A model generated the notes under the pieces. The model was not told the origin of the DNA. It did no database searches and worked only from the letters and a program-made list of their open reading frames with translations. From assembly GCA_028015205.1 (NCBI GenBank), contig JAPWFG010000015.1:2604001-2668000 (forward strand): a DNA stretch of 64,000 bases, read 5' to 3'. Shown piece after piece: positions 1-64,000 of this stretch (position 1 is its first letter; every line of letters begins with the position of its first letter). Origin of the DNA: Mytilisepta virgata. Taxonomy: Eukaryota; Mollusca; Bivalvia; Mytilida; Mytilidae. A program made the position numbers and the translations under genes.

Positions 1-306
1 AGGTTCTGCAGCCAATGAATCAGAATTCAATGGTTGGTCATGTGACCCATTCATCTCAATTGTTTTTAGCTTTTCATTTGGATCTTTAGATCCACTAGAT
101 GAAATAGCATTGCTCTTATCAACATCATTCTGTGCAAACTTCTGCTCATTTTGTTCATGATCAGAGCCAGAAAATATCAAGTCTGGAAATTCTGGATTTT
201 GTCCCAGAAAATTGTTTCCTAATAAGAGATCCTGAGGATTAAGTTCTAAATTTGGCAGTAATTTTTCTAATGCCTCTTTTGTTAGTACCAATTCTTCTTC
301 TTTTTC
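1..306 (-). CDS. KANSL2: KANSL2 exon 7 (runs off the window)
   Basis: The acceptor is TTACAG at 312-307. The exon opens in phase 0 with an acidic run ([17 protein letters not shown]) and codes the low-complexity C-terminal tail. It is open to base 1, so the gene continues to the left. Confidence 0.85.
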
Positions 307-3300
307 CTGTAAAATAATCATACATGACAAATCATTTCAAAGTTTATCTTATAATTTCTTCTTACTCCCCCGCAAGTGTAAGTTTGTTTATTTGAGGTTT
401 TACGCCGTTTTCAGCACATTTGGCTATTTCACGGCGGCCAGTTTTTATTGGTTGAGGAAGTCGGAGTACCCGGAGAGAACCACCGACCTTTGGTAGGAAA
501 ATTGGCAATCCTTGTCAATTAAGATCAAAGTCGAACACACCCTGCCACAGGTGAGATTCGAACTCGCACACTCAGTGTTGACAGGCTAGTGATCATTAGT
601 AGTCATGACGAACTACCTAGACCACTCGGCTACCGAGGCCCCCCGCAAGTGTAAGAAATGAAGAAAAACATGTATCAGTTACTTGTAAATGCCAAGTATG
701 AATTCTTAAATCAATAATACTGTATATCACACATACTTCAGCAAATAATTTCTTGATGAAAAACTATGGACTCCATTACTTAAAGGTACATAATTAGGTA
801 TGTCCTAAAAGTAAAACATGAAACAAAATTTGCACATACATGTATTTTGGAATGTCACATTTGCTTGTGGTGTCATATATCATACAAAAATCACTGAAAT
901 GCAAACAAAAATTGGACAATCAGCTTTTGTAAAATATTTGGGGTATTTCACCAGTGGAAAAGAAAATAATTCATTACAACTATTGGGAACAAAAGGTAGT
1001 GTAATACTTTTTACTTCCATTTTAAAGAAACATTTGAGAAATTCCTGAAAAACCACTTGTAGTTTGAAAAAAGAAATACAGAAAGGGACTTCCCGAGATT
1101 CCTAGAAACAACCTAGCTTTCGCCTCATTGTTGAAGATCTTCTACATTTTCAATGCAATCAAGGTCCCTGTTACTGAAACATTTATATGTCTGCAATCAA
1201 GACAACGGGACAACAATACAAAAAGATAGACAAACCATAGAAGTATGAATGTTTGTGAAATTTTACCCAGCTTGATGTTGTCAGAACAAGAATACTGATT
1301 GAATATTTTTAGATGCAAGACAGGTACCCCTGCCTCTGAAATCAATATCACACATAGAAAATGCCAGAATGATTAGTTTGAAATGGACCCATGTTTTTAC
1401 TGTTTATCTAGTACAATTACCTCTTCAACAAGGTGTATTCTGGGTTCACATTCTGGAATCGGCATGTGCCTGTGACAAAATGCTTCCTCTTCCCATGATG
1501 CAACTGGCTGTGGGCAGAAAGAATCTGCAAAGGCACAAGGTCTGTACAAGGTTTGGTGGTTATCATTTAAAATATCTGTAGATCATTAAGAAAACTTTTA
1601 AATTGTTGTTCTTGATGTTTTAAAGTTCCTCCAATATAAACACAGATTTCTGTATAACAACCTCAAAACCTTAATTTCTAATATTATAAAATGTATGTAA
1701 TTTAAACTTCTCTAAATATCTAAGGCAATATTATACAGTGAAGCAGGGGTTGACTTAAGCAATTGCCTGCTAGCCCCAGGCCAGTCGAATTTCGATAGGG
1801 CCAGTTGAACGTAAGGCTAGTATATTTGACTATATTTTCACTTGGATACATGTAGTATTATTAGAGCAAATTTTAATTGAGTAGGGCCAGTAAATTTATG
1901 CTCTAACTGGCCCTATTGGCCATACTTTTAAATTTTGTGAAGTCGACCTCTGTGAAGCTTCAAAAGCACCTAAATTACATGTCAACACTACTTGAATTAT
2001 GATATCTTTCCAGATTCCTTCACAAAAAAGTTATTTTCTTTTGGTAAACTGACTTGACATATACCATCAACTGTTCTTAATGGTATCATTCTGTAAGAAT
2101 ACTCGAATCATAACATCCTCCCTATAAAAAAAACAAAATAACACTTCGGTAATCTTACTTTTTCTTCCTTGTGTATAATGCACATCCCTGCTCAACACTC
2201 GTTAGGTACCGTAAAAACCTGTTTAAACTTTATATAAGAAGTTATTTTTGCCTACCTACAAACACTAAATTTTTATAAGAAGTTATAATTATAGGTTTGT
2301 TGTTTTATTAACTAATAAATAAGGATACGTTTTGAGCAGTATTTTGATAATGGTAGTGCTCTGTCTGTACACTTTGAGCTGCCCTCTACACTGATGCATC
2401 TTGGGTATGAAGGTGGTCTATAATTAGCTCCCTCGGACACTGCTATCCTTCGCTGCTTCGACTGACGGTGTAACAGGGCCTCTTTTCCATATCTTTTATG
2501 GTATCTTTTAATATACTTGAGTTTTTCATATTTGTGAGCAGTCTCTGGATCATGTTTATAATCCTTGATACTACCTGCAAAAAAACCACCTAACTTGAGA
2601 CTCCACATGCCATATGATATATTCAAAACTTCATTATTTTCATGGTAAACATTTTTTGGCCAATGATATTAAAACTTGCTAACATGAACTTAGTTTGGGA
2701 TTAAAAACCATGAAAGGGAATTAAACAAGATTTTTTCATTAGCAGTGACCATATTGGTCTATAGTCCTGACCCCAGACAAAATTTTGAAAGGGGACAAAT
2801 CACCATTCCATCAAAGTTTGGTCTCAACTAGCCCAAATAATTCCAGAGAATAAGATTTTATAGATATATTTTTTTGCTGATTTTTCTATTTTTAGTATTG
2901 GCGGCACGATTGGCCCATCAAAGATCCAGACCCAAAAACACAAGTTTGAAAAAGGACCATCTAAAAACCATTTCTAGTTTTAAAGTAGAATATTTTTTAG
3001 ATTTTGCTGATATTTTTATTTTTATTAAAAACAGCCATATTTGTTGGAGATCCTGACCCCTGGAAACATTTTTGAAAGGGGACAACCCAAGGACCATTCC
3101 ATCAAAGTTTGGTCCCAAATGGCAGGGTGGTTTCACAGCAGATCTTTAAAGGAAAGTTTACAACTGTTATGATATTGTAATTATTATATTTATTTATCTT
3201 GGCCTAATTTGTTTTGTGTGGCCTTATAACATGTATAATATGCTTACAAAATACTTATAGTTGTTTACCAAATAATGTTATAACTGTGCAGTTTATAAAT

Positions 3301-6300
3301 CACCAGAACAATAATAGATACTGATGGAATGATTAGAACTTTCTATTTGACTTACGTAATAATTCTGGAATGATCATGATAAAACGATGTGTAATTCAAA
3401 CTTCTACTGTATTCTAGAAGTTTCCGTTCTACAGTTTTCTAGAGATTTCTGTGACAACTATATATATATAGGACACTAAAGTTAGACTTTCAGATCAGAC
3501 ATTAACATTCTTGTGTTCTCAGATTTTGGATTGACATACTTATTCACGTTAACTACATCATACTAGATTGTGACTTATTGGACATAATATTCTGTTTGGA
3601 TTCCCGCAACAGTGAAGAGAAGAATTCCGGATAAAGAAAACACAAAAGGATCGGACATATATTTTAACAGTTAAGTTGACATTTCAATTTATATAATATT
3701 TCTTGTAAACTTATGTATAATAATTCTTGTTAATTTTGTTATTGATTTGTGTCTTTTGTTGGCTACAATTTAAAGGCGATTTCTGGTGGTAACACAACTA
3801 CGATGGAGGACATGCAACAGATGCAAAGTGATGGCAATAGCTGACTAGACCCTTGAGCCAGGTCAGCTAAAAAATGTTTCATGACCATTGTAACATGAAC
3901 TTTATGTAAAAATTATAAAATGGAATAATACAGCAGCAAAGGTGCTTTTCCCTGGATTTTAATGGCTAATATAGCCTATGTAATTTTTACTACAATTTTT
4001 GCACTTTACTTGACACAGGAATGAATACCTAGTGATTCTCTCTCCTGTTTATATGTATGTAAGTACTTTCTTCTTTTCTCTTTCATGATGTGTTGTAATC
4101 TTTTAAATTGGTCAATATACAAAGACTGGAGACGGATCAGTTTATCACGCATGATCAGGGCCACTTCCTCTGCTGTGTAAACTCCAGCATACCTACAAAA
4201 GATTGTTTAATATTTAATTTCAGATTTATACAGGGTACAGTCGAACAGAATAAACAGAGATGATTCTAAACAAATCTCCAATATGATAGAAAATTATTGA
4301 CGACCCAGAAATATCTAGCCTTTTTGAGATCTTCGTTAAAGAGTCCTGTAAGACCTTAGTCAAACAACGCATAGAAAATAGTAGTGTGGTTTTTGTTTGA
4401 ATTTTTTGGCAGATTTTATTACTTCAGCAGTGATACTAACAGGTTGCTATTCACTGTATTTTGTGCTTATTGAGAAAAATGCAAGTTGAAGGCCAAATTT
4501 CTTATTTTATTTGTGGTTCCAGTTACCCTAGCTACCCTATTTTTTTGGCAGCTACCCAAGATTTTTTGGACATTTTACAATAAGGACTATTACAGCTAGA
4601 ATGTCTCTCCACTAGACTAAATGAAAAAACTTTTGTATAATAAAACAAATCCCTACCTAAGCTATATTTTTTCAATGTGTAAACTGGAACCACACTTATT
4701 TTTTTTATATGGCCTTACAATGACTGGCTGACAACTTGCCACTATAAACAATCTTAATATGTTCTTTAGTTTATCACAGGTGAAAGATATATTAAAGGTT
4801 TTTGCTACTGAAAGCCGTCATCACTGGAAACTCAGACGAAACAATAACTGATTATTACTGGAAAAAACTTCTTGTTAATGATTAATTACTTTAAATAATC
4901 TTCTTGTTCGCTGTCAATGCTCTCCGCATCACTTTCACCATCTCCACGCCACGCCTGATCAACCAATGGTAACTCCTCATCTGAATCACTTGAACTTGCA
5001 AACTCTAAAACACAGACAAACAGAAAAGACATCAGAATCTTGGCTTTAACTCTAACAAATCTAAAATCATTAAAGCTTTACCATTTCAAAAAAAATCTCT
5101 CAAATCATAAATCAGACAGAAAACCAAATATTGGGTTATTTGATGGCAGGGTCTCAAATTAAAAATAATTTTTTGCCACTTTCTGTATGTTTGCACATAT
5201 TTGTAGCAGAGAAAGCAGGTCCAGAAATTAGCAGGCTGTCTATTCTATGATAAACATGTACAGTGTCCTAATTATGTTTTATAATATTCATTGTTTGGCT
5301 AACCATTTAACCATTGACAAAGAATTTTCAAGAAAAGGTCCAGATGTCAAGCACATGTTTAACATGAATCGCCACATTTAACATATTCTAAGGAAAGACA
5401 ACCGATTGCCATGTTACCCAGTAGACCACTGGGCAAATTCAGTGTTAATAGTTTACCAACAAAAATATTACTCAAGTTTTCAAACCTAGTCCCTATTTTG
5501 CTTGCTTTTTAAAAATTTCAAAATGAACTCATTAAACTAGAACCAAACCTTTCTAATGTTACATTTCAAGGAACAATAAAATAGGGTCTAATAAGACAGG
5601 TGGTCACTTATTACATGTTTGATTAATATTAAGTTACTGTTAATAGTCATTGTCACTTAGGGACGAGATCAAAAGTTCAAAATAGGATTAAAAACATAAT
5701 TCAAATAGTTTGGGGGTGGGGGTGGGGGGAGGGTAAAAATCGCTGCAAGTTTTTGTTATCCGACATCGATTTTCAGATGGAAAAATACCAATTCAAGTGA
5801 TGTCCAAGTCAATATATAGAACAATCATACATTGTTGAGGAAAAACAGAACCATATTGGTCAATCAATTTTTTGCAAATTAAGTTAAGAGGGGGTTGGGG
5901 GGTCAGTGAAAAAACTATGTGAATTAAGTTTTTTATCCTACATTGAACTTTTGATCTCGTCCCTTAAGCAGGGTGCTTCATATCAGTTGGTGTGTAGGAA
6001 AAAAATTAGTGGATAAAAATGCTGGAACAAAAAAATGTATAGATTTGCCACCTTTTTTGTTCTGGATCTAATTATAACATAAAAAGTGTATAAGAGTGTA
6101 AGAAACCAGTATTTTCAATTTTTAACATTTGTCTTGGTTGAGAGTTGTTGCTATTGGTAAGCTTAGAAATGACCCTGTGATGATATCAACTTTTCCCCAT
6201 GTTAAATGTATCAGACAGTTTTCTTACTGACACTAGTCTAAGATTCCTCTGCTATCAAACAAACTTTTGTAGTACATGTATTGGCATTGGACACCAGTGC

Positions 6301-9148
6301 ATAATAGCAAAATTTGTCTAACATTGAATTTGAAATTAAATTTCTGCACAGATACTCATACATGTGTGTTTCGCTTAAGTAATTTTGTTAAACTTTGTTC
6401 ATTTACGAGTATTCTTTCTGGTCAGGTAAAAGAAAGGCTTACAACACAAACCTATATCAAGCAACTGAAATTAATAAACTTCTTAATAATCAGTACAAAT
6501 TATTTACATCTGATAACTCTTCTGCAGAGAAAAACAGTTACAAAAGTGAATAAAAGGACTTTACAATGTATTCATAGTACAAAATAAATATGATTGTCAT
6601 AAAAAAAAGGACAAATATACCTAAGGAGCAATCAAAAAAACGTAATCCATTGGACAGACAAACCCGGGAAGACAAACGAACAACCACAAGCACAACAAAT
6701 AAACACAGAAAACTAAAAACAATGAACAACACGAACTCCTATAAAAACCAGGAGTGAACCCAGGTGCTCCGGAAGGGTAAGCAGTTCCTGCTCCGTATAC
6801 GGCACCCGTCGTGAAGTTCAACAAGGTCAATCCGGTGGAAGTCACAAATCGTAGGAGTCACATGAAAGGTTACGACAGTGGGAACAGGTCCAACATCATC
6901 TTAGATATTGGAACACTGTAATGGTCAATCAATTCATGATGACGACCGTAAAATTTCTTAAGTGATGACATCAACTTATCCCTGATAAAACCCTGGTTAA
7001 GAAGCTTTTGTGACAGCAGTAATCCTCTCTGTCGAAAGTCAGGGTAACTCACGCATGCCCTTGAAAATCGGATAAGCTGAGAAACGTAGACGCCATATGC
7101 AGGCGATGCTGGTATATTGCTACTCAAGAAGGGAAAATTAACAATAGGAAAGTTGAAGTCATCAACAAGTCATAAAACAATAATTGCCATTACTAAACAA
7201 AATTTGCAATTTTTCCTATTTTAGATGCTATGATTTCCATGGCCAAAGCCAATTCAACAAAATACATTTTTAAATCGGAGAAATCCTAAAGTGATGCATA
7301 CCCAAATCCTTCCATGTTCCTTACCTAAAACTTTACTAGATGATAAATCTGTAAATAACTTTGGTCTACACCTGTTAACATCAGTGTATTTGTAATGATC
7401 TAAAGACTCTAACAACGATTCAGCAGACTGTGATGGTTGTCGTTTCCTTGATGATTTCTGTCGACTTACCGCTGCGGCCTTTGAATGTTCTGCACAATAA
7501 CTGAAAACAAAGAATGAAAGTAAGCTGTCTGTGCCAAACAACAAATACTTAACTGAACATTACCTTCCTTAAAAAATATTTCTCCCATTATCAGAACCAC
7601 TGTTTAAACACATTTTCTTCAAATTGTCTAATGAAAGTGAGTGTAGGTATTTTTTTATACCCTGGTACAATGCAAAGTGTTTGAAATAGGCAGAATTCCT
7701 AAACATTTTAATTTACTGCTGAGAATTCGGATTCGTATTTCCAACACAGCTAAAGTTTATGTTTATTTAAGTTTTAATCCCCCTTCAGAACTTGTAACTG
7801 ACTCTACCACTGTGCTCCACTTTAAGTGTGCATTTGATTAATAATTTAATAAAAGTTAAAATATTATTATTAGTTGTGCTTAGTTTAAATCATATTTAAA
7901 TTGTACAAAAACACATTATGTAAATTCTTCATGTTCTTATGCAATGCTATGAATTTCATAAGAAAATACACATATTCTTTTTTCAAATATCATTTATAAA
8001 TGATAATATATTGTAAAAGCTGCATTAAATTGGTTTTCTAATTGTGCAACAATAATAATCATTTTACCTTCTAGTCATGTATTTTCCATTTTCCATGTCA
8101 AAAGATCAAGAAAACCATGTGTTTTATGTAACAACCTAATTCATGACCTTTCATGTCCTTGATTTACATAAATATGACAATACATTACTAATATTGCATC
8201 AGAAAAAAAAAATTGGATTAAGAAGATGATAATTTTTGTAGCCAAATTCAATTAAAACATGTGAAATACACAACATTTAAATTCTTTATTTAGTAAATTA
8301 CTTCTTTCTTGGTATAATTGTCCTGTATAAATATACACAGGTGCAAATGGAAAACTGCATGCTAAAAATAGAAAACTTGTATTTAAAGTTCTTACGAAAT
8401 GATTAAACACCTTGAGGTAAGCACATTTCTTTTAGCAAAAGAATTTATTCATTAAAATGTTAGATACATTGTTTAAAAACTTCAAAAAATAAGTCAAATC
8501 ACCAACATATATCACTAGGATTAGTTAGTTTAAGAAGTAAAATAATTATTCAACAGTATGTCAAAATTTTGAATGAAAAAAAAAATTAAAAAAAAATAAA
8601 TTTAACAAGGAAAGAATTCAGAGAGTGCTCTTATAAAGTCCTACATTTGACTGTTGATAATATTTTTTAAACTAATTTGAGATAGCCTAGTTTACAATAA
8701 TGGAAACCTTAGGATTAAATTTTTTTATGATTGAAAGTAGTAGTGATCCTTGGTAAGCAGTGAGATCACCAGAAAATATTCACTTATAAAAATCAACTAA
8801 CATTGATCTTCCGACCCAATGCTCCAAATAAACAATTTTTTTTTTCATGCCATCATGCAATGACTGCAATTTAAAAGACTTCCTTTTTTTAAATTTTATA
8901 CCAATAACATACCCGTCTCTCTTGTCTGATTTGGGGGCAGCATTTATACATCTTTTACCATTCTTCAGAGAAATAAATCCACACTGTTTGTAAGGTCCAT
9001 TTTTATCTTCTAAGATGTGTTTAATACAATATTCATAGCCTTCAAGTCTGTTATGCATGCATGTTCTGTGAGAATAGTTACAAAATAATCCTTCTACAGG
9101 CTGTCGTACTTTTCTGGGAGCTTGCTGAGGAACCTTACTGCGAATCAT
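1..9148 (-). CDS. KANSL2: KANSL2, NSL histone acetyltransferase complex subunit 2 (C-terminus cut by window start)
   Basis: Seven exons on the minus strand: 9155-8913 (ATG at 9148), 7500-7325, 5004-4890, 4192-4029, 2574-2329, 1575-1421 and 306-1. All junctions are AG/GT and the phases join without a stop, giving 466 codons before the window edge. The product has the two Cys/His zinc modules of the family: an N-terminal one with [10 protein letters not shown] and KNGKRC, and a second one that includes KYCSKHIL and AFCHRHM. Between them are [13 protein letters not shown] and [14 protein letters not shown], very close to vertebrate KANSL2, and the basic [11 protein letters not shown]. Known role of the family: a scaffold subunit of the KAT8/NSL complex that acetylates histone H4 in the nucleus. 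An AG acceptor seven bases upstream of the ATG indicates an untranslated first exon further right, which I could not place. Identification is firm; the exact C-terminus is unseen. Confidence 0.93.
383..640 (-). mobile_element. tRNA-derived SINE with target-site duplication
   Basis: Read on the minus strand, the head has an A box (TAGCCGAGTGG) and a B box (GAGTTCGAATCTC) of tRNA type, followed by a tail containing GGTTCTCTCCGGGTACTCCG. The insertion is flanked by cccgcaagtgtaag at 369-382 and again at 642-655, a direct target-site duplication. It sits in intron 6 of KANSL2. The lack of an acceptor-stem partner argues against a functional tRNA. Confidence 0.85.
1421..1575 (-). CDS. KANSL2: KANSL2 exon 6
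   Basis: The acceptor CTACAG ends at 1576 and the donor GTAATT starts at 1420. The exon completes the second zinc module ([20 protein letters not shown], then [20 protein letters not shown]), aligning with the human stretch after the TRHCLTHI motif. Confidence 0.88.
1745..1951. mobile_element. hAT-like MITE
   Basis: The ends AGGGGTTGACTTAAG and GTCGACCTCT form imperfect terminal inverted repeats, flanked by GTGAAGC on both sides (1738-1744 and 1952-1958). A 7-8 bp duplication and these end sequences fit the hAT superfamily. The element has no coding capacity and lies in KANSL2 intron 5. Confidence 0.7.
2329..2574 (-). CDS. KANSL2: KANSL2 exon 5
   Basis: The acceptor TTTGCAG ends at 2575 and the donor GTATCC starts at 2328. 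It codes the basic helix ([20 protein letters not shown]) and the first half of the C-terminal zinc module ([20 protein letters not shown]). Confidence 0.9.
2740..3866 (-). repeat. Copy of the AGCTCACC hairpin family, broken by a solo LTR
   Basis: Two related blocks of about 280 bp (2760-2870 and 3045-3120), both with 'ccattccatcaaagtttggt', precede the family terminus AAGTGATGGCAATAGCT...GGTCAGCTAAAAA at 3828-3870. The LTR at 3165-3794 is inserted inside it. It lies in KANSL2 intron 4. Confidence 0.6.
3165..3794 (+). mobile_element. Solo LTR of an LTR retrotransposon
   Basis: The 630-bp segment starts TGTTATG and ends GGTAACA, so it has the TG...CA ends with TGTTA/TAACA inversion usual for LTRs. 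CAAC precedes it (3161-3164) and follows it (3795-3798), a 4-bp target duplication. A TATA-like stretch (ctatatatatagg) lies at about 3460. There is no primer-binding site, coding region or second LTR, so it is a recombination remnant. Confidence 0.72.
4029..4192 (-). CDS. KANSL2: KANSL2 exon 4
   Basis: The acceptor TTTGTAG ends at 4193 and the donor GTATTC starts at 4028. It codes the most conserved core of the family ([20 protein letters not shown] then [20 protein letters not shown]). Confidence 0.93.
4513..4693. mobile_element. Small MITE with GTGGTTCCAGTT ends
   Basis: GTGGTTCCAGTTACC at the left and AACTGGAACCAC at the right are inverted repeats enclosing about 180 bp that contains 'taccctagctaccct'. 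This core resembles the AGGCC MITEs elsewhere in the window. No clear target duplication was found. Confidence 0.55.
4890..5004 (-). CDS. KANSL2: KANSL2 exon 3
   Basis: The acceptor GTTTTAG ends at 5005 and the donor GTAATT starts at 4889. It codes the acidic linker ([20 protein letters not shown], then [11 protein letters not shown]), parallel to the human [20 protein letters not shown] stretch. Confidence 0.9.
5660..5963. mobile_element. Harbinger-like MITE, 3-bp TTA duplication
   Basis: Inverted repeats of nearly 50 bp begin GGGACGAGATCAAAAGTTCA at both ends. TTA flanks each end (5657-5659, 5964-5966). A 3-bp TTA duplication with G-rich termini is the usual signature of PIF/Harbinger-derived MITEs. 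It is 304 bp long and non-coding. Confidence 0.75.
6613..7127 (-). mobile_element. 3' end of a reverse-transcriptase retrotransposon (LINE-like), truncated
   Basis: On the minus strand 7124-6870 reads [20 protein letters not shown] followed by [10 protein letters not shown], a motif block I recognise from the C-terminus of mollusc and other invertebrate reverse-transcriptase ORFs. It is followed by a 3' untranslated part (CCTTCCGGAGCACCTGGGTT at about 6775-6756) of a kind common in mussel repeats. The polymerase core is absent, as expected for a 5'-truncated insertion. Confidence 0.65.
7325..7500 (-). CDS. KANSL2: KANSL2 exon 2 of coding part
   Basis: The acceptor TTTTCAG ends at 7501 and the donor GTAAGG starts at 7324. 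The join with the previous exon restores DGYCAEH, which completes the first zinc module (human DGVSFCAEH). The rest is basic and Ser-rich. Confidence 0.9.
7501..8912. other. KANSL2 intron 1 of coding part: nothing recognised
   Basis: Very AT-rich sequence with short A/T runs. I found no inverted-repeat element, exon or RNA gene. Confidence 0.6.
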
Positions 9149-9155
9149 TGTTCTT
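8913..9155 (-). CDS. KANSL2: KANSL2 first coding exon
   Basis: The acceptor TTTCAG ends at 9156, seven bases before the ATG at 9148-9146; the donor GTATGT starts at 8912. It codes [29 protein letters not shown] and the [18 protein letters not shown] block, which is close to human KANSL2 and fixes start and frame. Confidence 0.93.
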
Positions 9156-12100
9156 CTGAAAGAAAACTAAACTTACTTAAAAATCGTATAATTCATTGAT
9201 TTCAATCTTTTTATAAAAGAAAACAAGATTTTTTTAAAGATGGCTGACATTTTTTGAATCAGTTTTATTATTAAACTCATTGAGGAATTTCCATGTGGGA
9301 AAACGGAGATAAAATTAGTGATATTCAGATAAATGATAATTGTTTGGTTGTGGCATTTAATTTCATGTAAATTGAGCCAAAATCTAGAAATCAGGAAAAA
9401 ATTAAACATTTTGTATAGAAATACTTATATAGCAACAAAAATTGGCAAAATCTGAAAATCATTCACCTTTTGAAATGTTACTGATGAAAAAACCACCTCG
9501 ACATTTAAAATTATTGACTTATTAAATTATTGAAAGAAATTTGGAGAAAAAAAATATACATCGTTCTAGTAAATATTTTATTTTTTCTGTATCATGAATG
9601 ATGAACCGTTTTAATCACACCCAAATCACATGTAGATTTTTGACACAATACAAGTACCTGTATTTTCTATCAAAATATTTGTCAATAAGAGAAAACAATT
9701 TAACTTTGGAATCGTTGAACAGACTTTATATAAGTTTCTGTTTTTTTTGTTAGGACTGAAGTCAACAGTGACATGTTTATCAACTAAAATTTACTTCAAA
9801 ACAGTCTTCCTTTACAGTTTCATATTTCTATTAAAATTAAATTTGCTAATTTTTCAGCATTCTTCCAATCAATTTCCCAATTTTTTTCAAATTTCAAATA
9901 GATTAAGATGTTTCCACAAATTACTGGAATTTTAAGCTAGTACTCATCATTTTATTCATTGGCGAATTTATTTTGAAAGTGACGATATGAATTTCAAGTA
10001 GATGCATCACTTTATTTTTGCGACAATAATTAAAATTACATAAAATTATCATCAAAGGCTAGAAAACAAATTTATTTTATCTACTTTCTAAGCCACTTAC
10101 TGACATTTTGATAAGTTTCCAGTTAATTGTCTGATAAATAAACCCACCAGTATCATGAACAACAACCTTAAACAGGTATTGACACTTGAACTGGCAATGA
10201 AGATATTCAATTAGTTGATTTTAATTGGCCTAGATATTTGTTGTTGGAATTTTTTAATCTATGATGATACTAGACATGTGCAAGATGATAAAGTTGATAA
10301 AATAACATTAATAAGCTCATTTGTTTGGAATAGCCATTATAAATACATTTTGTACAGTTGTCAAACGACTGTTTACATGTTTAACCAAAGACATAAAAAC
10401 AGCATGAATAACAAAGCACAAGTAAGGTTTTTCTTTAAAACAATTTCAATTTTGATAAGTTATTTTATTTTGCTTTTTAGAAACAACAGTGAATAATAAA
10501 TATTTCTTTCAAAATTGTTTTATTTAAGGAAGATATGTCAATATCTGATACAATTAGTGCAGTTCCCCAGATAATTGTTTTGAATCAGGGGGTAACTACC
10601 TCCAGCTTTTTAAAAGGGGTGAGTATTTTAACCTCCAAAAAGCAGAATTAAAGTGGTGAAATGAGAAATCTAAGAGTGAAATTAATGTAGAGAGTTACCA
10701 GATTGAAACATTAGCATAAAAGCAACAATTACTATTATTCTCACCCACACTAATAAAGTTTAACCCCAAAAGCCTTAAGATTGTTGTGTCAGTTATGCAT
10801 CTTACATGTTAAAACCAGAAATCTATGATTACGAAGTTCGCCTCGTTCCACCACTAATTTTGGTGTGTGGCTGTGTAGCTCCCCAAGATGCACCCTTACA
10901 GCAAGTAATATATATGATTGTAGGTCACTTGGTATCAGAGAACTAAACTCAGACGTAAAACTTAACCTTAGTCAATGAATTGCGATAAGTAGATCAGAGT
11001 GACCTAATTTTGGCAGGAAGCTATTTTACTTCCCGAGATGGACCCTGACACCAAGTAGTATGATTGTAGGTCCCTTGGTATCAGAGAACTGAACTCGGAT
11101 GTAAAACTTAACCCAAGTCAATGAAGCACGATAAGTAGGTCAGTGACATAATTTTGGTGGGAGGCTGTGTTGCTTCCAGGAATGCACCTGGACACCAAGC
11201 AGGAGTCATGCTGGCATTCAAAAAGTTGTCCCCAAAGCATCATTTTTGTTGCAAGTTTCAAAATTTGTTTGCCAAGTCACCCTCCCCATTTTTGAAACAT
11301 ATATGATTGTTTTTTATTCATTACTATTTGAAAAAAAAAACCACCTGAAAATTATTTGCAATTAAATAAAGTTTTAATGACAGTTAACTTTCATCTGAAA
11401 TGACCTGTATTTTGATGGCAAGCCTAATAAAACATTGACTGTTCCCTATTCCACATGTGTTTGTTGATGTTAAACTGGAAGTGACAACACAAACTTTGCT
11501 GATTGGTAACGGTGTTAAAAAGCATGCATATTTATTTTCATGACTAATAAAAATTTTTAATAATGTAAATATTACCTTAGTATATCAGAGGGTGGTCAAT
11601 TAATCTCAGCACTTGGGAGTTATTGATTATGTGTTTGTTTACTGTTGAAACACCTGCTGTGTTTAGTAGCCTGATGTAAACTGTTCAATTATCATAGATA
11701 ATCATACACTGACAAATGATGTTTCTTAGTAACCATTTTAAAATATTTTCACAGAAGTGCCAGATTTAGATAAAAAAGGATAGAAAAATTCCAGCACAAG
11801 ATACATTGTATATCGCCAACTATGAAATTCTGTCGCCAGATTGAATAAAAAATCACATTTGGTGACATTGGCGAAGCCCAGCACGGTCCCTGACCAAGTT
11901 ATATGATTGTTGGTCCCTTGGTATAGGAGAACGGAACAAGTAATATGATTGTAGGTCCCTTGGTATCAAAGAACTGAACTCAGACGTAAACTTAACCTAC
12001 TACTTAACTACTAAGACAGAGAAAGTTTCATCAAATTGCTTTGAGCGGTTAAGGAGTAGTTGAGGATAGAAGAAAAGTGTGACGACTCAAGACGACAGAT

Positions 12101-12639
12101 AGTGATCTCTATGTGTCGACCATGCGTTCCAGGGGCAACACAAAAACTATTAAATTCCTAGATAAAACAAAATGTGCACCACAAAGAACAGCATTCACCA
12201 ATTTACAAGCAATAATCAACAACTGTCTTCTCTTTGGATTTGCAGGAAATCTTCGAAACCTAACTGCATTTTGTTACATTATGATACATTTTTACCAGAT
12301 CCATATTTATATCAACCTTATCTAAAGATGACAACATTATATATTGGGTCACATTAACCAGTCTTGGTCATTCTTCTCACCTGCAAGCTAGGGACCCCCT
12401 ACCTGTCATACCACACCTGGGCTGGGATACAGGTGCATTTCCAGTGATGATTGTTTATTACGTAACAGAGCCCTCAATTAATTCACACCTTTTACAACCC
12501 AAAGATTAAATGTAAATAATTAAAGTGATGAAGATATGTTCCAATTTGATTTTAACAGTTGTCAAAAAATAAAGTTTTTTCATGTCAAAATCATCGAAAT
12601 CATATTGTTAAAAAATTTTAATTTTATAAAAAATAAGTT
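9156..12639. other. 5' flank of KANSL2, with a short tandem repeat
   Basis: This must hold the untranslated first exon and promoter of KANSL2, but I cannot place them. Apart from the tandem repeat at 10880-11200 and its fragment at 11885-12000, I see unassigned AT-rich DNA. The ORFs at 12113-12357 resemble no known protein. Confidence 0.5.
10880..11200. repeat. Two tandem copies of a ~155-bp repeat
   Basis: 'tatgattgtaggtc.cttggtatcagagaact' and the following sequence occur twice in direct orientation. A third, partial and duplicated piece lies at 11900-12000. Confidence 0.7.
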
Positions 12640-12836
12640 AGGCCAAAAAAAAATAAATACATGTGTTTCTGCTAACCCTAATTACCCTAATTTGTAGTGC
12701 CTACCCTAACACTTTTTATCCCATTTTGAAACAGCACTGTTAAAGTCAGACTGTTTCCCTTGTTGTAACCAACTAAAAACTGTTTGTAAAATAAAATAAT
12801 ATTGCCTACCTACCCTATTTGTTTTCAGCACATTAG
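12640..12836. mobile_element. Left part of an AGGCC-type MITE, split by the giant transposon
   Basis: It starts AGGCCAAAAAAAAATAAATA and runs through 'taccctaattaccctaat' and 'actgttaaagtcagactg', as in the intact copies at 42561-42788, 43520-43735 and 23340-23562. It stops at cagcaCATTAG, where the giant element begins. Its missing right end is at 39631-39664. Confidence 0.8.
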
Positions 12837-13571
12837 TATGGAACGCCATGACTGCCTTATGTTAATAATCAGCATTATATGCAGTGCTCACAGCATTATA
12901 TGCAGTGCTCACAACATTATATGCAGTGTTCACAACATTATATGCAGTGCTCACAACATTATATGCAGTGCTCACAACATTATACGCAGAGCTCACAACA
13001 TTATATGCAGTGATCACAACATTATATGCAGTGTTCACAGCATTATATGCAGCGGTCACAACTTTATATGCAGTGCTCACAACATTATATGCAGTGCTCA
13101 TAACATTATATGCAGTGCTCACAACATTATACGCAGAGCTCACAGCATTATATGCACTGGTCACAACATTATATGCAGTGTTCACAGCATTATATGCAGC
13201 GGTCACAACTTTATATGCAGTGTTCACAACATTATATGCAGCGGTCACAACTTTATATGCGGTGTTCCCAACATTATATGCAGTGCTCACACCATTATAT
13301 GCAGTTGTCGGAACATTATATGTAGTGGTCACAGCATTATATGCAGTGTTCACAACATTATATGCAGCGGTCACAACTTTATATGCAGTGTTCAAAACAT
13401 TATATTCAGCGTTCACAACATTATATGCAGTGCTCACAACATTATACGTTTTTTGTTGATGAAGGTGATGATCAGTGATGGTGATGATGATGATTGATGT
13501 TAGTGATGGTGGTGGTTCAGATTCGGTAAACTTCGGAAATTTCATCGGATACTTCCGGACCGAGGCCGGTC
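12837..13571 (+). repeat. Left terminal inverted repeat of the giant transposon
   Basis: Its order is a 34-bp unique tip, the 21-bp repeat array, then about 115 bp of unique sequence beginning cgttttttgttgatgaaggt and ending near CCGGTC at 13566-13571. It matches 38880-39630 inverted, with one mismatch in the first ~88 bp of the inner unique part. After CCGGTC the two sides diverge completely. Confidence 0.88.
12871..13449 (+). repeat. 21-bp tandem array inside the left TIR
   Basis: About 27 units of the type acattatatgcagtgctcac. Because 21 is a multiple of three and the unit lacks stops, long ORFs run through it on both strands; these are not genes. Rare variants (cagttgtcgg, gtgttcccaa) appear in the same order as in the right array. 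Confidence 0.93.
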
Positions 13572-13608
13572 TATATTTCATTAACGAGCACATGTTACAC
13601 CGGACAAA

Positions 13609-13861
13609 ATGGCTGATATTGATAATTCGAAGAGTATACAGGCGGTTCTTTTTGAACTTGGTCTTGGGACTATTTCCCAAAGATTTACTGAGCACAAAAT
13701 AACTTTTGATCTGGCAAAAAAATTATCAGATGAAGAACTGAGTGCTTTGGGTGTTGGGACAATAGGCGATCGGATACGCCTCAAAGAAAAACTTAACAAT
13801 CCAAACACAGAACCTGTGCCTGTGGCGCATTCAAGTCCTCAGGCTTCAGGTTCTACTTCAG
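13609..13861 (+). CDS. SAM-HECT exon 1 (SAM domain)
   Basis: The ATG at 13609 has A at -3 (acaaaATGG). The exon codes the whole SAM domain and a Pro/Ser linker, ending at donor G|GTAAAT (13862). Intron 1 is 4.7 kb. Confidence 0.87.
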
Positions 13862-16800
13862 GTAAATTCAAGATAAAATACGTAATAATGACGAAAACCC
13901 TATGTGTAGCCGTGAGACAGGGAGTATGAATTGGGAGAAAAACGTTGTGTAAATAGATTAGAGTCATTAGAGATGATTTATAATTGACAAAATTAATAAG
14001 TCTATACTTACTTTAGTCTCCCCCGAAACATATTATGTATGACATGTATATGTCTGTGGTTTCCCTGTACTAGGTGAACTATAAAACAAATACACAAAAA
14101 ATGCATTGGATAAGAATAATTTCTAGATGTGGTAGGAGTGCGGCAGCCAATGAGACAACACTCCAGCCAAGTCCGAGCATAGGCTTATCCATAGGGGAGG
14201 GGGGGGGGGCTTTTGTTGGGAAAAAAATTTGGTTGGTTATATAGGGAATCACTGAAGCATGACTGGAGCAGGCACCCCTTAGGTCAGTGGCCCCCTTCCC
14301 CCCCTTATGAAAAGTTCTGGATCCGCCACTGCCGAGGACAATGTACTTTTTAGCTCACCTGGCCATAGGCCATGTGAGCTATTGCCATCACTTGGCGTCC
14401 GTCGTCGTCTGTCATCGTCGTCGTCGTCGTCTGTAAACTTTTTCAAATGTTAACTCGTCCTAAACTACTGGACCGACTTCAACCTAACTTTGCAGAATTG
14501 TTCTTTAGGGCATCTGGAAAATTTCTATCGTTTAAAATTTTTGAAATGTCGAAAAACATGGCTGTCGTTACTATAAATAGAATTAAGGGGTAAATTGCTG
14601 TTTTTTGCTAATAACTCAAAAACCGTTACAGATATCGAAAATCTGACATGGGGTAAAATTGATCAGCATGACAAGATCTACCTACCCTGAAATTTTGAAG
14701 GAAATTCCAAAACCCATTTAGGAGTTATTGCCCTTTTTTCACATTTTTGGCTTTTTTTTTATGTTATTATTTCAAAAATCTTCTTCTCTGAAACTACTAT
14801 TCAAAATCATATGAAACTTGGTAAGATTGTTGCTTAGGGTACCCTGCATAGAACTGATGTGGGAATTTTTGATTCGTCGAAAAACATGGCCGCTGTTACT
14901 AAAAATAGAACATAGGGGTAAATTGCTGTTTTTTGCTAATAACTCAAAAACCGTTACAGATATCGAAAATCTGACGTGGGGTAAATTTGATCAGCATGAC
15001 AAGATCTACCTACCCTGAAATTTTGAAGGAAATTCCAAAACCCATTTAGGAGTTATTGTCCTTTTTTCGTCAAATTTTCATAATTTAACATTTTTCGTCA
15101 TTTATCTCCAAAACTATTTGAGATAGAAGTGAAATGTAAATTTGAAAAATGTTTGCCATGTTGAGATCTACATACCCTGAAATTTTAAAGGAAATGCCAA
15201 AACCCATTTAGGAGTTATTGCCCTTTTTTGTCAAATTTTTAAAATTTTAACATTTTTGCATTTATCTCCAAAACTATTTGAGATAGAAGTGAAATGTAAA
15301 TTGAAAAATGTTTGCCATGTTGAGATCTACCTACCCTGAAATTTTGAAGGGAATCCCAAATTCTATTTAGGAGTTATTGGTTTGTGTAATTTGAGGTCGG
15401 GTTCTGTTACATTTATTTAAGGTTCACCCTTATTCCTGGTCAATTTTGTCAACTTCCTGCCAGGACTACCACCATCAGGGAACATATTTTAACATTAAAC
15501 CTTATGAAAAATAAATCTTCAACAAATTTTCCCTGAACAATTGAACCAATTGCAACAAACTTGGTCAAATAGTTGATTAATTGTCCAATGAAAACCAGAC
15601 TCCAGGTGAGCGATACAGGCTCTGGTGAGCCTCTTGTTAAAGTTAACAATTAATTATAGGTCAAAGTATGGCCTTCAACACAGAGCATACCATATGATTT
15701 TTTTTTGACCTCTTGATAGATATATATCTATGGTTTCAGGAAAGGTATCACTGTAATTGATTGAAATTTTCGTTTGGACCAAATTTTGGAGACTTTTGTG
15801 ACATGTTCACCCCCCTTTTTTGCAATATTTTGTATCAAAGAAATGCAGATTGTTGCCATTGTTACACCAAAAAGAGATTATATTTCACCATTATAACCAT
15901 TAGAAATGGAATCTATGGAAGATTCTCATTCTATAAATATACACATGCATAACACAAATATTAAGCCTTATTTGTTAGAAAGGAAGGGAAAGAGGGTGTT
16001 GAAAAATTATGTGTGTCAGTTTGATTTTTTTTCCTAACTGTGTATTGTACTATGTCTCCATTTGTGGACAGTCATTCGTAAAATCATGATTGTCATTTCA
16101 TACCCATTCGAAGCCTTTGGTTGATTTGGAACCCCTTACTTCCCTTATTTTTGTTGGGTGAAACATAACCAAACATTTGGAAAAAAATGCTTGTTTGTCT
16201 TTATTAACTCGTGTCGGTCGTATTTTAAATTTCATCGAATAGCCCCGCGTATATCAACAAGAAATCTGTGAGGTTAATATGCTTACTTAACAACAAACGA
16301 GAATTTTCCATGTCTACTTTTTACAGACAAGTCACACATCAAATATATCAGTACATAGCTTTGGATCCATATTATCATTATATGATAGACAATTAATAGG
16401 GAGAATACAGCATAAAAAAAGTCCAACCCTTACACTTTACAGCAACTATAAAATATACATGCTCCACGTCAGGAACCGTTTAAAAAGTGCATTTTACACT
16501 TATTTAATGTTTTTTAGCCCAAAAAAGGTCACAAAAATTGTTCGCCCCACTCCGCTCCACAATCTTTAAAAAGTTCGCCCCCTCTTTCAAAAATCTTGGA
16601 TCCGCCCCTGCAAGTTTGGTCAAATCTCATAATTTTCACGGAGACTGTTTTCCGAAAATTATTTAGGCATTACAATGGACATAAGAATTTCCGGTTTACA
16701 CAAAATTTGTGAGGAAGCCCTAAAATTATAAAAAAAAAACAGTTATTTTGACAGGGTAAACAAAGCAAATAAATCCTCAGCCATTAGAGATATTCTATCA

Positions 16801-19800
16801 ATATGTAACAAAATATTGACAATGGGAAGAAAGTAATGCCAGTGTGTATCCCAAACTCTGTCTGACAGACAAATGTCAGCCAAAAAATCATTTGGTCAGA
16901 AAGTTTTTTGGATGACAATATTGAAGAAAAAAATCCAACTTTTTCTTTCGATCAGACAAACCCTTAAACAGTTTGGCACAGACTGAGTGCTAGGTTTTCT
17001 TGCATACAAATTTATATTTCAATGTACATACATGTACCTTTAGTCTGCCCTCTATCTTTGTGGCTTTATTAATCTGCGGAAAGACTTCCATATGGCACCC
17101 CCAATTGTGTATATCTTAGACATCAATAAGCATATAGATGTACTTATGGGGGTGCCAAATGGAAATCTTGCCTAGTCCGCTACAGACAAAGTCGAAGGGG
17201 ACTTTAGGTTTGCACTCTGTCTGTCTGTCTGTCCAGCTAATTAGTTTTCCACACTTTTTTCTTCTTCCTTGAAGATATTGTTTTGATCTTTGGTGTATTG
17301 ATATATCATAAGAAGTTACAGATCAATTCGAATTTTGTTCTGGACTGATGATTTTGATTTTTGTGCAGAATTATGGTCCTTAATTGTACTTAGAAGAGGG
17401 TGGTAAAGGGGGGTACTGAACACGGAAACATGTGAAATAATAATCGCAAAAACGTTGCACGAAAAATAAAAATAGAGAAAAACGAAGCACGAGAAATAAA
17501 ATTGTAAATATTAAGGAAAAAAGTACGTACCAGAAGTTATTACTCAGTCGTTCTTAGAGATCATTATGATTGTATGGGCTTTATCATGATTATGGGACTT
17601 TATTCATAAAAAAGGGAGGTTTTCAGTTTTGGACTATAGTTCAAATTTCTTTTAACTGTATTATTAACAACCGTGAATGTACATGTTTATGTAAGGGCTT
17701 ATTTTGGCCTAAAATTTGAAGTACTTCCGATGAAAGATTTTTTAAATCCTTAAGTGTCTACTTCATTTGATTCAAATAGTTATTGTAAAAACATCCCACA
17801 TTTACCATAAGGTTCATAAGGTATTGATCTATCTGCACATACATTGTAAAACAAATCAGACAACCCAAGATGGCTGACATAGCTAAAAATAGAACATAGG
17901 GGTAAAATGCAGTTTTTGGCTGATATCTCTGAAACTAAATCATTTAAAGCAAATCTGACAAGGTATACATGTTCATCAGGTTGAGATGTATCTAGCGTGT
18001 AATTTTTAGATGAATCAGACAACCTGTTGTTGGGTTGCTGCCCCTGAATTGGTAATTTTAAGGAAATTTGCAGTTGTGTGTTATTATCTTGAATATTGTT
18101 TATACAGATAGAGAAAACAGCAACAATGTCCAGCAAAGTAAGATCTACAAAAAATTCAATATAACCGAAATTGTCAATTGACCCCTTAATCCTTTCCTCA
18201 ATGGAAATTATATTTATGCATACTTGATTTGCATAGTTTTTTCAATAAAATGCTGAAAATATGCTTTAAAGTATTAATGCATTGCAAAAAACAAATATTT
18301 CATCAAATAAACTTTAGTCAGATATTCTTATGAATATTCTTTTCAAATTGGATACAAATTTTATTAAGTCTGATGCAGACATTTCATAGTCAAAGCGTTA
18401 CAACTGAGGTACTACACAGGCGCCAAAAGGCTTCATTATGGAGTAAAGGGGGTGGCGTCAAAAGGAGTCATTATGGAGGAAAGGGTTAAGGAATTATTGC
18501 CCTTAGAATTTTTGTATAATGTTAAATAATCTTCTCCTCTGAAACTACTTTGCCAATTTAATAACACCTGAACATTAACGCTATTTTGTCTTTACAGGCT
18601 CCACACCAAGAAGTCTTCTAGATAGAATCAGAAGGGAGCGTTCATTACTGTTTTCTTCTGGTTCTGGAAAAAGTAATTCACCCAAAAACCTGCCTAGAAA
18701 TCAGAAGAAAAGTAAGGGGAAAACATGGACGGGAACATTTATATGCTTGGCAGATAAATCCCAAGGACGGGTACCTTCAGTTTCTGAAAAAGAAGTTTTA
18801 ATTAGAGCCCAATTGGGTTCAAAAAGGATCCAGTTTTGTCTTGAAGACAAGGAAGAGGATGTTTTAGCTAAATTATCAGAAAATGAAACTGGGTTTCACC
18901 AGTTACAGGATATTGGAGGGTTTGAACTGTTAAGATGTAGACAAAATTGCAGACAGTTAGAAATCGTTGACTGTCCATGGACAGTCCGTGATCTGAAGGC
19001 CACGCTTGGAAGCCAAAGTAAAATATACCTAAGGCCTATACAAATAAACCTAAGTACACAGTCAACAGTTCAGACTACTCATATAGAAAAAAAGGAAGCT
19101 TGTAAAAGCTGTGGAGACAGCTTCAGTATACATGAACTAAGAAAACATATAAAACTGTGTCATGAAAAAGATCTTTCTAATGAGTCTGACTCAGAGCTAT
19201 ATGATCCACATATTACTGAAACAAATGTCAAAGAAACTGATGAAATCCACAGTGAAAAGATTCCAGACAATATCATGGAAAATATGGAACAAATTGAGTC
19301 ATCTAACAATAACAGTGGATCTTCTGTAAACAGCAACAATGAGACAATTATAGAAAGCATAATAGTGTCCTCGACATATCAAAGCGGTCTTGATGGAAAG
19401 GAAGGTAATGATGTTATTCCTGTTGATGGTGTCATTCTCCAATCTAGAGATGACAGTGTGTCAGATATCAATGTGGACCCTGTAGATAACTTGATGACAG
19501 ATGAATCAATTATTATAACACTTATTAACAATTGCCTTAACTACCTTATAGACAACAGTATTAATGACCCTGTAGACATCCTGCGCTATTTACAAAAGAA
19601 TATAGTAACTGGTAGGGAATTGGAAATTTCAAGTATAGAAACACCCACAGATGGAGACACAAATTTTATTTCTGTTGACAGGCACGAGTTAATTGAAACT
19701 GCCTTTGATGAAGTAGGAGCATTAACAGACTTACGTCCTACATTGGAGGTACAGTTTTACGGCGAGGTAGGTCATACAGTGTAGCTAAATTTGACCAGCG

Positions 19801-22800
19801 TTCTGTGTTCACATCAGTTCATGAATTTACATGTATGGTATTGATATCACATATATATACTTGGCAACTGTTGTTTGATTTCATCAGATATTTCTTGGAT
19901 TGGCATGAATAAAACTGATTTCTGATGAATGGTTTATAAAACAAATTTCAATTGAGCACCACCCAAGAAACAACCCTAACTAGTTTCTTTGTTTTACACA
20001 GTATCTGACGAGAACTAAAAAGGAGTCAGCTAATAAGAAGTAGTGGGTCTTTTTCTGTAAATTGGTTGGTTGCTTTCACTTTGCCACTACAGAGCTGTGG
20101 TAACATGTACATGTACATAGCTTTAATTTTTCTCTCATTTAGGAGCTATGAAACCAAGCTTCCTGATATAATATGTAGAACTATACTTCAATAGGCATAC
20201 ATTCTTTACCAGGTTATTGTGACAAGAAATCACATTTTTATAAAATGAAACCTATATAGTGAAGGTCACCTTCATGTTTGCTGCAACTTGTACTGTATAG
20301 TGGGTTATTTTCGAGGGGTGTAAATTTTTAGCTTATCTTCGCAGTTAGAAAAAAAAAGGCCAAAATAAATTCCACCAATTTAAAAGTGCACATGCAAATG
20401 TATTAATAAAAGGGTTGAATCTGCCAAAATAACCGCCAAAATATTCCGTATACCTTATTCAATGAAAATCTTGAAATTTCACACCAGCAAATATGACCCA
20501 CTATACGGTACTGAATTAATTTTGAATGAGATACTAATTATTTACATGTAGAAAGATCTTGTTTTTCAATTATAAAAACAAAAATAAATGTTATGTACCT
20601 TGATATTTATTAGTACTAATTTTCATATATAACTTTTCAAAACTTACATGTAATTACAGAATGCAGTTGACGGCGGTGGACCCAGGAAAGAATTTTTTCG
20701 GTTAATCCTTAGAGAAATTAAAGAGAAATATTTCGAGCCCATTAGACCATTTGCAAAAATGGAGGACTATGAAACCATAGGAAAGATTTTAGGTATGAAT
20801 TATCTCCCATGGAAACTTATCAACAATACAAGTTTTAGCTTTTTCAAAAGCTGTGGACTGCTTCGCTCTCTCCTAATTTAATGTAATATGTGTGCATGTG
20901 GTATTTTTAGATAGTTGATTGATATAAAATGGATTTACTTTAAGAGTGTGCATTATGAGTGTGCCTCTCTGGAGGTGTGCCTAGATTAGGAGAAGTTATA
21001 ATATACAGATAATGCTTTTTTGAAAACGTTGTATAGGAACATTGTTTAGCAAAACAAATCGTGCATATTGCAGATTGACAAAGCAAATAAACGTGTATTG
21101 ATAATTGATATTTCAATATTGAATTTCAGTGTGCAATATATATGCATAATAAAACGAACATGAATTAATGACAGTTGATTGGAACTGATATACACATAGT
21201 TAATTTTCCGGCTTATAACGACTTATTCTGAATGAGAAAAGTCTGTAATACTTTCTCATTTAAACCAATGGCTGTTGCTGATTCTCAGCCGCATCATAAA
21301 GTAACCAATCAGTGATCAGTAATAATTTCAAGATGGCGTGTATGTCTACTGAAACTAATAGCTCTGCACCGTGATGCGAAGCAATAAAATTGTCACTTAA
21401 CATGCTTAACGTATATTTTAATGTGAGTATGCTTTATTATATCCCTTGCAGCACTATTTTGACTACACTGGTCTTCTAATAGCAGTTGCTTAAAATTCAG
21501 CTTACCAGTTGAACAATTTGGTTTGCTTAAACAATTAATATTCAGTCACAATTTTGCACGAACTTCATTTTATTTTTATTTTGCATAAATCGTCATTTTA
21601 TTATGTGATATAAAGTAATAACAATTAAATTCTTAGAGCATCTCTTGTTACAACCATGCAGCTGTTTCCTTTATAGTTTTCTCAGTTAAGATACAGTTGT
21701 ATGTTCAAATTTAGTAACTTTAATAAATATATTCTTTTTTCAGCTCTTTCAATGTTACAGAATGGAAAGATACCCCAGTTTTTGGATTTTTCTCTTGTTA
21801 ATGAGCTGTTTGAAAGTAGCAGTCCAAGTTTGGTAGTTTTGAATTTAAGAAAAGGACTAGACAGTTTAGGACTTTACAAGGTACACATTATCTGCAAAAA
21901 GAAAACATAATTTTAAGAATTGTGATATGTGTACGCAGCCTACTGGTATATAGAAATTGTAAATATGAACAAGAATTTAAGTACTACTAATCCAAGTATT
22001 CAAATAAAAAGATTAACAATGTTTGACCTAATTACAATACATTAAAACATGAATGCACATTGTGCATGCATTATCAGTGTTTTTCTGTCACAAGTTTAAT
22101 ATTTTGTATTTTTTATGGAATAATATATATTTCTGATTCTCAGTCATTGTCATTTAAATAGCAAACAACTCACAACATAACATCTGGAAATATTCAGATG
22201 CTTAATATTATGTTTTTTTTAATGTTCCAACCTTAAACAAAATAACTGTTTAAACTTTCTTTGTTTAACATTTAAAAAAAATAAAATAAAGCAGCATGTA
22301 ATTTATAGATATTGAAAAGTGAATATCCGATTGTTAACATGAAAAAATTGGAGTAATTTAAGGATGTACTTAGGTGAGGTTTTGGAATTCGTGTCAAATG
22401 TTCGGACTCCTTGGAGTTTTTCCATACAATACAAGGTAAAATATTTTGATTTTTCGGCCCCATAACACCCATTTATTTTTTCATATAATACTTCATAGCT
22501 CATGTAAGGTCATTTGCCAAAATTTTACAAGATTCTTGATTTTCTTTCTTTTGTTTTCAGACCCAAATAATACCAATGCCTTTTTCCCGTCGTATTTTAA
22601 ATCTCAAATATCTCGAAAAGGAGGTCCATGACCTATCATTATTTTTAGCTTATTTTCATCCTTAACCATTGCTCTACTGGCTTATAGTATAAATTTTAAA
22701 TTCTTGATTTATTAATTTTCACCTAACCTCACCTATTAAAGTACATTATTATATTATTGTATGAATACTTTTCTCAGTAATCATGTCCATTCATGGTGTG

Positions 22801-25800
22801 AGTATTAATATAATATAATAGACTTTGCTAAATGGAAGATCATTAATGAAATAACTCAAAAACAAACTTTTATATATTTAATCTTACCAATGGGGATAAT
22901 GACCTGAGGAATGTAGCCTAGTTTAGCAACTGTTATTAACTTATTAATGATGGCAAGCATGGGATTCCAGTAAATTTTTTAACTGAGGATTAGCTCTTCC
23001 TACAATCTTGTACCTCTCTTTGCACATGAGATGTTTTCACTAGTTTTCTATTACAGATTGGAAGTTCACTTCCACAGTTTCGACACCTTTTCAATGCAAA
23101 ACAACCAGTTATGACTCTGAAAGGAGCAATTACCATGCTGAAACCAAAATTTAGTGAACCAGGCAGCAACAAGAGAAGTTTAGAAACTCGAGTTTATTCA
23201 GTGTTCACAAAATATCTTCGGGAAGTATCAAGTAAGAATAAAAAATATGCATGCAGATGTTATGACTTTTATAAGATTGAGTTAATCTTTACAACCATTT
23301 ACCACGCTGAGTTTTGAAAACTATCTCAGAGCTACACTCAGGTCCCCAAAAAATATGTGTTTCCACTAAAGTGCTGAAAAAATAGGATAGGAAATATCAT
23401 TTTATTTTGCAAACAATTTTTAGTGGGGTAAGTACTAGGAAATCAGTCTGACTTTAACACTGCTTGTTACAAAATGGCTTAAAAAGTGTTAGGATCATTT
23501 CTAAAAATTAGGGTTGGTAGGATTAAGGGAAACACATGCATTAATTATTTTGTTTAGCCCATTTGCATGACTAAATATTAATAAAGACTTTAATTTACAT
23601 GTATGAGGTAAATACACACTTCTTTCATTTCATACATTACATTGAATAGATGTAGTTAAACCTATGAAAATGTAATTGTTCAGATTTTTCATATGTTTGT
23701 CATTAAATATCAGGAAAATTTAAATAAATTAAACAAGTGTGGTCATATTATATTATTAGCCTGTCATCTATTAACATAAAACTTCCCTTGGCTGATTCCT
23801 CCTATATTTTTACACAATATTAATCAATGTCAAATTAAAGAATTTCTAAATTTGGGGTCCTGACCTTTCCTATTTAAAAACAAGAGGCTCTCAAGAGCCT
23901 GAATCGCTCACCTGGTAAACAGTGCACTATAAACTAAATTAATATATTAATGTTTGTTGTAAACTAAACTGAGTATTAAAGGTCACGTAAAATGCTGAAA
24001 ATACCTTTAAAAACCTTTAAGAACCTCTGGAAAGAAATGGGCATGAGTTCTCCCTACGCTTGATTAAGATACAGTCATGGTCAATCTGATGATTCATAAT
24101 ACAAAATACAAGCTTTAATTAATCTTCAAATACAAGTATAAATCTTTTGGTCTATATGTTGTCTTCGTTTTTAAAATGTTTGAAAGAAGTTATGTAAAAA
24201 TTGTGGGTTAAGGCTTTTTATTGTACTTGAAAAGGAAATATTGCAGGAACAATCATGCTAAGTTTCATCAAATTCCCCCAAGTAGTTTCAGAGGAGAAGA
24301 TGTTTGAAAATTTGTTAACAACGATTATGACAGACACCAAGTGATGGCAATTAAAAGCTCACATATTATGAAGTTTAATCATTGTTATACAACATTCTCA
24401 TCATCACCATTCACTAAGGATACCATGTTTACTTTAAAAACCAAATATTGTTGAAATCCGAGCAAGTGTAAAAAATGGCGGGAAAATGGCAGCCATTTTA
24501 AAAATGGCCGTCCAAAACAAACTTTCATCATCACCATTCAACTCGGGATACCATGTTTGCCTTGAAAGTAGCTTTCATCTTCATTTTATTTCTATAATTC
24601 AGGAAAGAATAGCAAAAAACAGCATTTTGACCCCTATGTTCTATTTTTAGTAAGGGCGGACATGTTTTTTGACCAATCAAAAATCCAAGCATTAACTTTT
24701 TGCAGAATTCCCTAAGGAACAATCTTACCAAGTTTCATTTGATTTTGAATAGTAGTTTTAGAGAAGAAGATTTTTGAAATAATAACATAAAAGAAAGCCA
24801 AAAATGTCAAAAAAGGGCAATAACTCTAACATCAGTTGACAGATTTTCACAAAAATCAGCACGCAGGTAGCTCTCATCATGCTGAACACTTTCAACCTGC
24901 AGAATTTGGCGTAACCTAATGATTTTTGTGATATTTGCGAAAAACTGTTGTTTGACCCCTATGTTCTATTTTTAGTAACAGTGGCCATGTTTTTCGATGG
25001 ATCAAAAATCGAAGCATAAACTTTGTGCAGGATACCCTAAGGAACAATCATGCTAAGTTTTATCCAAATCCATTCAGTAGTTTCAGAGGAGAAGATTTTT
25101 GAAATAATAACATAAAAAAAAGCCAAAAATGTCAAAAAAAAGGGTGATAACTCTGAAATGAGTGGTTGGATCTTCTTCAGAATTTCAGGGCAGGTAGATC
25201 TTGAGGTGCTGATCACTTTTACCCTATGCCAGAATTTTGATATCTGTGACCGTTTCTGACTTATTTGCAAAAAACTGCGATTTACCCCTATGTTCTATTT
25301 TTAGCCATGACGGCCATGTTTTTATACGAATCAAAAATCCAAACAATAGATTTGTAGCACCCATACCAATTAATAACTGTACCAAGTTTGGTTGCAGTTG
25401 GACTTATGGTGTTGGAGGAGTTAACGTTTGAAAAAGTTAACGGACGACGGACGGACGACGGACGCCAAGTGATAGCAATAGCTCACATGACCCTTCGGGT
25501 CAGGTGAGCTAAAAAGAGGTTGTTATATTTTGGCACAAGGTTTCTATGCACAAAATATAGACAAAGGTTAATTTTGGAGGGTTCCTGGTCCCACCCATTA
25601 GAGATTTCTAGAATTGATGAAAATTAAAGCATTCAACATGGTCAGTTGTGAAAGAAAAAGGCCAAAAAAGGAGAGACTGTTGGTCCAATTTAAATCTTAA
25701 ATATATAAGAAGATGTGGTATGAGTGCCATTGAGATAACTCTCCATCAAGTCACAATTTGTAAAAGTAAAACCATTACAGGTCAAGGTACGGTCTTCAAC

Positions 25801-26828
25801 ACGTAGCCTTGGCTCAGACCGAACAGTAAGCTATAAAGGCCCCCAAAAATGACATGTTCGAGGGGTACCAATCTGCTCTATCACCCTCTCAGCTATGTGT
25901 TATTTAATTTTTTATACTGAATGTCCCATCATTATTGTTATTTACAGATGAATATTATTTTAAAGTATTTTCCATGACGTCATGTTCATAACAACGTTAG
26001 GGGTAGCAGAAAAATCATCAGAAGCGAAGCAAGATGTTTTATTTTTTTATTATTTTGACAATCAAATAATAGAATCTGATCCAAAACGTAGAAAGTAAGC
26101 ATTGTCTTTATTATTTGATGTAAATTCAATTCATTGTCCTTCAAATTATCGATTTTTGATTGGCCTGGACGAGAGGGTGATCGACATTCAAAAAAAATTG
26201 TCAACCGCTCAGCCATGTGATAGAGTTAATTAACACCCTCGTATTAGCCAATCAAAATATGGCATTTTAACGTGAAGTATAATAATACAAAATATCAGTT
26301 GAAATGGCTTAACTCAATCAAAAGACATATTAACACAAGTGAACTGTTACACTGAATGAACAAAATTGTATGCATGCCTATTAAATGGACCTTAATTTAT
26401 TGTATATACCTTGAAGATTTTAAGAAGATTATGATATTTTTTGTATATTTCTGACTATTTATTATTATTGCTATCACGTGTCACAGTCCTTTCGTAAAAT
26501 GAGAAACCGAAAATTTTGTTTGACTTATATTTTAGTCTTATGGAATGTCATTCTTATTTCAGGTGGAAGAAGAGAAAATATATCGCTGCATAGTATTTTA
26601 ATGTTTGCAACTGGAGCTGATGAAGAACCAATTCTTGGATTTGCAGTAGGCCCAGAGATCTGTTTTTCTGAGAGTGAAACATATAATTCTTTTCTGCCTA
26701 CTTCAAACACCTGCATAAATAGACTTACTTTACCAATTCCATCAGCAGAGAAGGATTTACCAACAAATGAAGTCTTATTCCACTTGTATGACTTAGCCTT
26801 TGCCAATACTTATTATGGATTAAGTTGA
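13609..26828 (+). CDS. SAM - C2HC finger - HECT E3 ubiquitin ligase (transposon gene)
   Basis: Six exons: 13609-13861, 18598-19766, 20660-20792, 21744-21880, 23057-23231 and 26563-26828. All splice sites are GT/AG and phases agree, giving 710 aa plus TGA. Residues ~8-65 form a SAM domain (LFELGLGTISQRF, LGVGTIGDRIRLKEKL). Residues 253-272 are C-x2-C-x11-H-x3-C, the UBZ4/RAD18-like ubiquitin-binding pattern. An acidic spacer follows. From ~434 to the end is a HECT domain: N-lobe VDGGGPRKEFFRL and LPQFRHLF, C-lobe FLPTSNTCINRLTLP with the candidate catalytic Cys673 (26712-26714). Known HECT role: ubiquitin transfer through a Cys thioester. Related genes are often named G2E3-like. It starts 38 bp inside the left TIR and converges on the integrase gene, so I read it as a transposon gene, not a host gene. 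Confidence 0.88.
14350..15637 (+). repeat. Hairpin-family element, complete copy
   Basis: The head AGCTCACCTGGCC...GGCCATGTGAGCT folds into a hairpin; the tail is AGGTGAGCGATACAGGCTC...GAGCCTCTTG. Its body repeats blocks such as 'ctaccctgaaattttgaagg' and 'aggagttattg'. It has no coding potential. Confidence 0.75.
17078..17170. repeat. Short palindrome around 'tggcaccccc'
   Basis: 'aagacttccatatggcaccccc' type sequence at the left is mirrored by 'gggggtgccaaatggaaatctt' at the right around a 45-bp centre. It could be a tiny MITE or a foldback. Confidence 0.55.
17860..18560 (+). repeat. Body of the hairpin family, headless, with a nested MITE
   Basis: 'aaaaatagaacataggggta', 'gttgggttgctgcccctgaa' and 'aaagtaagatctacaaa' match the copies at 29767-31577 and 62443-63500. 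Positions 18190-18485 are a later insertion. Confidence 0.7.
18190..18485. mobile_element. TTAA-duplicating MITE nested in a repeat
   Basis: The ends TCCTTTCCTC and the complement of CCCTTTCCTCC form inverted repeats. TTAA flanks both sides (18186-18189 and 18486-18489), and the host repeat resumes after it ('ttgacccc' | 'ggaattattgccctt'). A TTAA duplication is typical of piggyBac- and Kolobok-mobilised elements. Confidence 0.72.
18598..19766 (+). CDS. SAM-HECT exon 2 (central region and C2HC finger)
   Basis: The acceptor TTTACAG ends at 18597 and the donor GTAGGT starts at 19767. It codes SLLDRIRRERSLLF, a conserved-looking block with FICLADKSQGRVPS and GGFELLRCRQNCR, the finger CKSCGDSF...HIKLC, the acidic spacer and the first HECT residues (DRHELIETAFDEVG). 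Confidence 0.88.
20293..20508. mobile_element. TA-flanked MITE
   Basis: Inverted ends CTGTATAGTGGGTTATTTTC and CCGTATAGTGGGTCATATTT are preceded and followed by TA (20291-20292 and 20509-20510). This fits a Tc1/mariner-type mobilised MITE of 216 bp, in SAM-HECT intron 2. Confidence 0.72.
20660..20792 (+). CDS. SAM-HECT exon 3 (HECT N-lobe)
   Basis: The acceptor ATTACAG ends at 20659 and the donor GTATGA starts at 20793. The join gives FYGENAVDGGGPRKEFFRLI, the hallmark HECT D-G-G-x-x-x-E-F motif. Confidence 0.88.
20793..21743. other. SAM-HECT intron 3: nothing recognised
   Basis: AT-rich sequence without a clear repeat boundary, exon or RNA gene. Confidence 0.5.
21744..21880 (+). CDS. SAM-HECT exon 4 (HECT)
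   Basis: The acceptor TTTTCAG ends at 21743 and the donor GTACAC starts at 21881. It codes ALSMLQNGKIPQFLDFSLVN and the following LFESSSPSLVVLNLRKGLDS, characteristic of the G2E3-like HECT subgroup. Confidence 0.87.
21881..23056. other. SAM-HECT intron 4: nothing recognised
   Basis: AT-rich. I could not delimit any element; a stretch around 22360-22740 has repeat-like wording ('cacctaacctcac') but no visible ends. Confidence 0.45.
23057..23231 (+). CDS. SAM-HECT exon 5 (HECT)
   Basis: The acceptor ATTACAG ends at 23056 and the donor GTAAGA starts at 23232. It codes IGSSLPQFRHLFNAKQPVMT through TRVYSVFTKYLREVS, the end of the HECT N-lobe. Confidence 0.85.
23340..23562 (-). mobile_element. 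AGGCC-type MITE, intact but diverged copy
   Basis: The ends ccccaaaaaatatgtgtttc and gggaaacacatgcatt are inverted. The interior contains 'ccactaaagtgctgaaaaaa', the same site that the giant transposon hit in its sister copy. It is the best reference here for the empty target. Confidence 0.65.
23881..25513 (-). repeat. Hairpin-family element, complete copy, minus orientation
   Basis: It begins CAAGAGGCTCTCAAGAGCC (tail hairpin) and ends GACCCTTCGGGTCAGGTGAG-CTAAAAA (head hairpin). The body repeats 'cctatgttctatttttag' several times. Confidence 0.75.
25697..25860 (+). repeat. Fragment of a common mussel repeat
   Basis: 'agatgtggtatgagtgcc' followed by 'gataactctccatc', 'ggtcaaggtacggtcttcaa' and 'ctataaaggcccc' matches, inverted, the segment at 32760-32950. 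Confidence 0.6.
26563..26828 (+). CDS. SAM-HECT exon 6 (HECT C-lobe, stop)
   Basis: The acceptor ATTTCAG ends at 26562. It codes SGRRENISLHSILMFATGAD, then FLPTSNTCINRLTLPIPS with the Cys codon at 26712-26714, ending AFANTYYGLS and TGA at 26826-26828. Confidence 0.9.
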
Positions 26829-26929
26829 ACATATTATTGTAACATTTTGTATTTGTGATCATTCAGTTCAAATGATGTGAGTCTGAAGTACGACTGCAAC
26901 AGATTTTTTGGGTTCGAAGAATAATGTTA

Positions 26930-27345
26930 TGATGTTGTCTGCATCGTTTTCGTCCGAAGGCACATTTTGTTTCTGGACAATAACTTGTTTAATTGAATGG
27001 ATCGGTTGGGATTGATTTTGGGGGTTATGGTACCAACAGTCTAGATATTAGGGGCCAAAAAAAAGCATTTTAATAGTGTCCGCACAATAACGTGTATAGA
27101 TCTCTCTGACATTGTACCATAAGAAAGACTAGGATTTAATTGGGGGGGGGGGGGGGGGTATTGCCCCAAACATGCAGGAATTGGGGGCAAATAAAGAGAC
27201 CAAAAATAAGCATTTTTTCAGTTTCCAGACAATAACATGTGTTCAAGTGTATGCATCTCTTTAAAATTGACAACAAGGTTCTGTACTACAAAGGGAAGGC
27301 TGGGATTGTGTTTGGGGGTAATTGCTCCAAAAAAAGGGGGTGGGA
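26930..27345 (+). repeat. Diverged tandem repeat (~270 bp) with a long G run
   Basis: 'gggccaaaaaaaagcatttt', '...caataacgtgta' and 'aagactaggattt' recur as 'gagaccaaaaataagcattt', 'caataacatgtg' and 'aaggctgggatt'. A run of about 18 G lies at 27141-27158. Confidence 0.6.
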
Positions 27346-27365
27346 ATTTTTTTTTAAGGGCTTAT

Positions 27366-28147
27366 TTTTTAGCTCACCTGGCCAAAGGCCATGTGAGCTA
27401 TTGCCATCACTTGGCGTCCGTCGTCGTCGTTAACAATTATACAAGACTCTTCTCCTCTGAAACTACTTGACTAATTAGAACCAAACTTGGTATGAATGTT
27501 CCTTGGGGTACCCTGCATAGAACTGAAGTGGGGATTTTTGATTCGTCGAAAAACATGGCCGCTGTTACTAAAAATAGAACATAGGGGTAAATTGCTGTTT
27601 TTTGGTAATAAATCAAAAACCGTTACAGATATCGAAAATCTGATGGGGTAAAATTGATCAGCATGACAAGATCTACCTAACCTGAAATAATTTTGAAGGA
27701 AATCCTAAAACCCATTTAGGAGTTATTGCCCTTTTTTTCGTCAAATTTTCATAATTTAACATTTTTCGTCATTTATCTCCAAAACTATTTGAGATAGAAG
27801 TGAAATATAATTGAAAAATGTTTGCCATGTTGAGATCTACCTACCCTGAAATTTTGAAGGGAATCCCAAATTCTATTTAGGAGTTATTGGGTTGTGTAAT
27901 TTGAGGTCGGGTTCTGTTACATTTATTTAAGGTTCACCCTTATTCCTGGTCAATTTTGTCAACTTCCTGCCAGGGCTACCACCAACAGGGAACATATTTT
28001 AACATTAAATCATATGACAAATCAATCTTCAACAAATTTTCCCTGAACAATTGAACCAATTGCAACAAACTTGGTCAAATAGTTGATTAATTGTCCAATG
28101 AAAACCAGACTCCAGGTGAGCGATACAGGCTCTGGTGAGCCTCTTGT
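27366..28147 (+). repeat. Hairpin-family element, short copy
   Basis: It has the same head and tail as the copy at 14350-15637 but lacks some of the internal repeat blocks, so unit number varies between copies. Confidence 0.75.
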
Positions 28148-29766
28148 TTGTTATAAATTTTAAATTCTAAATTTTTTCAATAGCCTCAAGAAGAAATCTT
28201 CAATTGCAGTCTTGTTCAATACATTTTTAAGATCTCTGACCAAATTTATTTTGTGTCAGAAACCTATATTATATTATGTCCCAAATTTTATCACAATCCA
28301 AATTCAGACCGTATCAAGCTTGAATGTTGTGTCCAAATTTGCCCCAACTGTTCCAAGTTCAACCTCTCGGGTTGTACTGTATCAGCGAAGCATTTAATTA
28401 GTTAGAGTTTTTGGTCAAGGTAGTTGTTGATGATGTTGAATAGTCCAATCAACTTGAAACTAAATAGTACACATGTTCCCTATGATATGATCTTTCTAAT
28501 TTTCATGCCAAATTAGAGTTATAGCCCCAATTACACAGTCCAATTAACAAAGAAAATGATAGTATGGAAAGGGCATCCATGTACTATAGACACATTCTTG
28601 TTTTTTTTATTTTTTCATCCTTTGGTCATAAATTGAAGGCATAAATGGTCTTCATCACCAGCTTGTTTTGTGCAAGTTTTACATATTTTTTTCTGACGGA
28701 CGCAGTATCAACTTTAATTATAGTTTGTAAAGTCATCAAATGCCTTTATAAAACATTTAAGACTTGTTTCATTCCATTACAGCAATTAAGGCTTAGGGTT
28801 TACTGTAACCTAGTATTTTAATTTACTATTTTTGTTAAACTTTGAAAGAATTTTTGTTTACTGAAAATTTTACCAGAGAAAATATACATACAAAAAAAAT
28901 TAATGTAACCTGATATTGTCTTCAAATTGGACAAACATGAGTTTCATCATTTTAGGGAGGTATATTTGGAGGAAATGATAAAAACTAAGAGTTTGTGTTC
29001 TGCAAATTTCTATAATCATACACAAACTTTCTCCAAGAAAGATTGATAGGAGGAATGTTTTTGTTGCCTGTTTCATGATAAAACAAAGAGTGTGTGTACA
29101 TTAATTATAGTTGCTTGTCCTAATAAAATATGTAGGGCATAACTGTATACTTTAATTAAAAATGATAAATAAAAATGATGAACCTAAGGCATCAAATGGC
29201 ATTTCAAACAATGTAACAGATCATTTTAAAATGTGAATATTCATTATATCCTTGCTTTTAAAAGAGGGTTTACTGTATTACCTCAGTCTGTCCCATGAAT
29301 ATTTTATCTCATTTTTCTCAGGAACTTCGACAAACCTTTCTGAAATTTGTATTGATGTTTATATGAGTGAGCTTTACTGTGTGATGTCTTGTTGCATTTT
29401 TCTTAGGAACTAAATATCAGGGCTTTCTGAAATTTGGTATCAAAGTTTATGACTGAGCTTTCATGTGTGATACATTTTCAATTTCATCGCTTAATAACTT
29501 CCTGTATTGTAACCGTATGCATTTAGTTTGTTTCTGAGATACTTCAATTGGTTTATACTACATTTAGGTGTATTAGAGAATAGTTTTGTACAGCCTATGT
29601 TGTCCTCAAAGGATTTTTCTAACCTTGACCTCATGATTATGATCATTGAAATGTTCATTTTATGTAATGCTTGTAGTATTTACTTCTCTTTTTCACTTGC
29701 AACATAATTCAATTATGAATACTAAAACAGGCAAGATAATTTGATGTGTCCAATCTTGTTCGTGTA

Positions 29767-31577
29767 TTTTTAGCTCACCTGACCCAAAGGGTCAAGTGAG
29801 CTTTTCTCATCACTTGTCGTCCGTCGTCCGTCGTCCGTTAACTTTTACAAAAATCTTCTCCTCTGAAACTACTGGGTCAAATTGAACCAAACTTGGCCAC
29901 AAGCATCATTAGGGTATCTAGTTTAAAAAATGTGTCCGATGACCCCGCCTGCCAACCAACATGGCCGACATGGCTAAAAATAGAACATAGGGGTAAACTG
30001 CAGTTTTTGTCTTATATCTCAAAAACTAAAGCAATTAGGGCAAAACTGACATGGGGTAAAAATGTTCATCAGGTCAAGATCTACCTGTCATGAAATTTTC
30101 AGACAAATCGGTCAACCCTTTGTTGGGTTATTGCCCCTGAATTGTTAATTTTTAGGACATTTTGCAGTTTTAGGTTATTATCTTGAATATTATTATAGAT
30201 AAAGACAAATTGTAAACAGCAAAAATGTTCAACAAAGTAAGATCTACAAATAAGTCAACATGACCAAAATCATTGATTGACCCCTTATAGGAGTTTTTCC
30301 CCTTTAAAGACGGCATCCAGCATAAACTTTCCTTTAAAGATCTTTTCCTCTCAAACCACTGGGCTAATTGAGACCAAACTTTGGTGGAATGGTCCTTGGG
30401 TGGCCCCCTTCCAAAATTATATCTGGCATCCCCGACTTCCAACCGAGATGGCTGCTGTTACTAAAAATAGAAAAAAAAGGGGGGTGACTTTCTAAAATCT
30501 TCTTATATGAAACTACAAGTCCAGTTGGAACCAAAGTTGGCAGTAATAGTTCTTAGGAGGTTCTCTTTCAGAAATATGTCCAATGACCCGGACTGTTAAC
30601 CAAGATGGCCGCCACAGCCGAACTTAGTTTAACATAGGGCCCTATGGGAAAATTCATTGAAAATCTTCTCGTCTGAAACCACTTGACCAATTGGAACCAG
30701 ACTTAGCAGCAATGGTCCTTAGATGGTCCTCTTACAGAGGTGTGTCTGATGACCCGGACTGTCAACCAAGATGGCCGCCACACCCGAACTTAGTTTAACA
30801 TAGAGCCCAATAGGAAAATTCATTGAAAAATCTTCTTGTCTGAAACCACTTGACATATTGGAGCAGGACTTGGCGGCATTGGTCCTTAGGAGGTCCTTTT
30901 TCAGAAATGTGTCTGATTTCGTGGACTGTGAACCAAGATGGCTGCCACAGCAGAACTTAGTTTAACATAGGACCCTATGGGAAATTCACTCAAAAAACTT
31001 CTCGTCTGAAACCACTAAGCCAGTTAGAATTAGACTTGGCAGCAATGGTCTTTAGATGGTCCTCTTTCAGAAGTTTGTGCGATGACCCAGACTGTCAACC
31101 AAGATGGCCACCACACCCAAACTTAGTTTAACATAGGGCCCTATGGAAAAATTCATTGAAAAATCTTCTTGTCTGAAATCACTTGAAATATTGGAGCCAG
31201 ACTTGGCAGCATTGGTCCTTAGGAGGTCCTCTTTCAGAAATATGTCCGATCACCCGGATTGTCAACCAAGATGGCTGCCACACCGAACTTTGTTAAATAT
31301 TGGACCCTATAGGAAAATTCATTTAAAAATCTTCCTGTCTGAAACCGCTTAGCCAGTTGGAACAAGACTTAGCAGAAATGGTCCTTAGATGGTTCTCTTT
31401 TAGAAATGTATCCGTTGACCTGGACTAAACCAAGATGACTGCCACAGCTGAAATTAGTTTAACATAGAATCCTGTAAAAAAAACAAGCCAAATTGACTGC
31501 AACACTTAAATTTTTAGGTCTGCTCAAGGTTAAAAGTTAAATCCAGGTGAGCGATACAGGCTCTTGAGAGCCTCTAG
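29767..31577 (+). repeat. Hairpin-family element with ~170-bp internal tandem units
   Basis: Head AGCTCACCTGACCC...GGGTCAAGTGAGCT; tail AGGTGAGCGATACAGGCTC ending CTCTAG. From 30490 to 31490 about six diverged units recur, each with 'accaagatggccgcca', 'ttagtttaacatag' and 'tctgaaaccact'. Confidence 0.75.
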
Positions 31578-32569
31578 TTAGTTTTTTGCACATTCCTGTT
31601 GTATATTATGTATATTATTGGAAGTTTATTTTATTACGTCCCAAAAAAGATTGTTTGGGTAAATTAGATTTTTAATTACTGTTATGTTACCTGTGTTAGC
31701 AGCAGCAAATCCAATTAAAACACCAGCTCATACAGCAAGTTTACTATTTTTATTCAATTTTATCAAGATTTAGGTTGGAACATGTTGACATTTATTGCAT
31801 TTACTTGATCTATGGATCAAGAGTTAGATAAATCACCATTACTTATTGTAAAAGATTACATTTCATAGACAAAATTGTCAGTCCCACTTTAAGAGAATTG
31901 TATATTAAGCATAATTTTAAGAATCGTGGTTGACAGATGTTTGGTGGTCAATATTGTTAAAAATAGATGGTTTAACAAAAACATCATTAAAAGTCATCTA
32001 GTGACCCAATTGTAATCAGACTTGAAGAGAATTTATACATTTCTAATCCTCTCCAGGAATTTTTTGTTGACCCAACCATCAGAAATCATGATGGCTGGCA
32101 CTTTTTTCTTATTGTTGAAGCTTGTATGGTTGCCTTATTGCCTATAATTGCTTACATCTACTTCATCTGAACTATGGTGAAAGCTGTATTATGGCAATCA
32201 TACAACATCTCTTTACTTTAATATTACTAAAGATACAAAACATTGAGGCAAAAATATGATCATAAATTTATAAGATATTTATTAAGGCATTTTTTGTCAA
32301 ATCTCAAAGTATGATGTTTTAAAATGTTTGTACATTTTTCTGGTTAAGGATCATGTTAATTTGTAAATTAGTAGTTCACGAAAAGAGTTTTAAAGATGAC
32401 TGCTGAAACAGGTCCAGACCCAGTATTGGTCTTGCTTACTTTACCTAAAATATCAAAGTTTGTGAATTTTCTGTTTGTTATCCAACATATTAAATTTTTG
32501 TTGATTATACTTATTCTGTCTTTTTTATATATAAAGGGACGACAGGTATCAATCCAGTAATCATTTAGG

Positions 32570-32960
32570 ACCCATCCTTGGCAAAAGAGGGTTAAAAGAT
32601 ACCAGAGGGAAATTTAAACTTGTAAATCAGAAATAAACTGACAACACCATGCATGGCAAATGAAGAAGAAAAAACCAGACAAACAATAGCACACAAAACA
32701 TAACATAGAAAACTAAAGACTAAGCAACAGGAAATGGGGATCGAACCAGGAATCTTCCCTACCCTTGAAGAGGACCTTTTTTATATAAATAAGGCCGTTA
32801 GTTTTCTCATTTGAATTGTTTTACATTGTCATTTCGGGGCTTTTTACAGCTGACTATGCGGTATGACCTATAGTTGTTAATTTCTGTGTCATTTTGGTCT
32901 CTTGTGGAGAGTTGTCTCATTGGCAATCATACCACATGTTCTTTTATATATATATATATT
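32570..32960 (-). repeat. 3'-end-like fragment of a mussel retroelement
   Basis: 'acacaaaacataacatagaa' and 'gaaccaggaatcttcccta' correspond to the 3' part of the LINE-like fragment at 6613-6760. It is followed by 'ttagttttctcatttg', 'gtctcttgtggagagttgtc' and 'ggcaatcataccac', a ubiquitous mussel repeat. Confidence 0.55.
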
Positions 32961-33208
32961 AATTGTCTTTTATGTAAGTTCCAGTTTTAGTGTTTAAACA
33001 GTTAAACGTTACGTACTTGATTCATATAATGTGATATTGAAAATTTCTAATATACATGTAATAATGCAGTTAAATGATGGTAGTTTTATTCATTATTTCT
33101 GCTTTTCATTGCCATTTAAAACACTTTATGACTAGATGAATACATGTTTGTCAATGACAGAATCTCTGAAAAGCTTACATAGTCAGGTGCATGCAAATAT
33201 TCAAGAAA

Positions 33209-34090
33209 TTATAGTTCATGAAATGAATGAATAATGTCAAGTGCTGTCAAGAAAACATCCATTCCATAAGCAGTCGATGTCCATCCTGAAGGACACTGTT
33301 CTTGTAATTCAGTTTTGCACTCATGAGAGGGTGTGAATGTCAGACTATGATAAATTGGTCTTGGATTTTCTTCATCAAAAAGAACTCCTTCTACTCCATA
33401 AAATTCTTCATCTTCAACGGCTAGGTCATTCTGTGTTCCTATTGGGTTATTCATTTGTCCAGCTAACCACAAGCGAATAGGAGATGATTTTGCAGTGCGC
33501 AATCTATGGCGTGCCCATGCTTCCCTCCAGATACACAGTTTTTCATTTATTTTTGGCATAAATACATGATGCAGTGAATACATATGAATTTCATCCAGAG
33601 GGTCTAACAACCCTTCATCTTCCATGAAGTAAAATAACACATAATAGTATGCGAGAACACCATCAAAGACATCACGCCATAGTCTCTCTATGCGTTGGTT
33701 GTGTACACTTTTTCCAACAATCATGCTTCCACGGTTTGCTCCGCGCCTTTCAATCATAAAATCGGCAACTTTACTATTTTCCATACCTTTATCAGACCTC
33801 ACTCTGAGGGGAAGCCCAAATTCATTTACTCCTTCAAGAAAACAACTTGCAACGGTTTCTGCTTTGTTGTTATCAATACATTTTAAAAAAGTGATAAATC
33901 TGCTAAAGCCATCAATTCCTCCAGCTATGATAAAATTCCACCGGACAAGTTTGTGATTGGTGTCTATGTGCCAAAGGTGATTAACACCCTGCACATTGTA
34001 AACTCTTCTTTTCAGCCTTCCTGCACGCCTGTCTTGTATTCCATTGTCATCAACATGATGTAGAATTTCCCGAAGTCTTGATCTTTGTAC
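33209..34090 (-). CDS. Integrase exon with the DDE core
   Basis: The acceptor TTTTTTACAG ends at 34091. The core is followed by an acidic C-terminal tail ([20 protein letters not shown]), ending SFHEL and stop. Confidence 0.9.
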
Positions 34091-34854
34091 CTGTAAAAAA
34101 GAACTAGCATAAATAACACTAATTCACATTGTAAAACCAATGTTAGTGAGCTACCATTGAATTTTTCTTTTTTTTGGGGGGGGGGGGGGGGTTGCTAGGG
34201 TTAAAAATTTTGTGCTGCATTTTTTTTTTTTGTAATGTCTGTGCAGCATTTTAATATTTCACTCTATTCGGTCCTGCATTTTTTAGGTTTATTCTCAATT
34301 TTTTCATAAATTGACATCCTGTCTTTTTTTGGGCAACATGTTCCATCCTGCCTGTATTTTACTTAAAACTCCTCTCCAGCCTATTTTTTTCAAATTTCAT
34401 CACATTACTACAATGTGTTCGTTATATGGAAGAATGTGTACTAGATTGATCTGTCTGGTGGTTTTTCGAAATATAAGTGGCCAAAGGGGGGGGGGGGAAT
34501 AATATGCAAATGAAATAAGAAAGAAGATCAGAGGAAACAGGAAGAAAGATAACTTTTAAGTAAACTTAACTGAATAATGATCTCATTTACCTTTACATTT
34601 TTTTGAACCAGAATTTGTCTTAGTAAGGTTTCTCCACAAAAAGGGAACTCTGTAACTACATTTGTAATTAAGTCTTCTAATGCGCCATCTTCAATGTCTG
34701 TAAAATACTCTTTTTTCAATCCATATTCGTCCATCCTTCTATATATTGTTCTTTCGGATACTGATAACAGGTTAGCTATGTCGGAAATGAGAAATCCATC
34801 CTCCAAGAGGTTGTTCAAAATTTCCTTTGGGATAATGAACTTCGGTGCACCTGC
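33209..34854 (-). CDS. DD34E integrase/transposase with N-terminal helix-turn-helix
   Basis: Two exons: 34854 (or 34850) to 34591, and 34090-33209 with the stop at its end. The junction KNVK|VQRSR is in phase 0. The first exon has [13 protein letters not shown] and the helix-turn-helix [19 protein letters not shown]. The second has a basic stretch, then the integrase core: D in LWHIDTNHK (33964-33962), D in [10 protein letters not shown] (33793-33791) and E in [13 protein letters not shown] (33688-33686), spacing D-x56-D-x34-E, the DD35E-like spacing of retroviral and IS3-type integrases. The family is the animal 'integrase core domain' group seen in fish, corals and molluscs. No stop or frameshift interrupts it. 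The first exon lacks its own ATG, so an upstream exon is needed; the SAM exon at 38835-38632 fits. Likely the element's transposase, acting in the nucleus on the TIRs. Confidence 0.87.
34091..34590. other. Integrase intron with two G runs
   Basis: 500-bp intron, donor GTAAATG at 34590. G homopolymers (about 16 and 12) lie near 34175 and 34484 in a T-rich context; no element could be delimited. Confidence 0.6.
34591..34854 (-). CDS. Integrase exon with the helix-turn-helix
   Basis: Two tandem acceptors are possible behind a run of T: AAG ending at 34855 (phase 0, adds AG before APKF) and CAG ending at 34851 (phase 1). Both keep the frame open. The donor is GTAAATG at 34590. Confidence 0.82.
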
Positions 34855-35098
34855 CTTAAAAAAAATATGTTGTTTCTTTATTTTACAATCATGTGCATAT
34901 AGTATACTCTAGTAATAGTAAAACAGGGAAATTTCAATTCGACCACTAAAATAGTACAGCAATTTCATAAAAAAAAATAATAAACACACCGACAAAATAT
35001 AGCTTGGATCCAAGCTTTTGTGACTGACAGGGTTAAACACCCCCCCCCCTTTCTCAATCAGAAATTATTAAAATATGAGGTGCACAAGACCATTTTTA

Positions 35099-35157
35099 AG
35101 TCTCCCAAAGTTTAAGTTTGGAGACTTATTGTTTTTGTTGCGTTTCTTGTTCTTCTT

Positions 35158-35188
<31 letters not shown>

Positions 35189-36322
35189 TTATTATTATTA
35201 TTATGTCGCCCCGACGGAAGTCGGCGACATATTGTTATTCTTCCGTTTCTTTGTTATTATTCTTTCTTTCTTTCATTCTTTCTTCCAATGTTTTATGTCC
35301 GGCTTAGTTCTCGGAGATGCCTGGATAGAATTAAATGAAACTTGACAGAAAGTAAGAGACTATGTGAAGGTGTGCAATCAATACTTTTTTTTCGAAATGG
35401 CCGCCATTTTCAAGATGGCTGCCAGGGGCGACATCTGCTATTGCTCGCAATTGCAATTCTAGTTATGTCGCCCCGACGAAAGTCGGCGACATATTGTTAT
35501 TGTTCCGTTTCTCTGTTATTATTCTTTCTTTCTTTCTTCCAATGATTTTTGTCCGGGTTAGTTCTCGGAGATGCCTGGATAGAATTGAATGAAACTTGGC
35601 AGAAAGTAAGATCACTATGTGAAGGTGTGCAATCAATACTTTTTTTTTCAAAATGGCCGCCATTTTCAAGATGGCTGCCAGGGATGACATCTGCTATTGC
35701 TCGCAATTGCAATTCTAGTTATTATTCTTCTTCTTTCTCGCGCCGCCAACTTTGTCCGGGGCACTTTTGCACTTTATACTTGACCGATTTCAATCATATT
35801 TTGCACAATGATATTACCCCATGAGATGTCGGTCCTAACCATTTTTCAAGTGTAGGGGGGCCCAAGGGGCAGTGCCACGCCCCTTCAAATACCTCAAAAA
35901 TTGATATTTTTTTAATAGGTCAAAAATAGTTTACATTCCTGCCCTATAACAATATATATTATTACTACTTATGATAAGACGAAGGATTTGGTCATTAAGG
36001 GGGGACTGAGGGGCCCCAGGGGCAGTGCCACGCCCCTTCAAATACCTCAAAAATCGATATTTGTTTAATAGGTCAAAAATAGTTTACATTCCTACCCTAT
36101 AACCATATATATTATTACTCCTGATGATTAGACGAAGACTTCGGCACCATAGGGGGGTCTGAGGGGGGTCATGCCCCACCCCCTCAAATGACAAAAGACT
36201 TAATATTTTGAAAACCATTGAGATCCCCACCCTATAACCATATATATTATTACTCCTTATGACAAGACGAAGCATTGGGTACCATTGGGGGTCTGATGGG
36301 GAACTTCCTTTGGGAGACTTAG
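35099..36322. mobile_element. Composite element bounded by AAGTCTCCCAAAG
   Basis: AAGTCTCCCAAAG at the left and CTTTGGGAGACTT at the right are inverted. Inside are (TTC)n at 35150-35186, (TTA)n, two ~255-bp direct copies of a unit starting TATGTCGCCCCGAC (35202 and 35464), and three ~150-bp units with 'ccacgccccttcaaatacct' and 'ctataaccatatatatta' (35850-36290). Confidence 0.6.
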
Positions 36323-36478
36323 TAACACTGTTACAATTATTACTTGTTCATCTTAAAATTCATTCAATTCCATAGACTTTTCAGACTGATAATTTCGGAA
36401 GCCGATGATAATTAACGGAGGCCTAATGTCCAGCGGCAAATTAATATGCATATTGAGGACAAGAACTTAACAGTTTAA

Positions 36479-37059
36479 GGGCATACGATACTGTTACAGT
36501 TTAGGTAATTACGTTGCTAACGTAAATTGTTATTTTCGCGACGTCAAACTATGACTTATCGGGAAAAGATTCAGTTTTCCACTGATTTTTATCATTCAAA
36601 CTTATCTAACTTCAAAACGAGTTCATTGACCCCGCTGTTTTAAGGCCATTTGGTTTGATTACGGAAGAAGATTATGTGTGCCAATTTTCATGAAAATGTA
36701 AATAGTGTATTTTTTTAAAAATTTGATAAATATGCAGCAAAATTGACGGTTTTTTTTACTACTTTCGTGAACATTTGATGAGTTATTTGAAAAGAAATTG
36801 CACGTACACATTTAAATGACATTTATAATATAAAACAGAATTTACAAATAATTTAACAACAAACACAAACAGCTTGTGTTTATCTTTTAAAACGAAAAAG
36901 TTATGTATTTCTGTCGAAAAGAAAAATACGTCCACAAATCCAAATTATGAGTAAATATATAAAATTTGGACCTCATTTTACTAAAAAAAAGTAGCACATG
37001 AAGGTATATTTTTTATTACATATTTGATTTAATCAGGGAAAAAACTGTATCGTATGCCC
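36479..37059. mobile_element. TTAA-duplicating element, 581 bp
   Basis: The ends GGGCATACGATAC and GTATCGTATGCCC are perfect inverted repeats of 13 bp, extended imperfectly. TTAA flanks both sides (36475-36478 and 37060-37063). No ORF is present, so it is non-autonomous. Confidence 0.8.
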
Positions 37060-37084
37060 TTAATGGTAAATGAATATTAACCCT

Positions 37085-37295
37085 GTTTTGTACTAGACCG
37101 CAGTCAGACATGTCACCTTACCCAGACACATTAAACTGACTCTGAGCAGACATTCAGTCTTAATGCCGTTTGCATGCTTAGGGGAGAATCCAGAAATACC
37201 TTTTTTAGGTCTTCAGTTTGACCCAGCAGGGTTCTAACCCATGACTTCCTGCACTCCATGTGAACACGGTACCTGCGGTAGTTACAGAAGGAGGA
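37085..37295 (-). mobile_element. SINE with tRNA-like head
   Basis: On the minus strand a B-box-like GGGTTAGAACCC is followed by the tail domain with 'taatgtgtctgggta' and 'ggtgacatgtctgactgcgg', shared with the SINE at 46196-46440. Confidence 0.6.
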
Positions 37296-38631
37296 CGCCT
37301 ATCCTCCAAAATTTATTCAAGTCAAATATATATGAGTTGGATGTATTAATTTCTCATATAAAAATTACTATACACCAAGGGTTTGTTTTACAGTCTAATT
37401 GCATCGTAATTGTGTATGCAAATTCTATTTGGGCCCTTAATTGGTAATAAAAATATATATCTTATCTTCCAATACAACAGAAATGCCAAAGTATATTTTT
37501 TGAAATGGGAAATCTTCTCGAGGTGACATTACACATTACAAAACAATCTAAGTGTATGTCTTGTCATTGAAGTGGGCCGTAACAACATAGTATCCTCAGT
37601 GACTTTTCATGCTTTAAGCTGGATCATAAACATAAAATTAACCAGAATAGTTAATGCGTAAAAAAGTCGGTCCCAATGACCTACTTTGTTTCAAGGTCTT
37701 TTGTTACTGTTCAATTTGCGGGTCACAGTTTACATGCAGGACACACACAACAGATAGAATCAATAGGGGAAAAGCCACTGTTCCCGAAACAAGAAAAATT
37801 AACACCATCACTGAGAACGTGTATCAAATAAACTGACAATAGTGCTGCCTCCTGGCTCAAGTAACCCTACTATCTCTTTATATCTATTAAATATGAGACT
37901 TGTCATCAGTCTACTCATACCAAATCGAATTAAAATCGAGTCACGAAAAATGCACTAATCACTAATCACGGATAACAAATCCATGAAAAAAAAACTTAAC
38001 GAATCACAGACAACAAATTCATGGAAAGAAGTCATGGAAAACAAAATTCAACGACCACAAAGAAAGAAAATATCCCATCATTCCCCTCAAAGTAGCATTC
38101 CTCTATATATATGACATGTACTGCTGTACTTGCTTATAGATTCCGTATCTTATGCAAAGCTTAACGGACTGAGGCAATTCTGCATAAAATGTAGGTCGAG
38201 ATGACCCGCTTTTATTGGACCATTGTTACTATCCAAGATGTGCACATGAACAGTAACAGAACATCTTTCATCTTTAATTCAATTCGCAGTTAATTTATAT
38301 ATAGACCTTGACGCAAAACTTGACCGTGACGGATGGACGGATGAACGAACGGACGGAGGAAATGCTACATTCATTTCAAAACTCCGATTGTCGAAGAGAT
38401 GATAATTAAAGGGGACGACTAGTCTATTTGATGTCTGTGATATTCTAAGGGATTTGTTTTCGGATTGATTGTTTGTTTTCCTCTGCTGCTACACATGCTT
38501 ATTAATTTATGTTTTACCGCTATTGTACTGTGTAAAATTGTTCATTTTTAAAATTCTCCTGATATTTGATGTTTGATGTAATCTATGGTTACATATATCA
38601 TTATTATTGATTGTTTGTTTTTTTTACTCAC

Positions 38632-38835
38632 TTTATTCCTTGTGTATTTCTCTGGACGAACAGTGCCATAACTAATGCACGCAATTCTTAGTTTCATCAT
38701 TTCATCTGAATGAACAACCCCTAAATTATAAAAATCATGTCTGTCCAATTTGCAGATAATATCCGGTGTAATTTTTTCTCTTGTAAACGTTTCCGATAAA
38801 TTGCCTAAATTACAGGACTTCAGTAACTGTTCCAT
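38632..38835 (-). CDS. SAM-domain first exon next to the right TIR
   Basis: The ATG at 38835 starts a 68-codon exon ending at donor GTGAGT (38631). The protein (LLKSCNLGNLSETF, EKITPDIICKLDRHDFYNLGV) is a SAM domain, recognisably related to, but clearly diverged from, the one in the SAM-HECT gene (EKITPD... versus HKITFD...). It starts 45 bp inside the right terminal repeat. No HECT exons lie downstream. The next exons on this strand are the integrase ones, in matching phase, so a SAM-integrase protein of 449 aa is the simplest model. The fusion is inference; the SAM exon itself is well supported. Confidence 0.75.
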
Positions 38836-38879
38836 TTGAAATTTTGGTGGTGCATTATCAATTTTTGTCTTATATTTTT

Positions 38880-39630
38880 GACCGGATTCGGCAATGTCCG
38901 ATAAAATTTCCGATGTTTACCGAATCTGAACCACCACCATCACTAACATCAATCATCATCATCACCATCACTGATCATCACCTTCATCGACAAAAAACGT
39001 ATAATGTTGTGAGCACTGCATATAATGTTGTGAGCACTGCATATAATGTTGTGAACACTTCATATAATGTTGTGAACACTGCATATAATGTTTTGAACAC
39101 TGCATATAAAGTTGTGACCGCTGCATATAATGTTGTGACCACTACATATAATGTTCCGACAACTGCATATAATGGTGTGAGCACTGCATATAATGTTGGG
39201 AACACCGCATATAATGTTGTGAACACTGCATATAAAGTTGTGACCGTTGCATATAATGCTGTGAACACTGCATATAATGTTGTGACCAGTGCATATAATG
39301 CTGTGAGCTCTGCGTATAATGTTGTGAGCACTGCATATAATGTTATGAGCACTGCATATAATGTTGTGAGCACTGCATATAAAGTTGTGACCGCTGCATA
39401 TAATGCTGTGAACACTGCATATAATGTTGTGATCACTGCATATAATGCTGTGAGCTCTGCGTATAATGTTGTGAGCACTGCATATAATGTTGTGAGCACT
39501 GCATATAATGTTGTGAACACTGCATATAATGTTGTGAGCACTGCATATAATGTTGTGAGCACTGCATATAATGCTGTGAGCACTGCATATAATGCTGATT
39601 ATTAACATAAGGCAGTCATGGCGTTCCATA
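38880..39630 (-). repeat. Right terminal inverted repeat of the giant transposon
   Basis: Inverted match to 12837-13571: tip GGCAGTCATGGCGTTCCATA at the outer end, a 21-bp array, then the same unique inner part ending at GACCGG (38880). Array unit number differs slightly from the left copy. Confidence 0.88.
38999..39596 (-). repeat. 21-bp tandem array inside the right TIR
   Basis: About 28 units of ataatgttgtgagcactgcat. Reading through it gives STAYNVV-like peptides in open frames on both strands, an artefact of unit length. Confidence 0.93.
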
Positions 39631-39664
39631 CATTAGTGGAAAAACATGTATTATTTTTTTGCCT
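39631..39664. mobile_element. Right remnant of the MITE split by the giant transposon
   Basis: CATTAGtggaaaaacatgtattatttttttgcc continues the MITE exactly where 12640-12836 stops; the two parts, sharing CATTAG, make a 225-bp unit. Confidence 0.78.
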
Positions 39665-40700
39665 TTTAAAAGTGTTGATAATTAACATAAACTTTCACTG
39701 ATGCTAAACTGTCATTAAGTTTTAACATTGTATTTATTTAAAAATCACTGAAATGTATAATATCTTTATTATATTCATTGATTTGTTTTCACCTCAATAT
39801 GGTTGTCAGGAAGTGTATAAACTATGGTCAATCTTAGCATCACCTTGTACCCAAAATTCCTCATTTAGTTTTAGTTACAACTCAGCTTACTGCATCTGTC
39901 TACCAGGTAGTAAGATTCAAAATGATAATGGTGCTAAAATTTGGAAAAATCCATTCCATGGACTGAGGTTTACAGACCGTAAAATCAATATAGTCACTCA
40001 AGCATGAAATGTAGGTCATCATATGTTGGTGATCTGTATTGAACTAGAAAATGACAGTTTTAGTTGTAAAATATCATGCCATATCATCATATGCTTTTGA
40101 AAAATGGACTATAATGCAAAAATTTAACCAATGGCAATGTCACTCAAGCTGCCAAGGGCTCATTGGCAAAGCCTCAACTTGCTCAAGCGTAAAATGTAGG
40201 TTATTGTGAATGTATATGACATATATGTTGCTAAGTTGTGTTGTACTTTGTTAATATATCATGGCTTTCTTACCTTAAAATCAGACTCTTCTTGAAAAAT
40301 TAACAGAAATAAGCCTAAATTTTAAGCACTATTTTATACGATGGTTTTGGTAAACCTTTGCAATATAAGTTGTGATTCGGTTACGTGGCTACGTTACAAT
40401 AATCCATCAGATTACAATGACTGTTCTAATCATATTGCTAATTTTTCGTAAGCAAACCTACAAACTGACATCGAGCACATGTATGCCACAATTCAAGGAA
40501 GGAACATATCCGTATTTACCTCAAAAATTAAATAATAAAAGCCTTCAAGAATCGCACCATTCCTTGTGCGTAATGATACGAACATTGTTCATCTTGTTTA
40601 CTTCTAATTTCTTAATAAGTGGATAAAAAAATAAAATCTTATTATCATACAAATAACAAAATTTGAAGCATTATCATACTTTGTCATAATTTGCTCGCTG
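39665..40700. other. Upstream flank of cyclin T: nothing recognised
   Basis: AT-rich, with a loosely repeated 'caagc.t.aaatgtaggt' (40001 and 40183). No gene seen. Confidence 0.5.
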
Positions 40701-40818
40701 TAAAGAACAAATTAATTTTATTTATTTTAAATCAATCGGTATTCCCGAATTTTTCAGTCTGACCCTTTGAAACTGCCACTGAGCATGCGTCATACCCATT
40801 TTCCTCGGTGTTGTGTAA
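40700..40818 (+). promoter_or_regulatory. Probable cyclin T promoter region
   Basis: Immediately before the ATG the sequence becomes less AT-rich and contains tgagcatgcgtc (40780-40791), similar to the NRF-1 site GCGCATGCGC found in many housekeeping promoters. Suggestive only. Confidence 0.35.
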
Positions 40819-40961
40819 ATGGCGGGGGAGCGATGGATATTCACAAAAGAACAACTTCTGAATACCCCCAGCCGAAAGAGTGGGATAGAAAACGACAAAG
40901 AACTTATCTATAGACAACAAGCTGCCAACCTTATCCAGGATATGGGACAAAGGCTCCAAGT
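40819..40961 (+). CDS. CCNT: Cyclin T exon 1
   Basis: ATG in context gtaaATGGCG (A at -3). Codes [20 protein letters not shown] to QRLQ and two bases of Val; donor GTATCC at 40962. Confidence 0.95.
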
Positions 40962-43900
40962 GTATCCTGTGAAAGGGAAGGGGGCAACTTTTATCAGACG
41001 TGGTCGCGAGTTTCTCGAAAAATAAATAAAATTACGATTATCAGTCTTCAAATCATTGTAATATCGAACTGAAGTGTCAAATTGTCAGTAAATAAAATTA
41101 TTTGATTGAAGTTATATACTGAATCATGATAAAATTAAAAAAAAAGGCCTACCTGTATTTTGACCTCTTATGCCGACATTTTCAGAAAATTGAGTGATCA
41201 CGTGTTTCCACCATGACCATGTGATTAGCTCAAGCACATGGGTTTATTTATATATTCTTTCAACAGAATAGCTCAAATAAATAACTGTTTATTTCTAGAA
41301 TTTGTTAGTGTTTTAAGTTTTTTAAATGAATTATTGGTATAACTTGTTTTTTTCTCACTTTTTATAGATATTTCGATATTATAAATCCATTTAATTAATT
41401 TACTTTATTGCTCGGTTGTTTCAGAAACTAAAAAAGTGTTTAAATTTTAGAGTAATAAATTAGTGTAGGAATTCACTTATGGTAAAATTAATTTGTCTTA
41501 TCATTAGTTGGGATGAAGATGTTTGAAAGAACATACCTCAATTTTTCCCCCCTTTGAACGGAAGTCCGTATTTGTCAATTACAAAATTAGTGTGAATGAT
41601 TGTATGTGTATGTATGGCTTGTGTATGCATGATTTATATGCTCATAATGGGCCTTTAATAAGTATCAACCATTCTAATGCTTTCTTTTTCACTAATCAAG
41701 TATGCTACTGGCTAAAGAAAATGTTTTCCTCCTACTAGTTGTTTTTTAACTTTCTGCATTCAACACTATAGGAACACTTTGTCAGGGCAACTCCTCTGAA
41801 ACCGCTGATCGGATTTCGTTAATTTTGTAGCACTTTTAGTCACCATATGTACTTGAACCTTTTGCACCGCCATTTGATTTGACAAATTTTATTGTAGTTG
41901 TGGGACCTTAACTTTTTTCTGCATTTGACACTATAGAAACACTTTGTCAGCTCAACTCCTCTGAGACCGCTGATAAGATTTGGTTCAAATTTTGACGGAT
42001 TGTTAGTCACCACATGTACATGATCCTATCGCGACTATGATTTAACAAATTTTACGCTAACGTTTTTGTGCATGTGACGCTATAGGAACATTTTATGGAC
42101 ATAATTTCTCTGAGACTGCTGATTAGATTTCTTTCATATTTCGAGGATTGTTAGTCACCACATGTACTTGAGCCTATCACACCGCAATTTTGATTCAACA
42201 AATTTTATGAACACTTTGTGGATGCAAATTTTTATTTGTATTGTAGTGCAATTTTTTTTGAAAGTGGGAGTTTGTAACCACCTACTGCCCATTCTGTTGG
42301 ATTCTTCATAACTGTTATGTAACATTTGGGAACCGAAGGTGATAGCAGTAAATTGACCATGCAAACGAGAAGGCTACTGTGTTTTGTAATATAATGAAAA
42401 TTGCTTATTAAACATTTGAATCTTCATTCATGATTATTTTAAACGGCTCCACAAATATTGATTGATTGGGTGTATTTTGTGGAGTAATATAGAAAGTGAA
42501 AAATTCATCTCTGCGCGATCTGGACGCAAAGATTTTCTCTAACAGATATGTTTATAACTAAGGCCAAATAAAAAAATACATGTGTTTAGGGTAACACACT
42601 GAAAAAAGTTAGGTAGGGTAGGTAGGGAAATTTTTTTTTTCACATTAATTTTTTTAGTTAGGTTGTATACTGGAGTCACCTTGACTTTAACAGTGCTTGT
42701 TGAAGAAAGGTTATAAAAAATTTAGGGTAGGCAATAAAAATTAGGTAGGGTCGGGTTACCCTAAACACAACTATATTTTTTTAGGCCTGAATGAATAGTA
42801 TTATACATATATTGCAATTTGTTCATAATTGACATGATCTTAATATCATGTTGAGGATATCCATTCTATCCTGTTTTGAATCTCTCTAGATTTATTAAAT
42901 AATTTAAGTGTTCTCCCCAGACATTTTTAATAGCACTGTGGTAGAAAATTCACATAGGTTTGCATCGAATTGTGTAATTGAAATAAAAGCATTTATAAGA
43001 ATTTGAATAAGATTTATGATGAATTATTAGAAATAATTGTGCAAAATTTTACTGGATTTTAATTATTCTGGTTTTCTCCTAATTTAAAATAAGGAAAACA
43101 GGAACAGATCAGCGCATCAAAAGTAAAAAATAAATTCATTGGTCAAATTTAATAGCACAGTGGTACCACTATGGTATATACATGATATAAGTCAGGGGAG
43201 AACACTGCATTTCATACTCCTACTGATGCATCATTCTGTTGTTTATATTTTTAAATGAAAAATAAATGTAAATCACTCAAGTATTATTTAGATTACAAAT
43301 CGATTTTGGTTGTCTTGCAATTGATAAATCTCTTGTGTATATGACCCATATTATGGAAATTCGAAGAGTGGGACCTAAATATTGTTTGTTAAGTATCATT
43401 TCTGCTCTCTTTTCATCATTTGTCAAATCAGGCCTGTAATGTAAATATTTTGTAACTAACAATCATACTCTTTGCATGTCAAAGTCTTGTTGTATGGCAT
43501 TTATAATAGTTAAATGATAAGGCCTAAAAAAAATATAGTTGTGTTTAGGGTAACCCGACCCTACCTAATTTTTAGTGCCTACCCTAAATTTTTTATAACC
43601 TTTCTTCAACAAGCACTGTTAAAGTCAAGGTGACTCCAGTATACAACCTAACTAAAAAAATTAATGTAAAAAAAAATTTCCCTACCTAACTTTTTTCAGT
43701 GTTACCCTATACACATGTATTTTTTTATTTGGCCTAACTTATCATTGATAACAATTTCTTTTAATGATTTCAAAAATGATGTTCATATATTGTTTTTCCT
43801 TAACTATAATCAGAACTCAACTATGTATCAACACCGCCATTGTTTACATGCACAGATTCTATATGTTCCACTCATTTCAAAAGTTCCATCGCAATGTAAG

Positions 43901-46900
43901 TACAACACAGATTCTGTAATCATGGTAATGTATAGGGATAATTATTTGATATGTAATTTACAAACCTGTTTACCACTACGATTTTGGCGTAGTTTCTACG
44001 ATTTTTTGGACTCAAATTACGCTCTACGCCCAAATAGGTCATTTCTACGCTTTCAAAGATGTTACAGTAAAAAAAATCGGCAGTATGTAATTTTGTGTCT
44101 AAAGGAAGTTATCCGAACGCAAAACGGAGTCTTTGTCTTTTACGCGCTTGATAATGAATATATAAGTATGTATTACAAACGCTCTGGTGATCGTTGACTA
44201 TCAAGTTTGACACATGGCGCGATGCCATGGTTGTATCTTTGGATTTACAAGAGAATGACATAATAAAATTTAGGAAGAAAACATATATCATTATTGTGTT
44301 CAATATAACTAATCCTATTGAATTTATATATTTGGTATCTTCAAAACATGACTCTAAAAGCTCTCAGATTGCAGGATTTTGCATCTAGTTTTTCAAAAAA
44401 TTTCTGGGGGGGGCATGGCCCCCCCCCCCCAGACCCCCCTAGCAAGTTCGCACCGCGTTGCGCCGCTCATCGGTGATAGTAATTTTTAGGACTTGTAAAA
44501 TCTAAAACTACACCTAAATATTGAAAACTACACTTTCTAAATGTATAAACTACACTACTAGCTTAAATGGGGTAAACAGGTCTGAATTTAAGATGGATTA
44601 GCAAAAAATATGTTGGACAAATATGCTCCTTTAAGCACTCGCTGCACCTGCTATTACAAGTAATGTAAGATTCCAAAAGATATTTCATTTCATTATATTT
44701 ATTGGTTAATCGATCAAGTTTTGTATTAAATGTTCAATTGTGATTATTACATGACTGTTCAGGATGAGAACATATTGATTTGAAATGAATATGAGCTCCC
44801 CTTTTACCAGAATGATATGCTGATCTTGGATTTTTATGTGCTAACTAACAAGATAATGGTCCCCAAGAAATCCTCTCCCTGTACTGAGATATTCTGAATA
44901 TGAGCAAATCAGCCTGTCACCATACTTATAAATGATGCGTGCTTAGTAGCCATGAATCACATCTACAACCTCCCACACTCCAAGCAAGGAGAATACATTT
45001 GTAATTTATGCTTGTATTTCTCTTTCTTGTAATATGTGTATTAAATGTTATAACTAACGTTGTTGTGATATTGTCTGGATGACCAAAGATTGTATCAGGC
45101 AGTGAGTGGATAATTTCTTGAAACTTTTTGCTCAGACAAACAAGTTATAGGACTATTTGGATGATGTCCTCATAGAGGATTTCAAATGCAGGTGGTAATA
45201 CGGGTATATGCATTCACTTTAAACTCTATCATTGAAACTTTCAAAATCTATGTAAATGTGAAAAGCCAAGATTACATGACACTATACAGAGCCCTAGATA
45301 AGCCGCATATTAGTGCATTTTAAGCTGGAAATAGCTCAGATACGCTTTAAATATATTTTTTGGTAGTAAAAGATAAGCTCGTTCTTCAACTGATACGTAA
45401 AATTGGGAAAATGGGAGTGGTACTGCTACTGTAACATTTAGGTTAACACTGTTACCGTGAATATAAATCCAACGGTCCAGGTCAAGCTTTGAGTAATTTT
45501 TAAATTTCAAACCATGTACTGTTATCCATTTTGTTGTTTATCAAGATTAGCCTTCCATATCCAATGGTTAAATACTCCCAGTTATTGTAGTTTACTACCT
45601 CTTGGAATTTTCTTGGAGGTTTACTCCCCTACCATAAAAAACTGGACATGATTACTCCCATGAATAAAAAAATTATCTGGGACTCTTGACTAGATCATTT
45701 CAGAAATTTCACTATGCTTAACAGATTTCCAAAGTAAAACACTGGTAGAATAAGAAGAAATCATTATTGAATGTGTCAATGAGACATCATCGCAGTAGAT
45801 AAGACGAGTTGATAGTTTAGTTGTATGGATTATTGTGTGACAATATTAACTTTGAGTATTATATCTAGCTTAACAACAAAACTCAGAAATTAATGAAAAT
45901 CTTATCTTTGTAGGCAATGGCTGCAGCATGTTTATTTTTGGCTGCAAAAGTCGAGGAACAACCTAGGAAACTTGAGCATGTCATCAAAGTATCAAATATC
46001 TGTCAAAATAAAGAGACACAAGTAGATACTAAAAGTGAAGTAAGTATAAGTGTTCTCCCTGGGCCCTTTTAGCATCTCGGCACCGAGACACTATCAGAAA
46101 TCACCAAGATCCTATCCAGGTCGCTGAGATCTTTTTTGTTTCAGCCGAGATGTTATATTTTTGAACAAATTGAAATTTCACGGAACTCGTGTACGGCCTA
46201 AAGATTTATAATGTGCTATCTCACGAGGTAGTCCGCAGGAAGACATATCACCGTGCTCAGCACATACTGACACATAGCAGACCAGTCCTTTGCTCTTACT
46301 CCTAGATGCCGCATGCTTGGCGGAGAAGCAGCAAATACCAATTTTATTGTCTTTGGTTTGACCAAGCCGGGAATCGAACTCTCAACCTTCAACACGCGAG
46401 GCGAGCACGCACGCTGATACCACCGTGGTGGTTGGTTTATAATATAGATGCATGTATCAATAACAAAAAACAATTCAAAATGTCCTTTAAGCCAATTATG
46501 CCTTGCAGATATGGGCATTTTGGAACCCCTTTTGTATATGGTGAGATGTGTTCGATTCCGATATTATTTGAAATGTTGCCAATTTTTCTAGTGAAGTTTG
46601 TGGTTTTCTACAGGAGCTCTGGCTTCCTAGGCAAATAAAAAGGGGCTGTTGCAATATAACCAGTTGAATTGAAATGGCTAACCACACAATGCACCCCTCC
46701 ACAAATCAAACAATTTTGAAGTTAAATTAGTGAATATGTAGGTATGTACTGGCACTCAGGTTTCCTTAACCAGTTAAAACTAGATGCCATAATGTCTTGA
46801 AAAGAGGCATTAAACACCAGTAAAAACTTTGTATTGATTACTGGTATCTGAAGGAGAAGTACCAAAACATACAAGACAAAATTGGGCATCAGTGTTATCA

Positions 46901-49900
46901 TTTCTTAGCTAAAATTTTGTGGTATTTTTTATTACAGGATTATTTAAATGAAGCTCATCAACTTGTGATAAATGAAAGTATTTTACTTCAAACTCTTGGT
47001 GAGTTTTATTTTTATAGTAAAATCATAAAAAAAATATATCTTGTTAGACATTTTCAGACATAATATATCAAGCTTTTCCATAAAAGTTTATAGAAAAATT
47101 CTTTACTAATAAATAAGACTAGAATTAATGTGAAAGAATTTCATTTTGTATGCATTAAGAAATTATACATGTATATACATTAAAAGCCAATTATTATAGA
47201 CGGTAATGATTCAAAATAGAATACTCCATTACAGAATTTTTAATCACTGTTCAATACTAAATCTGAAGCTTTGCTTATACAGTAGTACATATAGTACAGT
47301 ATGGTGTCCCTAGAACAAATACACGATGTATCACTTCCCCTTATACAGTAGTACATATAGTACAGTATGGTGTCCCTAGAACAAATACACGATGTATCAC
47401 TTCCCCTTATACAGTAGTACATATAGTACAGTATGGTGTCTCTAGGACAAATACATGACGTATCACTTCCCTTTATACTGTAGTACATATAGTACAGTAT
47501 GGTGTCCCTAGAACAAATACACGATGTATCACTTCCCCTTATACAGTAGTACATATAGTACAGTATGGTGTCTCTAGGACAAATACATGACGTATCACTT
47601 CCCTTTATACAGTAGTACATATAGTACAGTATGGTGTCCCTAGGACAAATACACGACGTATCACTTCCCTTTATACAGTAGTACATATAGTACAGTATGG
47701 TGTCCCTAAGACAAATACACGATGTATCACTTCCCTTTATACAGTAGTACATATAGTACAGTATGGTGTCCCTAGGACAAATACACGACGTATCACTTCC
47801 CTTTATACAGTAGTACATATAGTACAGTATGGTGTCCCTAGGACAAATACACGACATATCACTGCCCTTTATACAGTAGTACATATAGTACAGTATGGTG
47901 TCCCTAGGACAAATACACGATGTATCACTTCCCTTTATACAGTAGTACATATAATAGGGATTCCCATAGCTTGTTTTAGAAGGGGGGCCCGCCCTGCCGC
48001 CTTTACCTGCCGCCCTTCTGCCCTTTGTGCAAAAATTTTAAAAAATTGCCACCCTTTTTGCCCCTTGACAGTTCTGTCAAAAAAACCCCTTATGGAACCC
48101 CAGTTTTACAAAGCTGATAATTGGTAATTGACAAACAGCATGATAAAGGTGACAGGATGACATTAATTTATTTTCAATGAGTTATTTAATATAACTTTTA
48201 GGTATAGATTTATAAATGCTTGTAAACTTTGCTGTGGCTATTAATAGCGTATGCAAATTTCAATGGGAGACAACTGTAACGCAAATTGTAAAAAAATGTT
48301 AATTTTTTCCCTCTTTTGAAGTATTCTCGTAAGAAGGAAAAAGTGTGATAACACTTCATGGAGTGTTGGCCACATTTTCGGGCAACTGAATTGTGAACTT
48401 AAACGGTTATTTACCGGGATGTTTTACTTTTAAGCCGAATTTTAACTCTCAAATGCTAACGGGAATAAATGAGGCTTGCTAAAGGGTTTTCGGGATATGG
48501 AATAATCACTCGTTCTTTCATTGGGATAGGGACAGTCACATTTAATGTACTTGATTAACTGTAGGGATATAGAATAACAAATGTTTGAAAAACAGGATCT
48601 GATAAGGGCTATTCCAGAAAAAAATGTATGGGGGGGTTGGAAGGCACTTTATATAAAATTGTATGGGTGGTCGGGGGTCTGGAAAAAAATTCTAAAGGAA
48701 GCATAAGGAAATTTTATTTTAAATTGTATGGGTAGTGGGTGCTGAAAAAAAATGCCTTCCAACCCCCCCATACCATTTTTTCTGGAATAGCCCTAATGGA
48801 TTTTTTTCTTTTCTTTTTTTTAAGGATATGGAACATTGGATATTCCCTATACAAGCTTTATAAATATTTCTGTGATACTTCATTTTTCATATCAACAGTT
48901 TGATTTTTTTCATTGAAATTTATGCAAAGAACCATTATTCATTAAACCACTTCTTAGCAAATTGAAATGAGATTTATTAAAGATTTTTGCTTCTACAGAT
49001 ATTTAACAATGCATAAAGAATGGTTTAATGAACAAAGGTGCTTTGCTTTTGACAATATATGGAATGGCATTCAAAGACAGTAGAATAAACTACTTGACTG
49101 TTTACAAAAATGTAAAACTATTGTTTGAATAAGGTCATAGAAGGAGATGTACATATATAAGAAAACAAGAACCAACGAAAAAAAGTACATGTACTTCTAT
49201 TGCCCTGTCGAACATATCGATTCGATGGGTGCCCCCTTCTGCCCTGACCTGGACTTGAGTTTTACCCTGCCCTACACAAGCTTCTGTGGGAAACACTAAT
49301 ATAGTACAGTATGGTGTCCCTAAGACAAATACACGACGTATCACTTCCCTTCATACAGTAGTACATATAGTACAGTATGGTGTCCCTAGGACAAATACAT
49401 GACGTATCACTTCCCTTTATACAGTAGTACATATAGTACAGTATGGTGTCCCTAGGACAAATACACGACGTATCACTTCCCTTTATACAGTAGTACATAT
49501 AGTACAGTATGGTGTCCCTAGAACAAATACACGATGTATCACTTCCCCTTATACAGTAGTACATATAGTACAGTATGGTGTCCCTAGGACAAATACATGA
49601 CGTATCACTTCCCTTTATACAGTAGTACATATAGTACAGTATGGTGTCCCTAGGACAAATACACGATGTATCACTTCCCTTTATACAGTAGTACATATAG
49701 TACAGTATGGTGTCCCTAAGACAAATACACGATGTATCACTTCCCTTTATACAGTAGTACATATAGTACAGTATGGTGTCCCTAAGACAAATACACGACG
49801 TATCACTTCCCTTTATACAGTAGTACATATAGTACAGTATGGTGTCCCTAGGACAAATACATGACGTATCACTTCCCTTTATACAGTAGTACATATAGTA

Positions 49901-52900
49901 CAGTATGGTGTCCCTAGGACAAATACACGACGTATCACTTCCCTTTATACAGTAGTACATATAGTACAGTACGGTGTCCCTAGGACAAATACACGACGTA
50001 TCACTTCCCTTTATACAGTAGTACATATAGTACAGTATGGTGTCCCTAAGACAAATACACGATGTATCACTTCCCTTTATACAGTAGTACATATAGTACA
50101 GTATGGTGTCCCTAGGACAAATACACGACGTTTCACTTCCCTTTATACAGTAGTACATATAGTACAGTACGGTGTCCCTAGGACAAATACACGACGTATC
50201 ACTTCCCTTTATACAGTAGTACACATAGTACAGTATGGTGTCCCTAGGACAAATACACGATGTATCACTTCCCTTTATACAGTAGTACATATAATACAGT
50301 ATGGTGTCCCTAGGACAAATACACGATGTATAACTTCCCTTTATACAGTAGTACATATAGTACAGTATGGTGTCCCTAGGACAAATACAGGACGTATCAC
50401 TTCCCTTTATACAGTAGTACATATAATACAGTATGGTGTCCCTAGGACAAATACACGATGTATAACTTCCCTTTATACAGTAGTACATATAATACAGTAT
50501 GGTGTCCCTAGGACAAATACACGACGTATCACTTCCCTTTATACAGTAGTACATATAGTACAGTATGGTGTCCCTAGGACAAATACACAATGTATCACTT
50601 CCCTTTATACAGTAGTACATATAGTACAGTATGGTGTCCCTAGGACAAATACACGACATATCACTGCCCTTTATACAGTAGTACATATAGTACAGTATGG
50701 TGTCCCTAGGACAAATACACAATGTATCACTTCCCTTTATACAGTAGTACATATAGTACAGTATGGTGTCCCTAGGACAAATACACGACATATCACTGCC
50801 CTTTATACAGTAGTACATATAGTACAGTATGGTGTCCCTAGGACAAATACACGATGTATCACTTCCCTTTATACAGTAGTACATATAGTACAGTACGGTG
50901 TCCCTAGGACAAATACACGATGTATTACTTCCCTTTATACAGTAGTACATATAGTACAGTATGGTGTCCCTAGGACAAATACACGATGTATCCCTTACCT
51001 TTATACAGTAGTACATATAGTACAGTACGGTGTCCCTAGGACAAATACACGATGTATTACTTCCCTTTATACAGTAGTACATATAGTACTGTATGGTGTC
51101 CCTAGGACAAATACACGATGTATCCCTTACCTTTATACAGTAGTACATATAGTACAGTATGGTGTCCCTAGGACAAATACATGACGTATCACTTCCCTTT
51201 ATACAGTAGTACATATAGTACAGTATGGTGTCCCTAGGACAAATACACGATGTATCACTTCCCTTTATACAGTAGTACATATAGTACAGTATGGTGTCCC
51301 TAAGACAAATACACGACGTATCACTTCCCTTTATACAGTAGTACATATAGTACAGTATGGTGTTCCTAGGACAAATACACGATGTATCACTTCCCTTTAT
51401 GGACTATTGAATAATCTGAATTTAATATTATGCAACTATCTGATTGAAAAAATAATGCAAATTTGTATAAAAGGAGGGCCACTACAAACAGGATGAAGGA
51501 ACTAATGAATGTTCATTTCTTATTTTGTCAGATACACTTTTCTGCATTCACAAAATAAAAACATGAAAGTTGAGGGTATTCATCTCAATACATCTTATAT
51601 AAGGGTACACATATTCTGCATCAAATTATATTGCTACATTTCTGCCAGATACATATGATTCAAGAGTAAATTGTTCTTCCAGGTTTTGATGTAACTGTAG
51701 ATCATCCACACACCCGTGTAGTAAAAACATGCCAGCTTGTTAAAGGTAAATAAATCAGGGATGATTTAATTGTTTTTTAATGGATTTCTGCTTTTTGCTA
51801 TTCAGATTTTTCCATAATGGATCCTTTATTATACATACAAATATGGCTTCCGGTACAGAATATCCAGGTTTTTTTTCTTAATTCGGAAATTTTTTATGTA
51901 TCTTGTGGCAGGAGGCAGTGGTAAAAGAAAAAAAATGACAAAAATATTTCAGAGACATTATAGGTGCAGATATAGTTATCTTGCATTGAATGTATACATT
52001 CAGGGTGGGGTGGGCTTAAAAGAAATTTGGTGGTGGTTTCAGGGCTTCAGAATTTTTTTTGAAAATTAACTTGCCCAAGGGAAAGTTGTATTAAAATTTT
52101 ACTTTTCCACATAATATTCACTATCCCGTTTTTAATTTCTTTAAAAGTCTGCATAACTTTAAATCTATGAACCATTCAACATAAACATCTTTATTTCAGA
52201 ACAACTGAATACATCAATGACTAGAATAAACAGAATTTTCAGAATTTAACTATAAATGAGTATATCCACAAGTTGCCTGGCCACAGGCACTTCATCATCC
52301 ACTTTTTGACTTATTTGTCCTGGTATTACATCATTACCGTTAATGTCAACTACTTTTCGTTTTTTTGATTCAGAAACAAAATATTTGTGCAAGCTCATGC
52401 TTGGGGCCTTATTTATTAAACATTTATTGTTGTCAAAGTTCGAAAGTGATCAGTTTGGTTTACTGGTAATACTTGATTACCGCTAAACGCAAGGAAAAAA
52501 AAAACTAACTTTCAGGGAACCAGTTTTAAAAAATTTAGATTCGTCCAATTACCGACTTCGTCAAACAATAAAACAACGCACCGGAATGTACCATGTACTG
52601 CTGATTTACTTGCCTGAAGGGAAACTGGTACTTGTGTTTTTACTTTCCTGACCATTTTTTTACTTACCTCAGGAAACCAGAAATGGGAATTCCAAAGCTC
52701 TGGGTTTCAAATAATTATACCCCCTGCAAACAAAGTTTGGGGGGGTATATAGGAATCACCTTGTCCGTCCGTCTGTCTGTCTGTCTGTCTGTCCATATAT
52801 CTTGTAAGCGCAACTCCTCCTAGACCGCTCAATGGATTTCAGCGAAACTTTACAGAAAGGAAGTAAATCATCCAAAGATGTGCATGAAGAAAAATCTTTG

Positions 52901-55900
52901 CTTTCCGATATAACACAAGGGAGATAATTGGACTTCCATTTTTTTTGGCTTATACATTATATATGAACCTCGTAAGCGCAACTCCTCCTAGACCGCTCAA
53001 TGGATTTCAACGAAACTTAACAGAAAGGAAGTACATCATCCAGAGATGTGCATGAAGAAAAATCTTTGCTTTCCGATATCACACAAGGGAGATAATTGGA
53101 CTTCAAAGCACTTTCTAAGTGGAGTCCATTCAGAGATTAAAAGTTTGTTAGACCAAGAATTGTTTTATAGTATTTTAGATATGGGGTCAGATACCAAGAA
53201 ATGCATATATTCCAGAAAATTATTTAAATCAGGAAGTCAGAATTTTTGTACACAAAAAATTGAGATAGCAAGATGGGAAAATTATTTTTATACAGGATCT
53301 ATATGCATTGTTTATTTTAAAGATAATAACAATTTCTGTTTTCATGCTACATGGGTTTCATAAATTGATGATTTAAAGAAATACCTTGTTTCTGCTCATA
53401 TACAAATTTTTTATTTGTGATTTATTCTGACGTCAAATTTTTTAACAAAAAAGACAAGCGTAAGTAAAAACTATTTGTTGGTTACGATTGACAGTGTGTG
53501 TTTGTTGTGTTATAATTTCAAATTATTTGAATTTGGTGAAATTTTTTATTGTTTTTCAACATTTTGAGAATGAAATTTCAAGAAAAGTTTGATTACAAGG
53601 TCTTGTTAAATTTTGGACACTTCACCACGTAGTTTTCCAGAAATGTATATAATCATGTCTTAAAAATGTTTTGTAACTTTAAAAAAGCATGTAAATGTAA
53701 GTACGTGTATACATATACTGAAATATTCGTCTGCCTATGAAAACACTTGAAAGGGGTATACTCTGTAGTAATGATTTTCATATATTGTTTTTATCCAAAC
53801 ATAAAAAATCACACATCGATTTGACACACTCTTGAAATATGTATTGTTATTGCATTGTTGCTAATAAAAATTTAACCATTTGAAAAAGTAGGAAAATTAA
53901 ATTGAGAATTTGTACATATTAGCAAATTATAGATTATTTTAGCCTTTTATTTGGCCTTTATTCATTGATTAGAAAGTGTCTTTCAGATAAACAATATATA
54001 GATAATTATCTTACTCTTCAGATACTGAATAGTTTAAATAATTTATTTTACAGCAACAAAAGATCTTGCACAGACTTCATACTTCTTAGCAACTAACAGG
54101 TTAGTATATGTTAAATAATTTGCTGCTTTAGTCTGTAAATGTTTTTAATTGACAAACATAGTAGAACAGTTTCATGCTTACCTCCCATGATTTGTTTCCA
54201 TTTTTTTTACACTCAACACTGTTCCTGTACAGATGAGAGGACATATAATAAGGACTTTAAATTTCAGGTTAAAAAATGCTTTTGTATGTCATTAATCTTC
54301 ATAATCTTGTTACAAATTCATTAACTGTTATTGGATATTCTGAATTTTAAACGTGTCTGAAGAATATTTTATCATATATTATTACTTAAAAATTTGTAGA
54401 CCCTTGATATTTGAAACAATTTTTTGTGTGACTTTGGACATTGATTTGCACTAAAATTAAAAAATATATTAATGTTGTTTTCAGCTTACATTTAACCACC
54501 ATGTGTCTTCTTTACAAGCCTACAATTGTAGCCTGTGTATGTGTTCATCTAGCCTGCAAATGGTCCAAATGGGAGGTAATTAAAAATGATAAATGTATAT
54601 GAGATTTACTATGGGTGAAAAGTGTTCTTCTGTAGTGGTAGTAGTAGTAGAGTTCATCCTGTTGTGACAGCTAGTAAAACCACAAAAACATATGGATGAA
54701 AAAAAATGTAAAGGATTGTATTAATGGACATAAAACAAAAAAATCCATTCAATGACAAAGGTAGCTTTCATACTTTTGGGGTTGATATGCCGTTAATTAG
54801 AGGTTTTTCCCATGTTCACAGCGTCATTGCTATTTTTTTCTATGAAGAACAAAAATATAAAAAAAATATTGACCTTTGCTTGCATGATTGATGTGGATTT
54901 TGTGACAAGAATTTTTTTCTAATTCATTGCCTGTCTTCAGGGTATCCAATTGGTGGGAGAAAAATTTGTTAATCCTTGTGTAATTTGTTGTTCTTGATCA
55001 CTGATTGGTCGTTGAAATTCCCGTTCAATGATCTCTATGCTTAAACAAAGTATTCCCAACACCTACAATATTCTACATAATAAAAATGTCTGTACGATAT
55101 TAAAACTTACTGGGAAAATCGAGGTATCCACCAAAATTGAGGTTATATTTGATGTATAGATATGTTGCGTCACATGAAAGATGTGAGAGGATCAATGTGG
55201 GGTTCATGGCAAATTATGTACTTAGTTTTTATATAAAAAAAAATGCATATTTTGAGAATTAACACTGTCGTATGATAACTTAAGATTGCCTTTACAGATT
55301 TTCATAAATTTTATACACAGTCTTGGACATGATCAAAGAAAGGTCCCTTTTGAATTTAAGGAAAATTGGAAAACACTTTTTGGGGAAAAACTTTAATTTT
55401 ACATGGAAAAAGGCAATTTTTGAGAATTCAGCTTCATGCTTTTTGATAAATAAAATGAATGTATGAAATCACCACTAGATTTTGAAGTGTTTTTGATTCC
55501 CATGAAATCAATCGCACAAGCCGCGGGGCCCTTTCTGACATTGTCCGTATGCTAGTTTTATGGCTAATTTAAAACTATTGAAAGTATTAGATAAACAAAA
55601 TCTTACATTGCAAGCAGTTTATTATCTTAATTTCTACAGTTTGTATTGATAAACCTTCAAATGTCTCGTCAAGGCTCGAAATTTGAACGTTTATCTTCAC
55701 TACATAGATGTATGATAATTAACTACTCACGATGTAAGATTATACATGTATATATCCAACACATCCTTTCCTTCTAAATTTTAACTATTATTTTATTTTT
55801 TACCTTGATGTGACTTTTTACTATGGTAATGGTATTTTATTTTTATCAACAGATTCCACTTAGTTCAAACGAGGGTAAAGAATGGTATTGGTATATGGAT

Positions 55901-57584
55901 AAATCTGTGACAACAGAATTATTGGAAGGTGTGTAACACCACATAAAATCTGTTGTCTAGAACTTTTCTGAATTTATCATAAGTAAAGTAAGAAAAATAT
56001 AGGTAAGTACAAAATGGCTGTCAGATTGTGGCGATTATGAGTAATGTTTAAATTTTCTTATTTGTAATTTCAAATTTATTTGATTTTGCCATTGATTTTG
56101 GAACATCAGTTCAAATGCTTAAAATAAAAGATTTTGAATACCTACAGTTTCATTTTTTCTGTATGAACCAAGGTGGCAGCCATTTGTAAAAATAATTATA
56201 GGAATACACAGATTTAAAATCTAATTTTAAAATTATTTATTTTTTAAATCATAAGCAAGCAAAGCTCGCTCTTAAGTGCATCAAATTTCGGATATATATG
56301 TGTAAACATGATAAGTATTCTACAATTGAAAAAGTTTCGGCAAGATGGCGGCGGCCGCTGCGTCCATCGTAACTCCTCTGCCATTCTACAGTAGGGGCTG
56401 TGAAAATGTCCGAGAAGTTACGATTAGTAAACCAGAAATTATCACTAGGCGCATGTCCCATGAAATCATTAGTTCATTCGTCCCTTTATTTCTCGGACGC
56501 ATTTTGGTATTTACATCCGATTTAACTTGTCAACCTAATTCGATAAATCTAAATACCAAAAATTAAAAGAAGGCACAAGCCTTGCGCGCTCCTCAGGTCG
56601 CACCTGTCTCATTATTTAAACTCTAATTGAAATGATAAATTATTTTGAGTTCTTCAGTTTTAACTGAGTTTGCTTTCAAGATAATTACATTTAAGGAAAA
56701 GAAATCCCTTAATTTTGTACCCTTGTACCAGTTCAAAAATGTAAAAGGTCATATATTTGGTTTAACAGTTTTGTTTTTAAGTTCATTTCACAGGGACTTG
56801 TTGAGATATATCAATTATGTATACAGTACTACTATGATCCTGTTTTAAAGTAGAACACAGTTTAGTAAAATCAATATAAATCATCAATATATCATTAATC
56901 TTACTGCTACAATTGTTCTACATCCTAAATTGTATTTTATAACTAATAGGCCATTGTGAGCCTGAGGAACCAGGTCGAGTTCTTGCATTCTATATGTTAT
57001 AGAAAATTTCTCAAAGATTTGAGTTTGCACATATAGTATCTAGGATTAATGCCTTAAATTTCTTTGGCATCAAAATGCAACGAAGGCTATTATAAATGAA
57101 ATTAATGTCCAATCATACATGTATTTATAAGGTTTTTATTTTATACAACTGGTGTATTTTCTTTCCTAATAAAAAAATTCAATAATTTATTAATCAAAAT
57201 TAATAATAAAAAAAGACGTCAAATAAATTTGTTTTAGACTAATAGCATCATATAAAATCCCTTTTACTCATTTTGGTAGTGAGTACTGTGTTTTGCTTTA
57301 CAGTGTTAATGTCTAAATTTCATCCTTCAATAACAGATTATGAAATAACGAAATTATATATGTAAATCATCTGAAAATTTACTCACTTCTCCTTGTTTCT
57401 AAAGCTTATTTAAAAAAAAACTTTGTGACAACAGACATGTATTTTCTGTATATTCACCAGATAAATTTGAAAATTTTCTGAGTATATAGTTGATGTCTTT
57501 ATCATTATAGAGCTTACACAAGAATTCCTGAATATTCTTGATCAATGTCCAAGTAAACTGAAGAAAAAGATACTGATGTGGAGA
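40819..57584 (+). CDS. CCNT: Cyclin T, P-TEFb regulatory subunit (C-terminus beyond exon 9 not seen)
   Basis: Nine exons: 40819-40961, 43814-43895, 45914-46039, 46938-46998, 51683-51745, 54054-54099, 54485-54575, 55853-55928 and 57511-57584. Phases agree and the joined frame is 254 aa without a stop. It covers the N-terminus ([32 protein letters not shown]) and both cyclin folds: [70 protein letters not shown] and [11 protein letters not shown], ending [20 protein letters not shown]. This is near-collinear with human CCNT1/CCNT2. Known role: activates CDK9 to phosphorylate RNA polymerase II and release paused polymerase in the nucleus. The Gln/His-rich C-terminal half must lie to the right of 64000 or in exons I missed. 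One oddity is Cys in QLCINT where human has Thr. Confidence 0.95.
41745..42200 (+). repeat. Three ~165-bp tandem units
   Basis: 'cactataggaacactttgtc', 'caactcctctga', 'ccgctgat' and 'tagtcaccacatgtactt' recur three times with divergence. Confidence 0.7.
42561..42788 (+). mobile_element. AGGCC-type MITE, copy 1 of an inverted pair
   Basis: The ends aggccaaataaaaaaataca and tatttttttaggcct are inverted repeats of about 30 bp. 228 bp, near-identical in reverse complement to 43520-43735. Confidence 0.82.
43520..43735 (-). mobile_element. AGGCC-type MITE, copy 2 of an inverted pair
   Basis: 216 bp, the reverse complement of the copy 730 bp upstream, including 'gggtcgggttaccctaaa' and 'gtatactggagtcaccttga'. 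Its end lies 78 bp before cyclin T exon 2. Confidence 0.82.
43814..43895 (+). CDS. CCNT: Cyclin T exon 2
   Basis: The acceptor ATAATCAG ends at 43813 and the donor GTAAGT starts at 43896. Codes [20 protein letters not shown] and FQKFHRN, the first helix of the cyclin box. Confidence 0.93.
43964..44581. mobile_element. Element with ACCTGTTTACC terminal inverted repeats
   Basis: ACCTGTTTACC at 43964-43974 and GGTAAACAGGT at 44571-44581 are exact inverted repeats. The inside has sub-repeats on 'ctacgattttggcgtag', a C/G-rich centre ('gggggggcatggccccc') and 'aactacac' repeats. No ORF of note. Confidence 0.68.
44582..45913. other. Rest of cyclin T intron 2: nothing recognised
   Basis: AT-rich; 'cagagccctagataagc' at 45288 looks like a hAT-type end, but no partner end was found. 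Confidence 0.4.
45914..46039 (+). CDS. CCNT: Cyclin T exon 3
   Basis: The acceptor TTTGTAG ends at 45913 and the donor GTAAGT starts at 46040. Codes [20 protein letters not shown] then [11 protein letters not shown], the cyclin-box signature. Confidence 0.95.
46196..46440 (-). mobile_element. SINE with tRNA-like head
   Basis: On the minus strand: A-box-like GGTATCAGCGTGCG, B box GAGTTCGATTCCC, and a tail with 'aggagtaagagcaaagga' and 'ggtgatatgtcttcctgcgg', the same tail domain as at 37085-37295. In cyclin T intron 3. Confidence 0.72.
46938..46998 (+). CDS. CCNT: Cyclin T exon 4
   Basis: Acceptor TTACAG, donor GTGAGT. Codes [20 protein letters not shown]. Confidence 0.93.
47272..47953 (-). 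repeat. 66-bp minisatellite, left array (~10 units)
   Basis: Units contain atacagtagtacatatagta and cagtatggtgtccctag. The unit is a multiple of 3 and stop-free on the minus strand, so it mimics a 22-residue repeat protein ([12 protein letters not shown]...). In cyclin T intron 4. Confidence 0.93.
47954..49298. mobile_element. TIR element inserted in the minisatellite
   Basis: It interrupts the 66-bp array; ATATA ends the left part (47949-47953) and begins the right part (49299-49303). Imperfect inverted ends: TAGGGATTCCCATAGCTTGT versus TAGTGTTTCCCACAGAAGCT. 1345 bp without a coding gene; it contains a nested MITE. Confidence 0.65.
48605..48794. mobile_element. Nested MITE with ~42-bp terminal inverted repeats
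   Basis: AGGGCTATTCCAGAAAAAAA and the following ~22 bp (to 48646) are mirrored at 48753-48794. About 190 bp in all, with a poly-G/poly-C patch in each arm. Confidence 0.78.
49299..51401 (-). repeat. 66-bp minisatellite, right array (~32 units)
   Basis: Same unit as the left array. Some variants recur as pairs, e.g. 'gatgtattacttccc' then 'gatgtatcccttacc' twice between 50890 and 51130, and 'caatgtatcacttccc' then 'gacatatcactgccc' twice between 50585 and 50800: 132-bp higher-order units. Confidence 0.93.
51683..51745 (+). CDS. CCNT: Cyclin T exon 5
   Basis: Acceptor TTCCAG, donor GTAAAT. Codes [20 protein letters not shown] and the start of Lys/Ala. Confidence 0.94.
52042..52702. mobile_element. 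hAT-like element, non-autonomous
   Basis: The ends GGGCTTCAGAATT and GGAATTCCAAAGCTCT are inverted. GGTTTCA flanks both sides (52035-52041 and 52703-52709). 661 bp, no transposase. Words such as 'cttgcccaagg' also occur in 60613-61210. Confidence 0.65.
52717..53110 (+). repeat. TATACCCCC hairpin repeat with two ~175-bp units
   Basis: It starts with a hairpin (ataccccctgcaaac / gtttgggggggtat), then (GTCT)n, then two direct copies of 'gcaactcctcctagaccgct' to 'gagataattggacttc' (52809-52937 and 52977-53104). Confidence 0.7.
53111..54053. other. Rest of cyclin T intron 5: nothing recognised
   Basis: AT-rich; a 105-codon ORF at 53046-53363 overlaps the repeat and matches no family I know. Confidence 0.45.
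54054..54099 (+). CDS. CCNT: Cyclin T exon 6
   Basis: Acceptor TTTACAG, donor GTTAGT. Codes [15 protein letters not shown] and part of Ser. Confidence 0.93.
54485..54575 (+). CDS. CCNT: Cyclin T exon 7
   Basis: Acceptor TTTTCAG, donor GTAATT. Codes [20 protein letters not shown] and [11 protein letters not shown] of the second cyclin fold. Confidence 0.95.
54576..55852. other. Cyclin T intron 7: nothing recognised
   Basis: AT-rich intron with a short (TAG)n near 54640; no element ends found. Confidence 0.45.
55853..55928 (+). CDS. CCNT: Cyclin T exon 8
   Basis: Acceptor CAACAG, donor GTGTGT. Codes [20 protein letters not shown] and TELLE, as in human cyclin T (WWEYVDATVTLELLDE). Confidence 0.93.
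55929..57510. other. Cyclin T intron 8, with a GC-richer island
   Basis: Around 56341-56600 the base composition rises sharply ('aagatggcggcggccgctgc') and a 73-codon ORF starts with a strong initiation context at 56345. I do not recognise the protein. Otherwise AT-rich. Confidence 0.4.
57511..57584 (+). CDS. CCNT: Cyclin T exon 9
   Basis: Acceptor TTATAG, donor GTAAGT. Codes [20 protein letters not shown] and ILMWR. No further exon could be found before 64000. Confidence 0.92.
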
Positions 57585-57816
57585 GTAAGTACATGTATAT
57601 GCACACACTGTCAGTAGGTCTAAATTGATAAAATGTTTCCAATAATATTTGAATATAAATGTCATTAGGTCAAATTAGATAAAATGTTTCCAATGATATT
57701 AGAATAAAACAAGCTGTGGGTTTGTTTTTTTTATATAAGACTTTTAATATTTGAATAAACAGTGCTTAGGAACTTCAAATTGTGGTCTTTGGTTTAACAG
57801 AAATGCAAGAAATTTT

Positions 57817-59045
57817 TTTAGCTCACCTGTCCTAAAAGAACGTGAGCTTTTGCTATCACTTGGCGTCTGTCGTAAACTTTTTAGCTCACCTGGCTATGCC
57901 AGGGTGAGCTTTTGCCATCACTTTGCGTCCGTCGTCCGTCCGTCGTCCGTCCGTCCGTCCGTCGTTAGCTCACTTTAAAAAATCTTCTCCTCTGAAACTA
58001 CTGGAGGGATTGGTTTGAAACTTTATAGTAATCATCTATGACATATCCTGTACAAACGATCCTCATTTTATTATGATCCGATGAAAAACATGGCCACCGG
58101 TGCTAAAAATAGAACATAGGGGTAAATTGCAGTTTTTGGCTAATAACTCGAAAACCGATGCAAATATGAAAAATCTGACATGGGGTAAAAATGATCATCA
58201 TGAAGAGATCTACCTACTGTCCAATTTTGAAGAAAATCTGACTACCCGTGTTGGAGTTATTGCCCTTTTTTCATAAAATTTTCAAAATTTTTGCATTTTT
58301 TATTTTTTATTTCAAAAAGTGTAACAGATAGAGGTCAAGTGTAAATAGCAAAAATGTTCAGCATATTGAGATCTACCCATCGTGATTTTTTGAAGAAAAA
58401 CCAAAAACCCTTGTAGGAGTTATTGCCCTTTTTAGGTGAAATTTTCCGAATCTTAATATTGTTTGTCTGTTATTTCAAAAAGTATTGAAGATAGAAGTTA
58501 AGTGTAAATTACAAATATGTTAATCATGATGAGATCTACCTACCCTATAATTCTGAAGAAAATCTTAGGACCCCTATTGGAGTTATTGCCCTTTTTAGGT
58601 CAAATTTTGCGAATTTTACATTGTTTGTCTGTTATTTCAATAACTATTGAAGTTAGAGGTTAAGTGTAAATAACAAAAATGTTTAGCATGATGAGATCTA
58701 CTAACCCTGCAATTTTGAAGAAAATCTTAGGACCCCTATTGGAGTTATTGCCCTTTTTAGGTAAACTTCCAAATTTTTATATTGTTTGTCTGTTATTTCA
58801 ATAACTATTGAAGATAGAGGTTAAGTGTAAAAAACAAAAATGTTTATCATGATGAGATCTACTTACCTGGCAATTTTGAAGAAAATCTTAGGACCCCTGT
58901 TGGAGTTCAAAATTTTTCAATTTTGCATTTTTTGTGTTTTATTTTGAAAACTATATATACAGAGGTTGTGAAAATTGATGAAATGTTTGTAACGTTAAGA
59001 TCTGTCAAAAATCAAAAAATGATGTAAATCCTTGCAAAAGTGAGA
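57817..59045 (+). repeat. Hairpin-family element with two consecutive heads
   Basis: A first head (AGCTCACCTGTCC, 57820) is cut after 'cttggcgtctgtcgtaaact' and a second head (AGCTCACCTGGCTATGCCAG, 57893) follows. The body holds about five ~165-bp units with 'gagatctacctac' and 'ggagttattgccctttt'. Confidence 0.7.
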
Positions 59046-60612
59046 AAGCTATATGGTGATTTTTAGGTCCATTCAGGTCTAAGTCCGCGTTCAGGTCTTT
59101 AGCGTGACCCGATTTTATACGACTTCCTGTGACTGGTAAGCATGGATGTTTCTGAAATTTACAAACACAAAATGTAGGAAAAAAAACATAATTAAGCCCT
59201 TTTCATGTTTTCAATCATATATATGATCTGTGTCCTAAGGCCAAGATCAAGAAAATACACATGTATTACAGAAATTGAGGGGTGGACAATGGTAAACATT
59301 CACTAAAGTATCGATTGTGCCCCTGCGTCCACCTAGTATATTACTGATTGATGACTCAACAGGTCCACGGATGGCTCCGTAGAAAGAATGTGTTCAACAT
59401 GCGCTGGAATTCTTAAATATTAAGTACATAAAAGAAAGGATGACCAGGAATTTCCACTATGATAGAAAACAAACCCACTTCCCACGTCTTTTGGTTCAGA
59501 TACTACTACTAGAAACCAAAAATTAATACCCTTTATATAACCACAAAGAAATATTGATGCAATATAAATATACAGAATATTCAGGGGAATAATATAGTCT
59601 CTCTCTCAGGTATGTAAACTTTTTTAATTTTAACTGTTGATAAGTCAGAATTGTGTATGGCTCATCTCATAAATAAATGGGCCTGCCCCGCACAATTCTT
59701 TTCTTTCTTTTGTCCAATCTTTGTGGCCTGGTATAATTGGGAAGGGGGTCAATGTAAAGATGTGTTTACAAGGGGAAGTGCTGCCCAAATTTTTTTCAAG
59801 TTTTGGGAGTCTTTGTTTTTAAAGATCTAGAGCAGGGTGGATATAGGTTTTATGGTTGTCTGCATCTATCATTTGTAACTGTCTATTAAGTCCAATTACA
59901 AGGGTTTGTATGTTTGCCACAACACATTTGTATGATTGTTATATGTCTGAAACAAATGTTCAGTGTCATTATGCAGTGGTGTAACGGTTAATCGATTTAT
60001 TTAATTGAAATGTGCCTGCAATGCTACTAATCGATTATGAAATTCTTAACCAATTAATCGGAAAAATCAAGTTTTAACTTCAATACTACCAAAATGAAAT
60101 AAAATGAACCACAATTTGTTAAATAGGATGTTATTTCATAATTTGGTAATGTTATATGCAATTTTTATATAGCCTGAAGGGACGTATTATGATATACCCT
60201 CTTTTGACTGTCCATCTGTTTGTCCATAAACAGTTTTCGTCAAAGTTTTCTCAGCTTTGGTCAATGGGAATGATTTGATATTTGATATGTACCTTGGTAA
60301 TGATTAACCCGTATTATCTATGTGTTGTATTCCCTTACTACGATTGCTCCGTTTTAAGGATGTGGCATTGTAATATGCCATTTTATTGTTTTCACTCAAA
60401 TTCCACATAGGAAACGGAAATCCCCATTGAATCATGTTTGGAAGCTCTAACCAGGTTGAACCTTTTCTTCAAAGACTAATATTTTTATACTTAAAAGGCC
60501 TGTGTCGTTTACAAATCTCAAGGAAGGATAAGTTTTCGGATTGACTGTCGTCTCTAATTGGTTTTTGTGTCGCCTGCTGTAAGCAGCATCGACGCATAGG
60601 GATCACTATCTG
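59046..60612. other. Cyclin T intron 9, unassigned part
   Basis: AT-rich DNA without recognisable exon or element ends; 'aatcgatt' inverted motifs occur around 59985-60060. Confidence 0.4.
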
Positions 60613-61210
60613 CAGGGCTCTACATTAAGGCTTGTCCGACTTATCCCTACCAGTCCAAATTGGACTCGGACAAGTCAAATTTAGAACTACTTGCCCAAAG
60701 GACAACTGAAAAATTCAGATAAGGCCACTCCAAATCAATTCATAGTTCTTTGGACATTTTTCAGAAAATAGAGAAGGGAGCGTGCAAAATTTTATTTTAA
60801 TTGCTTTTTCTGTAAAAATTCAATTTTGTGAAGCGAAGCCAAAAATTTTGTAAGGGGAATATGTTTTTTGTTTATAAAATGTAAAATTCTGATATTTACT
60901 AGCACGCTAACATGTTTTTTTTACCTGAAAATTCCAATTTTCACTGAAATTCAGGAGCAAGCAGAAAAATTTTATCTTTAAAATACTTATTTGCTTTGAA
61001 GAGAAGTGAGAAATCTTGAGGAAAAAGAAAACAGTCAAAAAAAATTTTTTTCAAACTTCACAGGGGCGGGCAAGTCCGAAGAACATGGAATCAATTTGTA
61101 GTGGCCTAAAATGAAATTCTGCATTGTTTGACAAGTAACAATTCATTTTGGACAAGTAAATCTGAAGTTTACTTATCCGATGGACAAATCAAAATAAAAG
61201 TTAAGAGGCC
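60613..61210. mobile_element. hAT-like element, non-autonomous
   Basis: It starts CAGGGCTCTACATTAAGGCT and ends near 'aaaagttaagaggcc'. TATCTG flanks both sides (60607-60612 and 61213-61218). The inside repeats 'ggacaagt'. Confidence 0.55.
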
Positions 61211-62442
61211 TATATCTGTCGTCTTGCGTCGTCGTCGTCGTCCCATGTCGTCACACTGTTAATCCGCAACTCCTTCCAGATCGTTTATCAGAATTCAACC
61301 AAACTTTCAGGATTTCTTCTTCAGGTGGTCAAGTTGTGCACCTAATACTTAGAATTTTGATTTTGCTGATTTTCAAGTTTTTCCGGATCCAAATCTGCTC
61401 TTTGTCAATACAAACATGTTAATCCGCAACTCCTTCCAGACCATTTAACAGAATTCAACCAAACTTACAGGATTTTTTCTTCAGGTGGTCAAGTTGTTTT
61501 GATTTTGCTGATTTTCAAGTTTTTGTGGAGCCAAATCTGCTCTTTGTCAATATGGACATTTACATTGGTTAATCCGCAACTCCTTCCAGACCGTTTTTCA
61601 GAATTCCACCAAACTTTTAGGATTTCTTCTTCAGGAGGTCAAGTTGTGCACCTAATACTTAGAATTTTGATTTTGCTGATTTTCGAGTTTTTCCAGAGCC
61701 AAATCTGCTCTTTGTCAATACGAACATGTAAATCCGCAACTTCTTCCGACCATTTATCAGAATTCAACCAAACTTAAAGGATTTTTTTCTTCAGGTGGTC
61801 AAGTTGTGCACCTAATATTTCGAATTTTGATTTGCTCATTTTTAAGTTTTTCCGGAGCCAAATCTGCTCTTTGTTAATACGGACATTTACATTGGTTTAT
61901 TCGCAACTCCTTCCAGAATTTTTGTGTTCATTTACTCGCCCACACTTTTTCGATTTGTTGAGCTCAAGTGTTGTTGAGCAGGCAACACACGTGTTCCCTG
62001 GAACACCCATCCCTAAGATATATATACAATAAACACATGTGCATGTGCATAAAGAAAAATAATAATGGTGCACCAAATGTACAAGTCTTAGTTTATATCT
62101 CAGTTACTATACATAATAGGATCAACTTATTGTACATCCATCTCAAAAGGCAGGTCAGCATCCAGGCAAAATTAGGTCACTTTGACCTATATTTTCGCCA
62201 TCAGTGACTTGCATTCAAGTTTACATCCGAGTTCAAATCTCAGTCACTGTACATGGTAGGAACAATTTATCTTGCACATGCATGCATCTCTGATGCTAGG
62301 GATATTGCAATCTTACCAGTAAACCATTAATTTCAAATTAAATGACATAACGAAGCGGACTCTGTAATTGTTGATTACCTATGTTTGACTATAAAAGCAG
62401 TAACCCAGGTGAGCGATTACAGGCTCTTTGAGAGCCTCTTGT
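61211..62442 (+). repeat. Tandem ~145-bp repeat and hairpin-family tail
   Basis: Four to five units with 'aatccgcaactccttccaga', 'ttcttcaggtggtcaagttg' and 'gccaaatctgctctttgt' run from 61255 to 61920. The segment ends in the tail AGGTGAGCGATTACAGGCTC...GAGCCTCTTG (62407-62442). Confidence 0.7.
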
Positions 62443-63500
62443 TCAAAGATCTTCTCCTATGAAACCATTGAATCAATTACAGCCATACTTAGACTGAATG
62501 ATTATTAGGGTATCTAGAATAAAGTTTGTGTTTTATTGTCTGACGAGAAACATGGCTTCCATGGCTAAAAATAGAACATAGGGGGTAAACTGCAGTTTTT
62601 GGCTTATATCTCAAAAACTAAAGCATTTAGAGTAAAACTGACATGAGGGTAAAAATGTTCATCAGGTCAAGATCTACCTGCCATGAAATTTTCAGACAAA
62701 TCAGTCAACCCTTTGTTAGGTTATTGTCTTGAATATTATTATAGATAAAGACAAACTGTAAACAGAAAAAAAGTTCAACAAAGTGAGATCTACAAATAAG
62801 TCAGCGTGACCAATTGTCAGTTGACCCCTTATAGGAGTTTTTGCCCTTTAAAGACAATTTTTCACATTTTTTTTCGTCATTGTAAACTTTCAAAAATCTT
62901 CTGCTCTGAAACTACTAAATAACCTTCAGCTACACTTGGGCTGAAAGATCCTTAGGGTATCTAGTATAAACATTGTTTTATTTTTTTGTCTATCAAGAAT
63001 TATGGCTGCCATGGCTAAAATAGAACATAGGTGAATAATGCAGGAGTTTTTGCCCTTTAAAGACAATTTTTCACATTTTTTTCATCATCTTTGTTAACTT
63101 TTAAAAATCTTCTCCTCTGAAACTACAGAATCAATTTCAGCCAAACTTAGGCTGATAGATCCTTAGGGTATCTTTTATAAATTTTATGTTTTATTTTCTT
63201 GTCCATTGAGAAACATGGCTGCCATGGCTAAAAATAGAATATATGTGAAAATGCTCTTTTTGGTTCATATCTCAAAAACTAAAGCAGAGCAAAACTGACA
63301 ATTAGATTGTTTATGAGGTCAAGATCTACATGCCATGAAATGTTCAGATGAATCCGTCAACCCATTTTTGGATTATTGCCCCTGAATTGTTAATTTTAAG
63401 GAAATTTTGCAGTTTAAGGTTATTATCTTGAGTATTATTATAGATGAGTACAAACTGTTAACAGCAAAAATATTCAGCAAAGTAAGATTATTTACATGTA
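62443..63500 (+). repeat. Hairpin-family body without head or tail
   Basis: 'cttctcctatgaaaccattg', 'aaaaatagaacatag' and 'caggtcaagatctacctgcc' match 29767-30300; two or three internal units are visible. Confidence 0.65.
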
Positions 63501-63688
63501 AACAGTAATTATCAATAAAAATAATGGTCTGACATATTGTCAAAGATGTAAAGAGGATAACTTGAAATAAATTAAATGGTAGCCGTACAACTAAAATGGA
63601 GGGTCAAAGGTCAAGGTCATTGAAAAAGTCCATAGCAACCAATAAAAAGGTCCATAGCAACCATATAAAGATTCAGGACCCTATTATT

Positions 63689-64000
63689 ATACCCCCGCTT
63701 TTGAAAAAAGCGGGGTATATAGTATTCGTTGTGTCCGTCCGTCCGTCCGTCCGTCCGTCCGTCCGACCTTTGTATCCGCAACTCTTCCTAAACTACTGAA
63801 TGGAATTTGATGAAACTTTCAGAGAATCTTTATCCCATGATGGCATTGTGCACCTCCTATTTTAGAATTTGTTCGGACCAATTTTTGGGGTTTCCCATAG
63901 AAAAACATGGTCTTTGACTTTCAATGTGATAGGGGGTACCATGATGCCATCCGCAACTCCTCCTAAACCACTGAATGGAATTTGATGAAACTTTCAGAGG
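63689..64000 (+). repeat. ACCCCCGCTTTT hairpin repeat with (TCCG)n
   Basis: tacccccgcttttgaaaa / ttttgaaaaaagcggggta forms a hairpin at 63690-63718, followed by (TCCG)n at 63735-63764 and 'ccgcaactcttcctaaacta', which begins to repeat at 63950. It runs off the window. Confidence 0.65.

Follow-up and report, generated by a model that had tools for sequence, protein, structure and literature searches.

Eukaryotic DNA transposons are mostly thought to need one transposase together with host factors. A stretch of 64,000 nucleotides from Mytilisepta virgata (contig JAPWFG010000015.1; hereafter the window) raises the question of whether a transposon may also carry a ubiquitin ligase, and what such an enzyme would do for it. 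The data presented below lead us to hold, with good confidence, that a 26.8-kb element in the window is a two-gene transposon of the IS3EU/GingerRoot kind, whose integrase would cut and join the ends and whose SAM-HECT ligase likely serves the element.

Specifically, the complete two-gene element spans positions 12837-39630 (26,794 bp), with tips reading TATGG..CCATA and the duplication CATTAG on both outer sides. The exact inverted tips and their CATTAG flanks had been recognised in an earlier note on this DNA, as had inverted repeats of ~740 bp, a figure close to the two lengths measured. The ends are organised as follows:

12831..12836, no strand: left target-site duplication CATTAG, adjoining TATGGAACGCC, which starts at 12837
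12837..13557, plus strand: left terminal inverted repeat, 721 nt, tip TATGGAACGCCATGACTGCC
12873..13446, plus strand: left array of 21-bp iterons, about 27 copies
39000..39594, minus strand: right array of 21-bp iterons, about 28 copies
38889..39630, minus strand: right terminal inverted repeat, about 743 nt, tip TATGGAACGCCATGACTGCC on the minus strand
39631..39636, no strand: right target-site duplication CATTAG, adjoining the reverse complement of TATGGAACGCC, which ends at 39630

The two arms are near-identical except for one stretch of gained or lost 21-bp units, and these iterons are possible binding sites of the transposase. When the whole window was scanned, the 11-nt tip of the element occurred once per strand. 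In the 1.03-Gb genome, the 20-nt tip was found 53 times on each strand, against no occurrence of the same tip read backwards; therefore, the tip is not a product of chance.

A second copy (on C6) holds both genes between the same ends and is flanked by a different 6-bp duplication, CTTGTC; its coding sequences differ from those of the window at 4 of 2133 nt (SAM-HECT) and 3 of 1350 nt (integrase). In addition, a near-copy of the insertion site containing a single CATTAG lies unoccupied in the same assembly, at C3:42460064-42460264, and the joined flanks of the element match this uninterrupted sequence with 94% identity over 1,040 columns. The second copy and the unoccupied site bear out the earlier proposal of one mobile unit. 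A 25.6-kb sequence nested inside the second copy was first read as another transposon, a reading that was rejected; the parts of it that were read show a period of ~1.5 kb.

The earlier note had suggested checking that each pair of tips encloses both genes and has its own 6-bp duplication, and had counted gene-less repeats without duplications against a transposon. The second copy does both, while 35 short tip pairs are gene-less; gene-less copies do exist, but 26 of the 35 are flanked by an exact 6-bp duplication, six by one with a single mismatch and three by no match. These short copies are internal-deletion derivatives of the element.

As the earlier note had described, the two genes run inward with intact motifs. 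The transposase gene, on the minus strand, has three exons and encodes an intact 449-aa SAM-HTH-integrase:

38632..38835, minus strand: exon 1, SAM domain; alone only a weak SAM_1 match (E 0.13)
34591..34854, minus strand: exon 2, helix-turn-helix, several weak HTH matches
33209..34090, minus strand: exon 3, integrase core, PF24764 above cut-off
33962-33964, 33791-33793 and 33686-33688, minus strand: DDE residues D199, D256 and E291, with 34 residues between D256 and E291

No zinc-binding integrase model was among the best 25 of 34 families matched by this protein. The transposase family profile matches the SAM of tankyrase-1 and also that found in the HECT proteins; SAM domains are common, and this second comparison had no control set of unrelated SAM families.

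The SAM-HECT gene, on the plus strand, is composed of six exons with GT/AG borders in an intact 710-aa frame:

13609..13861, plus strand: exon 1, SAM domain, SAM_2 above the Pfam cut-off
18598..19766, plus strand: exon 2, middle region with a Cys/His motif
20660..20792, plus strand: exon 3
21744..21880, plus strand: exon 4
23057..23231, plus strand: exon 5
26563..26828, plus strand: exon 6, HECT C-lobe, PF00632 above cut-off

The predicted catalytic residue is Cys673 (codon 26712-26714). When 44 proteins were aligned, 26 of the 27 with a letter in this column had a Cys. The HECT match above cut-off, Cys673 and a fold match obtained for a close relative indicate that the protein is likely a ubiquitin ligase. 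It is 93% identical, over 99% of its length, to LOC134684725 of M. trossulus.

The ends and the duplication fit the IS3EU/GingerRoot superfamily, an assignment made by ends, duplication and integrase core. In the part of PMC10045372 available to us, this superfamily is described with TA..TA termini and a 6-bp target duplication. The element has both, since its tips read TATGG..CCATA and 6 bp are duplicated here (CATTAG), in other elements (CTTGTC; AGTTGC) and, exactly, in 26 of 35 derivatives; a further shared feature is a DDE core of integrase type that lacks the HHCC zinc motif. What the earlier note gave for IS3EU, a 6-bp duplication and 5'-TA ends, agrees with the available text of PMC10045372 and PMC12730594. 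HECT and ubiquitin do not occur in PMC10045372, and its available part has no mention of SAM domains on both proteins, which the element has. In rust fungi, according to the accessible sections of PMC12730594, TET-carrying IS3EU elements have TAYGG..CCRTA ends, matched by those of our element, 6-bp duplications and a second enzyme gene, for an alpha-kinase, opposite the transposase; their hosts, however, are fungi, the enzymes they carry beside the transposase are a kinase and a TET dioxygenase, and the paper nowhere names HECT or ubiquitin. Styx of Zymoseptoria, as far as the excerpt of PMC10853768 goes, is IS3EU-related, was searched for with a duplication length of 6 and occurs also as single inverted repeats, but its consensus is 7,927 bp, compared to 26.8 kb here, and its four frames encode transposase, GATA, CCHC and DUF3577 proteins. 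Our search, Repbase being outside its scope, found no published description of a HECT ligase in an IS3EU-type transposon.

Polinton/Maverick and Ginger1/2 also have an integrase-related transposase. Polinton, moreover, carries a polymerase and virus-like genes; in the seven of the element's 21 stop-to-stop frames of at least 90 aa that were scanned with Pfam, shorter exons lying outside the scan, no protein-primed polymerase or virus-like match was found. Duplication lengths given in the available part of PMC10045372 are 6 bp for Polinton, a likeness to our element, 4 bp for Ginger1 and 4-5 bp for Ginger2, in contrast to the 6 bp seen in the window, in the C6 copy and in a second-family element on C11.

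Among the 53 integrase-core loci of the whole genome, 23 have a HECT match within 30 kb, and in all 23 the two genes are convergent, compared to at most 3 in 1,000 shuffles. Viewed from the ligase side, 23 of 33 HECT groups face an integrase of this family no more than 30 kb away, the other 10 being without a listed integrase. The linked integrases are 37-98% identical to that of the window, and 17 of the 23 have no stop in the matched stretch. The remaining six have stops, one of them 15, and so has one of four second-family ligases; several linked copies are therefore worn. No HECT match within 30 kb was found at 30 of the 53 loci, 11 of them at 50% identity or more and two of them stop-free 459-aa frames (C14:56879917 and C8:24365138); either part of the wider family does without the ligase, or the ligase escaped detection at such loci, 63 of 259 HECT candidates having been scored.

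The diverged second family is represented by a 14-kb element on C11. Its tips are similar, its flanks carry a duplication of their own, AGTTGC, and the same two genes again converge. Its integrase is 50% identical to that of the window; for its ligase, identity is 31% across residues 10-474 and 45-61% within the exons of the HECT domain. This family and the 23 convergent loci argue that the transposon lineage acquired the ligase long ago. The earlier note had assigned the ligase to the element's own machinery: the recurrent pairing, also in a diverged family, supports this, and from matches to the same two genes standing face to face at 23 places we infer that the ligase is probably of use to the transposon and not a passenger by chance.

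How would it do so? We predict that the SAM-HTH-integrase cuts at the TA ends and joins them to a 6-bp staggered target, while the HTH, and perhaps the iterons too, would hold it on the ends. The related N-terminal SAM domains of both proteins may recruit the ligase to its partner transposase or to the transpososome, a contact to which we give an even chance. The ligase could then ubiquitinate the transposase or end-bound proteins, so that the joined complex would be dismantled and the transposase dose limited. A parallel is offered by Mu and other transposons whose complexes are remodelled by helper proteins, such as ClpX acting on MuA: the proposed role, disassembly of a tight transposase-DNA complex, is alike, but there the remodeller comes from the host, while the ligase would be encoded by the element. 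As the main substrate, the transposase is a plausible candidate, somewhat short of an even prospect; a host silencing or repair factor is a tentative one, and anything else is unlikely.

Some viral ligases mark host silencing or repair factors for degradation, and the HECT protein might do the same, allowing the element to escape repression. The recurrence of the gene pair in a selfish element suits this explanation, as does the escape from silencing proposed for the fungal IS3EU TET dioxygenases (PMC12730594, available part), but the related SAM domains of the two element proteins point first to each other, and we consider it rather unlikely.

A further explanation concerns the gene-less derivatives. 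The P element has a KP product that represses transposition, and the SAM exon of the derivatives might likewise yield a SAM-only peptide blocking SAM contacts. A full-length SAM exon is kept in 28 of the 35 derivatives, twice in one; of the resulting 29 exons 19 are intact, and in some the frame stays open for about 100 residues. Against this, clear purifying selection was not seen among the variants of this exon (14 synonymous and 27 non-synonymous, compared to 23%:77% expected), and the exon adjoins the right end, so it may be kept merely with that end. Repression by such a peptide is quite improbable.

Transposons capture host genes, and the ligase could be a captured gene riding along without a role. 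The 30 loci without a nearby HECT match and the stops in several linked copies are in keeping with this, but the single orientation of all 23 pairs across integrases so diverged and mostly stop-free, the divergence between the ligases of the two families and the catalytic Cys kept in all but one of the proteins reaching it make it highly improbable. That host sequence came to lie by chance between inverted repeats, as two long spliced genes and the many other repeats in the window might suggest, is refuted by the second copy with its other duplication and by the unoccupied site, unless the assembly is wrong twice, and is vanishingly improbable.

Returning to the transposon-serving ligase, we tentatively picture an ancient animal transposon lineage with its own ligase, in which the two proteins would meet through their SAM domains, the transpososome would be dismantled or dosed, and SAM-only gene-less copies would act as built-in competitors. 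A conserved element-encoded ubiquitin ligase would link transposition to protein turnover, and the release of a eukaryotic transpososome could then be tested directly in a system with known ends and only two known proteins. In addition, transposon carriage may explain why annotation lists several SAM-HECT copies in some bivalves, given the 23 of 33 HECT groups linked here.

Beyond this genome, searches with the integrase and HECT alignments found no relatives among viral contigs and one match among prokaryote contigs, a distant integrase on a sponge-associated contig, where linkage is not readable because the contig is only 3.7 kb long. Matches in VIA-align covered mostly the HECT and the integrase core, and barely the SAM, the HTH and the middle region. 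No further Solemya transposase was among the 120 protein matches listed. Within the M. virgata genome, a third-family tip, TATGGAACGCCGTAGCTGCC, was seen in L082 and L083.

All the structural features that the earlier note claimed for the window, namely CATTAG on both sides, exact inverted tips, inverted arms and two inward-facing genes, are present in its sequence. The features are as follows (C11 is another contig of the assembly).

12837-39630, 26,794 bp: complete element, target-site duplication CATTAG abutting either tip on the outside
Within it, + strand: SAM-HECT gene, six exons bounded by GT and AG, 710 residues
Within it, - strand: transposase gene, three exons, 449 residues
C11:24661603-24675622, 14,020 bp: second-family element, tips TATGGAACGCGACAGCTGTC, AGTTGC on both sides

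The tips of the window element are exact inverted copies, TATGGAACGCCATGACTGCC, and its inverted arms (0.72 kb and 0.74 kb) align near-identically save for gains and losses of 21-bp units, of which each arm holds an array of 27-28. Between the arms lie the two convergent genes. Arrays of tandem units, about 150-166 bp long and partly alike, were observed in non-coding sequence of the element as well as in the right flank (15002-15379, 30494-31467, 58187-58907 and 61355-61886), and are probably other repeats making up part of the 26.8 kb. A 66-bp repeat forms two arrays outside the element, at 47275-47953 (about 10 copies) and 49299-51400 (about 32), with 95% matches.

The SAM-HECT protein begins with a SAM domain, continues with a middle part that contains a Cys/His motif and carries Cys673 in its HECT domain; its closest relative, from Mytilus trossulus, shows 93% identity over 99%. 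In the transposase, a SAM-like domain and a helix-turn-helix are combined with a PF24764 integrase core whose triad is D199, D256 and E291; it is closest to a Mytilus galloprovincialis protein (98.7% identity across the last 381 residues). These relatives suggest that the host is a mussel. The first Asp and the Glu of the triad are each conserved in 55 of 56 aligned transposase relatives, and the second Asp in all 56. Both proteins have relatives in other bivalves and in corals; those of the ligase extend to a hemichordate. The nearest annotated transposase relative, M. galloprovincialis LOC143051900, is probably an inactive copy, because Ala replaces the first catalytic Asp.

When the two flanks were joined via one CATTAG, the full 204-nt query matched contig C3 (C3:42460064-42460264) at 96%. 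The surroundings are 94% identical over 1,040 columns, with one CATTAG and without the insert, and we regard this site as a near-copy of the unoccupied site, either a duplicate or a misplaced allele. Among the 40 places scored out of 672 candidates, 39 extend past the junction, and the remaining one is the window itself. In addition, a second copy lies in opposite orientation on contig C6 (C6:3512847-3565307), flanked on both sides by CTTGTC. Both ends, 6/6 HECT exons and 3/3 integrase exons were read there, with C6:3521847-3543799 and 3546701-3552288 outside the reading. The coding differences from the window amount to 4/2133 bases in HECT and 3/1350 in the integrase (two amino-acid changes and none, respectively), without stops. 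Among the matches listed, 98% identical cores (query residues 149-449) were confined to the window and C6 places. The extra length of the C6 copy is accounted for by about 25.6 kb inside the first integrase intron. Because of the C3 near-copy with its single CATTAG and the C6 copy with its own CTTGTC duplication, we conclude that the element moved as a unit, as the earlier note had proposed.

The C6 insert (C6:3518669-3544302, loci L050 and L072; 25.6 kb) has a period of about 1.5 kb in the parts read, which end near a GAA-rich microsatellite also present in the window copy.

Ligase-integrase linkage was assessed across the genome. From 95 integrase matches listed, the 54 reaching the core were counted, giving 53 loci after merging; excluded were 33 SAM-exon-only matches and 8 others (exon 2 of the two counted copies, one row that overlaps, two fragments next to counted loci and three on contig C14). 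Of 76 HECT matches listed, 19 were excluded because they fall inside genes already included, and the remaining 57 gave 33 groups after merging. A HECT group lies at most 30 kb away from 23/53 integrase loci, in convergent orientation in 23/23, and 23/33 HECT groups are so linked; since only the best 94 of 597 integrase and 63 of 259 HECT candidates were scored, these counts are lower bounds. By comparison, when HECT positions were shuffled 1,000 times within their contigs, with one common length assigned to small contigs, 0.26 were linked on average and never more than 3. Linkage is found for 19/30 integrases at least 50% identical to that of the window and for 4/23 below 50%. No stop interrupts the matched stretch in 17/23 linked integrases, and one, 37% identical, is a wreck with 15 stops.

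Between arms of 95% identity over 585 columns, the second-family element on C11 carries both genes, again in convergent order. Its transposase, 50% identical to the window's, is one open frame of 454 residues; its ligase, with 560 residues in an open stretch, is 31% identical to the window's over residues 10-474 and 45-61% in later exons. The tip occurs eight times in the genome, pairing two more elements (19.8 and 24.7 kb) and leaving two single tips. Both pairs enclose HECT matches, that in the 19.8-kb pair with a stop within the matched stretch. The uniform convergence of the linked pairs and this second family with both genes uphold the earlier view of the ligase as part of the element, and we conclude that the ligase belongs to the transposon lineage. 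Two integrase frames of 459 aa, both stop-free and 51% identical (C14:56879917-56881227 and C8:24365138-24366448), have no HECT match within 30 kb and possibly represent a lineage without the ligase.

As for known relatives, PMC10045372 gives TA..TA ends and 6-bp duplications as common to IS3EU and GingerRoot, in agreement with the IS3EU traits named in the earlier note. PMC12730594 describes a TET-carrying IS3EU of rust fungi with ends TAYGG..CCRTA and an alpha-kinase opposite the transposase, and PMC10853768 the IS3EU-related Styx, with four frames within 7.9 kb, for which its authors propose a two-protein ancestor. Within the titles and opening abstracts of the open literature listed, no HECT or ubiquitin ligase was described in such transposons; among open papers, IS3EU together with HECT gave no match. 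The element may already be named in Repbase or in closed journals.

In the mechanism we propose, the integrase-type transposase would join the element ends across a 6-bp stagger, which fits the TA ends and 6-bp duplications of such elements. The ligase would be brought to the transposase via the SAM domains and could ubiquitinate it or its neighbours, so that the dose is limited or the complex released. SAM domains commonly form pairs or polymers and, since related ones begin both proteins, such recruitment is the simplest reading. The main rival is that the ligase acts on a host target.

The window tip was counted 106 times in the genome, 53 per strand (reversed control, 0), and of the 100 places sorted, 25 are single tips and the others form 37 pairs, one of which includes a third tip. 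All 35 short pairs among the tip places listed, 2.0-6.3 kb in length, were taken as derivatives. The idea that paired tips carry their own 6-bp duplication stood in 26/35 with an exact match (6/35 had one mismatch, 3/35 did not match), while the enclosure of both genes failed in all 35. Specifically, outside the SAM part no derivative matches HECT at E 0.001, none matches the integrase past residue 97, and none retains at least 200 bp from inside the HECT-side end. All 35 contain sequence from inside the integrase-side end. In many (among those listed, to locus L028), an inverted repeat of the integrase-side end comes after that end. At positions chosen after inspection, the target is weakly symmetric in the 26 exact cases: 16 have A at the third base before it and 17 have T at the third base after it; their inner target bases are A or T in 87/104. 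The full-length SAM exon is retained in 28/35 derivatives, twice in one, and 19/29 exons are intact; their 14 synonymous and 27 non-synonymous variants give no clear sign of selection. At positions 5021-5498 of another locus, L048 (C6:34273771-34279289), a single first-family tip abuts SAM-HTH fragments from a different transposase (51% and 40% identical), an arrangement resembling the insertion of one element into another.
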